Assembly (NCBI RefSeq): GCF_009832905.1
Contig: NZ_CP047135.1
Coordinates: 4,417,001 to 4,481,000 of the forward strand
Direction of reading: 5' to 3'
Source of the DNA: Stenotrophomonas sp. 364
GTDB lineage: Bacteria > Pseudomonadota > Gammaproteobacteria > Xanthomonadales > Xanthomonadaceae
Length of the DNA stretch: 64,000 bases
How positions within the stretch are numbered: the stretch's first letter is position 1; every line of letters begins with the position of its first letter. A program made the translations under genes and the position numbers. Positions 1 through 64,000 of this stretch are shown here, piece by piece. The notes beneath the pieces are model-generated. The model worked only from the letters and a program-made list of their open reading frames with translations. It searched no databases and was not told the DNA's origin.

Positions 1-102
1 ACCACGGTGCTGCATGCCTGCCGTCAGATCCGGACGTTGATGGAAGCCGACGGCAAGTTGCGGGAAGACTGGGACAAGCTGATCCGGAAGTTGAGCGAAT
101 GA
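1..102 (+). CDS. dnaA: Chromosomal replication initiator DnaA, C-terminal end (5' truncated by window)
   Basis: The first 34 codons read in frame 1 end at TGA and give [13 protein letters not shown]...KLIRKLSE. This matches the domain IV tail of DnaA, where the HTTV-xxA motif of the DNA-binding helix is followed by a short charged C-terminus. Only about 33 residues of a protein of roughly 440-450 residues are in the window. DnaA binds DnaA boxes and unwinds oriC; two perfect boxes lie about 70 and 105 bp downstream, and dnaN follows. The identification is secure from the motif and gene order although most of the gene is missing. Confidence 0.9.
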
Positions 103-378
103 TGCATGCACGCCGCACAGGCGTCATCGCATAAAACGGTGCAGAATCCGGTAGCAAGCAGGGGACAGGGTGTGGATAAGAAATCGGGTAAATTTCCCGG
201 AGGATTTATCCACAGGTTCGCCCTCCCCCCGAGGGTTAGTAGTGCAGAGGGTTTCAATGCCTGAAACCTCTTTGTTTACAAAGACTTAGCTGTGTTTTCC
301 AGCGATTCTGTTCCTACCATCACCACCAAGCTTTTGATTTATTCCATATTTTTTTAAAGCATAGGGGCACGGAACCAC
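103..378. promoter_or_regulatory. dnaA-dnaN intergenic region with two opposed perfect DnaA boxes; oriC candidate
   Basis: A perfect DnaA box TGTGGATAA lies at 171-179 and its inverted form TTATCCACA at 206-214. An AT-rich stretch follows (about 270-362, including a run of seven T at about 350), just before dnaN. Inverted consensus boxes beside AT-rich DNA are the layout of a bacterial origin, and dnaA-dnaN is a common oriC position. The region must also carry the dnaN promoter, which I cannot place exactly. The neighbouring dnaN-recF gap holds more boxes, so the functional origin could be either or both. Confidence 0.6.
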
Positions 379-1479
379 ATGCGTTTCACACTGCAGCGCG
401 AAGCCTTTCTCAAGCCGTTGGCACAAGTCGTCAACGTGGTCGAACGCCGCCAGACCTTGCCGGTTCTGGCAAATTTCCTGGTCCAGGTGCAGAACGGGCA
501 GCTTTCGCTGACCGGTACGGACCTGGAAGTGGAAATGGTGTCGCGGATCGCGGTGGAAGATGCCCAGGACGGCGAGACCACCATCCCCGCCCGCAAGCTG
601 TTCGAGATCATCCGCGCCCTGCCCGATGGCAGCCGGATCACCGTCTCGCAGACCGGTGACAAGATCACCGTGCAGGCCGGCCGCAGCCGCTTCACCCTGG
701 CAACCCTGCCGGCCAACGACTTCCCGTCGGTTGACGAAGTGGAAGCCACCGAGCGTGTCGCCATCGGCGAAGCCACCCTGAAGGAACTGATCGAACGCAC
801 CGCGTTCGCGATGGCCCAGCAGGACGTGCGCTACTACCTCAACGGCCTGCTGTTCGATCTGCGCGGCGATGCCCTGCGCACCGTCGCAACCGACGGCCAC
901 CGCTTGGCGCTGTGCGAGACCGAGCTGGAAAAGGCCAGCGGCGCCAAGCGTCAGATCATCGTGCCGCGCAAGGGCGTGACCGAACTGCAGCGTCTGCTGG
1001 AAAGCGGCGATCGTGAGATCGAGCTGGAAGTCGGTCGCAGCCACGTGCGGGTCAAGCGCGACGATGTCACTTTCACGTCGAAGCTGATCGATGGCCGCTT
1101 CCCGGATTACGAGGCAGTGATCCCGATCGGTGCCGACCGTGAAGTGAAGGTCGACCGCGAAGCACTTCGGGCCTCGCTGCAGCGCGCTGCGATTCTGTCC
1201 AACGAGAAATACCGCGGCATCCGCGTGGAAGTCTCGCCGGGCAACCTGAAGATCAGTGCGCACAACCCCGAGCAGGAAGAAGCCCAGGAAGAGATTGAGG
1301 CCGACACCACGGTCAGCGATCTGGCTATCGGCTTCAACGTGAACTACCTGCTGGACGCCTTGTCCGCACTGCGCGATGAGCACGTGGTGATCCAGCTGCG
1401 TGATTCGAACTCCTCTGCCCTGGTTCGTGAGGCCAGCAGCGAGAAGTCGCGTCATGTGGTGATGCCGCTGCGTCTCTGA
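379..1479 (+). CDS. dnaN: DNA polymerase III beta subunit (sliding clamp)
   Basis: This encodes a 366-residue protein, the normal length for DnaN. It starts MRFTLQREAFLKPLAQVVNVVERRQ, has the NGLLFD segment near residue 155, and ends VVMPLRL, the conserved C-terminal MPLRL of beta clamps. As a ring dimer it tethers DNA polymerase III to DNA. ATG at 379 is the only sensible start; translation of the whole frame is clamp-like. It lies 276 bp after dnaA and is followed by a parS site and a rho-independent terminator, so it probably forms its own or a dnaA-dnaN transcript, separate from recF. Confidence 0.97.
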   Translation: MRFTLQREAFLKPLAQVVNVVERRQTLPVLANFLVQVQNGQLSLTGTDLEVEMVSRIAVEDAQDGETTIPARKLFEIIRALPDGSRITVSQTGDKITVQAGRSRFTLATLPANDFPSVDEVEATERVAIGEATLKELIERTAFAMAQQDVRYYLNGLLFDLRGDALRTVATDGHRLALCETELEKASGAKRQIIVPRKGVTELQRLLESGDREIELEVGRSHVRVKRDDVTFTSKLIDGRFPDYEAVIPIGADREVKVDREALRASLQRAAILSNEKYRGIRVEVSPGNLKISAHNPEQEEAQEEIEADTTVSDLAIGFNVNYLLDALSALRDEHVVIQLRDSNSSALVREASSEKSRHVVMPLRL

Positions 1480-1489
1480 CCTGACGCGT

Positions 1490-1505
1490 GGTTCCACGTG
1501 GAACC
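1490..1505. other. parS site (ParB binding), perfect palindrome
   Basis: GGTTCCACGTGGAACC is a perfect palindrome 10 bp after the dnaN stop. Its core GTTCCACGTGGAAC (1491-1504) is the parS form used in pseudomonads and relatives. Three further copies or near-copies lie within 2 kb (1547, 2793, 3417). This clustering beside the origin genes is what a chromosomal ParABS partition system needs. Confidence 0.85.
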
Positions 1506-1517
1506 GATGCGTTGAAG

Positions 1518-1547
1518 AAGCCCGGTCTAGTGCCGGGCTTTTTTTTG
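1518..1547 (+). terminator. Rho-independent terminator after dnaN
   Basis: Stem AGCCCGG (1519-1525) pairs with CCGGGCT (1533-1539), with a 7-nt loop and a run of eight T. It follows the dnaN stop by about 40 bp and is flanked by two parS-type sites. Confidence 0.9.
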
Positions 1548-1560
1548 TTCCACGTGGAGC
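1547..1560. other. parS-like site with one mismatch
   Basis: GTTCCACGTGGAGC differs from the GTTCCACGTGGAAC core at one position. It begins inside the T-tract of the dnaN terminator and is 42 bp from the perfect site at 1491. A weaker ParB site is likely. Confidence 0.6.
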
Positions 1561-2358
1561 ATTGCGGTTTCGACGTAACGCGCAGCGGTTTGGATCCTGG
1601 TAGGCGGCCGCCGTGGAAGCATTGATCAACGACTCGCGACAGGGTTGTTCGCATCAGGTTTCGACGTAGGCAGATCCGACGGATTGCGCACCCGGTTCCC
1701 CCACTCCCAAGCCCTGCTTTCGCGTTCCATGCCGACGGCTCGTTTGGGTGCCCGGATCACTGCTCTATGCTTTAAAAACTGTATATAAATCTAAAGCTAG
1801 GTGGTGTTGGTAGGGCCAGATTTGGTTGAAAAGTACCTTATCTATTTGAAATTCAAAGGAATATTAGGTCTGAAACCCCCTACATAAGGCCCCCTGAGGC
1901 TGGGGGTGATCCTGTGGATATCTTTCAAGGCGGGTTTTTAGTCTGTTTTTATCCACAGTCCGTACATGGGTTGTGCATAAGTCATACAGAGCCCCTGTGG
2001 ACAGCGAAATGCAGCCGCACGGTATTTCGCCAGATCTGAATACGCATGCCGGGTCCAGTGCAGCAGATTTCAGAGAATTCACCCACATGAGAAATCGGAG
2101 CACGCAGTGGGCGGACAAAAACGCATCAATTTTCTTGAAATCTGCAGGCCTGCCGCCCTGCCCGGCCGTCAGATTTCAAGAAATTCACGGTGCTGCGCGG
2201 GCAGGTGGCTGGCGTGGTCGCGCCCTGGCCGGTGGACGGGAGTGGATCCGGCCGCAGGAAGCGCGTTCACCCCGCGGCCCACGTGAAACACACCCGATGC
2301 AGTAAGCTGATCGATTACCCCTACCCGACTGCCGCCCTGTGCGGCCGTGATCGACTGC
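1561..2358. promoter_or_regulatory. Long dnaN-recF gap: AT-rich tract and DnaA boxes, second oriC candidate
   Basis: No convincing gene lies here. An AT-rich stretch runs from about 1765 to 1870. A cluster of DnaA-box sequences follows: TGTGGATAT (1913-1921, one mismatch), TTATCCACA (1949-1957, perfect) and TGTGCATAA (1972-1980, one mismatch). A half parS-like element (CCCACGTGAAACA) ends near 2290. A 14-bp inverted repeat is listed separately. The recF promoter must be here but is not obvious. Confidence 0.5.
2131..2183. repeat. 14-bp perfect inverted repeat in the origin region
   Basis: TTTCTTGAAATCTG at 2131-2144 is exactly inverted as CAGATTTCAAGAAA at 2170-2183, separated by 25 bp of GC-rich DNA that itself contains GCAGGCCTGC. 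No T-run follows, so it is not a classic terminator. It could be a paired protein-binding site or a cruciform. Confidence 0.7.
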
Positions 2359-3456
2359 ATGCACATCCGCCGCTTGTCCCTGCACCAGGTTCGCCGCTTT
2401 GAACGCGTGGAACTGGCCCCCGAGCCGGGCATCAACCTGATCACCGGTGACAACGGTGCCGGCAAGACCAGCGTGCTGGAGGCCCTGCATGTCATGGCGT
2501 ATGGGCGCAGTTTCCGCGGCCGCGTTCGCGACGGTCTGGTGCGCGAAGGTCAGGATGCGCTGGAAGTGTTCGTGGAATGGGACGAATGCCGTGAAGGCGC
2601 GCCAAGTTCCACGCGGCGCAAGGCCGGGCTGCGGCACAGCGGGCAGGAATGGAAAGGCCGGCTGGATGGCGAAGACGTGGCGCAGCTGGGAAACCTGTGC
2701 GCAGCGTTGGCGGTTGTGACCTTCGAGCCCGGCAGCCATGCCTTGGTCAGCGGCGGTGGCGAACCGCGCCGTCGCTTCCTCGATTGGGGGTTGTTCCACG
2801 TGGAACCAGACTTTCTTGCACTGTGGCGGCGCTACTCGCGGGCGCTGAAGCAGCGCAATGCACTGCTGAAGCAAGGGGGCAACGCCCATGCGCTGGATGC
2901 GTGGGACCACGAGCTGGCCGAAGCTGGCGAACCGCTGACCACGCGTCGCCAGCACTACCTGGAGCGGCTGCAGGACCGAGCCATCGCGTTGGCCCAGGTG
3001 CTGGCGCCCAATCTGGGGGTACAGTCGATGTCGCTGAGTCCGGGCTGGCGCAAACAGGAGGTGTCCTTGTCGGATGCCCTGTTGCTGGCGCGGGAACGCG
3101 ACCGCATGGCGGGCTACACCTCCGTCGGCCCGCACCGGGCGGACTGGAGCGTGGGCTTCGCCAGCATTCCGGGCCGCGACGCCCTGTCACGCGGGCAGGC
3201 CAAGCTCACCGCATTGACCTGCTTGTTGGCACAGGCCGAGGACTACGCCGAGCAGCGCGGCGAATGGCCGGTGATCGCGCTGGACGATCTGTCCTCCGAG
3301 CTGGATCGCAACCACCAGGCCCGGGTGCTGGACCGGCTGAAGTCCGGGCCCGCGCAGATATTCATCACCGCCACCGAGACCCCGGCGGCGCTGCACGACG
3401 CCACCGACATCACCCGGTTCCACGTGGAACATGGACAGGTCCAGCCTGTGCCATAG
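2359..3456 (+). CDS. recF: DNA replication and repair protein RecF
   Basis: RecF loads RecA at gapped DNA with RecOR. The 365-residue product has a Walker A motif GDNGAGKTS at residues 30-38, a signature-like ALSRGQAKL in the C-terminal half, and a Walker B region ending ALDDLSSELD, as in SMC/ABC-type ATPases. I chose ATG 2359 (MHIRRLSLHQ) because xanthomonad RecF proteins begin there; an in-frame GTG at 2347 would add four residues. Two perfect parS sites are embedded in the coding sequence and both encode Phe-His-Val-Glu. gyrB follows with its own promoter candidate. Confidence 0.96.
   Translation: MHIRRLSLHQVRRFERVELAPEPGINLITGDNGAGKTSVLEALHVMAYGRSFRGRVRDGLVREGQDALEVFVEWDECREGAPSSTRRKAGLRHSGQEWKGRLDGEDVAQLGNLCAALAVVTFEPGSHALVSGGGEPRRRFLDWGLFHVEPDFLALWRRYSRALKQRNALLKQGGNAHALDAWDHELAEAGEPLTTRRQHYLERLQDRAIALAQVLAPNLGVQSMSLSPGWRKQEVSLSDALLLARERDRMAGYTSVGPHRADWSVGFASIPGRDALSRGQAKLTALTCLLAQAEDYAEQRGEWPVIALDDLSSELDRNHQARVLDRLKSGPAQIFITATETPAALHDATDITRFHVEHGQVQPVP
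2793..2806. other. parS site inside recF (copy 1)
   Basis: GTTCCACGTGGAAC is perfect, within the longer TGTTCCACGTGGAACC. In the recF frame it encodes Leu-Phe-His-Val-Glu-Pro. Confidence 0.85.
3417..3430. other. parS site inside recF (copy 2)
   Basis: GTTCCACGTGGAAC is perfect, about 26 bp before the recF stop. In frame it encodes Arg-Phe-His-Val-Glu-His. It lies about 50 bp upstream of the gyrB promoter candidate. Confidence 0.85.
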
Positions 3457-3465
3457 TGGTCGGGA

Positions 3466-6025
<2,560 letters not shown>

Positions 6026-6039
6026 CACAATCGGGGCAC

Positions 6040-6073
6040 GGCCGGCCGCCTGCGCACTGCAGGCGGGCCGGCC
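6040..6073 (+). terminator. GC-rich hairpin after gyrB
   Basis: GGCCGGCCGCCTGC pairs with GCAGGCGGGCCGGCC across a 5-nt loop, with one bulged base. There is no T-run, so it may act as an intrinsic-like or 3'-stabilising hairpin rather than a standard terminator. Confidence 0.45.
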
Positions 6074-6098
6074 AACGTCTTCTGCTGCCAGGAATCCG

Positions 6099-6953
6099 AT
6101 GTCTGCTACCGCACCGGCGTCCACCGCCACGCCCCCGTTGCCCCCTGCCTCGCCGTCGGCCTCCGGCGGCAAGCGCGGTTCCCCTGTTGCCGGCTTCTTC
6201 ATCGACCTGGGCATCGCCGTGGTCGCGCTGTTCGGGCTCAGCCTGATCAGTGGACTGGCCTGGGGCCTGTATCGCGGTGCCGTCGTAGGTGCACAGGCGG
6301 CACGCGATGGCAGCACGCTCGATCCCGGCGCGTTGTCCCAGCAACTGGGCCAGCCCGGCGCCCTGGCGCAGATCCTGATGGCGTTGATCGCCACCGGCGG
6401 CGCCGCACTTCTGCTGTATTTCCTGCGACGTCGGGCCGACGCCGCCGAACGGCAGGCCTCGATGCAGGCCGCACGCCGTCCCTCCACCTGGGGTTGGACC
6501 CTGCTGGTGGCTACCGCTGTGGTGATCGGCAGCAACCTGATCGCCTATCTCGCCAGGCAGGCCGGCATCGAGCCGGTCCCCACCAACCTTGCCTTGATGG
6601 AACAGGCGCTCAGCCGTTTTCCGTGGTTCCTGGCCGTGTTCGCCGTCGTGCTCGCCCCCGCCTACGAAGAGCTGCTGTTCCGCCGCGTGCTGTTCGGGCG
6701 CTTGTGGAAAGCCGGGCGGATCTGGCTCGGCGTGCTGCTGAGCAGCTTGGCCTTCGCGCTGGTGCATGAAATTCCCGGCACCAGTGCCAACGGCCCGCTG
6801 GAAATCGCGCAGCTCTGGCTGGTGTACGGCGGCATGGGCGCCGCCTTTGCGTGGCTGTACCAGCGCACCGGTACCCTGTGGGCGCCGATCGTGGCGCACG
6901 GCCTGAACAACGCCATCGCCCTGGCCGCGCTGGTGTTTTTGGGCCTTCACTGA
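6099..6953 (+). CDS. CPBP (CAAX/Abi) family membrane protease
   Basis: The 284-residue product has a low-complexity Ala/Pro/Ser N-terminus followed by several hydrophobic helices. Family motifs are present: EELLFRR near residue 190 (the EExxxR motif 1), FALVHE near 220 (motif 2 histidine) and HGLNNA near 267 (motif 3). These glutamates and histidines form the active site of type II CAAX prenyl endopeptidase-like membrane proteases. Bacterial members are often of unknown substrate. The gene is monocistronic in appearance, 73 bp after gyrB, with an M48 protease gene next in the same direction. The function beyond membrane protease is not inferable here. Confidence 0.85.
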   Translation: MSATAPASTATPPLPPASPSASGGKRGSPVAGFFIDLGIAVVALFGLSLISGLAWGLYRGAVVGAQAARDGSTLDPGALSQQLGQPGALAQILMALIATGGAALLLYFLRRRADAAERQASMQAARRPSTWGWTLLVATAVVIGSNLIAYLARQAGIEPVPTNLALMEQALSRFPWFLAVFAVVLAPAYEELLFRRVLFGRLWKAGRIWLGVLLSSLAFALVHEIPGTSANGPLEIAQLWLVYGGMGAAFAWLYQRTGTLWAPIVAHGLNNAIALAALVFLGLH

Positions 6954-7025
6954 TCCACCGCTTCGCTTGACGAAACTTTACGCCGCGCAGTTCCACACTG
7001 GGCACATGAACACGGGGGAGCTTCG

Positions 7026-7832
7026 ATGAAACCAGTGCTGTTCGGGGTCGCGTTGGCGCTGCTGGTCAGCGCATGTGCCACCACCACTTCACCCACCGGC
7101 CGCCGGCAGATGGTGGGGGGCGTGTCGCAGGCCGAGCTGGACCAGCTCGGCGCGCAGGCATTCAACGAGACCAAGCAGAAGGAAAAGGTCAGCACCGACG
7201 GTCGGCAGAATGGCTACGTGCAGTGCGTGGTCAATGCACTGGTCGCGCAGCTGCCGCCACAGTACCGGGGCGTACGGTGGGAAACCGCCGTCTTCGTGGA
7301 CGCCGAACCCAATGCATTCGCCCTGCCCGGCGGCAAGGTCGGCGTGAACACCGGCATCTTCACCGTGGCCAAGAACCAGGACCAGCTCGCGGCCGTGATC
7401 GGCCACGAGATCGGCCATGTCATCTCGCGACACCACGAAGAGCGCCTGACGCGCCAGATGGGCGCACAGACCGGCCTGGCCGTGCTTGGCGCGCTGGCCG
7501 GTGCCGCCTATGGCGATGGCGCGGCCGGCACGGTCAACCAGCTGGGCGGCATGACCGCGCAGACGGCCTTCCTGCTGCCGGGGTCCCGTACCCAGGAAAG
7601 CGAGGCCGACGTGGTGGGCCAGCGGCTGATGGCCGAGGCCGGCTTCGATCCGGGCCAGGCGGTCAACCTGTGGCAGAACATGATGGCCGCCAGCGGCGGG
7701 CGATCCCCGCAATGGTTGTCCACCCACCCCGATCCGGCCAACCGCATCCGCGAACTGCAGCGTGACGCGCCGGCCCTGAGTGGGGTATACCAACAGGCCC
7801 AGGCCGCAGGTCGCAGGCCGAAGTGCGGCTGA
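7026..7832 (+). CDS. M48 family metalloprotease lipoprotein (LoiP/YcaL-like)
   Basis: The 268-residue product begins with a lipoprotein signal, MKPVLFGVALALLVSACATT, with lipobox VSAC. The zinc-binding HEIGH motif is near residue 126 and a third ligand is expected in the ESEADVVGQRLMAEAGF segment. Size and layout match outer-membrane-anchored M48B/C peptidases such as LoiP and YcaL, which cleave misfolded envelope proteins. A strong RBS (GGGGGAG) precedes ATG 7026. The gene is followed by a hairpin, so it is likely a separate transcript from the TPR gene. Confidence 0.9.
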   Translation: MKPVLFGVALALLVSACATTTSPTGRRQMVGGVSQAELDQLGAQAFNETKQKEKVSTDGRQNGYVQCVVNALVAQLPPQYRGVRWETAVFVDAEPNAFALPGGKVGVNTGIFTVAKNQDQLAAVIGHEIGHVISRHHEERLTRQMGAQTGLAVLGALAGAAYGDGAAGTVNQLGGMTAQTAFLLPGSRTQESEADVVGQRLMAEAGFDPGQAVNLWQNMMAASGGRSPQWLSTHPDPANRIRELQRDAPALSGVYQQAQAAGRRPKCG

Positions 7833-7843
7833 TGCGACCAAAA

Positions 7844-7862
7844 GATGCTGTATTGCAGCATC
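7844..7862 (+). terminator. Hairpin after the M48 gene
   Basis: GATGCTG (7844-7850) pairs with CAGCATC (7856-7862) across TATTG. It lies just after the stop codon. Only a weak T-tract follows. Confidence 0.45.
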
Positions 7863-7964
7863 GGAAACGATTTCTCACGCCATGAGTTTCTGATACGTTT
7901 GGCGGCTCAGATTTTTCTGACAGTCCGTTTTGATGCCGCTGCGGCGGTTCGATCGAGGTGAAAG

Positions 7965-9164
7965 ATGATTTTCAGCAACTCAAAGCACGCCGTCCTTTCC
8001 GTCCTCATCGCGACCGCCATCGGTGGCGTCATGGTCACCGATGCGTTTGCCCAGTCGCGTTCGGCTGAGCGCAACAACGAGCGCCGCGGTGGCAAGAACA
8101 AGGCCACCAAGGCCGAGCCGCTGTATCCGCAGGCGACCCGCGTGGAGCCGGATGGCAAGTCCTCGGCCAAGCTTGGCACCAAGCTGCAGAAGCTGATTGA
8201 CACCTACAACGACCAGAAGTTCCCCGAGACCCGCACGCTGGCCGATGAAATCCTGGCCAACAGCGCCGCCAACGACTATGACAAGTCCCTGGCCGCGCAG
8301 CTGGCCTCGCAAGCGGCCTACCAGACCGAAGACAACGTCGCGGCCAAGAAGTACCTGCAGCAGGTGCTGCAGTTCAACGGCCTGGACAACAACGGCCACT
8401 ACCAGTCGCTGCTGATGCTGGCCCAGCTCCAGCTGCAGGACGACGAGACCGTTGCCGGCCTGGCCACCCTGGACAAGTACTTCGCCGAAACCAAGTCGAC
8501 CAAGCCTGAAGAGCTGGTGATCAAGGGCCAGGCCCTGTACCAGACCCAGCGTTACGCCGAGGCCATCCCGGTGCTGCAGCAGGCCATCGCCGGCGCCACC
8601 GAGCCGAAGGACAGCTGGAACCAGCTGCTGATGGCGGCCATGGCCGAAGCCGGCCAGACCGGTGAAGCGGTCAAGCAGGCCGAAGCCATCGTCGCCCGCA
8701 ACCCGAACGACAAGAAAGCCCAGCTGAACCTGGCCAGCATGTACATGCAGGCCGATCAGATGGACAAGGCCGCCGCGGTGATGGACAAGCTGCGTGCAGC
8801 CGGCCAGCTCACCGAAGAGCGCGAGTACAAGCAGCTGTACTCGATCTACGCCAATACCGAGAACAAGGAAAAGGACGTCATCGCGGTCATCAACGAGGGG
8901 TTGCAGAAGGGCATCCTGAAGCCGGATTACCAGGTTTACCTGGCCCTGGCCCAGTCCTACTACTATTCCGACGAGGTGCCGAAGGCGATCGAAGCGTGGC
9001 AGAAGGCCGCTCCGCTCTCCAAGGACGGTGAAACCTACTTGAATCTGGCACGCGTTTTGCATGCCGAAGGTCGCATCCCCGAAGCCAAGCAGGCTGCCCA
9101 GCAGGCCTTGGCCAAGGGTGTGAAGAATCAGGCCGATGCCAAGAAAATCATCAACCTGAAGTAA
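7965..9164 (+). CDS. Secreted TPR-repeat protein upstream of tonB
   Basis: The 399-residue protein has a Sec signal (MIFSNSKHAVLSVLIATAIGGVMVTDAFA, cleavage after AFA near residue 29). A charged Lys/Arg/Asn-rich linker follows, then helical tetratricopeptide-like repeats to the C-terminus (for example LYQTQRYAEAIPVLQQAI and LALAQSYYYSDEVPKAIEAW). TPR solenoids mediate protein-protein contact; no enzymatic motif is visible. It lies 146 bp upstream of tonB in the same direction, and a periplasmic role with the TonB-ExbBD machinery is plausible but inferred only from position. The RBS (GAGGTGAAAG) supports ATG 7965. Confidence 0.8.
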   Translation: MIFSNSKHAVLSVLIATAIGGVMVTDAFAQSRSAERNNERRGGKNKATKAEPLYPQATRVEPDGKSSAKLGTKLQKLIDTYNDQKFPETRTLADEILANSAANDYDKSLAAQLASQAAYQTEDNVAAKKYLQQVLQFNGLDNNGHYQSLLMLAQLQLQDDETVAGLATLDKYFAETKSTKPEELVIKGQALYQTQRYAEAIPVLQQAIAGATEPKDSWNQLLMAAMAEAGQTGEAVKQAEAIVARNPNDKKAQLNLASMYMQADQMDKAAAVMDKLRAAGQLTEEREYKQLYSIYANTENKEKDVIAVINEGLQKGILKPDYQVYLALAQSYYYSDEVPKAIEAWQKAAPLSKDGETYLNLARVLHAEGRIPEAKQAAQQALAKGVKNQADAKKIINLK

Positions 9165-9310
9165 GTAGGAATAACGCCTGAACGCCTGCCACAGTGATGC
9201 GCAGGCGCTCAGGATTGGTATAAGCTTGGAGGTTCCTGCGGTGTCATGCACCGCTGATCATGGGCTACCTGTCCCCGGGTATCCCGGCCCCACTAATGAG
9301 CTCTTGGCGC

Positions 9311-9979
9311 ATGACGGAACAACTAGTCGTTCACAGGTACGAACAACGCGATGACACCGGCTTAAGCTGGCCGCGAATCGTGGGTATCGCTTTTGTAATC
9401 GCACTGCATCTCGCCGCCTTCATGATGCTTCTGATCCCGGCTGTGGCTCCCAAGGCCGCTGCGGAGAAAGAACGCAACATCATGGTGACCCTGGTCGACG
9501 CTCCGCCGCCGCCCCCACCGCCGCCGCCGCCGCCGCCGCCGACGGAAACTCCGCCGCCGCCGGTGAAGAACCTGTCGCCGCCCAAGCCCTCGCCGGTGCC
9601 GCCACCGCCGCAGGCCCCCGTGGTCGACGTGCCGGAACCGCGCGCCAACGACATCGTCACCCCGCCGAGCCCGCCGTCGCCGCCCGCGCCGCCGAGCACG
9701 ATCGAGGCAAGTGTCGATATCTCCTCGAAGAACATGAACCCCCCGCGTTACCCGCCGGCCGCATTCCGTGCAGGTATCCAGGGTGAAGTCATCCTGATCA
9801 TTGATGTCGACGCCAATGGCAACGTCACCAATGTGTCGGTCGAACGGTCCAGCCGTAACCGTGACCTCGACCGCGCCGCAATGGAAGCAGCTCGCAAGTG
9901 GAGCTTCCGTTCTGCGGAGTCGGGCGGGAAGAAGGTCGCAGGTCGCGTTCGCGTCCCGGTCAACTTTGCGCTGAACTGA
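9311..9979 (+). CDS. tonB: Energy transducer TonB
   Basis: TonB couples the proton-motive force harvested by ExbBD to outer-membrane receptors; this window has three such receptors. The 222-residue protein has an N-terminal transmembrane anchor (IVGIAFVIALHLAAFMMLLIPAV), a very proline-rich periplasmic spacer including a run of about 13 prolines (near 9503-9545), and a C-terminal TonB fold (PPRYPPAAFRAGIQGEVILI...KKVAGRVRVPVNFALN). I chose ATG 9311 (MTEQLVVHRYEQ), the start seen in xanthomonad TonB; the frame continues 17 codons upstream without a better signal. A TGG-TATAAG extended -10-like element occurs near 9217-9225. Pectin-operator-like sequences occur near the start (see findings). 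Confidence 0.95.
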   Translation: MTEQLVVHRYEQRDDTGLSWPRIVGIAFVIALHLAAFMMLLIPAVAPKAAAEKERNIMVTLVDAPPPPPPPPPPPPPTETPPPPVKNLSPPKPSPVPPPPQAPVVDVPEPRANDIVTPPSPPSPPAPPSTIEASVDISSKNMNPPRYPPAAFRAGIQGEVILIIDVDANGNVTNVSVERSSRNRDLDRAAMEAARKWSFRSAESGGKKVAGRVRVPVNFALN

Positions 9980-10064
9980 TGGTCGCCGGTGGCCCGCCGG
10001 CCACCGCTCCGTCGGTCGTTTACAGCTACACCATTCATCACCACACACAACAAAGGTAAGCGTC

Positions 10065-10826
10065 ATGCTGCAGGAACTCTTCATCGCCGCTGCTGCCGGG
10101 GGCAACCCGTCGAATGCCCTCTCGCAGATGGGCTTCGAGCATCTGATCCACGAAATGACCACCCAGCCGGGTGATTTCGCCGTCTCCTGGGTCGTGCTGC
10201 TGACCCTGATCATCATGTCGGCCATGTCCTGGTACTGGACCGTCATCAACATCTTCCGTGCTACCCGCCTGAAGAGCGCTGCCGACAAGGTCGTGAGCCT
10301 GTTCTGGGACACCCCGAACGCCCAGGACGCCATCCGTGCGATGGAAGAACAGCCGGCTTCCGAGCCGTTCTCGAAGATCGCTCTGGACGCTGCCCAGGCA
10401 GCTGCCCACCACCAGCGTGCCGAAGGCGGCGCAACCGGTGGCCTGGGTGAGAACCTGAGCCGTTCGGAGTTCGTCGATCGCGCCCTGCGTCAGGCCGTGA
10501 CCCGCGAAAGCAACAACCTGCAGTCGGGCATGACCCTGCTGGCCACCGTCGGTGCAACCGCTCCGTTCGTCGGTCTGCTGGGTACCGTGTGGGGCATCTA
10601 CGGCGCGCTGATCAAGATCGGTGCCACCGGTTCCGCCTCGATCGACGCCGTTGCAGGCCCGGTGGGTGAAGCACTGATCATGACCGCCATCGGTCTGTTC
10701 GTGGCTATCCCGGCCGTGTTCGCCTTCAACTTCTTCAGCAAGATCAACAGCGCCACGATCAGCAAGTTCGATACGTTCGCTCACGACCTGCACGACTTCT
10801 TCGCCACCGGTTCGCGCGTTCGCTAA
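10065..10826 (+). CDS. exbB: TonB-system biopolymer transport protein ExbB (MotA/TolQ/ExbB family)
   Basis: The 253-residue inner-membrane protein has the expected three transmembrane segments: one near the N-terminus (VSWVVLLTLIIMSAMSWYW) and two in the C-terminal half. The family signature TVGATAPFVGLLGTVWGIYGAL and EALIMTAIGLFVAIPAVFAFN are both present. It forms the proton channel with ExbD that energises TonB. It lies 85 bp after tonB and 57 bp before exbD, so the four genes probably form one transcript. Confidence 0.96.
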   Translation: MLQELFIAAAAGGNPSNALSQMGFEHLIHEMTTQPGDFAVSWVVLLTLIIMSAMSWYWTVINIFRATRLKSAADKVVSLFWDTPNAQDAIRAMEEQPASEPFSKIALDAAQAAAHHQRAEGGATGGLGENLSRSEFVDRALRQAVTRESNNLQSGMTLLATVGATAPFVGLLGTVWGIYGALIKIGATGSASIDAVAGPVGEALIMTAIGLFVAIPAVFAFNFFSKINSATISKFDTFAHDLHDFFATGSRVR

Positions 10827-10883
10827 TTGCGACGCGCTTTACCTGGCGAGAACGTAGTCAACACGATCTAGACGGAGCCCGTT

Positions 10884-11309
10884 ATGGCTTTCAGTAGTGG
10901 TAACAGCGGCGGCCCCATGGCCGACATCAACGTTACGCCCCTCGTGGACGTGATGCTGGTGCTGCTGATCATCTTCATCATCACGGCGCCCCTGATGTCC
11001 CACAAGGTCAAGGTGGATCTGCCGGAGGCCAACCTGGTGCAGAACCCGGAAGACGCTGAGAAGCGTTCGGGCCCGATCACCCTGGCAGTCAAGGAAGACG
11101 GCTCGATCTACTGGAACGACGAGGAAATCAACAAGCAGACGCTCGAGTCGCGCTTGTCGACCGCCGCCCAGCAGACCCCGCAGCCCCCGCTCAATCTGCG
11201 TGGTGACCGCACCACCAAGATGCGTGTCATCAACGAGATGACCAAGATTGCGCAGGAGCAGGGCATGCTCGACGTTGGCTTCGTTGCCACCAAAGAGAAG
11301 GGGCAGTAA
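10884..11309 (+). CDS. exbD: Biopolymer transport protein ExbD (first copy)
   Basis: The 141-residue protein has one N-terminal transmembrane helix ([19 protein letters not shown]) carrying the essential proton-path Asp of the ExbD/TolR family (VDVM). A periplasmic domain ends in GMLDVGFVATKEKGQ. It works with ExbB and TonB. It is 57 bp after exbB and 3 bp before a second exbD, and their first ~70 coding bases are almost identical, which indicates tandem duplication. Confidence 0.95.
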   Translation: MAFSSGNSGGPMADINVTPLVDVMLVLLIIFIITAPLMSHKVKVDLPEANLVQNPEDAEKRSGPITLAVKEDGSIYWNDEEINKQTLESRLSTAAQQTPQPPLNLRGDRTTKMRVINEMTKIAQEQGMLDVGFVATKEKGQ

Positions 11310-11312
11310 GCC

Positions 11313-11726
11313 ATGGCGTTCAGTACTGGTGGTAACAAGGGCCCCATGGCCGACATCAACGTCACGCCCCTCGTGGACGTGATGCTGGTGCTGCTGATCA
11401 TCTTCATCGTCACCGCGCCGATCATGACGTACCCGATCGCCGTGGACCTGCCGCAGCGCGTGCTCAACCCACCGCCGCAGCTGGTCGAGCCGCCGCCGCC
11501 GATCGAACTCAAGATCGACGCCAGCAACCAGGTCTCGTGGAACAACAGCCCGGTAGCGACCGGCGAGTTGCAGCAGCGGATGGAACAGGAGGTCCAGAAG
11601 GACCCGACGAACCAGCCGGAACTGCGCATCGACGCCAGCCCGGACTCTGAGTACGACGTGATGGCCAAGGTATTGGCCGCTGCGAAGAACGCTCAGATGA
11701 AGAAGATCGGCTTCGTACAGCAGTAA
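11313..11726 (+). CDS. exbD2: Second ExbD paralogue (ExbD2)
   Basis: The 137-residue ExbD/TolR-family protein has the helix [19 protein letters not shown] and the periplasmic tail [16 protein letters not shown]. It starts 3 bp after the first exbD stop. A tonB-exbB-exbD1-exbD2 cluster is established in Xanthomonas campestris, where exbD2 is reported to be dispensable for iron uptake but involved in plant interaction and pectate responses. That report is of interest because a pectin locus lies 20 kb away. A strong terminator follows. Confidence 0.93.
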
Positions 11727-11755
11727 ATCGCACGACGCAGTCATGACGCGACTGG

Positions 11756-11786
11756 AAAACGCCCCTGGAGACAGGGGCGTTTTTTT
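11756..11786 (+). terminator. Rho-independent terminator of the tonB-exb operon
   Basis: CGCCCCTG (11760-11767) pairs with CAGGGGCG (11772-11779) around a GAGA loop. A-tract and T7 flanks extend the stem. It is 30 bp after exbD2. Confidence 0.95.
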
Positions 11787-11851
11787 ATGGGCGGCTGCCG
11801 ACCGCCGCGCCGGGTACGCGCGCAACGCACGCGGCCCGCTATCATCCGCGC

Positions 11852-13312
11852 ATGCTCGCCACCTACCCTGCCCTTGCGGCCTGGCTCGACGCCATCCCGC
11901 ACCTCCGTCCCCTGCTGGTGGCGGCCTACATCCTCTACCTGCTGTGGCTGACCGGCTGGATCATGCTGCAGAAACGCGAGCCGGTGGCCACGCTGAGCTG
12001 GATCCTGTCGCTGGCCGCCCTGCCCTACCTGGGGTTGTTCATCTATTACCTGCTGGGCCCGCAGAAGGTGAAGCGGCAGCGCCTGCGCCGCGGTCGCGCG
12101 CGCTCGGGCATGGAGCACTACAGCAGCGTGTGCCCGCCCGACGCGGACTGCACCGAGCTGGCCAAGATCGCCCAGGCCACGACCGGCCTGGCGCCCACCT
12201 CGGCCACCGAGGTGGAGTGGCTGGTGGATGGCGCGGCTACCTACACCGCACTTTTGGCCGCCATCGCGCAGGCGCGGGACCACGTGCACGTGGAGTACTA
12301 CATCTTCAACCCCGACCATGCCGGTACCGCGCTGCGCGACGCCCTGGTCGAGCGCGCCCGCGAGGGCGTGCGGGTACGACTGCTGCTGGATGCGGTGGGG
12401 TCCTCGGCACTCCGCAGGCGCTTCCTGCAGCCGCTGCTGGATGCCGGTGGCGAAGTGGCGTGGTTCCATCCGCGTCAGCTGCTCAAGCCGTTCAAGCGCC
12501 CCGGGTTGAACATGCGCACCCACCGCAAGCTGGTGGTGATCGATGGGCGCACGGCGTTCACCGGCGGGATCAACATCACCGACGAGGAAGACGAACGCCG
12601 CCGCCCCGATGCCTACCGCGACCTGCACATGCGCCTGACCGGCCATGTGGTGCGCAGCCTGCAGCTGGTCTTCATCGAAGACTGGATCTACGCCACCGCC
12701 CAGCCGCCCGAGCGCTTCGCCATCGCCCAGCTGTGGCCCAACGACATGCCCTGCCGCGCCGACGGCAGCATCGATGCGCAGGTGCTGGTGTCCGGCCCCG
12801 ACTCGGCCTGGGAAACCATCCACCGCCTGCAGGTGGCCGCCATCTACGAGGCGCGCGAGCGGGTCTGGCTGGTGACACCCTACTTCGTGCCCGGCGAGGC
12901 CGCGCGCATGGCGCTGACCTCGGCCGCCCTGGGCGGCCTCGATGTGCGTCTGCTGGTGCCGAAGATGAGCGATTCCTGGTTTGTCACCCAGGCCGCGCGC
13001 TCCTACTTCGACGAACTGCTGCAGGCCGGGGTGAAGATCTACGAGTACGGCCCGCGCATGCTGCACACCAAGGCCTTCATCGCCGACCACGACGTCTGCA
13101 TCGTGGGCAGCGCCAACTTCGACCACCGCAGCTTCCGGCTCAACTTCGAGCTGTCGATGATGCTGGTGGACGCCGACCGCGTGGCAGCGCTGGAGCGCAT
13201 CCTGGCGGCCGAGTTCGACGCCTCGGTGCGCGTGCACAACGACCGCGGCCGCTCCCTGTGGCGGCACCGGGTACCGGAAGCATTCGCCCGGCTGGCCTCG
13301 CCGCTGTTGTGA
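11852..13312 (+). CDS. cls: Cardiolipin synthase (phospholipase D family)
   Basis: The 486-residue product has two N-terminal transmembrane helices (LLVAAYILYLLWLTGWIML and LSWILSLAALPYLGLFIYYLLG). Two HKD catalytic motifs follow: HRKLVVIDGRTAFTGGINI near residue 223 and HTKAFIADHDVCIVGSANFD near 405. This is the ClsA-type layout; the enzyme condenses two phosphatidylglycerols to cardiolipin at the inner membrane. It has its own position after the exbD2 terminator. The ATG at 11852 places the first helix right after about 20 residues, as usual. Confidence 0.93.
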   Translation: MLATYPALAAWLDAIPHLRPLLVAAYILYLLWLTGWIMLQKREPVATLSWILSLAALPYLGLFIYYLLGPQKVKRQRLRRGRARSGMEHYSSVCPPDADCTELAKIAQATTGLAPTSATEVEWLVDGAATYTALLAAIAQARDHVHVEYYIFNPDHAGTALRDALVERAREGVRVRLLLDAVGSSALRRRFLQPLLDAGGEVAWFHPRQLLKPFKRPGLNMRTHRKLVVIDGRTAFTGGINITDEEDERRRPDAYRDLHMRLTGHVVRSLQLVFIEDWIYATAQPPERFAIAQLWPNDMPCRADGSIDAQVLVSGPDSAWETIHRLQVAAIYEARERVWLVTPYFVPGEAARMALTSAALGGLDVRLLVPKMSDSWFVTQAARSYFDELLQAGVKIYEYGPRMLHTKAFIADHDVCIVGSANFDHRSFRLNFELSMMLVDADRVAALERILAAEFDASVRVHNDRGRSLWRHRVPEAFARLASPLL

Positions 13313-13376
13313 CCGCGCACGTGGAACCACACCGGCCGGCGGCGCTACACTGGCGCGGTCAACGGGGAGAATGACG

Positions 13377-13634
13377 ATGCATTGGCTGTTCCTGCTACTG
13401 GCGCTGGGCTGCTTTGCCCTGGCGTTGAAGGTGCCCCAGATGTCGCTGATGATGCTCGCCCTGTTCGGTGCGCTGGTGTTTCTGCTGGCGTGGGTGCGCG
13501 GGATGTACGTGGCGCGCTTCGGCACCCTCCAGCGCGACATCTCCAGCGTGATCGATCCCACTGAACTGCGCCGGCTGCGCGAACAGGCCCAGGCCCGTCG
13601 CCAGCTCGCCGAAGAAGACTCCGACCCCCTGTAG
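13377..13634 (+). CDS. Small membrane protein of unknown function
   Basis: The 85-residue product has two hydrophobic segments ([16 protein letters not shown] and [17 protein letters not shown]) and a charged C-terminal tail ([19 protein letters not shown]). I chose ATG 13377 over ATG 13371 because GGGGAG is then about 7 nt upstream; with 13371 the RBS touches the start. The stop is 4 bp before pdxJ, so the two are probably co-transcribed. I do not recognise a family. Confidence 0.7.
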
Positions 13635-13638
13635 TGCC

Positions 13639-14388
13639 ATGACCCAGCTCAGCGTCAACGTCAACAAGATCGCCGTCCTGCGCAACTCGCGCGGCGGCAC
13701 CGACCCGGACGTGCTGCAGGCCGCCCGTGCCTGCCTGGACGCCGGCGCGCATGGCATCACCGTTCACCCGCGCCCGGACCGCCGCCACATCCATGCCGAG
13801 GACGTGCTGGCGCTGTCGGCGTTGACCACGGCACGTGGCGTGGAATTCAACATCGAGGGCAACCCGTTCGCGCCGCCGCGCGAGGGCTACCCGGGGTTGC
13901 TGCCGCTGTGCGCGCAGACCCGCCCGGCGCAGACCACCCTGGTGCCCGATGGCGACGGGCAGCTTACCTCCGACCACGGATTCGACTTCGGCCGCGATGC
14001 GGAGCGGCTGCGGCCGCTGATCGCCGAACTGAAGGCGTATGGCTGCCGGGTCAGCCTGTTCGTGGATGCCGGCAACCCGGACATCGCCCAGGCCGCGGCG
14101 ATCGGTGCCGATCGCATCGAGCTCTATACCGGCCCCTACGCCGAAGCACATGCGGCAGGCGATGCCGGGGCCATGCTGGCTCTGTTCGCCGACGCTGCCC
14201 GCCGTGCCCAGGCCGCCGGCTTGGGCGTGAATGCAGGGCACGACCTGTCACAGGACAACCTGCGCGCCTTCCTGGCGGCGGTGCCGGACGTTCTGGAAGT
14301 GTCCATCGGACACGCGCTGATCAGCGAGGCGCTGTACGCCGGGCTGGACGCCACCGTGAAGGGCTACTTGGCGCAATTGGCCTCCTGA
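13639..14388 (+). CDS. pdxJ: Pyridoxine 5'-phosphate synthase
   Basis: PdxJ condenses 1-deoxyxylulose-5-phosphate with 3-amino-2-oxopropyl phosphate, the last ring-closing step of the DXP-dependent vitamin B6 pathway. The 249-residue product starts [20 protein letters not shown] and contains [24 protein letters not shown] and [13 protein letters not shown], all typical of this TIM-barrel family and its phosphate site. Length matches the usual 240-250. It is tightly spaced after the small membrane protein gene. Confidence 0.96.
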
Positions 14389-14506
14389 CGGCCACGCGAT
14401 GGCCGGTTCCCGGCCAGCGGCGATGTCCGATTCTGGCCTGTGGACAAGTATGGGGACCAATTTCGTCGATTTCGGTCGGAACCCAATGGTGGCAAGCCTT
14501 CCCCGG

Positions 14507-14534
14507 TTGACACAGGTCTGTGGTTAGCAATACT
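14507..14534 (+). promoter_or_regulatory. Candidate sigma-70 promoter for the radical SAM gene
   Basis: TTGACA (14507-14512) is a perfect -35. AATACT (14529-14534) matches TATAAT at four of six positions with a 16-bp spacer. GTTAG and CTAAC (about 14523 and 14535) form an inverted repeat over the -10. The gene begins about 80 bp downstream. Confidence 0.5.
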
Positions 14535-14619
14535 ACTAACGCCGGTCGATGGGTTACCGCGCATGCTTCCCCACCCTGCCGTCGCAGCCACTGCGACACC
14601 CCGGCGATAGCCTCGACCG

Positions 14620-15711
14620 ATGGGTATCGCGATCAAAGGCCGAGGTTCCACCACGCACCTGGCGGGCCGCTTCGAGGTCACCGTCAGCGAAGCCGTGCAC
14701 GATGGCTGGGACGCCGGGGAGAGCGAGGAGTTTCTGGCACCGCGCCTGCGCACCGAGGTGCGGGCCGAGACCGCGCGCAGCATCATCAGCCGCAACAAGT
14801 CGCCGGACGTGGGTTTCAGCCAATCGGTGAACCCGTACCGCGGCTGCGAGCACGGCTGCTCGTACTGCTTCGCCCGACCGTCGCATGCCTACCTCAACCT
14901 GTCGCCCGGGTTGGACTTTGAAACCAAACTGTTCGCCAAGACCAACGCACCGCAGCTGCTGCGCAAGGAGTTCTCGCGCCCCGGCTACGTGCCGCAGCCG
15001 ATCGCCCTGGGCATCAACACCGACGCCTACCAGCCGATCGAGCGCAAGCTGAAACTCACCCGCCAGCTGATCGAAGTCATGCTGGAAACGCGGCATCCGT
15101 TCTCGCTGATCACCAAGAACGCACTGGTCGAACGCGACATCGATCTGTTGGCGCCGCTGGCCGAACAGAACCTGGTGAGCGTGCACTTCTCGGTGACCTC
15201 GCTGGACCCGCACCTGTCGGCCAAGCTGGAGCCGCGCGCCTCGGCGCCGCACGCGCGCCTGCGGGCAATGCGCCGCCTGCACGACGCGGGTATCCCGGTC
15301 GGCGTGATGGTGGCCCCGGTGATCCCGTGGATCAACGACGCCGAACTGGAAGCGGTGCTGGAAGCCGCGCGTGATGCCGGCGCGTCCACCGCGGGCTACG
15401 TGCTGCTGCGCCTGCCGCTGGAAGTGGCCCCGTTGTTCCGCGACTGGCTGGATGCCCATCACCCCGATCGCGCCGCGCACGTGATGAGCACCATCAACCA
15501 GCTGCGCGGCGGCAAGGACTACAACAGCGAGTTCGGCAGCCGCATGCGCGGCGAAGGCGTGTACGCCGATCTGCTGTCGAGCCGCTTCAAGCTGGCGCGC
15601 AGGCGATTGGGGTTCGACGCGCAGAACAGCCACTGGCCGAAGCTGGACTGCGACAAGTTCGTCCGACCGCTGCCGCCGCGGGTGGATTCGCCGCAGGGGG
15701 CGTTGTTCTAG
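14620..15711 (+). CDS. PA0069-family radical SAM protein (SplB-like)
   Basis: The 363-residue product carries CEHGCSYC near residues 76-83, the CxxxCxxC cluster of radical SAM enzymes that binds [4Fe-4S] and cleaves S-adenosylmethionine. The flanks NPYRGCEHGCSYCFARPSH and FSLITKNALVERDID are characteristic of the PA0069/Rv2578c family, which is related to spore photoproduct lyase-like proteins. The substrate is unknown for this family. It has its own predicted promoter upstream; a SMAG palindrome follows downstream. The 2OG oxygenase gene beyond converges on it. Confidence 0.88.
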   Translation: MGIAIKGRGSTTHLAGRFEVTVSEAVHDGWDAGESEEFLAPRLRTEVRAETARSIISRNKSPDVGFSQSVNPYRGCEHGCSYCFARPSHAYLNLSPGLDFETKLFAKTNAPQLLRKEFSRPGYVPQPIALGINTDAYQPIERKLKLTRQLIEVMLETRHPFSLITKNALVERDIDLLAPLAEQNLVSVHFSVTSLDPHLSAKLEPRASAPHARLRAMRRLHDAGIPVGVMVAPVIPWINDAELEAVLEAARDAGASTAGYVLLRLPLEVAPLFRDWLDAHHPDRAAHVMSTINQLRGGKDYNSEFGSRMRGEGVYADLLSSRFKLARRRLGFDAQNSHWPKLDCDKFVRPLPPRVDSPQGALF

Positions 15712-15880
15712 ATCGTCACTGGGCGACAGGATGCGTGGGAACCTGTGCTGCAGGTCACGCTGGATCAAGGGCGTGCACAGGGCAGCATCAAGGACAGCGA
15801 CATCTGCTCTGCTGTCTCGAATGGTGATGCGCTGCGGACGCGTCGCCGTGATGGCGACGGTCTTGCGGTGGGTCTGTCGG

Positions 15881-15905
15881 GAGCCGGCCAGCGGCCGGCA
15901 CTACC
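15881..15905 (-). repeat. SMAG-type palindrome
   Basis: Read on the minus strand: GTAG-TGCCGGCC-GCT-GGCCGGCT. A GTAG head followed by a short perfect stem is the SMAG form. It lies between two convergent genes, where it may also end transcription. The rest of the 214-bp gap shows nothing else. Confidence 0.8.
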
Positions 15906-15925
15906 GGGGCTTGCGTGTGTCGTCG

Positions 15926-16654
15926 TCAGTTTCCTGCAAACAGCTTCTGCGCGGTCTGGAACAAAATCCAGCTGGTGGCGATGAACTTGTCGCCACCCTG
16001 CGGACGATTTCCGCGATGCGTGTGGGTGAACGCCGTCGGGGCGATCAGCAGGCTGCCGGTGCGTGGGGCGATCTTGCGCTGCTGGAACAGGAACTCGGTT
16101 TCGCCCTGCTCGAAATCGTCGTTGAGGTAGAGCGTCCATAGCAGGTGGCGGTGCAGTGTTTCACCGGCGGGATCGCGTGGGTACAGCTCGCAATGCCAAT
16201 AGGGATAGCCACCCTCGCCCGCGGCATACCATTGCAGATTGATGGCACCGGGACGCAGGCACGTACGGGCCAGATCCGACAGCGTGGCATCGTCCATGCC
16301 CGAGAAATCGTCGGCCGCCAGGCGCCGCGGTTTACCTTCGCTGTCTTGGATCTGCAACATCAGCGGCGAGATCAGTGCCTGTGGATAACGCCGTAGATAA
16401 CTCAAAACACCGCGAAACACCGCCTGCTGCAACAGCATGTCCACATCGCGCCACGCCGCGTCGCCGCTGATGCGCAGATCCTTGCTGTGCTTGAGTTCCG
16501 GGAACACGCCGCTGCCCACTTCGCCGGGCCGCAACTGCGCACTGGTTCGCATCCTGGCCTGGATGGCGGCACACACATCGGCGGGGATGGCGTTGTGGAT
16601 TACTTCAATGAAGTCGTGCTGCGTGTCGGCCGTCATGGGGTCATCCGTGGGCAT
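15926..16654 (-). CDS. 2-oxoglutarate/Fe(II)-dependent oxygenase (prolyl-4-hydroxylase-like)
   Basis: This encodes about 242 residues. The C-terminal half has the double-stranded beta-helix pattern: WHCELYPRD gives the proximal His-x-Glu/Asp iron ligands, YLNDDFEQGETEF is typical of 2OG-FeII_Oxy_3 domains, and THTHRGNRPQGGDKFIATSWI gives the distal His and a basic residue for 2OG. The start is uncertain: ATG 16654 (MPTDDPMTADTQ) has GGGG about 7 nt upstream and is chosen; ATG 16636 is possible. The substrate is unknown. It faces away from the radical SAM gene and stands alone. Confidence 0.75.
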   Translation of the reverse strand: MPTDDPMTADTQHDFIEVIHNAIPADVCAAIQARMRTSAQLRPGEVGSGVFPELKHSKDLRISGDAAWRDVDMLLQQAVFRGVLSYLRRYPQALISPLMLQIQDSEGKPRRLAADDFSGMDDATLSDLARTCLRPGAINLQWYAAGEGGYPYWHCELYPRDPAGETLHRHLLWTLYLNDDFEQGETEFLFQQRKIAPRTGSLLIAPTAFTHTHRGNRPQGGDKFIATSWILFQTAQKLFAGN

Positions 16655-16724
16655 CTGGCCCCGATGGTGACCGCTGCATTGGCCGATGTCACGCCGTTGC
16701 CACGTTGGGTTTTTCCATGGCACA

Positions 16725-16753
16725 CACGGGGCCGGCAACGGGCCGGCCCCGTG
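16725..16753 (-). terminator. Perfect 12-bp hairpin after fbp
   Basis: CACGGGGCCGGC (16725-16736) and GCCGGCCCCGTG (16742-16753) form a perfect stem with a 5-nt loop, 9 bp beyond the fbp stop. No T-run follows directly. Confidence 0.6.
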
Positions 16754-16761
16754 CGTTGCGA

Positions 16762-17778
16762 TCAGCCCTGCGCGCTGTCGTGCTCGTGGTGATAGCGGGT
16801 GGCTTCGGCCACTTCATTGCGCGAGCCGAGGAACACCGGCACGCGCTGGTGCAGCTGGTCGGGCTGGATGTCGAGGATACGCTCGCGCCCGGTGGTGGCC
16901 GCGCCGCCGGCCTGCTCGACCAGCAGGCCCATCGGGTTGGCTTCGTACATCAGGCGCAGCTTGCCGGCCTTGGACGGGTCCTTCTTGTCCCACGGGTAGA
17001 TGAAGATACCGCCGCGGGTGAGGATCCGGTGCACGTCGGCCACCATGCTGGCGATCCAGCGCATGTTGAAGTTCTTGCCGCGCGAACCTTCCTTGCCGGC
17101 CAGCAGGTCCTGCACGTAACCCTGCATGGGGGCTTCCCAATGGCGCTGGTTGGACATGTTGATGGCAAATTCCTGGGTGTCGGCGGGAATCTGCATGTCC
17201 GGCGTGGTCAGCACGAACTCGCCCTTCTCGCGGTCCAGGGTGAAGGCATGGGTGCCGTGGCCCACGGTGAGCACCATCTGCGTGCTGGGGCCGTAGATGC
17301 AGTAACCGGCGGCGACCTGCGCGGTGCCCGGCTGCAGGAAGCTGGCGTCGTTGGGCTGTTCGGTGCCGGGCGGGCAGCGCAGCACCGAGAAGATGGTGCC
17401 GACCGAGACATTGACGTCGATGTTGGAGCTGCCATCGAGGGGATCGAACAGCAGCAGGAAGTCACCGCGCGGGTAGGTGTCCGGCACGGGCTGGCAGTGG
17501 TCCATTTCCTCCGAGGCGCAGGCGGCCAGGTGGCCGCCCCAGGCGTTGGCCTCGAGCAGGATCTCGTTGCTGATGACGTCCAGCTTCTTCTGCGCTTCGC
17601 CCTGCACGTTGCCGGTACCGGCCTCGCCCAGCACGCCACCGAGCGCGCCCTTGCTGACCGCGATGGAGATGCTGGTGCAGGCGCGGGCGACGACGGCGAT
17701 CAGCTGGCGCAGGTCGGCGTTGATGCGGCCGGCATGCTGCTCTTCGATCAGGTACCGGGTAAGCGACGTACGGGACAT
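16762..17778 (-). CDS. fbp: Fructose-1,6-bisphosphatase class 1
   Basis: This gluconeogenic enzyme hydrolyses fructose-1,6-bisphosphate to fructose-6-phosphate. The 338-residue product carries the metal-binding segment [19 protein letters not shown] and the C-terminal substrate segment [37 protein letters not shown], both diagnostic. Length is normal for class 1. It is probably a single-gene unit, with a hairpin after it and another hairpin between it and the aminotransferase gene upstream. Growth on uronates or pyruvate from the pectin locus would require gluconeogenesis, so the enzyme is metabolically relevant, though no regulatory link is visible. Confidence 0.97.
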
Positions 17779-17903
17779 GGAATGGCTGCCAAAGACATTT
17801 GGGGGCCGTATTGTCGCCCGTTGCCGCGGGCATTACGAGGCAGGCGCAGGACAGCGCGCCAGGTCAGGAAGGCAGGGCCGGGTGATCCGCGGGGATCTGG
17901 ATA

Positions 17904-17934
17904 CAGGAACGGCCGCACTGGGCGGCCGTTCCTG
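17904..17934 (-). terminator. Perfect 12-bp hairpin between the aminotransferase gene and fbp
   Basis: CAGGAACGGCCG (17904-17915) pairs with CGGCCGTTCCTG (17923-17934) around a 7-nt loop. It follows the aminotransferase stop by about 22 bp. There is no T-tract. Confidence 0.6.
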
Positions 17935-17956
17935 TGGGTGCTGCAGCGCGCGCCGA

Positions 17957-19171
17957 TCAGCCCTTGGCGACGGTCGCCACGGCCTTGGCCACGTAAGCCA
18001 GGTTGCCCTGGTTCAGTGCGGCCACGCAGATGCGGCCAGTGCCGACGGCGTAGATGCCGAACTCGTCGCGCAGGCGGTCCACCTGCGGGCGGGTCAGGCC
18101 GGAGTACGAGAACATGCCGGCCTGGTCGTTGATGAAGGCGAACTCCGGCGCGCCGGCGGCGACCAGGTTCTCCACCAGGCCGTGGCGCAGGGCGTGGATG
18201 CGCTCGCGCATCTCGGTCAGTTCCGCTTCCCACACCTGGCGCAGCTCGACGCTGTTGAGCACGCCGGCCACCAGCGCAGCACCGTGGTTGGACGGGCTGG
18301 AGTAGATGGTGCGGATGATGCGCTTGACCTGCGACTGCACGGCCTTGGCCGAGGCCGCGTCCGGCGCCACCACCGACAGCGCGCCAATGCGTTCGCCATA
18401 CAGCGAGAACGACTTGGAGTACGAGTTGGCGACCACGAAGCTGTCGATGCCGGCCTCGGCGATGATGCGCACCGCGGCGCCGTCTTCGCTGATGCCCTTG
18501 TCGAAGCCCTGGTAGGCCATGTCGATGAACGGGAACAGCTGGCGGTCCTTCAACAGCTCGGCCACCTGCTTCCACTGCGCGACGGTCAGGTCGGCACCGG
18601 TCGGGTTGTGGCAGCACGCGTGCAGCAGCACCACGGTGCCCGGCTGCAGCTTGCCCAGGTCGGCCAGCATGGCGTCGAAATCCACGCCGTGGGTGGTCGG
18701 GTCGAAGTAGCTGTACTCCACGACCTCGAAACCGGCGGCGCCGAACACCGCGCGGTGGTTTTCCCAGCTGGGGTTGCTGATGGCGATGGTGGCGTGCGGC
18801 AGCAGGCGGTGCAGCAGGTCGGCGCCCACGCGCAGCGCACCGCTGCCCCCGATGGTCTGCGAGGTGGCCACGCGGCCGGCGGCCAGCAGCGGCGAGTCCT
18901 TGCCGAACACCAGCTCGCGGGTGGCCTGGTTGTAGGCCGGCAGGCCGTCGATCGGCAGGTAGCCGCGCGGCTTGGCTTCATCGGCCAGCTGCTGTTCGAT
19001 CTGCTTGACGGCGCGGAGCAGCGGAATACGGCCGCTTTCGTCGTAGTAGATGCCCACGCCCAGGTTGACCTTGGTCGAGCGGCTGTCGGCGTTGTAAGCC
19101 TCGGTCAGGCCCAGGATCGGGTCGCCTGGGACCAGTTCCACATTTGCAAAGAAGGACACGGCGGTACTCAT
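17957..19171 (-). CDS. tyrB: Aromatic amino acid aminotransferase (class I PLP)
   Basis: The 404-residue enzyme transfers amino groups between aromatic amino acids or aspartate and 2-oxoglutarate. It begins MSTAVSFFANVELVPGDPILGLTEAYNAD, typical of the AspC/TyrB group. It contains the PLP-lysine segment NSYSKSFSLYGERIGAL near residue 255 and the phosphate-binding LLHACCHNPTGADLT. ATG 19171 is used; the upstream open frame is not family-like. AspC and TyrB are hard to separate by eye, so substrate preference is uncertain. Confidence 0.9.
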   Translation of the reverse strand: MSTAVSFFANVELVPGDPILGLTEAYNADSRSTKVNLGVGIYYDESGRIPLLRAVKQIEQQLADEAKPRGYLPIDGLPAYNQATRELVFGKDSPLLAAGRVATSQTIGGSGALRVGADLLHRLLPHATIAISNPSWENHRAVFGAAGFEVVEYSYFDPTTHGVDFDAMLADLGKLQPGTVVLLHACCHNPTGADLTVAQWKQVAELLKDRQLFPFIDMAYQGFDKGISEDGAAVRIIAEAGIDSFVVANSYSKSFSLYGERIGALSVVAPDAASAKAVQSQVKRIIRTIYSSPSNHGAALVAGVLNSVELRQVWEAELTEMRERIHALRHGLVENLVAAGAPEFAFINDQAGMFSYSGLTRPQVDRLRDEFGIYAVGTGRICVAALNQGNLAYVAKAVATVAKG

Positions 19172-19333
19172 TCGGATGACGGAAGGGGGAGGTTGGCGCG
19201 ACGCAGGTTGCGGCAGAATCAGCCAAAACCAAGCCATCCTAACAAAGCCGCGGCGTGGGCGCGGCGGCGGCCGTCACGTGTTCTTCCGTACCATGGCGTG
19301 CGGCGTGCCCTGCCGCTGAGGACCCCTGCCCGT

Positions 19334-21460
19334 ATGCTGCGTTTTTCCGCGTTTGTTGTCCCCTCCGCGCTGCTTTCAGCAGCGCTGTTGCCGAACCCGG
19401 CACAGGCCGCGCCTGCCCCGGCCGATACCCCGCCGGTCGAGCGCCTGCCCACGGTTCAGGTGCAGGCCGCACGGGTGCAGCAGGTGGACGATGCGGATCT
19501 GCCGGCATCTATCAGCACGGTCTGGCTGGATGACGACGCCAATGGAACCCTGGCCCAGATGTCCGAAGCGCTGGGCGGCATCCCGGGCGTGGTGGCGCGC
19601 GACCGCCAGAACTATGCGCAGGACACCCAGCTGTCGATCCGGGGCTTCGGCGCACGGTCCACCTTCGGGGTGCGCGGGGTGCGCGTGCTGGTGGACGGCG
19701 TGCCGGCCACCATGCCCGACGGCCAGGGCCAGCTGTCCCATGCCAGCCTGCTCTCGGCGCAGCGGGTGGACGTGCTGCGCGGCCCGTTCTCTGCGCTGTA
19801 CGGCAACTCCTCCGGCGGTGTGGTGCAGGTGTTCAGCGCCGACGGCGCCCCCGGCGACCCGTGGCGGCTGCGGCTGGACACCGGCAGCGACAACAGCCTC
19901 AGCGCCGGCGCGCAGCTGCGCGGCCAGCAGGGACCGATCCGCTACAACGTGGCCGCCAATCACTTCCGCACCGATGGTTGGCGCGACCATAGCGCGGCCC
20001 GCCGCGAGTCGGTCAATGCGCGGCTGGGCACCGACGTGGGCGGCGGCCAGCTGGACCTGGTGCTGAACTACTTCGATTCCCCCGATGCGCAGGACCCGCT
20101 CGGCCTGAGCCGGACCCAGGTCAACGCCGACCCGCGCCAGGCCACCGCCGTGGCCAGCCAGTACAACACCCGTAAATCGGTCCGCCAGGCCCAGGCCGGA
20201 CTGGTCTTCACCCGCACCGACGGCGCCCACACCTGGCGGGCGATGGGCTATGCCGGGCAACGCAGCGTGGAACAGTACCTGGCCATTCCCCCCGGGCCGC
20301 AGGCCAACCCGCTGCATGCCGGCGGGGTGATCGACCTGGACGGCGACTACGGAGGTGTGGACGCGCGCTGGAGCTGGCACGGCGACTGGGCCGGACGACC
20401 GCTGGATCTGGTGATCGGCGCCAATGCCGACCGTCAGCTGCAGGATCGCCGCGGTTACGAGAACTTCGGGGGCGATCAGCTGGGCATCAAGGGCCGCCTG
20501 CGCCGCGATCAGGGCGACCGCGTCGAGAACATCGACCAGTTCGCCCAGGCGTGGTGGCAATGGGCCCCGCGCTGGTCGCTGTTGCTGGGCCTGCGCCACA
20601 GCACCGTGCGGTTCCGCTCCAACGACCACTACGTCACCGCCAGCAACCCCGACGACAGTGGCGCGCGCCGCTACGCGGCCACCACGCCGGTGGCCGGGGT
20701 GGTGTTCCGCGCCAGCGACGCCTGGCGGTTGTACGCCTCGGCCGGGCGCGGCTTTGAGACGCCCACCTTCAACGAGCTGGGCTACCGCGCCGATGGCCAG
20801 GCCGGGCTGGCGCTGGACCTGTCGGCCGCGCGCAGCCGCAACCTGGAATTGGGCAGCAAATGGCATGCACAGAGCGGGGCGCGGCTGGAGGCGGCCCTGT
20901 TCCGGGCGGACACCGATGACGAACTGGCGGTGGCCAGCAACAGCGGCGGGCGTTCCACCTACCGCAACATCGGCCGTACCCGGCGGCAGGGCGCCGAAGC
21001 CACCTACGTGCAGCCACTGGGCGCGCAGACCGAGCTGGCGGTGGCCTACACCTGGATCGAAGCGACGGTGCGCGATGCGTACCCGCTGTGCGGTACCGCC
21101 GGCTGCAACACGGTGCAGGCCGGCGCGCGCCTGCCCGGCGTGCCCCGGCAGCAGTGGAACGCGCGCGTGCAGTACACGCCCGGACCGTGGCAGTGGGCCG
21201 CCGAGCTGGTGGCCTCCAGCGACACGGTGGTGAACGACCTGGCCACCGAGAAAGCGGCCGGCTATGCGCTGCTGAACCTGGAAGCGGCGCGGCGCTGGAA
21301 GACTGCGCAGGGCACGCTGCGGGCGTTTGCGCGCATCGACAACGTGCTGGACCAGCGCTACATCGGCTCGGTGATCGTCAACGATGGCAACCAGCGGTAC
21401 TTCGAGCCCGGCCCGGACCGCCGGGTGGGCGTGGGCCTGCAGTGGCAGTGGGCGCCGTGA
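19334..21460 (+). CDS. TonB-dependent outer-membrane receptor (siderophore/FecA-like)
   Basis: The 708-residue protein has a Sec signal (MLRFSAFVVPSALLSAALLPNPAQA). A plug domain follows with a TonB-box-like start (LPTVQVQAARVQQ), SIRGFGARSTFGVRGVRVLVDG and RVDVLRGPFSALYGNSSGGVV. The rest is a beta-barrel with the C-terminal DNVLDQRYIGSVIVND...WQWAP. It is shorter than the two receptors in the pectin locus and of the classical ferric-siderophore type. The ligand is unknown, and no Fur-box-like sequence was recognised upstream. ATG 19334 places the signal peptide correctly; the open frame reaches much further upstream opposite fbp and tyrB, which is a GC-rich artefact. Confidence 0.9.
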   Translation: MLRFSAFVVPSALLSAALLPNPAQAAPAPADTPPVERLPTVQVQAARVQQVDDADLPASISTVWLDDDANGTLAQMSEALGGIPGVVARDRQNYAQDTQLSIRGFGARSTFGVRGVRVLVDGVPATMPDGQGQLSHASLLSAQRVDVLRGPFSALYGNSSGGVVQVFSADGAPGDPWRLRLDTGSDNSLSAGAQLRGQQGPIRYNVAANHFRTDGWRDHSAARRESVNARLGTDVGGGQLDLVLNYFDSPDAQDPLGLSRTQVNADPRQATAVASQYNTRKSVRQAQAGLVFTRTDGAHTWRAMGYAGQRSVEQYLAIPPGPQANPLHAGGVIDLDGDYGGVDARWSWHGDWAGRPLDLVIGANADRQLQDRRGYENFGGDQLGIKGRLRRDQGDRVENIDQFAQAWWQWAPRWSLLLGLRHSTVRFRSNDHYVTASNPDDSGARRYAATTPVAGVVFRASDAWRLYASAGRGFETPTFNELGYRADGQAGLALDLSAARSRNLELGSKWHAQSGARLEAALFRADTDDELAVASNSGGRSTYRNIGRTRRQGAEATYVQPLGAQTELAVAYTWIEATVRDAYPLCGTAGCNTVQAGARLPGVPRQQWNARVQYTPGPWQWAAELVASSDTVVNDLATEKAAGYALLNLEAARRWKTAQGTLRAFARIDNVLDQRYIGSVIVNDGNQRYFEPGPDRRVGVGLQWQWAP

Positions 21461-21507
21461 TCAGCGGGCCGATGGCCGCTTGGCGGTCAGCGGCCACTGC
21501 TCGACGC

Positions 21508-21927
<420 letters not shown>

Positions 21928-21978
21928 CTAACGGCGGCGGGACTATTCCTGCCTGCCCTGTACCGCCGGAGTCGTGCC

Positions 21979-22368
21979 ATGCCCCGCCTGGACCGTCGCG
22001 CCGCCCCCGCGCTCTTCAACGCCTACCTGCAGCCTACCCGCAACACGCGCCGCGAGCGCACCGAGGAAGCACAGGCGGTCGCGCAGGACTACCTGCAGTA
22101 CATGCGCAATGACTACGAGCGCCGCCGCGGGCATGGCCACCGCAGCTGGCGCGACCTGTACCCGGCGTATGCCTTCGCGCTGACCACCCACTATGCGGCC
22201 TGGCCGCGCGGCAGCGACGACGACACCGACGGCGAGCTGGCCGAGCACTGGGAACAGATGCGCGGGCAGTCGCGGTTGGGCTGGGGGCAGGCCCGCGGCA
22301 TCGTCGAGGACGCGTGGCTGGCGCTGGACCACATGCCGCCGGCGGCGGTGCACGGCCTGCTGCAGTAG
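21979..22368 (+). CDS. Hypothetical protein upstream of ku
   Basis: The 129-residue helical, Arg-rich protein (MPRLDRRAAPALFNAYLQPTRNTRRERTEEAQ...) contains NDYERRRGHGHRSWRDLYPAYAFALTTHYAAW and ends DHMPPAAVHGLLQ. I do not recognise a named family. GGAG lies 8 nt before ATG 21979. It lies 93 bp upstream of ku in the same direction and may share its transcript, which hints at a DNA-repair or stress context, but only by position. Confidence 0.65.
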   Translation: MPRLDRRAAPALFNAYLQPTRNTRRERTEEAQAVAQDYLQYMRNDYERRRGHGHRSWRDLYPAYAFALTTHYAAWPRGSDDDTDGELAEHWEQMRGQSRLGWGQARGIVEDAWLALDHMPPAAVHGLLQ

Positions 22369-22461
22369 CCCGTAAAGGGCCCCTGCACGGCGCGGACACG
22401 GGCGTTTCACGTGTGTCGCGGTACAGCTGCCCTCCCCCTGTAGCGTTGGAGTGGCCCTGCC

Positions 22462-23412
22462 ATGGCCCGACCGATCTGGACCGGTACCCTCTCGTTCGGC
22501 CTGCTCAATGTCCCGGTGTCGCTGATGTCCGGCGAACGCAAGGTCGACCTGCAGTTCCGCATGCTCGATTCACGCGACCGCAAGCCGATCCGCTTCGAGC
22601 GGGTCAACGCCGACACCGGCGAAGAAGTGCCGTGGAAGGACATCGTCAAGGCCTACGAGTACGACAAGGGCAGCTACGTGGTGCTGGAGGAGGACGATAT
22701 CCGCTCGGCGGCGCCGGAAAGCCATGAGGCGGTCGAGGTGGAGACCTTCGTGGATGCCAGCACAATCGACCCGCGCTACTACGAGAAGCCCTACCTGCTG
22801 GTACCGGCCAAGAAGGCCGAGAAGGGCTATGTACTGCTGCGCGAAACCCTGCGGAAGACCGACAAGGTGGGCATTGCCCGGGTGGTGGTGCGCACCCGCG
22901 AGTACCTGTGCGCGGTGATGCCGCACGGCGACGCGCTGGTGCTGATGATCCTGCGTTATCCACAGGAACTGGTGGACCCGGAAGACTATAAATTGCCTGC
23001 CGGGTCACTGGCCGACTACCGGATCAACAGCAAGGAAACGGCCATGGCCGAACAGCTGATCGAGTCGATGTCGGGCGAGTGGAAGCCCGATGATTACCAC
23101 GACGAATTCCGCGAACGCCTGCAGACGCTGCTGAAGAAGCGGATCAAGGCCAAGGGCGGCACCACCAAGGTGGACGAAGAGCCGGCGCCGCGCGAGGACG
23201 ACGCCACCAACGTGGTCGACTTCATGTCGCTGCTGCAGAAGAGCCTGGACGCCAAGAAGCGCACACCGCCCAGGAAGACCGCGGTGACCGCCGCACCGAA
23301 GAAGGCGACGGCGAAGAAAGCCAAGGCACCGGCCAAGGCACCCGCCAAGGCGGTCAAGGCCGCGAAAAAATCCTCGACCAAGCGCGCCAGCCCTACGCGC
23401 AAGGCCGGGTAA
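22462..23412 (+). CDS. ku: Non-homologous end-joining protein Ku
   Basis: Bacterial Ku forms a homodimeric ring on double-strand DNA ends and recruits LigD. The 316-residue product starts MARPIWTGTLSFGLLNVPVSL, the universal bacterial Ku start. It has the core VEVETFVDASTIDPRYYEKPYLLVP and ends in a Lys/Ala-rich tail (KKATAKKAKAPAKAPAKAVK) that should bind DNA non-specifically. It is 6 bp upstream of ligD, so the two form an operon. Confidence 0.97.
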   Translation: MARPIWTGTLSFGLLNVPVSLMSGERKVDLQFRMLDSRDRKPIRFERVNADTGEEVPWKDIVKAYEYDKGSYVVLEEDDIRSAAPESHEAVEVETFVDASTIDPRYYEKPYLLVPAKKAEKGYVLLRETLRKTDKVGIARVVVRTREYLCAVMPHGDALVLMILRYPQELVDPEDYKLPAGSLADYRINSKETAMAEQLIESMSGEWKPDDYHDEFRERLQTLLKKRIKAKGGTTKVDEEPAPREDDATNVVDFMSLLQKSLDAKKRTPPRKTAVTAAPKKATAKKAKAPAKAPAKAVKAAKKSSTKRASPTRKAG

Positions 23413-23418
23413 ACGCCG

Positions 23419-25962
23419 ATGTCGCTGCAGGAATACCGCCGCAAGCGTCGTTTCGACGGCACCCCCGAGCCGGACGCCGACCGCCGCGGTGTGCCGGCGC
23501 GACGCCCGATCTTCGTGGTGCAGCTGCACCATGCCAGTTCGCGCCACTACGATTTCCGGCTGGAAGCCGATGGCGTGCTCAAGAGCTGGGCCGTACCCAA
23601 AGGGCCGTCGCTGCGCGCGGGCGAGAAGCGCCTGGCGGTGGAGGTGGAGGACCACCCGCTGTCCTATGCGGATTTCGAAGGCGATATTCCCACCGGTCAC
23701 TACGGCGCTGGGCATGTGGACGTGTACGACCATGGCACCTGGGCCTGCGACGGCGACCCGCTGGAGGCGATTGCTGCCGGCAAGCTCGACTTCGTGCTGC
23801 ACGGTGAGCGGCTCAAGGGCGGCTGGAAACTGGTACGCACGGCGATGAAGGGCAGGCAGCACCAGTGGCTGCTGATCAAGCGCGACGATGCGCAGGCACG
23901 CAACGCAGAGGCCGACGACATGCTGGACACACCGCCGCCACGCGGCACCGCGCGCACGCGCGCGGCAGCGACCAAGCGCGCACCCACCGCCGCTGCAGCC
24001 AAGGCCGGCAAACGCGCTGCCACGCCCGCGCGCAAGGCCGACGCGCGCTGGCGCACCCGCGCGTTGGTGCTGGATGGCGCGCGCGACGCCCCCTACCCGC
24101 CCGGCTTCAAGCCCCAACTGACCGACCACCGCGCCAGCGCACCGGACGGCGACGGCTGGCTGCACGAGATCAAATGGGACGGGTACCGCCTGCTGGCGGA
24201 GGTCCACGACGGGGTGGTCGCGCTGCGCTCGCGTGGCGGCCTGAACTGGACCGACGATTTTCCCGAGGTGGTGCAGGCCATCGCGGCATTGCCGGTGCGC
24301 GACCTGCGCCTGGACGGCGAGCTGGTGGTGCTTGATGCGCAGGGTCGCAGCGATTTCACCGCCTTGCAGAAGGTCATCGACGGCACCGCCAAACAGCCGC
24401 TTCGCTACGTGGTGTTCGACATGCCCGGCATCGCCGGGGTGGATATCAGCCGCTGCGGGCTGCTGCAGCGCAAGGCGCTGCTCAAGGACCTGATCGGTCC
24501 GGGGCCGGGCACGCTGGCCTACAGCGACCACGTGCTTGACCATGGACCGGCGGTGTTTACCGCCAGTGGCGAGGCCGGGTTCGAGGGCATCATCAGCAAG
24601 CGCGTGGACGCGCCCTACGTCAACGCGCGCTCGCCGGCGTGGATCAAGATCAAGCACGAGACCACCGACGAATTCCTGATCGTCGGCTACACCGACCCCA
24701 AGGGCGCGCGCAGCGGCTTCGGCTCGCTGTTGATGGCCACCCCGGACAAGGGCGGCCTGCGCTACGTGGGGCGGGTCGGCACCGGGTTCGATGATGCGCT
24801 CCTGGGGGCGCTCACCCGGCAGCTGAAGCCATTGGCCGTGGCCGACGCGGGGGTGGAACTGCCGGCGCACGTGCCGTTCAAGGCGCGCAGCGTGCATTGG
24901 GTGAAACCGGTGCTGGTGGCCGAGGTGGCCTTCCGCGGCTGGGCCAAGGAAGGGCTGCTGCGCCAGGCCAGCTTCAAACGGTTGCGCGAGGACAAGTCTG
25001 CCGGCGACCTGGGCGTGGCAGGCCAAGCGACGGAGAAGGCCAAGGGCATGAACAAGACAACGCGAAAGGCCAAGGCCGGTGCCCAGGCGGCAGGCGACGC
25101 GTCCGATGGCGTCAGCATCAGCCATCCCGAGCGGGTGGTGTTCGCCAAGGCCAAGATCACCAAGGGCGAGGTGGCCGACTACTACCGGCAGATGGCGCGC
25201 TGGGTGTTGCCCGAAGTTGCAGTGCGGCCGCTGTCGGTGCTGCGTTGCCCGGACGGCGTGGACAAGCCCTGCTTCTTCCAGAAACACCACGGCACGGGCC
25301 TGGGTGAGGCGGTGCGCGCGATACCGCTGGAACAAAAGAGCGGGCGCGAAGACTACCTGTACATCGAGGACGTGGCCGGGCTGCTGCAACTGGTGCAGAT
25401 GAACACCCTGGAGCTGCATCCCTGGGGCGCCACCGTGGCCGATCCGGAGCATCCGGACCGGCTGGTGTTCGACCTGGACCCCGGCGACGGGGTGAGCTGG
25501 GCGCAGGTGAAAGCGGCCGCACGCGATGTACGCGACCGGCTGCTGGACACCGGCCTGCAGAGCTTCGTGCGGCTGTCCGGGGGCAAGGGCGTGCACGTGG
25601 TGGTGCCGTTGCAGCCCAAGGCCGACTGGGCCCAGGCCAAAGACTTCTGCGAGGCGTTCGCGCAGGCCATGGCCGAACATGCGCCGGACCGCTACGTGGC
25701 CACGATGAGCAAGGCCAAACGCACCGGGGTGATCTTCATCGACTGGCTGCGCAACGCGCGAGGCGCAACCAGTGTCAGTTCCTGGTCACTGCGCGCGCGG
25801 CCCGGAGCAGGCGTGGCGGTGCCGCTGCGCTGGGAAGAGCTGGGCCGCATCACTGCTGCCGATGCCTTCCCCATGGCCAAGGCGCTGCAGCGGGCGCGGC
25901 GTCTGAAGCAGGATCCGTGGGAGGGGATCGAGGCGGTGAAGCAGGTGCTGCCGGGGGCGTGA
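23419..25962 (+). CDS. ligD: Multifunctional ATP-dependent DNA ligase LigD (PE-LIG-POL)
   Basis: The 847-residue enzyme for end joining has all three domains. An N-terminal 3'-phosphoesterase carries [13 protein letters not shown] at residues 37-49. A central ATP-dependent ligase has KWDGYR near residue 252, whose Lys is adenylated. A C-terminal primase-polymerase begins near residue 567 ([18 protein letters not shown]) and carries [10 protein letters not shown] and [13 protein letters not shown]. The order matches the Pseudomonas-type enzyme. Ala/Lys/Arg-rich linkers separate the domains. It is translationally close to ku (6 bp). Confidence 0.97.
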
Positions 25963-25994
25963 CGCCGTAAGGCGTGCGCCACCGGCCCGTCGCC

Positions 25995-26381
25995 CTACTG
26001 TGGGCGATAACGCGCGCCCAGCCAGATGCCGGCGGCCTGCAGCGGCAGCGAGAGCAGCAGCACCAGCACGAACCAGAACGGGAAGTCGCTGCCCAGGTCC
26101 CAGGCGGCGTAGGCCGAGGCGGCGGCAATCACCGCCCACACCACTCCGCCGTGAAGGTAAGGCAGTGTCGGCGCGTAGCGCGCGGCGAATGCGGTGGCGG
26201 CCAGGCCGCCGAGAATGGTCCAGCCCAGATCCCAGGCCAGGCGCGGCTGCCCGCCGTCGCCCAGGCCGATCCACGGCGCGATCCAGCCGGCCGCGCCGCT
26301 GACCATGCCGAGCACGAACAGCGCCACCACCACGCACAGCACGGACAGCACGACAGTCTTGGCAAGCGACAACGCGGACAT
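25995..26381 (-). CDS. Small integral membrane protein of unknown function
   Basis: The 128-residue protein has about four transmembrane segments ([75 protein letters not shown]). It resembles generic small membrane proteins. ATG 26381 ([11 protein letters not shown]) is chosen; an upstream ATG at 26411 is possible but lacks an RBS. It follows the DUF779 gene by about 50 bp in the same direction. It converges with ligD. Function unknown. Confidence 0.6.
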
Positions 26382-26430
26382 GGCGATCCAGGGCAACGGG
26401 ACGGTGCCCATTATGGACGCGTGCGCGGGG

Positions 26431-26808
26431 TCAGACCTTGCCGGCGTCCTTCAGCTGCGCGAACTCGTCATCGCTGAACAGCCGCGAGCGCACCAGGAAG
26501 CGCACGCCCTCGCCGTTTTCCAGCGAGAACATGCCGCCGCGCCCTGGCACCACGTCGATGATCAGCTGGGTGTGTTTCCAATACGCGAACTGCGAGGCGC
26601 TGATGTAGAACGGCGCGCCGCCTATCTCGCCCAGCTGCACGTCGCGGTCGCCCACGATGAAATCCCCCTGGGCAAAGCACATCGGCGAGGAGCCATCGCA
26701 GCAGCCCCCGGATTGGTGGAACAACAGCGGGCCGTGGCGTGCGTGCAGCGTTTGGATCAGCTGCAGCGCGGCCAGGGTGGCGGTTACCTGGAGCGGTTGG
26801 GCGTTCAT
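26431..26808 (-). CDS. DUF779 family protein associated with aldehyde dehydrogenase
   Basis: The 125-residue product carries GPLLFHQSGGCCDGSSPMC, the Cys-rich signature of DUF779, followed by YISASQFAYWKHTQLIIDVVPGRGGMFSLE. DUF779 genes commonly neighbour acetaldehyde/aldehyde dehydrogenases of the AcoD/ExaC type, and here it is downstream of adhP and the aldehyde dehydrogenase. Its biochemical role is unknown; the adjacent cysteines suggest metal binding or redox. A SMAG hairpin lies between it and adhP and may reduce read-through. AGGA about 10 nt upstream supports ATG 26808. Confidence 0.85.
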   Translation of the reverse strand: MNAQPLQVTATLAALQLIQTLHARHGPLLFHQSGGCCDGSSPMCFAQGDFIVGDRDVQLGEIGGAPFYISASQFAYWKHTQLIIDVVPGRGGMFSLENGEGVRFLVRSRLFSDDEFAQLKDAGKV

Positions 26809-26825
26809 CGTTGGGAGATCCTGGA

Positions 26826-26848
26826 AGCCGGCCAGCGGCCGGCACTAC
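26826..26848 (-). repeat. SMAG-type palindrome between adhP and the DUF779 gene
   Basis: On the minus strand this is GTAGTGCCGGCCGCTGGCCGGCT, the same sequence class as the copies at 15881 and 58620. It sits inside a probable operon and could form a 3'-protecting or attenuating hairpin in the mRNA. Confidence 0.8.
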
Positions 26849-26914
26849 CGGCGCGGGTGCGGCCTGCCTTCGTTGGGAGAGGGGGAACGAAGACAGGCCG
26901 CAGTGCAACGTGCG

Positions 26915-27943
26915 TCAGGCATTGAGGTCCAGCACCACGCGGCCTTCGATCTTGCCGGCGTGCATGCGCGCGAAGATGTCGTTGATGTTCTCGAGTGAAT
27001 CGCTGGTGACCGTTGCGGCGACCTTGCCCTGCTCGGCGAATTCCAGCGATTCCTGCAGGTCCAGGCGGGTGCCGACGATCGAGCCGCGCACGGTGATGCC
27101 GTTGAGCACCATGCCGAAGATGTCCAGCGGGAAATCGCCCGGCGGCAGTCCGTTCAACGACACCGTGCCACCGCGGCGGACCATGCCCAGTGCCTGCTCG
27201 AAGGCCTTCGGCGATACCGCCGTGACCAGCGCACCGTGTGCGCCGCCGATCTCCTTCTTCAGGAACGCGGCCGGGTCGGTAGTGCGTGCATTGATGGTGA
27301 TCGTGGCACCCAGCCGCTCGGCCAGGGCGAGCTTGCCGTCGTCGATGTCCACGGCGGCCACGTTCAAGCCCATCGCCTTGGCGTACTGGACCGCCATGTG
27401 GCCCAGCCCGCCGATGCCGGAGATCACCACCCATTGGCCGGGCTTGGTATCGGTGACCTTCAGGCCCTTGTACACGGTGACGCCGGCGCACAGGATCGGT
27501 GCGACCTCGATGAAGCCGATACCCTTGGGCAGCAGCCCCACATAGTTGGCATTGGCCAACGCGTACTCGGCGAAGCCGCCGTTGACCGAATAGCCGGTAT
27601 TCTGCTGCGCTTCGCACAGCGTTTCCCAGCCGCCCAGGCAGTGCTCGCAGTGGCCACAGGCCGAATACAGCCACGGGATGCCGACACGGTCGCCCTCGCG
27701 GATATGGTTGACGCCTGCGCCCACCGCGACCACGTGGCCCACGCCTTCATGGCCGGGAATGAAGGGCGGGTTGGGCTTGACCGGCCAGTCGCCGTCGACC
27801 GCATGCAGGTCGGTGTGGCATACGCCGCACGCTTCGATCTTCACCAGGATGTCGCCCGGGCCGGGGCGCGGCACCTGCACTTCCTCGATGCGCAACGGCT
27901 TGCCGAACTCGCGGACGACAGCGGCCTTCATGGTCTTGTTCAT
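26915..27943 (-). CDS. adhP: Zinc-dependent alcohol dehydrogenase AdhP
   Basis: The 342-residue MDR-superfamily enzyme oxidises primary alcohols (or reduces aldehydes) with NAD. Catalytic zinc ligands are in CGVCHTDLH (Cys42) and PGHEGVGHV, structural zinc in [15 protein letters not shown], and the NAD fold in [21 protein letters not shown] 27943 has GGAG about 8 nt upstream. It follows the aldehyde dehydrogenase gene by 86 bp with a hairpin between. The pair would convert alcohol to aldehyde to acid under the upstream sigma-54 promoter. Confidence 0.95.
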
Positions 27944-27979
27944 GCGTGGATCTCCGTGGATTGCCAATGACAGCACTGT

Positions 27980-28002
27980 GGCGCCGGCCTCATGCCGGCG
28001 CC
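27980..28002 (-). terminator. Hairpin between the aldehyde dehydrogenase gene and adhP
   Basis: GGCGCCGGC (27980-27988) pairs perfectly with GCCGGCGCC (27994-28002) around CTCAT. There is no T-run; it may set the relative expression of the two genes or stabilise the upstream message. Confidence 0.5.
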
Positions 28003-28029
28003 TTGATCGTGATCAAGCAGGGCGCGGGC

Positions 28030-29559
<1,530 letters not shown>

Positions 29560-29609
29560 GGGTGCATCTCCGGCAGGTAGGGAAAGGCCCGTAAGGGTCC
29601 TTCCCTGCC

Positions 29610-29624
29610 GCAAGGACGGTGCCA
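29610..29624 (-). promoter_or_regulatory. Sigma-54 (-24/-12) promoter of the aldehyde dehydrogenase operon
   Basis: On the minus strand TGGCAC-CGTCC-TTGC matches the -24 TGGCAC and -12 TTGC elements exactly with the required 5-bp spacing. It is about 50 bp upstream of the aldehyde dehydrogenase ATG, and a sigma-54 activator gene is divergent. Confidence 0.9.
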
Positions 29625-29765
29625 ACTCTGGCCTGCTGCGCTGCGGCACGCCTTCCGGCCCCGGCCGGCCACGGGACATGCCTGTGATCTGCGGCGGTGC
29701 AGCAGCGAAGGTCATTGCGCAGTAACGCTGCCTGTGCTGTTTATCGGAACAGGTCCCGCTACAAC

Positions 29766-29782
29766 TGTCGCAGATTGCGACA
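29766..29782. promoter_or_regulatory. Enhancer-type palindrome for the sigma-54 activator
   Basis: TGTCGCA-GAT-TGCGACA is a perfect 7+3+7 inverted repeat. It lies about 145 bp upstream of the -24/-12 promoter, a normal enhancer distance, and only 12 bp before the activator's ATG, so it may also give autoregulation. Binding by the adjacent activator is inferred. Confidence 0.7.
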
Positions 29783-29794
29783 CTGGAGAAACAG

Positions 29795-31684
29795 GTGTCC
29801 CAGCAGCCGCTCCTGCACCGTGTCGGCAACGCGCGTCGTTCGTTCTTCGAGCGCGGCGCAACGCCGGTTGGCATCGTGCCCGACACCATCCTGCAGTCGT
29901 GGCAACGCTGCCTGCGTGGTGGGCTGTCGGTGGATGCGCAGCCGGACGTGGAGCCGTTGCCGGATGCACGCCTGCGCGAACTGCGCGAGCGCCAGCAGAA
30001 GCTGTGGCGGTTGGCCCGCCCCGAGCTGGACGGGCTGGCCGCCGACATCGCCGCCGCCGGCAGCATCGTGCTGCTTACCGATGAGGATGGCTGGATCCTG
30101 GATGCCGAAGGCAGCCCGGGCTTCCTCGACAAGGCCGGGCGCGTGGCGCTGATGCCGGGCGTGCGCTGGGACGAGACCACGGTGGGCACCAACGCCATTG
30201 GCACGGCCATGGTGGAGGGCCGCTCGGTGGAAGTGCGGGGCGGCGAGCACTACTTCGCCCCGCACGGCATCCTGACCTGCTCGGCCACGCCGATCTTCGA
30301 CCCCTACGGCCAGCGCGTGGGCGTGCTGGACATCTCCGGCGATGCGCGATTGCAGCACCTGCACGCGCGGGTACTGGCGCGGCAGGCCGTGGCGCACATC
30401 GAGCACCGTTACTTCGACGCGGGGCTGGCGGACTGCGAGCTGGTGCGGCTGCACCACGACGCCACCCTGCTGGGCACCCCACGCGAGGGCATCCTGGGCT
30501 TCCGCGGCGGCCGCCTGGTGGCTGCCAACCGTACCGGCCTTGCCCTGTTCGGGCTGGAGCATGCCGACATCGGCCATGCGCCGTATGCCGCGCTGTTCGA
30601 TGGGCCGCTATCGCGGCTGCACGACGACGGTGCGCTGATCGACCGCCAGGGCCGCGCGCTGTATGGGCAACTGGGCGAGGGCCAGCGTGCGCCGGTGCGG
30701 GGCCGTGCGGATGCGCGGCCGGCGGCGTTGCCGATCGGGTCACGCCGACCGGCGGTCACCGCAGTGGATGCCACCCCGCTGTTCGATGCCGAACAGCAGC
30801 GCGCGCTGGACCGCGCCTGCCGCGTGCTGGATGCGCAGTTGCCGGTGCTGCTGCAGGGTGAGACGGGCACGGGCAAGGAGGTCTTCGCCCGCGAACTGCA
30901 CCGGCGCAGCCTGCGCGCCGACAAACCCTTCGTCGCGGTCAACTGCGCGGCCTTGCCGGAGGGCCTGATCGAGGCCGAACTTTTTGGCTATGAGGAAGGC
31001 GCGTTCACCGGTGCGCGCCGCCAGGGCAGCACCGGCCTGCTGCGCCAGGCGCAGGGCGGCGTGCTGTTCCTGGACGAGATCGGCGACATGCCGCTTGCGC
31101 TGCAGCCGCGGCTGCTGCGCGTGCTGCAGGAACGCACACTGTCGCCACTGGGCGGCGGCAAGCCGGTGCAGCTGGATTTCACGCTGATCTGCGCCACCCA
31201 CCGCGACTTGGATCTGGCCATGCAGGCAGGCGATTTCCGCAGCGACCTGTACTACCGCATCGCCGACCACGCGGTAGTGCTGCCACCGCTGCGCGAGCAC
31301 CCGGATCGCGCGACGCTGGTTGCCGGCCTGTGGGCCCGCCTTGGACAGGGCCGTGAACTGGATACTGCCGCGCGCGCCGCGCTGGCCGCACATGCATGGC
31401 CAGGCAACGTACGCCAGCTGTGCGCGTGCCTGCGCACGCTGGTGGCGTTGAGCGATCCGGGCGATGTCATCGGGGTGGACGCGTTGCCGGCGCAGGTCCG
31501 TCACCGCGCCCCACCGGCGCCGCTACCGGCGAGCGCAGGCGATGGCCTGGAAGCGATGACCCTGGCGGCCATGCGCGAGGCACTGGCCGTCAGCGGCGGC
31601 AACGTGGCCGCCGCCGCACGGGCGCTCGGCATCAGCCGCAGCACCCTCTACCGGCGCCTGGGCGAGGCCGCGCACCGGCACTGA
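29795..31684 (+). CDS. Sigma-54-dependent activator, AcoR-like (GAF-AAA+-Fis)
   Basis: The 629-residue enhancer-binding protein has an N-terminal GAF-type sensor (about residues 70-210; [20 protein letters not shown] is typical of AcoR-like proteins). The AAA+ domain has Walker A GETGTGKE near residue 354, the sigma-54-contacting GAFTGA loop near 403 and Walker [13 protein letters not shown] Fis-type helix-turn-helix is at the end ([21 protein letters not shown]). It should activate the divergent aldehyde dehydrogenase operon through the palindrome at 29766 in response to an alcohol, aldehyde or acetoin-like effector; the effector is unknown. Confidence 0.93.
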
Positions 31685-31698
31685 GCCGGCGTGTCGGC

Positions 31699-32337
31699 TC
31701 AGCCGACCAGCGCGGCCGAATCGCGGGCCAGCTGCTCGATCGCGGCCCAGTCGCGGGCCTGCAGCAGCGCGCGCGTGGTCAGCCACGAGCCGCCCACGCA
31801 CAGCACGTTGGGCAGGTGCAGGAAGTCGCGCGCGGTCTGCGCGCTGATCCCACCGGTCGGGCAGAAGCGCACGTCGCCGAACGGCCCGTTCCACGCCGAC
31901 AGCATCGCCGCGCCACCGGCCTGCACCGCCGGGAAGAACTTGAAGGTATCCAGGCCGTGCTCCAGGCCCAGCATCAGCTCGGACGAGGTGGCCACGCCGG
32001 GCAGGAACGGCAGGTCGGTATCGCGCGCAGCCGCATACAGGCGCGGGGTGGCACCGGGCGATACCGCAAAGCGCCCGCCCACCTGCTTGACCTGCTCCAT
32101 CTGCGCGGCGGTCAGCACCGTGCCGGCCCCCACCACCGCGTCGGGCACGGCCTCGACCATGGCCTTGATCGCCTCCATCGCAACCGGGGTGCGCAGGGTC
32201 ACCTCGATCACCGGCAGGCCACCGTTGAACAGGGCGCGCGCCACTTCAACGGCATCGTCGATGTTCTCCGGGGTGAACACCGGAATCACCGGGGCCAGTT
32301 TCAGGACTGCACGTACACGTGGATCAGCGCCGGACAT
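31699..32337 (-). CDS. eda: KDPG aldolase
   Basis: Eda cleaves 2-keto-3-deoxy-6-phosphogluconate to pyruvate and glyceraldehyde-3-phosphate, the final step of the uronate pathway. The 212-residue product has the catalytic Glu in PVIEVTLRT (about residue 45) and the Schiff-base Lys in DTFKFFPA (about 132), with FCPTGGIS near the phosphate site. It overlaps the end of kdgK by 14 bp, so the two are translationally coupled under the kdgK operator. It converges with the sigma-54 activator gene. Confidence 0.96.
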   Translation of the reverse strand: MSGADPRVRAVLKLAPVIPVFTPENIDDAVEVARALFNGGLPVIEVTLRTPVAMEAIKAMVEAVPDAVVGAGTVLTAAQMEQVKQVGGRFAVSPGATPRLYAAARDTDLPFLPGVATSSELMLGLEHGLDTFKFFPAVQAGGAAMLSAWNGPFGDVRFCPTGGISAQTARDFLHLPNVLCVGGSWLTTRALLQARDWAAIEQLARDSAALVG

Positions 32338-33340
32338 CGAATCGCTCCTCGCCCGTCAGGGCCATCACGTCAGCCTCGCTGACAGGGTTGAAGTCGCCCG
32401 GGATCGAGTGCTTGAGGCAGGCCGCAGCCAGGCCGAAGCGCACGATCGCCTCCGGTGCGAAGCCGCGCATCATGCCATGCAGGATGCCGGCGGCGAAGGC
32501 ATCGCCGCCGCCGATGCGGTCCACGATGCCCACCATCTCGCGGGTCGGGGCCACCGCGCGCGTGCCGTCGCGGCCGAGCAGCATCGCGCCCAGTGCGTGG
32601 TTATCCACGCTGTGCGGGGTGCGCTGGGTGCAGGCCATCCACTGCAGCCGCGGGAAGGCGGCAAAGGCCTGCGCGGCCGCAGCGTCCACGCGATCGGCGG
32701 GGTCCGGGTGCGGAAACTCCCCGCCCAGCACCACGCCGATGTCGCGGTAGTCGGCAAACAGCACGTCGGCGCAGGCGAACAGCGCGCGCAGGATGGCCGG
32801 CGCATCGCCCTGCCAGCGCGCCCACAGGGACGGCCGGAAGTTGCCATCGAAGGACACCCGTACGCCACGCGCGCAGGCCGCCTGTGCCGCAGCCAGCGTG
32901 GCCTGGGCCATGGCCGGGTTCAGCGCCGGGCTGACCCCGGACAGGTGCAGCCAGTCGGCGCCGTCCAGCAGCGCGTCCCAGTCGTAGTCGGCGGCGGTGC
33001 CGCTGGCGAACGCCGAGTCCGCGCGGTCGTAGACCACTTCGCTGGCGCGCTGCACCGCGCCGGTGGTGAGGAAGTACAGGCCCATGCGGCCGGGTCGGAC
33101 CTGCACGTGGCCGGTGTCCACCCCATGCCGGCGCAGCTCGCCGCTGACGAACCGGCCCAACGGGTTGTCCGGCAGCTTGCTGACCATCGCCACCGCATGG
33201 CCCAGGTGGGCCAGCGACACGCCCACGTTGGCCTCCGCGCCGCCGGGATGCACCGCCAGCTGCGCGCTCTGCAGCAGCAGCTCGCGGCCCGGTGCGCTCA
33301 TGCGCAGCAGCAACTCTCCGAAACAGACAACACGACTCAT
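32324..33340 (-). CDS. kdgK: 2-keto-3-deoxygluconate kinase
   Basis: KdgK phosphorylates 2-keto-3-deoxygluconate (KDG) to KDPG. The 338-residue PfkB-family sugar kinase has the substrate-side GGAEANVGVSLAHLG and the ATP/anion-hole motif DRIGGGDAFAAGILHG with the catalytic Asp. ATG 33340 (MSRVVCFGELLLRMS) has AAGGA upstream and is preferred over a longer open frame. It forms an operon with eda and is divergent from a TonB-dependent receptor. The upstream region carries a motif shared with the pectin genes. Confidence 0.95.
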   Translation of the reverse strand: MSRVVCFGELLLRMSAPGRELLLQSAQLAVHPGGAEANVGVSLAHLGHAVAMVSKLPDNPLGRFVSGELRRHGVDTGHVQVRPGRMGLYFLTTGAVQRASEVVYDRADSAFASGTAADYDWDALLDGADWLHLSGVSPALNPAMAQATLAAAQAACARGVRVSFDGNFRPSLWARWQGDAPAILRALFACADVLFADYRDIGVVLGGEFPHPDPADRVDAAAAQAFAAFPRLQWMACTQRTPHSVDNHALGAMLLGRDGTRAVAPTREMVGIVDRIGGGDAFAAGILHGMMRGFAPEAIVRFGLAAACLKHSIPGDFNPVSEADVMALTGEERFDVRR

Positions 33341-33391
33341 GGCGGTGGATCCTTGTGAAAGCGAGGGCGCGTGCGGCGGCACACGGATGGA

Positions 33392-33434
33392 ATGGCTAGC
33401 GGTGTCATTCTAGCCATGGGCGGCCGTGCGTCTA
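33392..33434 (-). promoter_or_regulatory. kdgK-eda promoter with nested LacI-type operator
   Basis: On the minus strand, TAGACG (33434-33429), a 16-bp spacer and TAGAAT (33412-33407) make a plausible promoter. AATGACACCG (33409-33400) overlaps the -10 and start site and matches the motif upstream of the other pectin genes. The element is enclosed by a perfect 8-bp inverted repeat, ATGGCTAG (33392-33399) and CTAGCCAT (33410-33417). Repression by the locus's LacI-type protein is inferred. Confidence 0.6.
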
Positions 33435-33525
33435 CCGCGCCGAATGTCGAAAGCTTTGTCCCGCAAGCCTCCGGGGGACATTGAAAATCTGTTGCGCTGC
33501 AAGATGCTCCTTCTGGAACGGGCTG

Positions 33526-33555
33526 TTAACGTCCGCCCTGACCAGCGGTGTCATT
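33526..33555 (+). promoter_or_regulatory. Promoter/operator of the first pectin-locus TonB receptor
   Basis: TTAACG (33526-33531), 17 bp, then TGTCAT (33549-33554) is a candidate promoter. GGTGTCATT (33547-33555), the inverse of AATGACACC, covers the -10. The block TGTTA(A)CGT...TGACCA(G/A)CGGTGTCA is shared with the region upstream of the second receptor gene. Confidence 0.55.
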
Positions 33556-33610
33556 GCACTGACATGTCGCCGGATAGCTGTTTCATGTAGCACCTTGGGA
33601 GAGGGAAAAC

Positions 33611-36370
33611 ATGCAATCTCGAAACATCCAGAAAAAGACACCGGTTACCTTGCTTGCCCTGTCGATCGGCCTGGCGCTGAGTGGTACCGCGCTGGCCCAG
33701 GAAACGCCTACCGACCTGGACACCGTCACCGTGACCGGCTACCGCGCCAGCGTCGAGAAGGCGCTGGACATCAAGCGCGGCGAAGCCGGCGTGGTCGATG
33801 CCATCGTCGCCGAGGATATCGGCAAGTTCCCGGACCTCAACCTGGCCGAGTCGCTGCAGCGCATTCCCGGCGTGGTCATCACCCGTGAAGCCGGCGAAGG
33901 CCGCAACATTTCCGTGCGTGGCCTCGGCCCGGACTTCACCCGCGTGCGCATCAACGGGATGGAAGCGCTGACCACCGTCGGCGCCGGCGACCAGAGCGGC
34001 GGCACCAACCGCGGCCGCGGTTTCGACTTCAACGTGTTCGCCTCGGACCTGTTCTCGCAGATGCTGGTGCGCAAGACCGCCTCGGCCGACGTCGAGGAAG
34101 GGTCGCTGGGCGCCACCGTGGACCTGCGCAGCGCGCGCCCGTTCGACTACGACGGCTTCACCTTCGCCGCCAGCGGCCAGGCGGGCTACAACGCCATGGC
34201 CGAAAAGGCCGACCCACGTCTGGCGGCCCTGATCTCCAACACCTTTGCCGATGGTACCTTCGGTGCGTTGCTGTCGGTGGCCTATTCCGAGCGCCAGGCG
34301 CTGGAAGAAGGCTCCAACACCGGGCGCTGGGCCAATGGCACCAGCAACGGTAACTTCGCCCTCAGTCCGGCCTTCCCGGCCGCGCGCAGTGCCGGCGTCT
34401 ACCACCCGCGCTTCCCGCGCTATGTGCAGCTGGAACACCAGCAGGAACGTCTGGGCATCACCGGTTCGCTGCAGTGGAAGCCCAGCGATGCCACCGAGAT
34501 CTCGCTGGACGCGTTGTATTCCAAGATCGACGCCACCCGCGACGAGCACTACATCGAAGCCATTTCCTTCAGCCGCAACCGCGATACCGGCAATCCGCGG
34601 CGCCCCGAGCGCGACGGCAAGCCGACGATGGTGGTGCGCAACGGCGAGATCCGCAACAACGCGCTGGTCTACGGCGAGTTCGACAATGTGGACATCCGCA
34701 CCGAGAACCGCCACGACGAGTGGAGCACCGAGTTCAAGCAGGCCAGCCTCAACTTCGATCATCGTTTCAGCGACGCGTTCTCGATCAACGGCAAGGTGGG
34801 CGCCTCGCGCTCGGCGCACGAAAACCCCGTGCAGACCACCATCATCATGGACAAGTACGACGTTGACGGGTACAGCTACGACTACCGTGGCAACAGCCGT
34901 GCGCCCATCCTGAACTACGGTATCGACCCGACCGATCCCAACGGCTGGGAGCTGGCCGAAATCCGCCTGCGTCCGCAGTACGTGGACAACGATTTCGACA
35001 CCGCCGAAGTCAACTTCAACTGGAACATCAGCCCCGGCTTCCGCCTAAAGGGCGGTGTGCTGGCCAAGAACTACACCTTCAGCACGGTGGAACTGCGTCG
35101 CAACAGCGAAGTGGTCGTGCCAACGTTTGCCGACGGCACCCGCATCGTGTCGCCGGACCTGACCAGCCAGGCCGGTCTGAAGGGCATCTCCGGTTCGCCG
35201 TCCAACTGGGTGGTGCCCAACCTGGATGCCATTGCAGACGCGCTGGACATCTACAGCAACACCGGCACCTTCGCCGTTGCGCCCCGCGCCAACAACAGCC
35301 GCAGCGTGGAAGAGAAGGACCGCGGCATCTGGCTGATGGGTGAGTTCTCCACCGACCTGGGGTCCATTCCGCTGTCGGGCAACTTCGGCGTGCGCTACGT
35401 GCAGACCGAGCAGACCTCCAGTGGCGCGGCCACGGTGGCCGGCGCGCTGGTACAGGCCACCACCAACCGCAAGTACAACGACACCCTGCCCTCGTTCAAC
35501 CTGGTGGCGGAAGTCGCCCCGGACTTCCTGATCCGCCTGGGTGCGGCCAAGGTGATGAGCCGTCCCGGGCTGGGCAACCTGACGCCGGGCGTCACCGTGG
35601 CGGTGGCTGGCGGCGCACGGACCGTGGCCGGTGGCAACCCGAACCTGGATCCGTTCCGCGCCACCAACGTGGACATGAGCTTCGAGTGGTACTTCAACGA
35701 AGGCGCCATGGCCGGCATCGGCCTGTTCTACAAGGACATCGAATCGTTCGTGCAGACCACCCGCGAAGTGCGTCCGTACTCCAGCAGCGGCCTGCCGGCC
35801 AGCCTGCTCGACGGCACCGGCGCGTCGGTCAACGATGACTTCACCTTCACCATTCCGCTCAATACCCCAGGCGGAGAACTGTACGGCGTCGAGGCCAACT
35901 ACACCCAGCCCTTCACCTTCCTGCCGGGCAAGTGGTCCAACCTGGGCGTGCAGTTGAACTACACCTGGGTGGACACCAGCATCCAGTACGTCAACGGCGC
36001 CGGTGCGCCGGTGATGAAGAACCAGCTTACCGGCACCTCGAAGAAGGCCTGGAACGCCACGCTGTTCTACGAAGGTGAGGTGTGGTCGGGCCGTGTATCG
36101 GCAACCAACCGCAGCGACTACCTTACCCAGGCCCCGGGTCAGGAAACCGGCTTCAACGAGGACGGTTACCACGGCATGACCGGCACCACCGTGCTGGACG
36201 CTTCCCTGCGCTACCGCATCAGCGACCAGCTGGAACTGAGCCTGGAAGGCATCAACCTCACCAACGAGGCGTCCGACGAGTGGGTGTACTCGCCGAGCAC
36301 CGGCGAGCTGCCGCTGCAGTACACCGAGAGTGGCCGCCAGTTCCTGCTCGGCGTGCGCTACAAGTTCTGA
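33611..36370 (+). CDS. TonB-dependent receptor for pectic oligosaccharides (predicted), first copy
   Basis: The 919-residue outer-membrane receptor has a Sec signal (KKTPVTLLALSIGLALSGTALA). The plug domain carries DTVTVTGYR as TonB-box region, EDIGKFPDLNLAESLQRIPGV and NISVRGLGPDFTRVRINGMEAL. A large 22-strand-type barrel ends FLLGVRYKF with terminal Phe. This long receptor class is used by xanthomonads in carbohydrate-utilisation loci without SusD partners. GAGAGGGAAAAC before ATG 33611 is a good RBS. Position between kdgK-eda and secreted pectin enzymes points to oligogalacturonide or rhamnogalacturonan fragments; the ligand is inferred. The codons for KKTPVT contain an operator-like sequence. 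Confidence 0.9.
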   Translation: MQSRNIQKKTPVTLLALSIGLALSGTALAQETPTDLDTVTVTGYRASVEKALDIKRGEAGVVDAIVAEDIGKFPDLNLAESLQRIPGVVITREAGEGRNISVRGLGPDFTRVRINGMEALTTVGAGDQSGGTNRGRGFDFNVFASDLFSQMLVRKTASADVEEGSLGATVDLRSARPFDYDGFTFAASGQAGYNAMAEKADPRLAALISNTFADGTFGALLSVAYSERQALEEGSNTGRWANGTSNGNFALSPAFPAARSAGVYHPRFPRYVQLEHQQERLGITGSLQWKPSDATEISLDALYSKIDATRDEHYIEAISFSRNRDTGNPRRPERDGKPTMVVRNGEIRNNALVYGEFDNVDIRTENRHDEWSTEFKQASLNFDHRFSDAFSINGKVGASRSAHENPVQTTIIMDKYDVDGYSYDYRGNSRAPILNYGIDPTDPNGWELAEIRLRPQYVDNDFDTAEVNFNWNISPGFRLKGGVLAKNYTFSTVELRRNSEVVVPTFADGTRIVSPDLTSQAGLKGISGSPSNWVVPNLDAIADALDIYSNTGTFAVAPRANNSRSVEEKDRGIWLMGEFSTDLGSIPLSGNFGVRYVQTEQTSSGAATVAGALVQATTNRKYNDTLPSFNLVAEVAPDFLIRLGAAKVMSRPGLGNLTPGVTVAVAGGARTVAGGNPNLDPFRATNVDMSFEWYFNEGAMAGIGLFYKDIESFVQTTREVRPYSSSGLPASLLDGTGASVNDDFTFTIPLNTPGGELYGVEANYTQPFTFLPGKWSNLGVQLNYTWVDTSIQYVNGAGAPVMKNQLTGTSKKAWNATLFYEGEVWSGRVSATNRSDYLTQAPGQETGFNEDGYHGMTGTTVLDASLRYRISDQLELSLEGINLTNEASDEWVYSPSTGELPLQYTESGRQFLLGVRYKF
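33637..33649. promoter_or_regulatory. Operator-like sequence in the receptor coding start (copy 1)
   Basis: GACACCGGTTACC at +26 from the ATG resembles the operator TGACACCGGTTTACC with one T deleted. It is identical in the second receptor gene at the same offset and uses the unusual codons ACA and GTT. Confidence 0.35.
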
Positions 36371-36388
36371 TTCACCGGCAGGACCCAG

Positions 36389-36414
36389 CGGCGGCGTGAG
36401 CACTCACGCCGCCG
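36389..36414 (+). terminator. Perfect 11-bp hairpin after the first receptor gene
   Basis: CGGCGGCGTGA (36389-36399) pairs with TCACGCCGCCG (36404-36414) around GCAC, 18 bp past the stop. There is no T-run. It separates the two receptor genes, consistent with each having its own promoter. Confidence 0.6.
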
Positions 36415-36499
36415 GCTGCGCGCGCCGCCGTCGTTGCCATCCACACCCGTCACTGCATGCACGCTGCTGCGGCGCAAGATGCCGCCGCGTGAGGGGTTT

Positions 36500-36529
36500 G
36501 TTACGTTTCGGATGACCAACGGTGTCACA
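36500..36529 (+). promoter_or_regulatory. Promoter/operator of the second pectin-locus TonB receptor
   Basis: GTTACG (36500-36505), 17 bp, then TGTCAC (36523-36528) aligns with the first receptor's promoter. GGTGTCA (36521-36527) overlaps the -10. The whole block TGTTACGT...TGACCAACGGTGTCA corresponds to the first receptor's upstream region. Confidence 0.5.
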
Positions 36530-36625
36530 GCGGCACATGCGCGACAGACGCTCCGGGGAGGCCGGACGTCCATGACTCATCACCATCACGCTCGCATGGC
36601 GGCGCACCCTGGAAGGAAACACACG

Positions 36626-39600
36626 ATGGATCGACCGCTCCCACGAAAAAAGACACCGGTTACCTTGCTCGCAGTTGCCATCGCGTTCGCCCTGCAGGGC
36701 ACCGCCGGCATCGCCGCCGCCCAGCAGACGCCGGAAGCCGCCGCCGCACTCAACGCGGTCGATCTGGACAAGGTCGAGGTCAAGGCAACCTACCGCGAAA
36801 GCCTGCAGCAGTCGCTTGATGAAAAGCGCTACAGCGTCGAGCAGGTGGATGCGATCTACGCCGAAGACATCGGCAAATTTCCCGATCTGAACCTGGCCGA
36901 GTCGATGCAGCGCATTGCCGGCGTGTCGATCGACCGCGAAGGCGGCGAAGGCCAGCAGATCTCCGTGCGCGGCCTGGGCTCGGACTTCACCCGCGTGCGC
37001 ATCAACGGCCTGGAAGCACTCTCCACCGCCGGCAGCGGCACCACCGGGGTCAACCGCAGCCGCGGCTTCGACTTCAACACCTTTGCCTCTGAACTCTTCA
37101 GCCGGGTCAAGATCAACAAGACCCAGTCCGCGCAGACCGACGAAGGCTCGCTGGGCGCCACGGTCGATCTGCGCGGTTCGCGGCCGTTCGACTTCGAGGG
37201 CTTCCAGGCATCGCTTGGCGGCCAGTACGGCTACAACGAGCTGTCCAGGAACAAAGACCCGCGTATCTCCGGGCTGATCAGCAACACCTGGGCCGACGGT
37301 CGCTTCGGCGGGCTCATGTCGGTGGCCTACAGCAAGCGCACCATCTTTGAAGAAGGCTACAACCCGGTCCGCTGGGAGCATGGCAACTACCGCAACTCCA
37401 ACCAGAGCACCGCGGCCAACAACGGCACCTACGGCTTCTGCAGCCCGGTCGGCTACGACCCGCAGACCCCGCGCAATCCGCTGGCCAATGAAACCGCCGC
37501 CGGTGTCGGCAGCGCCGCCAACCAGGCGCGCAGCAACGGCTGGGGCAGCTACGGTATCGATGCCACCCACTGCGGCCCCGGCCTGGACCGGCCCGCCGCC
37601 ACGGCGGAAAACATCGCCGCCTACGAGACCGCGACCAATGCGTGGATCCCGCGCTACCCGCGCTACGTCCGCACCGAACACGAGATCGAGCGCCTGGGCG
37701 TCACCGGCGCGCTGCAGTTCAAGGTCAGCGACGACACCCAGCTGAACCTGGACATCCTGTATTCAAAGCTCGACAAGGACGTGCGCGAAGACTCCATCGG
37801 CGCCAACCTGCACCGCACCGCGCAGTACGGCGGCAAGACCCAGATCGTGGTGCGCCAGGCGCAGGCCGACGCGCAGAACCGCCTCACCTACGGCGTGTTC
37901 GACAACGTAGACTTCCGCACCGAATCCACCGCGATCGAAGAAAGCACCGCGTTCAAGCAGTTCAGCCTGAACCTGGAGCACCGCTTCAACGACGCGGTGC
38001 GGCTGGACGCGGTGGTCGGGCATTCCGAGTCGAACTACGAACGGCCGGTGTTCTCGATGGTCAGCTTCGACAACAGCAACCTGGACGGCTTCGTGCTGGA
38101 CATGCGCAACGGCAAGGTGCCGGCGATGTCGTTCCCGTTCGACCTCAGCGCCGTGGACAACTGGAAGTGGCTGGGCTACGGCAGCACGCCGGTCAATGCC
38201 AACGGCACCGCGCGCGGCGGCAACATCAGCGAAGTGCGGCTGAACCCGCAGTACGTCGACAACGCGTTCGACACGGCCAAGGTGGACCTCACCTTCGTCA
38301 TCACTCCCACCTTCACCCTGCGCGGCGGTCTGGCCTACAAGGACTACGACATGAGCACGCAGGAGTACCGCAACATCAGTTACGGGCGCCTGTCGCAGGC
38401 GCTCCCCGACGGGGTCACCGTGGGTGACCTCAGCAGCTCGCTGAGCGGCTTCGGCAAGGGCATGGACGGCAGCCTGCCCAACGCGTGGCTGGTGCCGGAC
38501 TTCAAGCAGATCGCCAACCTGCTGGACATCTACTGCAACTGCAACACCGGCACCCTGGGCGGTGACTATCGGCTGGCCAGCGTGGGCCACTTTGGCGCGT
38601 CCAACAACAATTTCGACGTCAACGAAAAGAGCTACGGCAGCTACCTGCAGCTGGACTTCAACACCGACCTGCTGGGCCGCGCGTTCCGCGGCAACCTGGG
38701 CGTGCGCTACGTGCAGACCCGCATCACCGCCGATGGCTATGCGCCGTGCACGGCTACCAACGCGAACGATCTGTCCTCGGCGTGCGAACCGTTCTTCGGC
38801 GTGGCCAGCGCCACGGCTGATCCGGGCGAGCGCCTGCAGGTCGGCACGCGGGTCGGCCACAAGTACGACGACTGGCTGCCCTCGTTGAACCTGGCCTGGG
38901 ACCTGAGCGACACCTTCGTGCTGCGCTTCGGCGCGGCCAAGACCATGGCCCGCCCGACCCTGTCCAACCTGTCGCCGAGCGTCAGCGGTGGTCCCACCGC
39001 CTACTTCGATGACGACCGCAGCTACTCGATCAACCTGGGCAATCCCAAGCTGGATCCGTTCCGCTCGACCAACTACGACCTGAGCGCGGAGTGGTACTTC
39101 GACGAGGGCGCGCTGCTGTCGGCGGCGGTGTTCTACAAGGACATCGACAGCTACGTGCAGCGCACCCGCCTGATGACCACCTGGGCCGACATGGGCTATT
39201 CGCTGGACCTGTTGCCCGCTGGCTTCAGCGCGGACACCGTGTTCAACGTGCAGAGCTACTTCAACACCCCGGGCGGCCCGCTCAAGGGCTACGAAGTCTC
39301 CTACCAGCAGCCCTTCAGCTTCCTGCCTGGCTTCTGGCGCAACTTCGGCGTGCAGCTCAACTACACGCACGTCGAGTCGAAGATCAAATACATGTTCAGC
39401 TCGGGCACCGGCAGCACCATCGTCACCACCTACACCGAGAACGACCTGCTGAACCTGTCGCCGAACTCATACAACGCCACCCTGTACTACGACGATGGCC
39501 GCTTCAGCGCCCGCGTCTCCACCAGCTACCGCGACGCGTACATCAGCACCATCCTCTCGCAGGAAAACGTATGGGACCTGGACGGCAAGCAGCTCGCCAC

Positions 39601-39805
39601 CGCCGATGTGCAGGGCAAGTACAGCGTGGAGAACGTGGACTTCAACATGTCCTACAAGGTCAACAAGAACCTCTCGCTGACCTTCGAAGCGATCAACCTG
39701 CTCGACACCGCCGATGAGCGCTACGTCGACTCGGCGCTGTCGCTGCCGGACCGTTACACGCACACCGGCCGCCAGTACTACCTCGGCCTGCGCTACAAGT
39801 TCTGA
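36626..39805 (+). CDS. TonB-dependent receptor for pectic oligosaccharides (predicted), second copy
   Basis: The 1059-residue paralogue of the previous receptor has signal KKTPVTLLAVAIAFALQG...GIAAAQ. The plug carries AEDIGKFPDLNLAESMQRIAGV and QISVRGLGSDFTRVRINGLEAL, and the barrel ends YYLGLRYKF. It is about 140 residues longer than its neighbour, with extra extracellular-loop sequence including four cysteines (SNQSTAANNGTYGFCSPVG, DATHCGPG, DIYCNCNTG). ATG 36626 has GGAAGGA 8 nt upstream; the open frame runs 64 codons further but overlaps the predicted promoter. Divergence from the first copy implies a different ligand size or type. The 1272-residue secreted protein gene follows 152 bp later. 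Confidence 0.9.
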   Translation: MDRPLPRKKTPVTLLAVAIAFALQGTAGIAAAQQTPEAAAALNAVDLDKVEVKATYRESLQQSLDEKRYSVEQVDAIYAEDIGKFPDLNLAESMQRIAGVSIDREGGEGQQISVRGLGSDFTRVRINGLEALSTAGSGTTGVNRSRGFDFNTFASELFSRVKINKTQSAQTDEGSLGATVDLRGSRPFDFEGFQASLGGQYGYNELSRNKDPRISGLISNTWADGRFGGLMSVAYSKRTIFEEGYNPVRWEHGNYRNSNQSTAANNGTYGFCSPVGYDPQTPRNPLANETAAGVGSAANQARSNGWGSYGIDATHCGPGLDRPAATAENIAAYETATNAWIPRYPRYVRTEHEIERLGVTGALQFKVSDDTQLNLDILYSKLDKDVREDSIGANLHRTAQYGGKTQIVVRQAQADAQNRLTYGVFDNVDFRTESTAIEESTAFKQFSLNLEHRFNDAVRLDAVVGHSESNYERPVFSMVSFDNSNLDGFVLDMRNGKVPAMSFPFDLSAVDNWKWLGYGSTPVNANGTARGGNISEVRLNPQYVDNAFDTAKVDLTFVITPTFTLRGGLAYKDYDMSTQEYRNISYGRLSQALPDGVTVGDLSSSLSGFGKGMDGSLPNAWLVPDFKQIANLLDIYCNCNTGTLGGDYRLASVGHFGASNNNFDVNEKSYGSYLQLDFNTDLLGRAFRGNLGVRYVQTRITADGYAPCTATNANDLSSACEPFFGVASATADPGERLQVGTRVGHKYDDWLPSLNLAWDLSDTFVLRFGAAKTMARPTLSNLSPSVSGGPTAYFDDDRSYSINLGNPKLDPFRSTNYDLSAEWYFDEGALLSAAVFYKDIDSYVQRTRLMTTWADMGYSLDLLPAGFSADTVFNVQSYFNTPGGPLKGYEVSYQQPFSFLPGFWRNFGVQLNYTHVESKIKYMFSSGTGSTIVTTYTENDLLNLSPNSYNATLYYDDGRFSARVSTSYRDAYISTILSQENVWDLDGKQLATADVQGKYSVENVDFNMSYKVNKNLSLTFEAINLLDTADERYVDSALSLPDRYTHTGRQYYLGLRYKF
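36652..36664. promoter_or_regulatory. Operator-like sequence in the receptor coding start (copy 2)
   Basis: GACACCGGTTACC lies at +26 from the ATG, identical in position and sequence to that of the first receptor. Confidence 0.35.
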
Positions 39806-39957
39806 CCGTGCTGGGCCTGCCGCCACCTGTACCGCGTCCGTCCCCGTCCTTCTCTCCGGGATGGCGGGCGCGGTGCCGGGGCGGGAGGCCACCGTGAGCG
39901 GCTGACGCTACGCCGGTGGTTCCGCTGTACTGTTTCTGCTGTCGAAAGGAAGGTCCC

Positions 39958-42900
39958 ATGCATCGCCCTGTCGCCCCCTCGATCCGTCCCTCCCGCCTGT
40001 CGGCCAGCCTGCTGGCCCTTCTGCTTGCGGGCAGTGGCACCGCCTGGGCGCAGACCGCCCCGCAGCTGCTGTTCCACGTCTCGGCCGACCAGGGCCTGCA
40101 GGCCGACACCGCCGCGGGCGATCCGGTACCGAACTTCGTGGACAAGGTGAAGCGGGTGCCGAACGGGGCGCGCGGCAGCGCTATCGAATGGGCCGACGAC
40201 GGCGTACTGTCGTGGAACGCGCCGGGCAACATCCAGGCCCAGCGCGGCACGCTCGGCTTCTTCTGGCGCTCCCGCTACGCGGTGGGTGACGCACCGTTCG
40301 TGATCTTCCGGGTCGGCTATGCCGACCACAGCAGCTGGGACATGGCCTGGCTGCGCATCGACTGGAACGGCCACGGCTTCGATGCGTTCGTCACCGATGC
40401 CAACCTGGCGCGCACGCGCGTGTCGTTCAAGCTCGACCAGAACCCCTCGCCGCAGCAGTGGCAGCACATCGCCTTCGGCTGGGACGAAAACCACGGCGTG
40501 CGCCTGTACGTGGACGGCGAGGAGGTCGCCCGCCAGGAGACCACCGCCGACTACGATGCCGCACTCGATCAGCTGGGCCTGGCCGCGCGCGTGATGGCGC
40601 CCTACCAGGTGCAGAGCCGCTACAACTTCCTGCGCGGCAGCGACTTCGACGAGATCCGCGTCTACGACCGCCTGCTCGATCCGGCCGGCATGGCCGCCCT
40701 GGCGCGCAACGCCGCCCCCACCACGGCGGTGGCCGCGCCGGACCCGATGCGCGCCTGGCGCCACCGCCATGGCTGGGATGCCAGCCCGCCGCCGGCGCTG
40801 ACCGCCGCGACCACGACGATCCGCAAGGTCGAGTTCGCCGATACCAAAGACCACAAGCAGTGGATGTGGAAGGCCACCGACGGCATCGCCGAAACCACCT
40901 GGCCGGGCGTATACAACCGCTCGCGCCTGCCCGGCCGCAACGACTACTTCCAGCTGCCCGACTGGAACACCTACGTCGAGGGCGGCCAGCAGCTGGACCT
41001 GACCCTGCCGGCCGGTGAAACCGTCAACCGCATCGAAGTGCGTGGCGCCGCCTTCGGCGGGCTCAGCCACAGCGCCGATGGCCAGCCGCCGCAGACCCTG
41101 TTCCAGCGCCCGCAGGGCGTGGTGCGCAGCGTGAACGCCATTGCCGCACAGACCGGCGGCGTCCTGCACTTCCGCAATACCGAACAGGAAACGCCGATCC
41201 AGGAAATCTGGGCCTACCAGGTCAGCGACGCGGCCGAGCCGGAAGGCACGGTCAAGCAGCGCTACCTGGTCGACAGCCAGGCCCTGCCGGACTACACCAA
41301 CATTGCGGCACTTCGGGACTACATCGACGGCCGCTACCCGGCGGCCGAACGCAGCACGGTGATGGCGCTGCCCAAGGGCGCCGGCGCACGCAGGCGTGCC
41401 GCCGACACGCTGCCCGCGCAGCCGCTGCCGATCGTGCACGTGCTGATTCCGTCCGGCGTCAGCGATGCACCGGCCGCGCAGCCGCTGATCCGCAGCTGGG
41501 CGCACAGCTGGGAGAACATGCACGATGGCCTGGATGGCGTGGCCATCGACCTGCCCGCGCTGGACCTGCAGGCGACCCACGATGGGCTGATCCCACTCAA
41601 CATCCGCATCAAGGACCCGATCTGGCCGGCGCGCGACATGATCGACGTGTCGGTGTCGGTCAAACCGGGCCAGAAGCGCACCCTGTGGCTGGACCTGCGT
41701 GACCGCATCCTCACCGCCGACAGCCTGTGGATCTCCGTCGCCTCGGCCGCGCCCGGCTTCAACGCCGCGTCGCTGGACGGTGCGGAAATCCGCATGGTCT
41801 ACAAGGACCGCGAGCAGGCGAAGAAGGAGCACATCGCCGACCGCTTCAACCAGGTGCGTGACAACTGGGGGTTCCTGGTCGAAGAACACACCACGTCCAA
41901 GCGGCAGCGCCTGTACGCGCGCGTCTACGCCGACCTCAGCGACCTGTTGCGGGTCGACCCGGACCACATCAACGGCCGCCTGTACTGGAACTACATCAGC
42001 TACAACAGCCAGGGAAAACCGCCCTTCACCCAGCCGCAGGCCCCCAAGGGCGTGCCGCAGTGGGCCTTCGCGCAGACCGAAGACCTCAAGTACGTGCGCC
42101 GCTTCATCGACTGGTGGATCGACAACCGCCAGATCGCCTACGGTGACTTCGGCGGCGGCATCTCCGACGACTCCGACCTGACCCAGCAGTGGCCCGGCCT
42201 TGCGCTGATGGGCGTGCAGCCGGACAAGCTCAACGCCTCGCTGACCGCGCTGTCCGATGCGGTGTACCGCAATGGCATGTTCAGCAACGGCCTGAGCACC
42301 ATCGAGACCGACGAGCTGCATGCCTACGAGGAAGGCATCAACACCAACAGCGCGATGCTCTACCTCAACTGGGGCGATCCGCTCACCGTCGAGCGCCTGA
42401 TGAAAACGGTGAAGGCCTTCGACGAACGCATCATCCTGCCCAACCCGCAGGGGCACCTGCTGTTCTCCAGCAACTGGTTCGGCGGCAACAAGGTCTACCG
42501 CGAACCGAACTGGCAGTGGCAGAAGCCGTACTCCTTCCCGGTGCTGCACCCGGCCTTCCTGATGGGCCAGTACAACGCCGACCCGACCGGCCGCAAGCTG
42601 GTCACCGGGCTGGCCGACAGCTACCTGGCCCACGCCTACACAGACGACAAGGGCCGCTGGGCGCTACCGAACGAGATCCACTGGGCCACCGGCAAGACCC
42701 GTGGCGGCGAGCTCAACAACGGCTCGGGCAGCGGCGACATCATGCACACCTTCTGGGCGGCATGGCGCTGGACTGGCGATGACAAGTACCTCAAGGCGCT
42801 GGACTATCGCGTTGAGCGCGGTGGCCCGGGGGCGCTGTCCAACCTGGGCGAGAACTATGTCGAAGCACTGGGGCGCGGCGCCGAGTGGAACCCGCGTTTC

Positions 42901-43776
42901 ATCAGCGATGCCGACGGTGGCAGCACCGGCTTCGCCAGCCTGATGGCATGGCAGGCCACCGGCGACAAGAAATACCTCGAAGCGCTGCACGCCGACGGTA
43001 TCCAGGCCAAGGCGCAGCGCGAATACATGAACACCGAAGGCCACTGGTGGTCCGACCGTGTCGAGGCGCCGAGCGAATTCCTGCAGCGTGCACGCCTGGG
43101 CGGCATCGCGCTCAAGCGCAACCAGAGCTGGCCGGGCCACACCGTGAGCTGGCGCTTCGCCCAGCCGCAGGCCGCCGAGCAGGTCGCGCTGCTGGTGCAC
43201 GCGCCTTCGCCGGACCGCTTCAAGGTGATCGCCTACAACCTGGGCAAGCACGCAGTGGATGCGGAGATGAGCACCTGGAATGTCACCGCTGGCCAATGGC
43301 GGATGACCAGCGGCGTGGACCGCGACGGCGATGACGCCATCGACGGCAAGATGACCACGCGGGACCTCACCCTGGAGCGTAGTGCATCAACCACGTTGCG
43401 CTTCGCACCGGGCCAGAGCCAGGTGTTCGAGTTCGAGCTGGTGCAGGCCGGCACGCCGGTCGAACAACGCGCCGACCTCGGCATCGGCCGCGGCGATGTG
43501 CGCGTGGACGGGCAGCACCTGCACGTGACCGTGCACAGCCTGGGCCACGTGGCCACGGGCGCGGGCGTGGCGGTGCTGGAGGATGCCAGGGGCCGTGAAC
43601 TGGCACGGGCGGACATTCCCGTGCTGGCTGCACCGACCGACCTGCTCCCGAAGACCGCCACGGTGCGCCTGCCGTTGCCGGCCGGCAACCGCAGCGGCTG
43701 GCGGGTGCGCGTGATGCAGGCCGATGGCGCGGTCGAGGTGACCCAGCGCAACAACGTGGTAACGCTCGACCGGTAG
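39958..43776 (+). CDS. Very large secreted LamG-containing protein of unknown activity, pectin locus
   Basis: The 1272-residue protein has a Sec signal (cleavage after GSGTAWA, about residue 31). Residues ~35-245 look like a LamG/concanavalin jelly-roll (SWDMAWLRIDWNGHGFDAF, WQHIAFGWDENHGVRLYVDG). Residues ~280-400 look like a carbohydrate-binding beta-sandwich. The middle third (~570-1080) is rich in Trp/Tyr and resembles an alpha/alpha-barrel, with GDFGGGISDDSDL near 729 as the most enzyme-like motif and HWATGKTRGGELNNGSGSGD near 910. The C-terminus is a beta domain. GAAAGGAAGG precedes ATG 39958. I cannot assign a lyase or hydrolase family; its place after a TonB receptor suggests a depolymerase. 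It probably shares that receptor's transcript. Confidence 0.75.
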   Translation: MHRPVAPSIRPSRLSASLLALLLAGSGTAWAQTAPQLLFHVSADQGLQADTAAGDPVPNFVDKVKRVPNGARGSAIEWADDGVLSWNAPGNIQAQRGTLGFFWRSRYAVGDAPFVIFRVGYADHSSWDMAWLRIDWNGHGFDAFVTDANLARTRVSFKLDQNPSPQQWQHIAFGWDENHGVRLYVDGEEVARQETTADYDAALDQLGLAARVMAPYQVQSRYNFLRGSDFDEIRVYDRLLDPAGMAALARNAAPTTAVAAPDPMRAWRHRHGWDASPPPALTAATTTIRKVEFADTKDHKQWMWKATDGIAETTWPGVYNRSRLPGRNDYFQLPDWNTYVEGGQQLDLTLPAGETVNRIEVRGAAFGGLSHSADGQPPQTLFQRPQGVVRSVNAIAAQTGGVLHFRNTEQETPIQEIWAYQVSDAAEPEGTVKQRYLVDSQALPDYTNIAALRDYIDGRYPAAERSTVMALPKGAGARRRAADTLPAQPLPIVHVLIPSGVSDAPAAQPLIRSWAHSWENMHDGLDGVAIDLPALDLQATHDGLIPLNIRIKDPIWPARDMIDVSVSVKPGQKRTLWLDLRDRILTADSLWISVASAAPGFNAASLDGAEIRMVYKDREQAKKEHIADRFNQVRDNWGFLVEEHTTSKRQRLYARVYADLSDLLRVDPDHINGRLYWNYISYNSQGKPPFTQPQAPKGVPQWAFAQTEDLKYVRRFIDWWIDNRQIAYGDFGGGISDDSDLTQQWPGLALMGVQPDKLNASLTALSDAVYRNGMFSNGLSTIETDELHAYEEGINTNSAMLYLNWGDPLTVERLMKTVKAFDERIILPNPQGHLLFSSNWFGGNKVYREPNWQWQKPYSFPVLHPAFLMGQYNADPTGRKLVTGLADSYLAHAYTDDKGRWALPNEIHWATGKTRGGELNNGSGSGDIMHTFWAAWRWTGDDKYLKALDYRVERGGPGALSNLGENYVEALGRGAEWNPRFISDADGGSTGFASLMAWQATGDKKYLEALHADGIQAKAQREYMNTEGHWWSDRVEAPSEFLQRARLGGIALKRNQSWPGHTVSWRFAQPQAAEQVALLVHAPSPDRFKVIAYNLGKHAVDAEMSTWNVTAGQWRMTSGVDRDGDDAIDGKMTTRDLTLERSASTTLRFAPGQSQVFEFELVQAGTPVEQRADLGIGRGDVRVDGQHLHVTVHSLGHVATGAGVAVLEDARGRELARADIPVLAAPTDLLPKTATVRLPLPAGNRSGWRVRVMQADGAVEVTQRNNVVTLDR

Positions 43777-43804
43777 CGCCCCTGCCATGCGCGGCTGCCA
43801 TGGC

Positions 43805-44644
43805 TTACAGCGTGACCCTGCCCTCGATGCAGGTCACGCAGTCGCCCCCGATCCACAGCGCATCGCCCACCCGCTCCACGCGCAGCCGCCCGGCACGCCC
43901 GATCGCCGTGCCCTGGCTGATCACATAGCGGTCCGCCGCTTCACCGGTGGCCAGCAGCCAGCGCGCGATGCCGGCATTGAGGCTGCCGGTGGCCGGGTCC
44001 TCCGGTGCGCCATCGCCGGCGATGAAGGCACGGCTCTCGTACTGGGCCTGGCTGCCATCGCTGGCCAGCCACGGCCCGAACACGCCCACCTTCAGGCCCA
44101 TCAGCTGCGCATAGTCCGGCTGGATCGCCAGCACCGCGGCACGATCGCGCAGCCGCAGCGCGAGCCAGCCGGTGCCGTTGTCGGCCCAGCGTGCGTCCAC
44201 CACGTCCTCGGCCGCCACCCCCAGGCCACGCCGCACCCGCTCGCGCAGGTCCGCCGCCAACGCCTCACCGCGCAGCAACGGCGGCGCCAGGAAGGCCAGG
44301 CCGGCGTCGCTGCGGCGGATCCGCACCAGCCCGATCCCGCACTCCTGCACGATCTCCTCGCTCTTGGGTACGCCGCCGTGGGCCAGCCAGGCATGACAGC
44401 TGCCCAGGGTGGGATGCCCGGCGAACGGCAGCTCTTCCAGCGTGGTGAAGATGCGCACGCGGTAGTCCGCCTGCGGATCGGTGGGCGGCACCAGGAAGGT
44501 GGTTTCGCTCAGGTTGGTCCAATGCGCGAACGCGGCCATCCGTGCGTCGTCGATGCCTTGGGCATCGAGCACCACGGCCAGCGGATTGCCCCGCAGGGGA
44601 TCCTGGCTGAACACATTGACCTGCTGGAACGGAAACGTACGCAT
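43805..44644 (-). CDS. PhzF family isomerase-like protein
   Basis: The 279-residue product starts MRTFPFQQVNVFSQDPLRGNPLAVV, diagnostic of the PhzF/YddE fold. It carries the ETTFLVPP segment with the catalytic-type Glu, FTTLEELPFAGHPTLGSCHAW and GDGAPEDPATGSLNAGIARWL. Characterised members isomerise hydroxyanthranilate derivatives; most homologues have unknown substrates and a link to phenazines should not be assumed. It lies 65 bp downstream of the cysteine-dioxygenase-like gene in the same direction, probably as an operon. Neither gene has an evident role in pectin use. Confidence 0.88.
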   Translation of the reverse strand: MRTFPFQQVNVFSQDPLRGNPLAVVLDAQGIDDARMAAFAHWTNLSETTFLVPPTDPQADYRVRIFTTLEELPFAGHPTLGSCHAWLAHGGVPKSEEIVQECGIGLVRIRRSDAGLAFLAPPLLRGEALAADLRERVRRGLGVAAEDVVDARWADNGTGWLALRLRDRAAVLAIQPDYAQLMGLKVGVFGPWLASDGSQAQYESRAFIAGDGAPEDPATGSLNAGIARWLLATGEAADRYVISQGTAIGRAGRLRVERVGDALWIGGDCVTCIEGRVTL

Positions 44645-44709
44645 GGCGGAGCATCGAAAGGCGGGAACCGGATGATGCGCGCGGCGCAGGCCGCGGGTCG
44701 AGCGCGGCA

Positions 44710-45300
44710 CTAGGCCGCGTCGGTTTCCATCACCTGCACGCGGCGCTGGTACCAGTCGCCTGCGTCGGGTTCGAAGATCGCGCTGCGGGTCATCTCGCCT
44801 TCGTACACATGCACCGAGATGGCCAGGTCTTCATCGCTGGTGTTGCGGATGGTGTGGTACTCGTGCGGCGGGATCAGGCTGCCGGCACTGCCGCAGTCGC
44901 CCAGTACCGCCGGTTCGGCGCGGAAGCGGAAGCGCTCGCCGTCGCGTTCGAGCAGCCGGTACTGGGTGATTTCCAGCTGGCCCAGCCACACCCCTTCCAC
45001 GCACCACAGCCCGCTGTGGTCATGCAGCGGCGTGCCCTGCCCCGGCCCCCAGCTCATCGCCACGATGCTGTAGCCGTGCGCGGCGCTGCGGTACAGCTCG
45101 CGGCGGGCGTAGTGGTCTTCGATGGGGTGGTGCACGCAGGCAGGCAGCTGGATGCGGCTGTCGGCGATGGCCTCGCGCAGCGCGCTGCGCAGGGTGGCGG
45201 CGATCTGCTGCGGGCTCTCGTGCTGCACCGCGTGGTCGATGGCCGCGATCAGTCGATCACGGCCATGGAACGGCGGAAAGAGATTGCTGTGGTCTTGCAT
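44710..45300 (-). CDS. Cysteine dioxygenase family cupin (thiol dioxygenase)
   Basis: The 196-residue cupin has iron ligands in PLHDHSGLWCVEGVWLG (HxH) and in LIPPHEYHTI. This pattern is that of cysteine or 3-mercaptopropionate dioxygenases, which oxidise a thiol to a sulfinate using non-haem Fe(II). Length matches bacterial CDO-like enzymes (190-210). I cannot tell which thiol is used. ATG 45300 is the natural start. It leads a two-gene unit with the PhzF-like gene. About 115 bp of upstream DNA contains no pectin-type operator. Confidence 0.82.
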   Translation of the reverse strand: MQDHSNLFPPFHGRDRLIAAIDHAVQHESPQQIAATLRSALREAIADSRIQLPACVHHPIEDHYARRELYRSAAHGYSIVAMSWGPGQGTPLHDHSGLWCVEGVWLGQLEITQYRLLERDGERFRFRAEPAVLGDCGSAGSLIPPHEYHTIRNTSDEDLAISVHVYEGEMTRSAIFEPDAGDWYQRRVQVMETDAA

Positions 45301-45416
45301 GCCCTGAGTCTAGGCCATCGCGGTGAATGCCGTGTTTGATCTGAATCACATCCAATCGCCTCACGATCACCGAAATACCCATCCATTCTAAGAAAATCGT
45401 GGGATATGCCTATCGA

Positions 45417-46280
45417 TCAGGGGATCAGCAGCGGCCGCAAGGACGGCACCTGCCGGGCCAGTTCCTCGGTCACCAGCGTGGCAAACAGCGCCGCGCCCTC
45501 CGGGCCCAGGTGGGTGTAATCGAACGCGACCTTGGCCTGGCCCATCGGCTCGGTAACGGCGTTGTCCTGTGCGGCCGGTGCCCCCACAACGGGCGCCGCC
45601 CCCACCGTGGTGCCGCCCAGCGCCGCGCTGACCTGCGCCGGGGCAGCCGCCGCCTGCGCCAACGGCATGGCCGCCACCGGGCCCAGCGCCTGCACCACCG
45701 CACGGCTGCGGGCGTGCAGGTCGACCAGCGGCACGTCCATCTCGCGCGCTACGCTGCGCACCGCCTCGGCCCAGGGCGCCAGGTCGTCGATCAGCACGCC
45801 GTCGGCAAACTGGCGGCGGGTCAATGGGGTCAGCAGCACCGGTTGCGCGCCCGCCGCGCGGATCTCGCGCACGTAGCGGCGCAGGTTGTCCGGGAACTCG
45901 CGCCGCAGGTCGGTCGAGCGCCCCGGCTTGCCGGGCTGGTCGTTATGGCCGAACTGCACCAGCACCCAGGTGCGCGCGTAACCGGGCGTGCGCATCTCCG
46001 CGTCGGCCAGCACCCAGGAGCCTTCGGCGCGGTAGTTGTACGTGCTGCGCCCGCCCCGGGCCAGGTTGGTGCAGGTCAGGAACGAGGTCACGTGGCGCGC
46101 GCAGAAGGCCGGGCCCCAGCCCCCCTGCACGGCGGTGGTGGAATCGCCGACCAGCACGATCTTGCTGGCCCGGATCGGCGTCGGGGGCGGACGATCCAGC
46201 ACCGCCGGATCCGCGGCGGCGTGCGCCGCGCCCAGTGCACCGAACAGCAGGCTGCCCAGCAGCCAGATCGACGCGCGCAT
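45417..46280 (-). CDS. Rhamnogalacturonan acetylesterase (SGNH hydrolase), secreted
   Basis: The 287-residue protein has a Sec signal (MRASIWLLGSLLFGALGAAHAA). SGNH motifs: nucleophile Ser in IVLVGDSTTAVQGGW, the Gly block in NLARGGRSTYNY, FGHND (Asn of block III), and DYTHLGPEG giving the catalytic Asp and His. This is the pattern of rhamnogalacturonan acetylesterases, which remove acetyl groups from galacturonate in the RG-I backbone. An unusual Ala/Val-rich insert lies between the central helix and the DYTHLG block. The ATG overlaps the stop of the upstream carboxylesterase by one base, so translation is coupled. It is last in a three-esterase operon. Confidence 0.88.
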   Translation of the reverse strand: MRASIWLLGSLLFGALGAAHAAADPAVLDRPPPTPIRASKIVLVGDSTTAVQGGWGPAFCARHVTSFLTCTNLARGGRSTYNYRAEGSWVLADAEMRTPGYARTWVLVQFGHNDQPGKPGRSTDLRREFPDNLRRYVREIRAAGAQPVLLTPLTRRQFADGVLIDDLAPWAEAVRSVAREMDVPLVDLHARSRAVVQALGPVAAMPLAQAAAAPAQVSAALGGTTVGAAPVVGAPAAQDNAVTEPMGQAKVAFDYTHLGPEGAALFATLVTEELARQVPSLRPLLIP

Positions 46281-47902
46281 CAGAACGTACCGCGCTGGAT
46301 GAAGGGCGCCTGCTGATACAGACGACGCTCGCCACCGCGCGGGTCGTTGGTCTGCTGCGGGGTGGCATCGAACAGCATCGTTTCGCGGCGGGCGAGTGAA
46401 TAGGTCTGCCAGCGTGGCAGTCCGCCATGATTCGGATCGCCATGACGGGCGAAGGCGATCAAGGCCTCGCTCATTGTGGCCGCCACGCGGGTGGCCTCGT
46501 CGCTGTCACCGGTGCGTGAGCCGGGGCGATCGGTGGTATCGAACACCAGCGGGATATCCAGCGTGTGGAACGCGCCGAACTTCCCGCCGTCCAGCGGCGA
46601 GCCCCAGTCGAGTTGATAGGCCCAGGTGGGGGCGCCCTGGCGCGCACGCGCCTCCAGTTCCTCCACCGCACCCCGCCAGGAGCGGCCGGCGGTGGTGGCC
46701 GCGAAGAACACCTCCGAGGGCGTGTAGTGCGGATACAGGCGGCGGTACTCGGCGATCACCACCGAGGGCAGCAGGTCCACGTACTGTTCTTTTTCCAGCT
46801 TGGCCGGCAGCGTTTCCCAGGTCAGCGCGAAGTTGGCCGGGTCGTTGCCGAGGAAGGCGCGGGTCTCATCGTGGGTGTTGCCGATCACCATCGGAATCCC
46901 GGCGGACTGCGCGGGCGCCTCCGGCCAGAACGGATGCACCGGCAGCGAACGCCCGTCGAGCACTGGCCCGACGTAGAGACTGCTGTTCTCCACGCGCGAC
47001 GGGTCGCGGGCACGGGTGGCGGCCAGCAGAGCGTCCATCGGCAGCGTGCGCAGCGCGTCGGCATCGGCCGCCCCCACCGCCTGCATCGCGATCTGCGCGC
47101 GCTGGGTGGCCGCCCGCGGGCCGGCCGCGGTGACCTGCTGCCCGCTCATGGTCCAGGCGCGCTGGAACAGGCCGCGCGCGGCCGGCATGGCCATCAGCGT
47201 AGCGATCTTGGCGCCGCCGCCGGATTGCCCGACCACGGTGATGTTGCCGGCATCGCCCCCGAATTCGGCGGCATGCTGGCGCACCCAGTGCAGCGCCTGC
47301 ACCAGGTCGAGCTGGCCGACATTGCCCGAGTCGGCAAAGCGCGCATCGCCCAGTTGCGCCAGGTATAGATAACCGAACACATTGAGCCGGTGGTTGACCG
47401 TGACCACCACCACGTCGCCGCGCCGGCACAGTGCGCTGCCGTCGTACAGCGGGTCACTGCCGGAGCCGTTGTTGTAGGCGCCGCCGTGGATGTAGAACAC
47501 GATGGGCCGCTTGCCGCCGTCGCGCAGCGCCGGGGTCCACACGTTGAGGTAGAGGCAGTCTTCGCTGCCCGGCCCTTCCTTGCCGGTCTGCGGGGCGGCG
47601 TTGCCGTAGTCCAGCGCATCGCGCACGCCACGCCAGGCCACCTCGGGCAGCGCCGGCTGGAACCGCCGGGGCGCAGTGTCGGCCCCATAGGGGATGCCGC
47701 GGAACACATTTACCCCCTGCTCGCGTTGCCCGCGCAACCGGCCACTGCGCACCCGGGCCAGCGGCGCGGCGTCAGGGCGCGGCCCGGGCACCCCGGCGAA
47801 GGCCGGCAGCGCGGGCAGGCTGGTGGCACCCAGCATCAGGGCATAGCGCGCGCTGTCGCGCAGGAAACGTCGACGCTGCAGGTCGGCGGGGGACTCACTC
47901 AT
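46280..47902 (-). CDS. Carboxylesterase type B, Tat-exported (predicted)
   Basis: The 540-residue alpha/beta hydrolase has the oxyanion-hole YIHGGAYNNGSG, a nucleophile region VVGQSGGGAKIATLMAMP and the type-B hallmark SEDCLYLNVWTP. The N-terminus carries a twin-arginine motif QRRRFLRDSARYALMLGATSLPALPAFA, suggesting Tat export of a folded protein. The middle gene of a three-esterase operon: its start overlaps the upstream alpha/beta hydrolase by 8 bp, and its stop overlaps the acetylesterase start. It might remove acetyl, methyl or feruloyl groups from pectin; the bond cleaved cannot be read from sequence. ATG 47902 (MSESPADLQ) is chosen. Confidence 0.87.
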   Translation of the reverse strand: MSESPADLQRRRFLRDSARYALMLGATSLPALPAFAGVPGPRPDAAPLARVRSGRLRGQREQGVNVFRGIPYGADTAPRRFQPALPEVAWRGVRDALDYGNAAPQTGKEGPGSEDCLYLNVWTPALRDGGKRPIVFYIHGGAYNNGSGSDPLYDGSALCRRGDVVVVTVNHRLNVFGYLYLAQLGDARFADSGNVGQLDLVQALHWVRQHAAEFGGDAGNITVVGQSGGGAKIATLMAMPAARGLFQRAWTMSGQQVTAAGPRAATQRAQIAMQAVGAADADALRTLPMDALLAATRARDPSRVENSSLYVGPVLDGRSLPVHPFWPEAPAQSAGIPMVIGNTHDETRAFLGNDPANFALTWETLPAKLEKEQYVDLLPSVVIAEYRRLYPHYTPSEVFFAATTAGRSWRGAVEELEARARQGAPTWAYQLDWGSPLDGGKFGAFHTLDIPLVFDTTDRPGSRTGDSDEATRVAATMSEALIAFARHGDPNHGGLPRWQTYSLARRETMLFDATPQQTNDPRGGERRLYQQAPFIQRGTF

Positions 47903-48899
47903 GGCGCGCGGGCTCCGTGTGGCGCGAAGGGATCCAGCGCAGGGCCAGTTCGGGCCACTGCGCAACGGTCAAACCGGGCGGGATGCGCACGCCGAAGCCG
48001 TGGCCGCCCTGCGGGAACAGGTGCATTTCGGTGGACACGCCGGCCCGCAGCAGCGCCTGGTAATAGACCAGGCTGTTGTGCACCGACACCACGGTGTCGT
48101 CCTGTGCATGCACGAGGAACGTGGGCGGGGTATCGGCGCGGACCTGGTCCTGCATCGAGAACTGCTGCTGCAGCGTGCTGTCCGGATGCGGCCCGAGCAG
48201 GCGCGTACGCGAGCCGGTATGGGCATGGCTGCCCATGTCGATCACCGGGTAGATCAGCAGCGCGACATCCGGGCGTGCGCTGAGCGCATCGGTGGCATCG
48301 CGATGCGGGTACACCGGCGTATCGAAGCCGTTGCTCAGCCGCGCGGCGACATGCCCGCCGGCCGAAAACCCCATCACCCCGATGCGTGCCGGATCCAGCT
48401 GCCAGCGCGCGGCCCCGGCGCGGATCACCCGCATCGCGCGCTGTGCATCGGCCAGCGCCGCCTGCCGATCGCTGCGACCGGCGGGCAGCCGGTAGCGCAG
48501 CACGAACAGGGTCACCCCGCCCTGCGCGACGAACGCCGGCACCAGGGCGGTACCTTCCTTGTCCAGCACGATGCGCTGGTACCCGCCACCGGGCACCACC
48601 AGCAGCGCGCTGCCATTGGGCCGCGCTGGCCGGTAGACCACCAGGTAGGGCGCGCTGATGGTGTCGATGTAGCGGTCCGGCAGCGCGGGGTCGGTGCTGC
48701 GTTCAATCACGTTGGGCGCGCTGGCCGGGCCGGTCTCGCCGGGGACCTGGCCCTGCGGCCACAGATCGATGCGGTCGGGCGCACCGGCCACCGGTTCGGT
48801 CGCCGGCACCGGGCGTTCGGCCGCGCGGGTCAGGGCCAGCGGACTGGCAAGCAACAGCAGCATCAACAACGGCAGCAACAGGGGGCGGCGCATCCGCAT
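47895..48899 (-). CDS. Secreted alpha/beta hydrolase (acetyl esterase-like)
   Basis: The 334-residue protein has a Sec signal (MRMRRPLLLPLLMLLLLASPLALTRAA). Motifs: oxyanion VVPGGGYQRIVLDKEG, nucleophile GFSAGGHVAARL (GxSxG), acid in HAQDDTVV and catalytic His in PQGGHGFGV. It resembles BD-FAE/Axe-type carbohydrate esterases common in polysaccharide loci. AAAGGA lies upstream of ATG 48899. It is the first gene of the esterase operon and is divergent from the hydratase-TRAP operon, with the operator at 48971 in between, so both may be co-regulated. Confidence 0.87.
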   Translation of the reverse strand: MRMRRPLLLPLLMLLLLASPLALTRAAERPVPATEPVAGAPDRIDLWPQGQVPGETGPASAPNVIERSTDPALPDRYIDTISAPYLVVYRPARPNGSALLVVPGGGYQRIVLDKEGTALVPAFVAQGGVTLFVLRYRLPAGRSDRQAALADAQRAMRVIRAGAARWQLDPARIGVMGFSAGGHVAARLSNGFDTPVYPHRDATDALSARPDVALLIYPVIDMGSHAHTGSRTRLLGPHPDSTLQQQFSMQDQVRADTPPTFLVHAQDDTVVSVHNSLVYYQALLRAGVSTEMHLFPQGGHGFGVRIPPGLTVAQWPELALRWIPSRHTEPARHE

Positions 48900-48965
48900 C
48901 GGTCCTTTCCAGTTGGGGTATACCCCGGATCGTGCCTGACGATGGCGCCTCTGATGCGCTGCACA

Positions 48966-48994
48966 TTGCCAATGACACCGGTTTACCATATACA
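48966..48994 (+). promoter_or_regulatory. Promoter with operator filling the spacer (hydratase-TRAP-lyase operon)
   Basis: TTGCCA (48966-48971, five of six) and TATACA (48989-48994) are separated by exactly 17 bp. AATGACACCGGTTTACCA (48971-48988) fills that spacer. The identical 18-mer lies upstream of kduI. The central ACCGGT with a CpG is the kind of site LacI-family proteins bind. It also lies upstream of the divergent esterase operon. Confidence 0.75.
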
Positions 48995-49046
48995 GCTCAT
49001 CCAGCCACTGTCGATTGGCAGTGCACCATTTCTCCGGGAGACCCGC

Positions 49047-49868
49047 TTGAGCAACGACAACGGCAAACAGGACCTGCCAGACCACGGTTTGAGTGAGATC
49101 GCCCGCCACTTCGTCGGCGCCCGCCAACACGGCCGATCCCTGCCGGATTTTCCGGGCACGATCCCCGCCGACCTGGTGACCGCCTACCAGGTACAGGACC
49201 AGGCCATCGCGCTCTGGGATGACCGGGTGGTTGGCTGGAAAGTGGGCTACATCGCCGCCGAACGCCGCGATGCCTCGGGCGATGACCGCCTGCTGGGCCC
49301 GATTTTCTCGCGCAATCTGCAAAATGCTACCGGTGGAACAGTGGACATTCCGGTGTTCGTCGGCGGCTTCGGCGCGGTCGAGGCCGAGTACGTGATCCAG
49401 CTGCAGGAAGACGCCCCGGCCGACAAGCTGCACTGGACGCCCGAAGAAGCCGAGGCGCTGGCCGCCAGGCTGTTCATCGGCGTGGAAGTGGCCAGCAGCC
49501 CGCTGGCCACCATCAACAAACTCGGCCCGCGCGTGGTGGTGTCCGATTTCGGCAACAACAACGGCCTGGTGCTGGGTACCGAGATCGCCGACTGGACCCG
49601 CCTGTACGATGCCGACCTGCGTGCGGAAACCCGCATCGACGGCGAGGTGGTCGGTACCGGCGGTGCCACCCTGCTGCCCGGTGGCCTGCGTACCGCCTAT
49701 GCCTTCGCCCTGGGCCGTTCGGCGCAGCGCGGGCGGCCGTTGAAGGCCGGCGACCTGATCGCCAGCGGCAACGCCACCGGCATCCACGACATTGCCGTAG
49801 GCCAACAGGCACTGATCCGTTTCGCCGGTTACGGCGACATTACCTGCAGGGCCATCGCTGCCGGGTAA
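49047..49868 (+). CDS. 2-keto-4-pentenoate hydratase / FAH-fold protein in the uronate operon
   Basis: The 273-residue product resembles MhpD-type hydratases of the fumarylacetoacetate hydrolase fold: VVGWKVGYIAAERR, a metal-ligand region FGAVEAEYVIQL, IGVEVASSP and LKAGDLIASGNATG. I read the start as TTG 49047, preceded by GGGAG at good spacing; the frame upstream contains the promoter. It is the first gene of a probable operon continuing into dctP-dctQ-dctM, PL10 and GH43. Canonical oligogalacturonide catabolism does not need a keto-enoate hydratase, so its substrate here is an open question. Cytoplasmic, no signal peptide. Confidence 0.8.
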   Translation: MSNDNGKQDLPDHGLSEIARHFVGARQHGRSLPDFPGTIPADLVTAYQVQDQAIALWDDRVVGWKVGYIAAERRDASGDDRLLGPIFSRNLQNATGGTVDIPVFVGGFGAVEAEYVIQLQEDAPADKLHWTPEEAEALAARLFIGVEVASSPLATINKLGPRVVVSDFGNNNGLVLGTEIADWTRLYDADLRAETRIDGEVVGTGGATLLPGGLRTAYAFALGRSAQRGRPLKAGDLIASGNATGIHDIAVGQQALIRFAGYGDITCRAIAAG

Positions 49869-49905
49869 CCGCGCAGCCATGGACAGTCCGCTTGGGAGGG
49901 CGCAG

Positions 49906-50910
49906 ATGTTCACTCGCAGAAGTTTCCTTGGCACCGGTCTGGGCGCGCTTGCCGTGCCTGCGCTGGCGGCCTGTTCGCGGTCAACGGTTAGCGCGCCGGC
50001 CGGTGCGCAGCTGCTGACCGCCACCGACGTCCATGTGGCCGACTACCCCACCGTCACCGCGGTGAAGTGGATCGGCCAGCAGCTGGAACACAAGACCGGC
50101 GGCCGCCTGAAGCTGCGCCAGTACCACTCCGGCCAGCTCGGCCGTGAGTCCGAGGCGATCGACATGGCCCGCTTCGGCGCCATCGACATCACCCGGGTCT
50201 ACTCCGGTGCACTCAACAACGCCTTTCCGCTGACCCAGGCGCTGTGCCTGCCTTACGTGTTCGAGTCGGTGGCGCACATGCGCCGCGCGCTGGACGGCGG
50301 CATCGCCGACGCGGTGCTGAAAGGCTTCGAGACTCGCGACCTGGTCGGCCTGGCCATCTACGATTCCGGCGCGCGCTGCTTCTACAACACCAAGCACCCC
50401 ATCGTGGAGCCCAAGGACCTGCACGGCCTGAAGCTGCGCGTGGCGTCGTCGGACATCTTCATCCAGCTGATGCGCCTGCTGGGCGCCAACCCGACCCCGA
50501 TGTCGCTGGGCGACACCTTCTCGGGCATGGAAACGCACATGATCGACGGTGCGGAGAACAACATGCGCAGCTTCCATTCCAGCCGTCATTTCGAGGCCGC
50601 GCACTACTGGTCGCAGAGCGACCATTCCTACGCGCCGGACGTGCTGCTGATGTCGCGGCAGAGTCTGGAGGCACTCACCCCGGCCGACCGCGCGCTGGTG
50701 ATCGAGACCGCGCGTGAATCTGTCACGGTGATGCGCGAGCAGTGGGATGCCTCGGAAAACACTGCCCGGCAGGCCGTGGCCGACTTCGGCGTCACCTTCA
50801 ACGCCGTGGACATGCCGGCCTTCCGCAAGGCCGCCGACCCGCTGCTGCAGCAGTACCTGCAGCAGCCGGCGCTGGCCGCGCTTACCCGTCGCATCCGCGA
50901 CTTCGCCTGA
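49906..50910 (+). CDS. dctP: TRAP transporter substrate-binding protein (DctP family)
   Basis: The 334-residue periplasmic binding protein has DctP-family features: LRQYHSGQLGRESEAIDMARFGAIDITRVYSG, PKDLHGLKLRVASSDIFIQ with the conserved Arg that binds the ligand carboxylate, and SLGDTFSGMETHMIDGAENN. The N-terminus FTRRSFLGTGLGALAVPALAAC combines a twin-arginine motif with a lipobox ending LAAC, so a lipoprotein is possible. ATG 49906 follows GGGAGGG. It is 37 bp after the hydratase gene and 12 bp before dctQ. Its neighbours suggest a uronate or unsaturated digalacturonate ligand. Confidence 0.93.
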   Translation: MFTRRSFLGTGLGALAVPALAACSRSTVSAPAGAQLLTATDVHVADYPTVTAVKWIGQQLEHKTGGRLKLRQYHSGQLGRESEAIDMARFGAIDITRVYSGALNNAFPLTQALCLPYVFESVAHMRRALDGGIADAVLKGFETRDLVGLAIYDSGARCFYNTKHPIVEPKDLHGLKLRVASSDIFIQLMRLLGANPTPMSLGDTFSGMETHMIDGAENNMRSFHSSRHFEAAHYWSQSDHSYAPDVLLMSRQSLEALTPADRALVIETARESVTVMREQWDASENTARQAVADFGVTFNAVDMPAFRKAADPLLQQYLQQPALAALTRRIRDFA

Positions 50911-50922
50911 GGCCCCGACGCG

Positions 50923-51459
50923 ATGTCCGACCCGACTTCCGAAACCCCCGTCATCGTCAGTGCGCCGCAGCGCGTGCTCAACGTCATCGCCGACGTGGCC
51001 ATCCATATCGCCGTCATCGCCCTGCTGGGGCTGGTGGTGGTGCAGGGCTGGCAGGTATTCGCACGCTACGTCATCAACGATTCGCCCAGCTGGACCGAGC
51101 CGGTCACGCTGCTGCTGCTGGCCACCGCGATGAGCCTGGGCGCGGCCACCGGCGTACATACCCGCCGCCACTTCGGCTTCTTCCTGCTGGCCGCGCACAT
51201 GCGCCCGGGGCTGCGCCGCGCGGTGGACGTGTTCGCCGCGCTGGTGGTGGCCGTGCTCGGCGTCGTGATTGCCTGGTGGGCCGCGGTGCTGCTGCTGGAT
51301 GGCCTGGACATCAAGGCGGCCGGTGCCAACCTGCCGCAGAGCATCAACTACCTGCCGCTGTCCATTGGCGGCGCACTGATGGCGATCTTCGCCGTGAACC
51401 AGATGGTGCAGGCCGTGCTGCCCGTCGACGCCGACACCGTTGCCGAGGGAGACCGCTGA
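50923..51459 (+). CDS. dctQ: TRAP transporter small membrane subunit (DctQ)
   Basis: The 178-residue protein has four transmembrane helices (VAIHIAVIALLGLVVVQGW, PVTLLLLATAMSLGAATG, VDVFAALVVAVLGVVIAWW, PLSIGGALMAIFAVNQMV). Family motifs are FARYVINDSPSWTEPVTLLLL and THTRRHFGF-like HTRRHFGFFL. It partners DctM in the sodium-driven TRAP transporter. It lies between dctP and dctM with 12- and 3-bp gaps. Confidence 0.93.
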   Translation: MSDPTSETPVIVSAPQRVLNVIADVAIHIAVIALLGLVVVQGWQVFARYVINDSPSWTEPVTLLLLATAMSLGAATGVHTRRHFGFFLLAAHMRPGLRRAVDVFAALVVAVLGVVIAWWAAVLLLDGLDIKAAGANLPQSINYLPLSIGGALMAIFAVNQMVQAVLPVDADTVAEGDR

Positions 51460-51462
51460 GCC

Positions 51463-52746
51463 ATGGGTATCACGATCCTGTTTACCGTTTTTGCGGTACT
51501 GCTGCTGCTGGGCGTGCCGGTGGCCTATGCGTTGGCCGCGGCCGCCCTGGCCACGTTGTGGTACCTCGACCTGCCTACCCTGGTGCTGGTCCAGCAGATC
51601 TCGGCCGGTACCGGTTCGGCCTCGCTGATCGCCATTCCGCTGTTCATCTTCGCCGGCGAAATCATGATGCGCGGCGGTATCTCCGAACGCCTGATTTCGC
51701 TGGCCTCGTCGCTGGTGGGGCGCATGCGCGGTGGCCTGGGCCAGGTATCGATCCTGTCTTCGCTGTTCTTCGGTGGCGTGTCCGGTTCGGCAATCGCCGA
51801 TGTCTCGGCAGTGGGCGGCACGATGATTCCGCAGATGGTCAAGCGTGGCTATGACCGCGACTTCGCGGTCAACGTGAGCATCACCGCCGCACTGGTGGCG
51901 CTGCTGGTGCCGCCGTCGCACAACCTGATCCTGTTCTCGGCCGCGGCCGGCGGCGGGCTGTCGATCGCCGACCTGTTCGCGGCCGGTATCGTGCCGGCGC
52001 TGTTGATGACCGTGGCGCTGATGATCACAGGTTACGTGGTCGCGCGCCGTCGCGGTTATGGCGTGGAAATCTTCCCCGGCTGGCGTGCGGTGCTGCTGCG
52101 GCTGGTGTCGGCCCTGCCCGGCCTGGGCCTGGTGGCGCTGATCTTCATCGGTATCCGCGCCGGTATCTTCACCGCGGTGGAAAGCGCGGCCATCGCAGTG
52201 GTCTACGCGCTGCTGGTCACCACCGTGCTGTACCGCCAGCTCAACTGGCGCGAGTTCATGGGCACGGTGACCCATGCGGCGCGCAGCACCGGTGTGATTC
52301 TGTTCGTAATCGCCACCGCGGCGGTGTTCGGCTGGCTGCTGGCGTACCTGGAGGTGCCGGCGGCGGCGGTGGATTTCCTGCGGTCCTTCGCGCACAGCCA
52401 GTTCATGGTGCTGCTGATGATCGTGGTGATGCTGTTGCTGCTGGGTACCTTCATGGACCTGGCGCCGATGATCCTGATCTGCACGCCGATCTTCCTGCCG
52501 GTGGCCAAGGCCTATGGCATCGATCCGATCCACTTCGGCCTGGTGCTGGTGCTGACCGGTGGCCTGGGCCTGGTGACGCCGCCGGTGGGCTCGGTGCTGT
52601 TCATCGGTACCGCGATCGGCAAGATCAGCGTGGGCGAGAGCATGCGCTCGATCTGGCCGTTCTGGTTCGCCGCACTCGGCGTGCTGCTGATCGTCACCTT
52701 CTTCCCGGAACTGTCGCTGTGGCTGCCCGCCCTGCTGCGCGCGTAA
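51463..52746 (+). CDS. dctM: TRAP transporter large permease subunit (DctM)
   Basis: The 427-residue membrane protein has about 11-12 helices and the DctM signatures ASLIAIPLFIFAGEIM, GGLGQVSILSSLFFGGVSGSAIAD, LLVPPSHNLILF and GGLGLVTPPVGSVLFIG. It is the Na+-coupled transport channel. In pectin loci of several proteobacteria TRAP systems carry unsaturated uronates, which fits here. It is in operon with dctQ (3 bp) and the PL10 gene, whose start is at or just past its stop codon. Confidence 0.95.
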   Translation: MGITILFTVFAVLLLLGVPVAYALAAAALATLWYLDLPTLVLVQQISAGTGSASLIAIPLFIFAGEIMMRGGISERLISLASSLVGRMRGGLGQVSILSSLFFGGVSGSAIADVSAVGGTMIPQMVKRGYDRDFAVNVSITAALVALLVPPSHNLILFSAAAGGGLSIADLFAAGIVPALLMTVALMITGYVVARRRGYGVEIFPGWRAVLLRLVSALPGLGLVALIFIGIRAGIFTAVESAAIAVVYALLVTTVLYRQLNWREFMGTVTHAARSTGVILFVIATAAVFGWLLAYLEVPAAAVDFLRSFAHSQFMVLLMIVVMLLLLGTFMDLAPMILICTPIFLPVAKAYGIDPIHFGLVLVLTGGLGLVTPPVGSVLFIGTAIGKISVGESMRSIWPFWFAALGVLLIVTFFPELSLWLPALLRA

Positions 52747-52748
52747 GC

Positions 52749-53876
52749 GTGCGGCGGCTCGCGGTCCTGCTGTGGATCGCCCTACCCTGCGCCGTGATGG
52801 CGCAGGGCCAGGACATCCCGCTGCGCGGCTTCCAGGACGGCATCAACCACTGGCAGAGTGGGCACGGCACGGACTACCCGCGCTATTCCCCCGATCAGTA
52901 CCGGCAGATCGCCGACAACCTGGTCGCGCTGCAGCGTCGTGGTGGCGGCTGGGCGGTCAACCAGGATCCGCAGCGCATCCTCGATGACACCGCCCGTACG
53001 CAGGCGCTGGCCGACCAGGCCACGCCCGGCGGCAGCTTCGACAACCGCAACGTCTACACCCAGGTGGCCTACCTGGGCGAAGCGTTCGCGCGCAGCGGGG
53101 ACGTACGCTATCGCGACGCGGCCGTGCGCGGGCTGGACTTCATCCTTGCCGAGCAGATCGACAGCTGTGGCGGCTGGCCGCATTCGGTGCCATCGCGCAC
53201 CGCGTACCACGGCCACATCACCTTCGCCGACGACGTCACCAGCGGGGTGCTGACCACGCTGCGGCGCGTGCTGCGCGAGCCGGTGTTCGGTTTCGTCAGT
53301 GCCGGGCAGCGGGCCCGCGTGCAGGCCGCCGTGGCCGCCGGCGATGCCTGCCTGCTGCGCCTGCAGGTGCGCCAGGACGGCGTGCCCACGATCTGGGCCG
53401 GGCAGTACGACCGCACCACCCTGCAGCCCGCACAGGGCCGGAAATTCGAGCTGCCGGCCCTGGTCACCGACGAGAGTGTGGGCGTGGTGCGCTACCTGAT
53501 GTCGATCCCGGATCCGCCGCCGGCGGTGGTCGCCTCGGTCAACGCCGCCATGGCGTGGTTCCAGGCGCATGCGTTGACCGGCTGGCGGCTGGAGACGTTC
53601 GAGACGGCCCCGGCGCAGTTCCAGTTCCATCGCACCACCGTCGACCGCCGCCTGGTCGCCGATGCCGGCGCGCCGCTGCTGTGGGGGCGCTTCCACGACC
53701 TGCACGACAGTTCGGTGCTGCTGGCCAACCGCGAGGGCGAACGGGTGGCCCGTTTCGACGCGATTCCGCGCGAGCGCCGCACCGGCTACCACTGGTACGG
53801 CACCTGGCCGCAGGCCCTGATCACCACCGACTACCCGCGCTGGCAACAGCGCACTGCCGGGACCCGGGCGCGCTGA
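52749..53876 (+). CDS. Pectate lyase, polysaccharide lyase family 10
   Basis: The 375-residue secreted enzyme cleaves polygalacturonate by beta-elimination. PL10 hallmarks are present: NVYTQVAYLGEAFARSGDVRY, CGGWPHSVPSRTAYHGHITFADDVTSGVL (NGGWPQ-like), GQYDRTTLQPAQGRKFELP and ESVGVVRYLMSIP, with GRFHDLHDSSVL near the end. I use GTG 52749 (VRRLAVLLWIALPCAVMAQ), which gives a clean signal peptide 2 bp after the dctM stop; GTG 52719 overlaps dctM and is also possible, and no strong RBS is visible for either. It is the only recognisable polygalacturonate-cleaving enzyme in the locus. Confidence 0.88.
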   Translation: MRRLAVLLWIALPCAVMAQGQDIPLRGFQDGINHWQSGHGTDYPRYSPDQYRQIADNLVALQRRGGGWAVNQDPQRILDDTARTQALADQATPGGSFDNRNVYTQVAYLGEAFARSGDVRYRDAAVRGLDFILAEQIDSCGGWPHSVPSRTAYHGHITFADDVTSGVLTTLRRVLREPVFGFVSAGQRARVQAAVAAGDACLLRLQVRQDGVPTIWAGQYDRTTLQPAQGRKFELPALVTDESVGVVRYLMSIPDPPPAVVASVNAAMAWFQAHALTGWRLETFETAPAQFQFHRTTVDRRLVADAGAPLLWGRFHDLHDSSVLLANREGERVARFDAIPRERRTGYHWYGTWPQALITTDYPRWQQRTAGTRAR

Positions 53877-53914
53877 GCGCGGCCGGCCCACGCTACGTTC
53901 AAGGGAGACACACG

Positions 53915-55495
53915 ATGCGTTTGAGGACGACCCTGGCCAGCTTCGCCACCGCCTGCCTGATGCTGGCGGGCGCCGGCCACGCCGCCGAGCCTTCCACCGC
54001 CTGGAAGCGCGGGATCGAAAACCAGCGCCAGGCCGACCTCGGCAATGGCACCTTCCTCAACCCGGTGTTCGCCGGTGATCGCCCGGACCCCTCGGTGCTC
54101 AAGGATGGGCAGGACTACTACCTCACCCTGTCCTCGTTCGACGCCTACCCCGGCCTGCCGATCTGGCACTCGCGCGACCTGGTCAACTGGCAGCCGCTGG
54201 GCCATGCCATCACCAGGAACGTGGGGGCGATCTGGGCGCCGGACATCGTCAAGCACGGCAGCCGCTACTACATCTATTTCCCGGCCCGTACCGGTGAAAC
54301 CCGCAGCAACTTCGTGGTCTGGGCCGACAGCATCAAGGGCCCCTGGAGCGAGCCGATCGACATCGGGCTGGGGGCGTACATCGACCCGGGCCACGCGGTG
54401 GGCGAAGACGGCAAGCGCTACCTGTTCCTCAGCGGCGGCGACTACGTGCAGCTGGCCGACGACGGGTTGAGCGTGGTCGGCACGCCCAGGCACGTATACG
54501 ACGGCTGGAAGTACCCGGAAAGCTGGGACGTGGAGGCCTACGCGCAGGAAGGCCCGAAGATCAACTTCCGCGATGGCTGGTACTACATGACCACCGCCGT
54601 GGGCGGTACCGCCGGCCCGCCCACCGGACACATGGTGATCACCGCCCGCTCGCGCTCGATCCACGGCCCGTGGGTGAACGCGCCCAACAACCCGATCATG
54701 CGCACCCGGTCGGCCGCCGAGCCGTGGTGGTCGCGCGGCCATGCCACCGTGATCGAGGGCACCGACGGGCGCTGGTGGATGATGTACCACGGCTACGAGA
54801 ACGGGTACTGGACGCTGGGCCGCCAGGCCCTGCTGGAGCCGATCGAATGGACCGCCGATGGCTGGTTCGTGGCCAAGGGCGGCGACCTCGGCCAGCCGCT
54901 GGCCAAGCCCTCGGGTACCTCGGCGGGCCAGCACGGCATGGCGCTGTCCGATGACTTCCGCGGCACGCGCCTTGGCCCGCAGTGGTCGTTCTTCAACCCG
55001 GCCCAGGACGAGTACGCGCGGCTGGACTTCACCGGCACAGGCATGGTGCTGCAGGGCAAGGGCGAGACCCCCCGCGACAGCTCGCCGCTGACCGCCATCG
55101 CCGGCGACACGGCCTACCAGTTCGAGGTCGAAATGCACGTCGCCCCGGGCGCGGTGGGCGGTGCCCTGCTCTACTACAGCGACCGCCTGTACGTGGGCGT
55201 GGGCAGCAACGGCGGGAAATTCATCATGCACCGCTACGGCGAGGAGCGCCCCACCCGGCTGGCCCCCAGCGCCACCGGCGGCACGCTGTGGCTGCGGGTG
55301 ACCAACAACCGCCATATCGTCACCTTCCACTCCAGCACCGATGGCAAAACCTGGCAGAAGTACCCGGTTCAGATGGAAGTCTCCGGCTACCATCACAATG
55401 TGGCGGGCAAGTTCCTGGCCCTGAAGCCGGCCCTGTACGCCGCCGGCCAGGGCAAGGTGGAGTTCCGCAACTTCCGCTACCGCGCCCTCGATTGA
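53915..55495 (+). CDS. Glycoside hydrolase family 43 enzyme, secreted
   Basis: The 526-residue protein has a Sec signal (MRLRTTLASFATACLMLAGAGHA). Its five-bladed propeller starts NPVFAGDRPDPSVLKDGQDYYLT, with the general base Asp in RPDPS. A second Asp lies in LGAYIDPGHAVGEDG and the acid Glu probably in AYAQEGPKINF. The last ~190 residues are a beta-sandwich (LSDDFRGTRLGPQWSFFNP...) common on GH43 enzymes. Members are alpha-L-arabinofuranosidases or beta-xylosidases/galactosidases; trimming of pectic side chains is likely. AAGGGAG precedes ATG 53915. It follows PL10 by 38 bp and precedes the lacI-type gene by 43 bp, likely the same operon. Confidence 0.88.
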   Translation: MRLRTTLASFATACLMLAGAGHAAEPSTAWKRGIENQRQADLGNGTFLNPVFAGDRPDPSVLKDGQDYYLTLSSFDAYPGLPIWHSRDLVNWQPLGHAITRNVGAIWAPDIVKHGSRYYIYFPARTGETRSNFVVWADSIKGPWSEPIDIGLGAYIDPGHAVGEDGKRYLFLSGGDYVQLADDGLSVVGTPRHVYDGWKYPESWDVEAYAQEGPKINFRDGWYYMTTAVGGTAGPPTGHMVITARSRSIHGPWVNAPNNPIMRTRSAAEPWWSRGHATVIEGTDGRWWMMYHGYENGYWTLGRQALLEPIEWTADGWFVAKGGDLGQPLAKPSGTSAGQHGMALSDDFRGTRLGPQWSFFNPAQDEYARLDFTGTGMVLQGKGETPRDSSPLTAIAGDTAYQFEVEMHVAPGAVGGALLYYSDRLYVGVGSNGGKFIMHRYGEERPTRLAPSATGGTLWLRVTNNRHIVTFHSSTDGKTWQKYPVQMEVSGYHHNVAGKFLALKPALYAAGQGKVEFRNFRYRALD

Positions 55496-55538
55496 GCTGC
55501 CCGCTAGAATCCCCTGACTCATCCCCGGTTTGAACGAC

Positions 55539-56597
55539 ATGTCATTGCGCAGCAAAACCGATCCGTCGCCGCACGGATTGACCAAAGGCAAGGCCGCCAC
55601 GATCAACGACATCGCGCGCCTGTCCGGGGTGTCCAAGAAGACTGTCTCGCGCATCATCAACAACTCGCCGCTGGTGCGCAAAGACACCCGCGACAAGGTG
55701 GAAGCACTGATGCGCGAGGTGGGCTACACGCCGGATCCGCTGGCGCGTGGCCTGGCGTTCCGGCGCTCGTTCCTGATCGGCATGGTGTACGACAACCCCA
55801 CCGCGCAGTACATCGTGGACATGCAGTACGGCGCGCTGGACGCGCTGCGCGGATCCAGTTTTGAACTGGTGGTGCACCCCTGCGATTCGCGCAGCCCCGG
55901 CTATATCGAAGGGGTGCGCCGCTTCGTGCAGCAGCAGAAGCTGCACGGCGTGATCCTGGTGCCGCGTGCGTCCGAAGACCAGGCGCTGGTGGACATGCTC
56001 GATGAGATCGGCGTCCGCTTCACCCGCATCGCCTCGCTGCCACTGGACGACACCTCGCAGATGGTGGTCACCCACGACCGCGACGGCGCCGCCGAAGCGG
56101 CCGACTACCTGCTCTCGCTGGGCCACCGCGACATCGCCCTGGTCACCGGCCCGAGCGCCTACCGTTCGGCGCACGAGCGCACCGCCGGCTTCATCGATGC
56201 GCTGGCCAAGCGCGGCATCGAGCTGCCCCCGGCGCGCATCGTCGAGGCCGGCTACACCTTTGAATCGGGCGTGGCCGCCGCCGAAAAGCTGCTGCTGGGC
56301 AAGCAGCGCCCCACCGCCATCTTCACCGGCAACGATGAAATGGCCGCCGGCATCTACAAGGTCGCCCTGCGCGCCGGCATCAACATCCCGCGCCAGCTGT
56401 CGATCATCGGCTACGACGACAGCCCGCTGGCCTCGCGCCTGTGGCCGTCGCTGACCTCGGTGCGCCGCCACACCCGCGACACCGGGCGTACCGCCGCGGC
56501 CATGCTTATCCAGCCCGATGGCCAGGCCGCGCTGCAGATCGCCAGCGTGCGCCCGCACCTGATCGTGCGCGACTCCTGCCAACCGCCCGAGGATTGA
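55539..56597 (+). CDS. LacI-family transcriptional regulator of the pectin/uronate locus
   Basis: The 352-residue regulator has an N-terminal helix-turn-helix TINDIARLSGVSKKTVSRII and hinge YTPDPLARGLAFRRS. A periplasmic-binding-protein-like effector domain follows (IGMVYDNPTAQYIVDMQYGALD, GVILVPRASED, AIFTGNDEMAAGIYKVALRAG, IIGYDDSPLASRLWPSLTSV). It sits between the GH43 gene and kduI. A shared palindromic motif with central ACCGGT lies in five promoter regions of the locus and is the probable operator. The effector is probably KDG or a related keto-acid by analogy with other uronate regulators. ATG 55539 is chosen; TTG 55530 is possible. No strong RBS is seen. Confidence 0.92.
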   Translation: MSLRSKTDPSPHGLTKGKAATINDIARLSGVSKKTVSRIINNSPLVRKDTRDKVEALMREVGYTPDPLARGLAFRRSFLIGMVYDNPTAQYIVDMQYGALDALRGSSFELVVHPCDSRSPGYIEGVRRFVQQQKLHGVILVPRASEDQALVDMLDEIGVRFTRIASLPLDDTSQMVVTHDRDGAAEAADYLLSLGHRDIALVTGPSAYRSAHERTAGFIDALAKRGIELPPARIVEAGYTFESGVAAAEKLLLGKQRPTAIFTGNDEMAAGIYKVALRAGINIPRQLSIIGYDDSPLASRLWPSLTSVRRHTRDTGRTAAAMLIQPDGQAALQIASVRPHLIVRDSCQPPED

Positions 56598-56621
56598 CCC
56601 GCGCCGCGATGGCAACGACGG

Positions 56622-56638
56622 GCGTTCATGATGAACGC
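56622..56638. promoter_or_regulatory. Perfect 17-bp palindrome between the lacI-type gene and kduI
   Basis: GCGTTCAT-G-ATGAACGC is perfectly symmetrical. It lies about 25 bp after the regulator's stop and about 95 bp before the kduI operator. It may be a second regulator's site or a terminator-like hairpin; there is no T-run. Confidence 0.5.
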
Positions 56639-56731
56639 GTCGCCACGCGCCCGTGCAATCGGTTGCCGATCGCACGGCTTTTCTGACATGGACACCACGC
56701 CGGGCCCGCCCTGGCCTATCGTGCGCTGCAA

Positions 56732-56761
56732 AATGACACCGGTTTACCAACTCGCTACACT
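56732..56761 (+). promoter_or_regulatory. kduI promoter overlapped by the LacI-type operator
   Basis: AATGACACCGGTTTACCA (56732-56749) is identical to the operator at 48971. ATGACA (56733-56738, five of six to TTGACA), a 17-bp spacer and TACACT (56756-56761) form the likely promoter, so the operator covers the -35. Transcription would start near 56768, about 50 bp before the kduI ATG. Confidence 0.75.
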
Positions 56762-56765
56762 TTGA

Positions 56766-57665
<900 letters not shown>

Positions 57666-57672
57666 CCCTCGC

Positions 57673-57699
57673 ACGCCGCCCGCATCGCGCGGGCGGCGT
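57673..57699 (+). terminator. Perfect 11-bp hairpin between kduI and kduD
   Basis: ACGCCGCCCGC (57673-57683) pairs with GCGGGCGGCGT (57689-57699) around ATCGC. It is inside the probable operon and lacks a T-run; it could reduce read-through or protect the kduI message. Confidence 0.6.
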
Positions 57700-57731
57700 C
57701 TGTGCCGCATTGGAAAAGGACCGCATACGCA

Positions 57732-58487
57732 ATGGCTAATCCGTTCAGTCTGGAAGGCAAGGTCGCCCTGGTCACCGGTGGCAACACCGGCCTGGGGCAG
57801 GGTATCGCCGTGGCATTGGCGCAGGCCGGTGCCGACGTCGCCGTGGCCGGCATCCAGCCGCCCACCGAGACCATCGCCGCCATCACTTCGCTGGGCCGTC
57901 GCTGCCTGGCCATTGAAGCCAACCTGATCAGCATCGAGCCGGTCGAGCGGGTCATCCGCGAAACCATCGAAGGCCTCGGCGGCCTGGACATCCTGGTCAA
58001 CAACGCCGGCCTGATCCGCCGCGCCGACGCGGTGGACTTCAGCGAGCAGGACTGGGACGACGTGATGAACGTCAACATCAAGTCCGCGTTCTTCATCTCG
58101 CAGGCCGCCGGCCGGCATTTCATCGCCCAGGGCCGCGGCAAGATCATCAACATCGCCTCGATGCTGTCTTTCCAGGGCGGCATCCGCGTGCCGTCGTACA
58201 CGGCCAGCAAGAGCGGCATCGCCGGCATCACCCGGTTGCTGGCCAACGAGTGGGCCAGCAAGGGCATCAACGTCAACGCGATCGCCCCGGGCTACATGGC
58301 CACCGACAACACCGCCGCGCTGCGCGCCGACGAGGACCGCAACAAGTCCATCCTCGACCGCATCCCGGCCGCGCGCTGGGGCACGCCGGAAGACCTGGGC
58401 GGCACGGCCGTGTTCCTGGCGTCCAGCGCCTCGGATTACGTCAACGGCGCCGTCCTGCCGGTTGATGGCGGCTGGCTGGCTCGGTAA
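57732..58487 (+). CDS. kduD: 2-deoxy-D-gluconate 3-dehydrogenase / 2,5-diketo-3-deoxygluconate reductase
   Basis: KduD reduces the KduI product to 2-keto-3-deoxygluconate with NAD(P)H. The 251-residue short-chain dehydrogenase has the cofactor motif VTGGNTGLGQG, NNAGLIRR (NNAG), catalytic Ser in NIASMLSFQGG and the YTASK Tyr-Lys pair (VPSYTASKSG). It ends VNGAVLPVDGGWLAR. It follows kduI by 66 bp. With KdgK and Eda (32-33 kb) it completes the route from DKI to pyruvate and glyceraldehyde-3-phosphate. Confidence 0.95.
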   Translation: MANPFSLEGKVALVTGGNTGLGQGIAVALAQAGADVAVAGIQPPTETIAAITSLGRRCLAIEANLISIEPVERVIRETIEGLGGLDILVNNAGLIRRADAVDFSEQDWDDVMNVNIKSAFFISQAAGRHFIAQGRGKIINIASMLSFQGGIRVPSYTASKSGIAGITRLLANEWASKGINVNAIAPGYMATDNTAALRADEDRNKSILDRIPAARWGTPEDLGGTAVFLASSASDYVNGAVLPVDGGWLAR

Positions 58488-58510
58488 CACCATCGCTACG
58501 CGCTGGCGCT

Positions 58511-58599
58511 CCCACGATCTGCGCTGCAGATCGTGGGCCCCGAGCAATCGTTGCATCCAGACCCCCACCGCTTCGCGGTCGCCCCCTGACTCAGGGGGC
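58511..58599. repeat. Two perfect hairpins after kduD
   Basis: The first is CCCACGATCTGC (58511-58522) with GCAGATCGTGGG (58526-58537) around GCT. The second is the 19-bp palindrome GCCCCCTGACTCAGGGGGC (58581-58599). A SMAG element follows at 58620. This 178-bp gap has no gene; it probably ends the kdu transcript. Confidence 0.7.
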
Positions 58600-58619
58600 T
58601 TTCGACCAGATGCACGCCG

Positions 58620-58643
58620 GTAGTGCCGGCCGCTGGCCGGCTT
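58620..58643 (+). repeat. SMAG-type palindrome
   Basis: GTAG followed by TGCCGGCC-GCT-GGCCGGC, on the plus strand, same class as those at 15881 and 26826. It lies about 22 bp before the acetylesterase-cupin gene, so it may affect its translation or mark the promoter boundary. Confidence 0.8.
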
Positions 58644-58665
58644 CTCTTCACCCAGGAGCACGACC

Positions 58666-59769
58666 ATGCTGCGCTTGCTGTTGTCCCTGTCCCTGCTGCT
58701 CGCCGCCCCCAGCGCGCTGTGCGCCCCACACCGCATCTTCATCGCCGGGGATTCCACCGCGGCCGCGTACGGCCCGGAGCGTGCGCCACAGGCCGGTTGG
58801 GGCCAGGCATTGCAGAGCTATCTCGATCCCACCGTGTGGGAGGTCCGCAACCACGCCAAGGGCGGCCGCAGCACGCGCAGCTTCATCGACGAGAAACGCC
58901 TAGACGCCATCGCCGCCGAGCTCCAGCGCGGCGATGTGCTGCTGATCCAGTTCGGCCACAACGACGCCAAGTTCGAAGACCCCACGCGCTACACCGAGCC
59001 CGTCAGTGCGTACCCGCAGCACCTCATGCGCTACGTGCAACTGGCCCGCGACAAAGGCGCCACGCCGGTTCTGATCACCCCGGTGGCGCGGCTGCTGTAC
59101 GACTTCGGCTCACTGCTGGACACCCATGCGCTGTACACCCAGGCCATGAAGCAGCTGGCCACGCGCGAGCAGGTCGCGTTGATCGACCTCAACGACAGTT
59201 CCACGCGCTGGATCCGCGGGCTGGGCGAGCAGGGCGCGCGGCCGTACTTCCTGTTCGTGCCCGAACAGAACAAGGCCGATGGCACGCACTTCAGCACCGC
59301 CGGCGCAAACGCCGTGGCATGCCTGGTCATGCGCGACTGGGTTGGGTTGCAGCCCACGCTGAAACCCGCGCTGAAACGCGATATCGATTGCGACGTGCGC
59401 AGTGCAGGGCAGGGCGCGGAGGCATCCAAACCCTCGCGCGTGGTGCACGAGCGCGACATCGCGATCACCCAGCCTGGTCCGCATGGCGGCGCCGGCCCCA
59501 CCACCGCGTATCCGTTCTTCGCCGACGACAGCGACCTGCCGTTCGTGCTGCGCAAGCGCGTGCTGCACAAGGGCGCCGGCATCGGCCTGCACCCGCAGCA
59601 CAAGGACGAGATCTACTACATCGTCAGCGGGCGTGGCAGCTATGTACTGGACGGCAAACAACACGACGTGGCGGCAGGCGACGCGCTGCTGACCCGCACC
59701 GGCAGCCTGCACGCGCTGCAGCAGGTGGGCGACGATGATCTGGTGGTGCTGCTGGCCTATCCCCGGTAG
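58666..59769 (+). CDS. Rhamnogalacturonan acetylesterase-like SGNH domain fused to a C-terminal cupin
   Basis: The 367-residue protein has a Sec signal (MLRLLLSLSLLLAAPSALCA). Residues ~22-245 are an SGNH esterase: IFIAGDSTAAAYG, NHAKGGRSTRSF, IQFGHNDAKFED, and GTHFSTAGA with Asp-x-x-His. Residues ~265-367 form a cupin: LHKGAGIGLHPQHKDEIYYIVSGRGSYVLDGKQHDVAAGDALL with potential metal ligands His, Gln/His, Glu and a late His (GSLHAL). The esterase should deacetylate pectin; the cupin could bind sugar or act on unsaturated uronates. Its stop codon TAG is the T-A-G of a SMAG head. It is probably transcribed separately from kduID. Confidence 0.85.
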   Translation: MLRLLLSLSLLLAAPSALCAPHRIFIAGDSTAAAYGPERAPQAGWGQALQSYLDPTVWEVRNHAKGGRSTRSFIDEKRLDAIAAELQRGDVLLIQFGHNDAKFEDPTRYTEPVSAYPQHLMRYVQLARDKGATPVLITPVARLLYDFGSLLDTHALYTQAMKQLATREQVALIDLNDSSTRWIRGLGEQGARPYFLFVPEQNKADGTHFSTAGANAVACLVMRDWVGLQPTLKPALKRDIDCDVRSAGQGAEASKPSRVVHERDIAITQPGPHGGAGPTTAYPFFADDSDLPFVLRKRVLHKGAGIGLHPQHKDEIYYIVSGRGSYVLDGKQHDVAAGDALLTRTGSLHALQQVGDDDLVVLLAYPR

Positions 59770-59791
59770 GTACCGACCGTTGGTCGGCACC
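59766..59791 (+). repeat. SMAG-type palindrome overlapping the esterase-cupin stop codon
   Basis: GTAG, then GTACCGACC-GTT-GGTCGGCAC. The TAG of the head is the stop codon of the preceding gene. It lies between two convergent genes. Confidence 0.8.
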
Positions 59792-59799
59792 GGCCGTGC

Positions 59800-60459
59800 T
59801 CACGGCTGCGGGCCGGCATCCGGCTCCGGCCCGAAATGCAGCACGCCGAGCCTGGCCAGGTCCTCGGGGCGTGCGTAGTACGCCTCTTCAAACTGCTCCA
59901 GCGCGTCCTGCTCCGCAGGCGTCATCGCCGCGTACAGATCGCTCAACTCGGTCACCGCCGGATCATCCTCAAAACGATCCAGCAGCCCGCGCATGCCGGC
60001 CAGCGCCGTATGCGTCTGGTCCGCACCCATGGCACGCAGCCCCTGCAGGGCCAGCTGGCAGGTGGGGTCGCCCCAGTTGCACAGGAACTGCATGAAGCCG
60101 CCGTTGTTGATGTCCGCTTCCATCCGCCACAACGCGACCAGCAGCTGGTCCTGGGCTGACAGCGCGTCCAGTCTCCAGTCCAGAGCATGCAGCCGCTGCA
60201 TGGCATGGTCGTAGCGCGCATCCCACAGCAGGTCCAGCACGTAGACCATGCCGGTGGCCGACGCCGGCGACAGCGCCGGCCAGTTCGCGCCAAGGCCGTC
60301 GTCGGTCAACACCCACTGCGCACGCTGCTCCGCCGCCGCCTTCTCCAGCCGCGGGTTGCGCGTGAGGAACTCACCCACCTGCGCGCCGTTGGCCAGCAGC
60401 ATGTGCACGTGGGTGGCGTCGAAGTGAATGGATTGGATGCGGAACGCGGACAGGGCCAT
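59800..60459 (-). CDS. DUF4375 (DMP19-like) protein with an N-terminal DUF2442-like part
   Basis: The 219-residue protein: residues 1-75 (MALSAFRIQSIHFDATHVHMLLANGAQVGEFL...LGANWPALSPA) resemble DUF2442. Residues ~85-219 resemble the DUF4375/DMP19 family, with NNGGFMQFLCNWG and a helical acidic C-terminus. DMP19 proteins include DNA mimics in Neisseria; the acidic C-terminal half (DDPAVTELSDLYAAMTPAEQDALEQFEEAYY) is compatible with that but does not prove it. ATG 60459 is used; the open frame upstream runs into SMAG repeats. It converges with the esterase-cupin gene. Confidence 0.75.
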   Translation of the reverse strand: MALSAFRIQSIHFDATHVHMLLANGAQVGEFLTRNPRLEKAAAEQRAQWVLTDDGLGANWPALSPASATGMVYVLDLLWDARYDHAMQRLHALDWRLDALSAQDQLLVALWRMEADINNGGFMQFLCNWGDPTCQLALQGLRAMGADQTHTALAGMRGLLDRFEDDPAVTELSDLYAAMTPAEQDALEQFEEAYYARPEDLARLGVLHFGPEPDAGPQP

Positions 60460-60518
60460 GGCGTTGGACAGCGGCACGGGAAGGGCCAAGACCTTAACAG
60501 AGCTCAATCCATCCCCCG

Positions 60519-60918
60519 GTAGAGCCAACCGTTGGTCGGCTGCTCCAGATCCATGCCGCCCGCGGCACTGTCGCGCGAACGGTAGCCGACCAACGGTCGG
60601 CTCTACCGACCAGACATCGCCGCCGTCTTCCGGCCTTTGCCGGATTCCTTCTGAAGCAGGCCCCCGCCAGCGGGTAGAGCCGACCGTTGGTCGGCTGCTC
60701 CACATCCAACCCGCCCGCGGCAATGGCGCGCGAACGGCAGCCGACCAACGGTCGGCTCTACCGACCAGGCATCGCCGCCGTATTCCAGCCTTCGCCGGTT
60801 CCCTTCTGAAGCAGGCCCCACCAGCCGGTAGAGCCGACCGTTGGTCGGCTGCTCCATCTCCACGGCACCCGCCGCGACGCCGCGCGAACGGCAGCCGACC
60901 AACTGTCGGCGCTACCGA
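60519..60918. repeat. ~155-bp tandem repeat with paired SMAG palindromes and decayed phhA 3' ends
   Basis: Forward SMAG heads lie at 60519, 60674 and 60828 (spacing 155 and 154). Inverted copies lie at 60581-60606, 60737-60761 and 60891-60915. The stem is AGCCGACC-GTT-GGTCGGCT with small changes. Between units, 60608-60655 and 60763-60810 closely match the true last codons of phhA at 60917-60964; read on the minus strand they still encode QKGTGEGW-like peptides. This fills the 459-bp gap between the DUF4375 gene and phhA; no other gene is seen in it. Confidence 0.88.
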
Positions 60919-61815
60919 TCAGACGTCGCCGCCGTCTTCCCAGCCTTCGCCGGTGCCCTTCTGGAACACCGTGTCGCCGTCCTGCACGTCACCGGCCGGC
61001 AGATGCTCCTTGGCCTCCAGCGCCGCATAGATCGGGGTGAAGTCCGGCGCGGTCGCCTCCATCAACTGCTCGAAGCTGTCGATGACGAAGTAGGTCTTCT
61101 GGAAGGTGTCGATGCGGTAGCGGGTACGCATGATCCGCTCCAGGTCGAAGCCGATCCGGTTGGGCGCGGCCGACTCCAGCGAGTACAGCGATTCGCCCTT
61201 GGACGACACGATGCCGGCCCCGTAGATGCGCAGGCCTTCGTCGGTGTTGATCAGCCCGAACTCCACCGTGTACCAGTACAGGCGGGTGAGGTGCTGCAGC
61301 GCTTCGGGGCCGATCGCATGCGCCTTGACGCCACCGCGGCCGTAAGCGGCCATGTAGTCGGCGAACACCGGGTTCATCAGCAGCGGCACATGCCCGAACA
61401 GGTCATGGAACATGTCCGGTTCGGCGATGTAGTCGATCTGGTCGGGGCGGCGGATCCACCAGGTCACCGGAAAGCGGCGGTTGGCCAGGTGGTCGAAGAA
61501 ATCCAGTTCCGGCAGCAGCCCTTCCACCCCTACCAGCGTCCAGCCGGTGGCGGCCCCCAGCACCTCGTTGAGCTGGTCGAAGCGCGGAATCATGTGCGCG
61601 CTCATGCCCATCTCGTCCTGCGCGTGCAGGAACTCCTTGCTGGCACGCCCTTCCAGCAGCGCACGCTGGCGCTGGTACAGCGTGCTCCAGGTGGCGTGGT
61701 CGTCGGCGGTGTAGGTGTCCCAGGGCTGTTCCACGATCGCGGTGGTATACACCGGGACGTACCCCTTGTCGGTCTGCTGGTGTTCGACGCGGCGCGGGGC
61801 GGTGGCGGTTTCCAT
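60919..61815 (-). CDS. phhA: Phenylalanine 4-monooxygenase
   Basis: PhhA hydroxylates phenylalanine to tyrosine using tetrahydrobiopterin and non-haem iron. The 298-residue product has the iron ligands His-His in EPDMFHDLFGHVPLL and Glu in RLYWYTVEFGLI, plus GAGIVSSKGESLYSL and the pterin region. ATG 61815 (METATAPRR) is chosen because AGGAG lies 9 nt upstream; ATG 61839 has no RBS. It is divergent from an Lrp/AsnC regulator. Its last ~15 codons are duplicated twice downstream as non-coding fragments. Confidence 0.95.
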   Translation of the reverse strand: METATAPRRVEHQQTDKGYVPVYTTAIVEQPWDTYTADDHATWSTLYQRQRALLEGRASKEFLHAQDEMGMSAHMIPRFDQLNEVLGAATGWTLVGVEGLLPELDFFDHLANRRFPVTWWIRRPDQIDYIAEPDMFHDLFGHVPLLMNPVFADYMAAYGRGGVKAHAIGPEALQHLTRLYWYTVEFGLINTDEGLRIYGAGIVSSKGESLYSLESAAPNRIGFDLERIMRTRYRIDTFQKTYFVIDSFEQLMEATAPDFTPIYAALEAKEHLPAGDVQDGDTVFQKGTGEGWEDGGDV

Positions 61816-61881
61816 CGTGGTGGTCTCCTGGGACGTCATCTGACGATGCTAGGGCAGGGGGCGCGCAAGAGGTTTGCAAAG

Positions 61882-61908
61882 TTGCGCGGATATGCCCAAC
61901 TGGCGCAA
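61882..61908. promoter_or_regulatory. Inverted repeat in the phhA-lrp divergent promoter region
   Basis: TTGCGC (61882-61887) and GCGCAA (61903-61908) are centred 21 bp apart, i.e. two helical turns. A palindromic TTTGCAAA lies at 61873-61880. A site for the adjacent Lrp/AsnC regulator is likely but inferred. Confidence 0.45.
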
Positions 61909-61942
61909 TATCATTGCGTCCACCTCATGTTGCGGAGCAGCA

Positions 61943-62425
61943 ATGGCCGGAGAACCCCAGTTCGACCGCACGGATCTGCGCCTGTTGGCTGAAATCCAGC
62001 AGCACGGCCGTGCCACCAACGCCGAACTGGCCGCCCGGGTGAACCTGTCCCCGTCGGCCTGCCTGCGCCGCGTGCAGCGCCTGGAGAACGAGGGCGTGAT
62101 TGCCGGCTACGGCGCGCGGCTGGAACCCCGGCGCATCGGCCTGGGCCTGCAGGCGTTCGTCCGCGTGCAGCTCGAAAAGCACGACCAGCACGCCATCGGC
62201 GTGTTCGCCGACAGCGTGGTGGAGTGGGACGAAGTAGTCGCCTGCCACGCCCTCACCGGCGACATGGACTACCTGCTGCACATCTACGTGCGCGACCTGG
62301 AGCACTTCTCCAGTTTCCTGCTGGACAAACTGCTCAACGCCGCTGGCGTGGCCGACGTCAATTCCAGCTTCGTGCTGCGCACGGTGAAAGATTTTCGCGC
62401 GCTGCCGCTGTCGCAGCTGGAATAA
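61943..62425 (+). CDS. Lrp/AsnC family transcriptional regulator
   Basis: The 160-residue protein has an N-terminal helix-turn-helix (FDRTDLRLLAEIQQHGRATNAELAARVNLSPSACLRRVQRLENEGVI). A RAM/AsnC effector domain follows (FVRVQLEKHDQHAIGVFAD, VVACHALTGDMDYLLHIYVRDL). Length is typical (150-165). ATG 61943 follows GCGGAGCAGCA. Divergent from phhA, it probably senses an aromatic amino acid and controls phhA, as in other xanthomonads and pseudomonads; this is inferred from position. Confidence 0.93.
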   Translation: MAGEPQFDRTDLRLLAEIQQHGRATNAELAARVNLSPSACLRRVQRLENEGVIAGYGARLEPRRIGLGLQAFVRVQLEKHDQHAIGVFADSVVEWDEVVACHALTGDMDYLLHIYVRDLEHFSSFLLDKLLNAAGVADVNSSFVLRTVKDFRALPLSQLE

Positions 62426-62492
62426 CGCGGATCGCAAACACGATCACGTGGTGGAACCAACCGTGGGTCGCCCACACCACCATTCCATCACG

Positions 62493-62603
62493 GTAGAGCC
62501 GACCGTTGGTCGGCTGCGCGACCCACCCAACGCGGTAGAGTCGACCGTTGGTCGACTGCGCGGAGACCAAAACCAGGAGCAGCCGACCAACGGTCGGCTC
62601 CAC
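62493..62603. repeat. Cluster of three SMAG-type palindromes
   Basis: Forward copies lie at 62493-62516 (AGCCGACC-GTT-GGTCGGCT) and 62535-62559 (a compensated variant TCGACC-GTT-GGTCGA). An inverted, slightly degenerate copy lies at 62578-62603. They fill most of the gap between the convergent lrp-type and patatin-like genes. Stem changes are compensatory, which suggests selection on the hairpin. Confidence 0.82.
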
Positions 62604-62616
62604 CGGCGGCGGGGCC

Positions 62617-63615
62617 TCAGCCCTCGCACTTTTCCTTGCGCCCCATCAGCCGGCCCACGCGCGACGGTTCATCGCACTTGGGCTTCGGCGGCGGCGGCGC
62701 AACAGCGGCCGCACGCGCCCGCTGCAGTTGCTGCACCTTCGCGCGGATCTGCGGCATCGCCGCCATTGCGGCCTTCTCGCCTTCCAGGATCGCGTAGCCT
62801 CGCTGGCTGAAATCGGCCGCGCCGATCTCCAGCACCTTGGGGCGGATGATGATGTCCGCGCGCGCCAGTTCCTGCTCGCCCAGGCGCTGGCCCATGATCG
62901 AGATGGACTGGTTGACGATGCCCAGCATGCCGGTCGGCGACTTGCCGCTGGCCTTGCTGGAAATGTCCACGGCGATGACGAAGTCCGCGCCCAGCTGGCG
63001 CGCGGCGTCCACCGGCACCGGGCTGACCACGCCGCCGTCAACGAAGCTGTTCTTGCCGATCTTCACCGGCTCGAACACGCCCGGGATGCTGCTGGAGGCG
63101 CGCACCGCCTGGCCCACGTTGCCGCGCACGAACACGGCGCGGTCGCCGGTGTCCAGGTTGGTGGCCACGGCCGCGAACGGCTTCTGCAGTTTTTCGGCAG
63201 GGCGGTTGCCCACCTGCGCGTTTACGTAGTCCTGCAGCTTCTGGCCCTGCACCAGGCCGCCGGAGAACAGTCGCACGTCGCGGATGCTGGCTTCGTCCAG
63301 GGCCACGGCCTTGGACTGCATCTGGAACGCGTCCATGCCGCTGGCGTACAACGCGCCGACCACGCTGCCGGCGCTGGTGCCGGACACCACCACCGGCTCG
63401 AAGCCGTTGGCTTCCAGCATCTTGATCACGCCGATATGCGCAAAGCCCTTGGCCGCGCCGCCGCCCAGGGCGATGCCGATCTTGACCGGCTTGGCCTGCA
63501 CCACCGGGGTGGCGACCGGCGGCGGGGTCGGGCGCACGGGGTCACCGCCGCAGCCGGCGAGCAGGCCGAGAGCGGCAACAGACAGCGTCAGGCGAATACA
63601 GTGCAGTGATTTCAT
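62617..63615 (-). CDS. Patatin-like phospholipase family lipoprotein
   Basis: The 332-residue protein begins MKSLHCIRLTLSVAALGLLAGCGG, a lipoprotein signal with lipobox LAGC. Patatin motifs: oxyanion GGGAAKGFAHIG, nucleophile GTSAGSV (GxSxG), and catalytic Asp in FVDGGVVSPVPVD (DGG). It is RssA-like; members are serine-aspartate lipid hydrolases. The C-terminus is charged and proline-rich (APPPPKPKCDEPSRVGR). ATG 63615 gives the clean signal. It is likely membrane-anchored in the envelope; the substrate is unknown. Confidence 0.9.
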   Translation of the reverse strand: MKSLHCIRLTLSVAALGLLAGCGGDPVRPTPPPVATPVVQAKPVKIGIALGGGAAKGFAHIGVIKMLEANGFEPVVVSGTSAGSVVGALYASGMDAFQMQSKAVALDEASIRDVRLFSGGLVQGQKLQDYVNAQVGNRPAEKLQKPFAAVATNLDTGDRAVFVRGNVGQAVRASSSIPGVFEPVKIGKNSFVDGGVVSPVPVDAARQLGADFVIAVDISSKASGKSPTGMLGIVNQSISIMGQRLGEQELARADIIIRPKVLEIGAADFSQRGYAILEGEKAAMAAMPQIRAKVQQLQRARAAAVAPPPPKPKCDEPSRVGRLMGRKEKCEG

Positions 63616-63659
63616 CGGCGTGGCAGAAAGTGAATGGGCATCGAGGGCGTCAGCATACC

Positions 63660-63682
63660 GGTACTGCCGGCGGTTGGCCGGC
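63660..63682. repeat. Degenerate SMAG-like hairpin
   Basis: GGTACTGCCGGCGGTTGGCC... forms a TGCCGGC / GCCGGCA stem but lacks a clean GTAG head. A second GC hairpin (GCCGGCC...GGCCGGC) lies at about 63710-63730. Both are in the gap between the last two genes. Confidence 0.5.
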
Positions 63683-63732
63683 AATGACAGGGCGCCGGTT
63701 TATATCGGGTTGCCGGCCACGGGCCGGCCCCG

Positions 63733-64000
63733 TCAGAACCGGTTGTCGCCGTCCAGGATCCGGCCGATGCCGCCCAGCACCGAACCCTCGCCACGGCTCT
63801 GCCCGCCGGCCTGGGGCGCGGCCATCCACATGCGCCCGGCCAGGCGCGAGAACGGCAGCGACTGCAGCCACACCTTGCCCGGGCCGGTCAGGGTGGCCAG
63901 GAACACGCCTTCGCCGCCGAACACCATGCTCTTGATGCCGGCCACGCGGCGCACGTCCATGTCCACGCTGGCGTGGTAGGCCACGATGCAGCCGGTGTCC
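63733..64000 (-). CDS. AIM24/TIGR00266 family protein, C-terminal part (5' end outside window)
   Basis: The last ~89 residues are visible: DTGCIVAYHASVDMDVRRV, GIKSMVFGGEGVFLATLTGPGKVWLQSLPFSRLAGRM, ending GSVLGGIGRILDGDNRF. FGGEG-FLATLTGPG-VWLQSLP is the hallmark of the TIGR00266 (AIM24, tryptophan-RNA-binding attenuator-like fold) family. Function is poorly known in bacteria. The frame stays open to the window edge, so the gene is 5' truncated here. Confidence 0.85.
   Translation of the reverse strand, partial: DTGCIVAYHASVDMDVRRVAGIKSMVFGGEGVFLATLTGPGKVWLQSLPFSRLAGRMWMAAPQAGGQSRGEGSVLGGIGRILDGDNRF

Follow-up and report, generated by a model that had tools for sequence, protein, structure and literature searches.

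In enterobacteria, pectin lyases, uptake and the 2-keto-3-deoxygluconate (KDG) pathway are coordinated by KdgR, an IclR-family regulator with a KDG-type inducer. The locus analysed here, within a 64,000-nucleotide stretch of the Stenotrophomonas sp. 364 genome (the window), has a similar gene set and a predicted KDG-type inducer, whereas its regulator belongs to the LacI family: Pfam gives only LacI and periplasmic-binding-protein domains for it, and no IclR-type domain.

LacI-type hexuronate regulators have been described in the ExuR, KdgR, UxaR and UxuR groups, and the present case resembles them in protein family, in being a local regulator of uronate genes, and in having sites mostly 30-140 bp 5′ of genes (PMC4052901). 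Autoregulation is common in the LacI family, and 1251 of 1303 LacI-TF motifs are even palindromes (PMC4052901), unlike most sites here, which fall into an odd frame of 15 bp and have a weak right half. The main text of that study contains no word beginning with Xanthomon or pectin; its supplement may include this group. As here, the CUT (carbohydrate utilisation) loci and SuxR/XylR of Xanthomonas bring a LacI-type repressor, a TonB receptor, a transporter and enzymes for degradation together in a single locus (PMC1790865, PMC13282271). According to the portions of these two papers covered here, a receptor of the Xcc pectin locus is induced by polygalacturonate, and no regulator or operator is named for that locus; because XCC0120-0122 are described there as apparently confined to Xcc, we do not equate them with the present locus. 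A 2012 paper on the pectin-degrading enzymes of Xanthomonas saw, in the part covered, no evidence on regulation (PMC3551730), and we found no description of this regulator or operator in the literature surveyed, including the available portions of PMC4052901, PMC1790865, PMC3551730, PMC13282271 and PMC5507952. The regulator, operator and gene list given below are testable for pectin use in a family rich in plant-associated bacteria.

The locus, its regulator and the five sites

The genes of the locus were assigned as follows (window coordinates, strand, product, evidence).

31699..32337, minus, eda, KDPG aldolase (PF01081)
32324..33340, minus, kdgK-type sugar kinase, PfkB (PF00294; NCBIfam matches below cut-off)
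33611..36370, plus, TonB-dependent receptor 1 (PF00593, PF07715)
36572..39805, plus, TonB-dependent receptor 2, start inferred (PF00593, PF07715)
45417..48860, minus, GDSL esterase, carboxylesterase and PaeX-like esterase (where the third begins is uncertain)
49047..49868, plus, TRAP operon gene 1, TTG start, which we take to be an FAH/MhpD-like protein (weak match to TIGR03218, below cut-off)
49879..52746, plus, TRAP transporter DctP, DctQ and DctM
52743..53876, plus, pectate lyase (PF09492; TIGR02474 above cut-off)
53915..55495, plus, GH43 glycoside hydrolase (PF04616)
55539..56597, plus, LacI-family regulator, 352 aa, last TRAP operon gene (PF00356, PF13377)
56817..57665, plus, kduI (NF002091 above cut-off)
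57732..58487, plus, kduD-type short-chain dehydrogenase (PF13561)
58666..59769, plus, GDSL esterase-cupin fusion (PF13472, PF07883)

An earlier sequence-only reading had placed a LacI-family gene at 55539, and an ATG is indeed found there. The product has the LacI/GalR-family layout of an N-terminal helix-turn-helix (PF00356, 66.8 bits) and a periplasmic-binding-protein-like ligand domain (PF13377, 121.8 bits), both above cut-off. Its recognition helix, SKKTVSR, and hinge Leu72 do not vary across an alignment of 22 sequences, in which identity to the window's protein is 50-93% for the others and 3 of the 22 come from genomes in which no site was found. The six LacI paralogs that the genome yields at E up to 1e-30 have different residue pairs. 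A LacI-type ExuR of B. subtilis appeared as one database name only (P0007).

The predicted operators are the following.

33393..33409, minus, kdgK-eda promoter, AATGACACCGCTAGCCA (pattern scans, genus conservation)
33539..33555, minus, TonB receptor 1 promoter, AATGACACCGCTGGTCA (pattern scans, genus conservation)
36513..36529, minus, TonB receptor 2 promoter, TGTGACACCGTTGGTCA (pattern scans, genus conservation)
48971..48988, plus, divergent region between the PaeX-like esterase (minus) and the FAH-like/TRAP/PL10/GH43/LacI operon (plus) (18-mer, conservation)
56732..56749, plus, kduI-kduD promoter (18-mer, conservation)

The 18-mer AATGACACCGGTTTACCA, reported as identical at 48971-48988 and 56732-56749, is present at both positions, and the shorter cores are found inverted where they had been placed, AATGACACCG at 33400 and 33546 and TGACACCG at 36520. 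Allowing up to 3 mismatches, the 18-mer has no third match in the window (shuffles, 0); the 4.84-Mb genome has 2 forward and 0 reverse matches, both in the window, against 1 for the reversed-pattern control, so that only two copies exist in the genome. The pattern TGACACCGNTNNNC[ACT], which was shaped on the five sites and their relatives, has 5 window matches, exactly the reported sites, and RTGACACCGNT has 17 genome matches, of which five are the window sites. By comparison, TGACACCG by itself is unspecific and was rejected as a regulon marker, with further window copies within predicted genes (9352, 52985) and between two predicted genes (9239). For WRTGACACCGBTDRYCA, whose frame excludes the two 18-mer sites, we noted 3 exact genome matches, all in the window, 2 with one mismatch (genome 1065610 and, in coding sequence, window 43279) and 32 with two; the total of 37 compares with 29 for the reversed control, and only the exact matches stand out. 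The genome match at 1065610 (GTGACACCGCTGACCC) was rejected (58% G+C stretch, few ORFs picked, no Rfam match), as was an RNA element in the locus, with no Rfam match at gathering score across 31000-60000.

The operator has a fixed left half and a degenerate right half, usually in a 15-bp frame. The original description as a central-CpG palindrome does not hold cleanly, given this degenerate right half; receptor-type sites fit TGAC-N7-GTCA, and a perfect TGACACCGGTGTCA occurs in the locus of one distant ortholog (L226). Elsewhere, a AATGACACCGCTCGACA site adjoins GH67 and a LacI gene of 35% identity, and is a candidate sixth target of the regulator.

Conservation in the genus, the family and beyond

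Random genome-wide occurrence of the motif, which the sequence-only reading had named as evidence against itself, was looked for and not found: across 25 genus genomes ATGACACCGBTN{2,3}YCA has 58 matches, whereas its reversed control has 1. It is present in all 18 genus genomes whose LacI is a close ortholog (88-100% identity) and in 1 of the other 7, as a single match. Across 80 loci chosen by LacI alone, the core lies 5′ of the FAH-like/TRAP operon in 73/73 testable loci and 5′ of kduI in 67/67, and among the 157 and 167 10-mers of the respective promoters none is better kept. The same pectin/uronate genes lie downstream of sites across the family, and the sites at the KDG-pathway genes (kduI-kduD and kdgK-eda) are conserved. 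For TonB receptor 2, 7 of 8 genomes with the receptor have the TGACACCG core, and in 3 of these position 10 is not T; the core was not seen in the fragmented eighth genome (G016).

Among 198 family genomes, 67 had both LacI (called at E up to 1e-120) and the strict operator pattern, 14 LacI only, 18 the pattern only and 99 neither (Fisher p 4e-22). In nine of the 14 LacI-only genomes the FAH-like/TRAP promoter carries ATGACACCGG, so that only the strict right half was missed; in the remaining 5, the TRAP operon was not seen in the stretch covered. The pattern-only genomes (18 of 117 without a LacI match) have at least 1 strict match each, which exceeds what the 7 reversed-control matches in all 198 genomes would lead one to expect, and in 1.5-kb flanks in 10 of them no pectin catabolic or receptor gene was seen. 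In other families, genomes with a LacI match at least 50% identical had sites 5′ of these pectin/uronate genes in 7 of 8 cases, and the contig of the eighth ends at the promoter. Judged from these sequences, the operator is retained in relatives outside the genus.

Promoter context and the predicted repressor

Two putative promoters lie at the 18-mer sites.

48966..48994, plus, putative promoter TTGCCA-17-TATACA with the operator in its spacer (sequence; partly conserved with the site)
56733..56761, plus, putative kduI promoter ATGACA-17-TACACT with its -35 within the operator (promoter scan)

The TRAP operator exactly fills the 17-bp spacer from TTGCCA (48966) to TATACA (48989), as had been claimed; in the 73 TRAP loci, -10 letters are kept in more than 90% and -35 letters in about 60-90%. 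The promoter scan also gave a divergent TATGGT that runs into the right-hand end of the 48971 site, and a kdgK TAGAAT that shares 3 bp with its site. The broader claim that every site overlaps a -10, -35 or spacer fits TRAP, kduI and kdgK and fails for both receptors, where the scan found no hexamer. Scan matches numbered 1 and 2 against shuffle means of 0.7 and 1.3, which is not an excess. A second shared promoter element was also found (33493..33506, plus, TGCGCTGCAAGATG), exact again at 56722 and with 2 mismatches at 36468 and 48955.

We consider it about 88% probable that the conserved element is the operator of a LacI-family repressor encoded at 55539-56597 and acting at the five promoters; binding and sign are inferred from sequence. 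The assignment to this regulator draws on co-occurrence, gene neighbourhood and the invariant recognition helix. Co-occurrence alone cannot separate motif from regulator, as both usually lie in one locus. Without pectin, a dimer of the repressor would occupy ATGACACCG-N-T-NNN-C-A and so block RNA polymerase at all five promoters. The site lies within the -35/-10 spacer of the TRAP operon, covers a putative -35 at kduI, touches the edge of a putative -10 at kdgK and, at both TonB receptors, stands 3′ of a sequence taken by eye for a putative -10. Release would come from a compound derived from imported oligogalacturonides, most likely KDG or DKI, the precursor of KDG, and the receptors, TRAP transporter, lyase, GH43 and KduI-KduD-KdgK-Eda pathway would rise jointly. 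The repressor, as the last gene of the TRAP operon, would rise too and is thus probably autoregulated. The proposal of one repressor for receptors, transporter, lyase, esterases and catabolic enzymes is supported in the main by the 73/73 and 67/67 counts and by co-occurrence, with esterase control plausible only via the shared divergent site at 48971.

Binding by another LacI-family paralog of the genome, alone or jointly, is improbable: some paralogs have LKTVSR or IKTVSR helices and could cross-bind, and the GH67 site lies beside the LacI gene of 35% identity, but a 40-42% paralog is also found in genus genomes lacking the pattern, which the locus LacI tracks in 18/18, and orthologs as distant as 51% identity, with the site in their loci, retain SKKTVSR (L179/L226). 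We regard as somewhat less probable still that the locus LacI activates, or both activates and represses, instead of being a simple repressor. The sign is read from position alone, predicted promoters are no more numerous than in shuffles, and the receptor sites overlap no scanned hexamer; against this, the conserved TRAP spacer and the -35 or -10 overlaps are repressor positions, and most LacI-family proteins are repressors.

A promoter element such as an unusual -35, in place of an operator, would account for the overlap with putative hexamers and for the -35-like ATGACA. This reading is slightly less likely again, given that the sites face either way with respect to transcription and vary in position, that the genome has few copies, and that no intergenic copy was found among the 30 of 38 half-sites examined in genomes without the regulon. 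Chance recurrence of a short word, to which the extra window copies of the 8-mer core might point, is hardly credible and was rejected, with the core kept in every testable locus as the best-kept 10-mer while neighbouring sequence was free to change.

Lone regulators and paired operators

The predicted repressor also has counterparts in seven congeneric genomes without the pectin locus, where the DNA-binding domain is kept (98% to the window's) and the ligand domain is 67-69% identical. No operators were found there: 30 of 38 half-sites were examined and all lie in high-GC3 open frame, a weak rule, as a like rule puts the real 48971 and 36513 sites within over-long frames. The cupin-LacI intergenic region of these genomes also has no site. 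Tentatively, and with the odds somewhat against it, the lone regulator may have been kept and re-purposed, with a frozen DNA-binding domain and a ligand domain that changed on one long branch before purifying selection set in anew. In that case the regulator would recognise a different site, or one lone site that was missed, and respond to a new effector. Such a regulator without visible operator, and the paired operators described below, would be clean cases for studying the evolution of LacI-type switches.

Two operators lie between kdgK and the receptor in 18/18 genus genomes with a close LacI ortholog, and 108 TGACACCGNTRGYCA pairs occur in 103 of 395 family genomes, some of them at GH43 genes and not at kdgK/receptor. 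E. coli GalR, like the present regulator a LacI-family protein without the C-terminal tetramer tail, acts at paired operators about 113 bp apart; as for looping, the observations here extend only to the pairs and a weak phase signal. The spacing states (near 112, 116, 125, 136, 147, 150, 156 and 178 bp) give R = 0.62 at 10.5 bp for the 8 states. The simulated p is 0.006, although the null used keeps the states from lying close together; a simple Rayleigh calculation by hand gives about 0.05. At 155 bp, the spacing seen most often (32 of 108 pairs, each with genus label g31), the separation comes to 14.8 turns and is off phase. In-phase pairs were rejected as proof of looping. Closer tandem sites were found in three loci (L222, L225 and L235).

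Gene content and proposed operators of the pectin/uronate locus

The pectin/uronate locus spans about 31.7-59.8 kb of the window, which corresponds to bases 4417001-4481000 of a one-contig genome of 4.84 Mb. Among the annotated ORFs of the locus, the LacI-family gene at 55539..56597 (+), here called LacI, is the sole sugar-type regulator.

Genes within the locus and at its edges
Within, - strand: kdgK, eda
Within, + strand: two TonB receptors
Within, + strand: LamG-domain protein
Within, - strand: PhzF-like and cupin genes
Within, - strand: three esterase genes
Within, + strand: operon of FAH-like protein, TRAP transporter, pectate lyase, GH43 and LacI
Within, + strand: kduI, kduD, GDSL-cupin fusion
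29795, edge of locus: sigma-54 activator
61874, edge of locus: AsnC protein

In other families, too, the FAH/MhpD-like protein (49047-49868) adjoins LacI or heads the TRAP operon (loci L222-L229). The sequence-only reading had proposed one operator shared by five promoters, and all five sites are indeed present:

33393..33409 (-), kdgK-eda
33539..33555 (-), TonB receptor 1
36513..36529 (-), TonB receptor 2
48971..48988 (+), FAH-like/TRAP operon
56732..56749 (+), kduI-kduD

In an ungapped alignment, all five sites carry TGACACCG; position 10 is always T and position 14 always C. Letter frequencies were taken from occurrences of TGACACCG lying no more than 320 bp from the start of a regulon gene in the collected loci, a selection that fixes the left half and so makes the count uninformative there. 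Among these preselected words, position 10 was T in 96-100% and position 14 was C in 89-93% at the FAH-like, kduI/kduD and kdgK/receptor-1 promoters (23, 71 and 35 distinct 24-mers); for receptor 2, with 7 distinct 24-mers, the values were 57% and 86%. An identical 17-mer, AAAGACACCGGTTACCT, also lies close to the 5′ ends of both receptor genes (33634-33650 and 36649-36665); it is coding and was excluded from the operator count.

Association of the operator with LacI across genomes

Using 80 loci picked solely by LacI similarity, with the operator playing no part in the choice, we found ATGACACCGG upstream of the FAH-like gene in 73/73 loci with a placeable start and upstream room, and upstream of kduI in 67/67 with a placeable start; the rest had no usable start for the gene in question. 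The kduI operator lies 74-93 bp from the kduI start across loci, a distance that holds even though the gap between LacI and kduI ranges from <100 bp to ~1.6 kb. The operator words were the best kept of all 10-mers in the window's FAH-like/TRAP and kduI promoters, where the median conservation was 1/73 and 4/67, respectively. LacI relatives with 98-99% identity were from Stenotrophomonas, several named S. rhizophila. One contig filed as Bacillus subtilis SK7B5 (L033) bears the present Stenotrophomonas-type locus with 97-98% LacI identity, probably a contamination.

For 25 genomes of the genus, a strict operator pattern with a constrained right half gave 58 matches, versus 1 for the same pattern reversed. 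It occurred in all 18 genomes with a close LacI ortholog (88-100% identity), each of which also had the kdgK/receptor site pair when viewed in context; among the remaining 7, only G007 had a match, with no regulon gene nearby. Across 198 family genomes, 67 had both LacI and the strict pattern, 14 LacI only, 18 the pattern only, and 99 neither. In nine of the 14 LacI-only genomes the site is present at the FAH-like/TRAP promoter, but its right half falls outside the strict pattern; the other five (G006, G161, G216, G068, G199) had no TRAP operon in the stretch examined. The number of pattern-only genomes exceeds the reversed control, and 0 of the 10 viewed with flanks had a pectin catabolic or receptor gene. 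Eight genomes outside the family had a LacI match at ≥50% identity. In 7 of them the FAH-like or kduI promoter bears the site, and in the remaining one, G027, the contig runs out immediately upstream.

Seven congeneric genomes (G001, G005, G006, G008, G017, G161, G216; loci L168-L172 and L244-L246) have a lone LacI ortholog between cupin/eda and PheH/AsnC, with no pectin gene seen beside it; the surrounding stretches examined lacked kduI, TRAP and receptor genes. No operator was found adjoining the lone LacI, nor did the 30 half-sites inspected, out of 38, include one. Compared with the window LacI, the lone protein is 98% identical in the DNA-binding domain and 67-69% identical in the ligand domain. 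In the tree, the lone proteins form a long branch (0.54) inside the family clade, and two pairs of their genes gave dN/dS of ~0.09 and ~0.07.

The regulator and its proposed mode of action

The recognition helix SKKTVSR and hinge Leu72 were invariant in 22 aligned sequences, 3 of them from genomes without any site found. Six LacI paralogs of the window's genome carry LK, IK, AM, VA, RA or PM where the regulator has KK. Relatives by sequence with solved structures include CcpA, RbsR, PurR and LacI. Unlike E. coli LacI, which has a leucine tail at the protein end, the window regulator stops right after the ligand domain. Protein databases describe a LacI-family regulator and, once among the 120 of 3252 matches listed, ExuR; a literature search covering titles, abstract beginnings and text passages found no account of the regulator or operator.

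Site positions relative to predicted promoters suggest steric repression. The operator would occupy the promoter spacer of the TRAP operon, cover a putative -35 at kduI, touch the edge of a putative -10 at kdgK, and lie downstream of a visually assigned -10 at the receptors. Comparative support for the promoter was limited to the TRAP operon, and promoter scan matches were no more numerous than in shuffles. With its gene at the end of the TRAP operon, LacI probably limits its own expression. Given a regulon of KduI, KduD, KdgK and Eda, we infer KDG or DKI as effector.

A candidate sixth target, operator pairs and a second element

An operator-like AATGACACCGCTCGACA at genome 1964172-1964188 (L219:9173-9189), ~15 bp upstream of the assumed start of a GH67 alpha-glucuronidase gene and adjoining another LacI gene, makes GH67 a possible sixth target. 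A similar site was present in 6 and absent in 7 of 13 genomes with a GH67 gene, and since the flanking sequence is likewise conserved, it is a candidate only. For the CDO-like cupin gene (44710-45300), TGACACCG was seen ~55-70 bp upstream of the aligned start in five pectin-positive relatives (L038, L040, L041, L042, L046), named as three S. maltophilia, one Pseudomonas hibiscicola and one uncultured Stenotrophomonas.

Same-orientation TGACACCGNTRGYCA pairs 107-225 bp apart numbered 108, in 103 of 395 family genomes, versus 0 for the reversed control. Many are placed between kdgK and the receptor gene, as is the window pair at 33393-33555 (146 bp apart), and some at GH43 genes; where the kdgK-receptor region is short (~200 bp), a single site is usual. 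Pair spacings group in ~10-bp steps; helical phasing is weakly indicated.

A second shared promoter element, TGCGCTGCAARATG, was observed at 33493, 36468, 48955 and 56722, exact at two of the five promoters and with 2 mismatches at two others. Only two further matches occur in the window at up to 2 mismatches, and up to 3 mismatches gave 28 versus 17 expected. In relatives, TGCGCTGCAARATG-like words also lie upstream of GH43.
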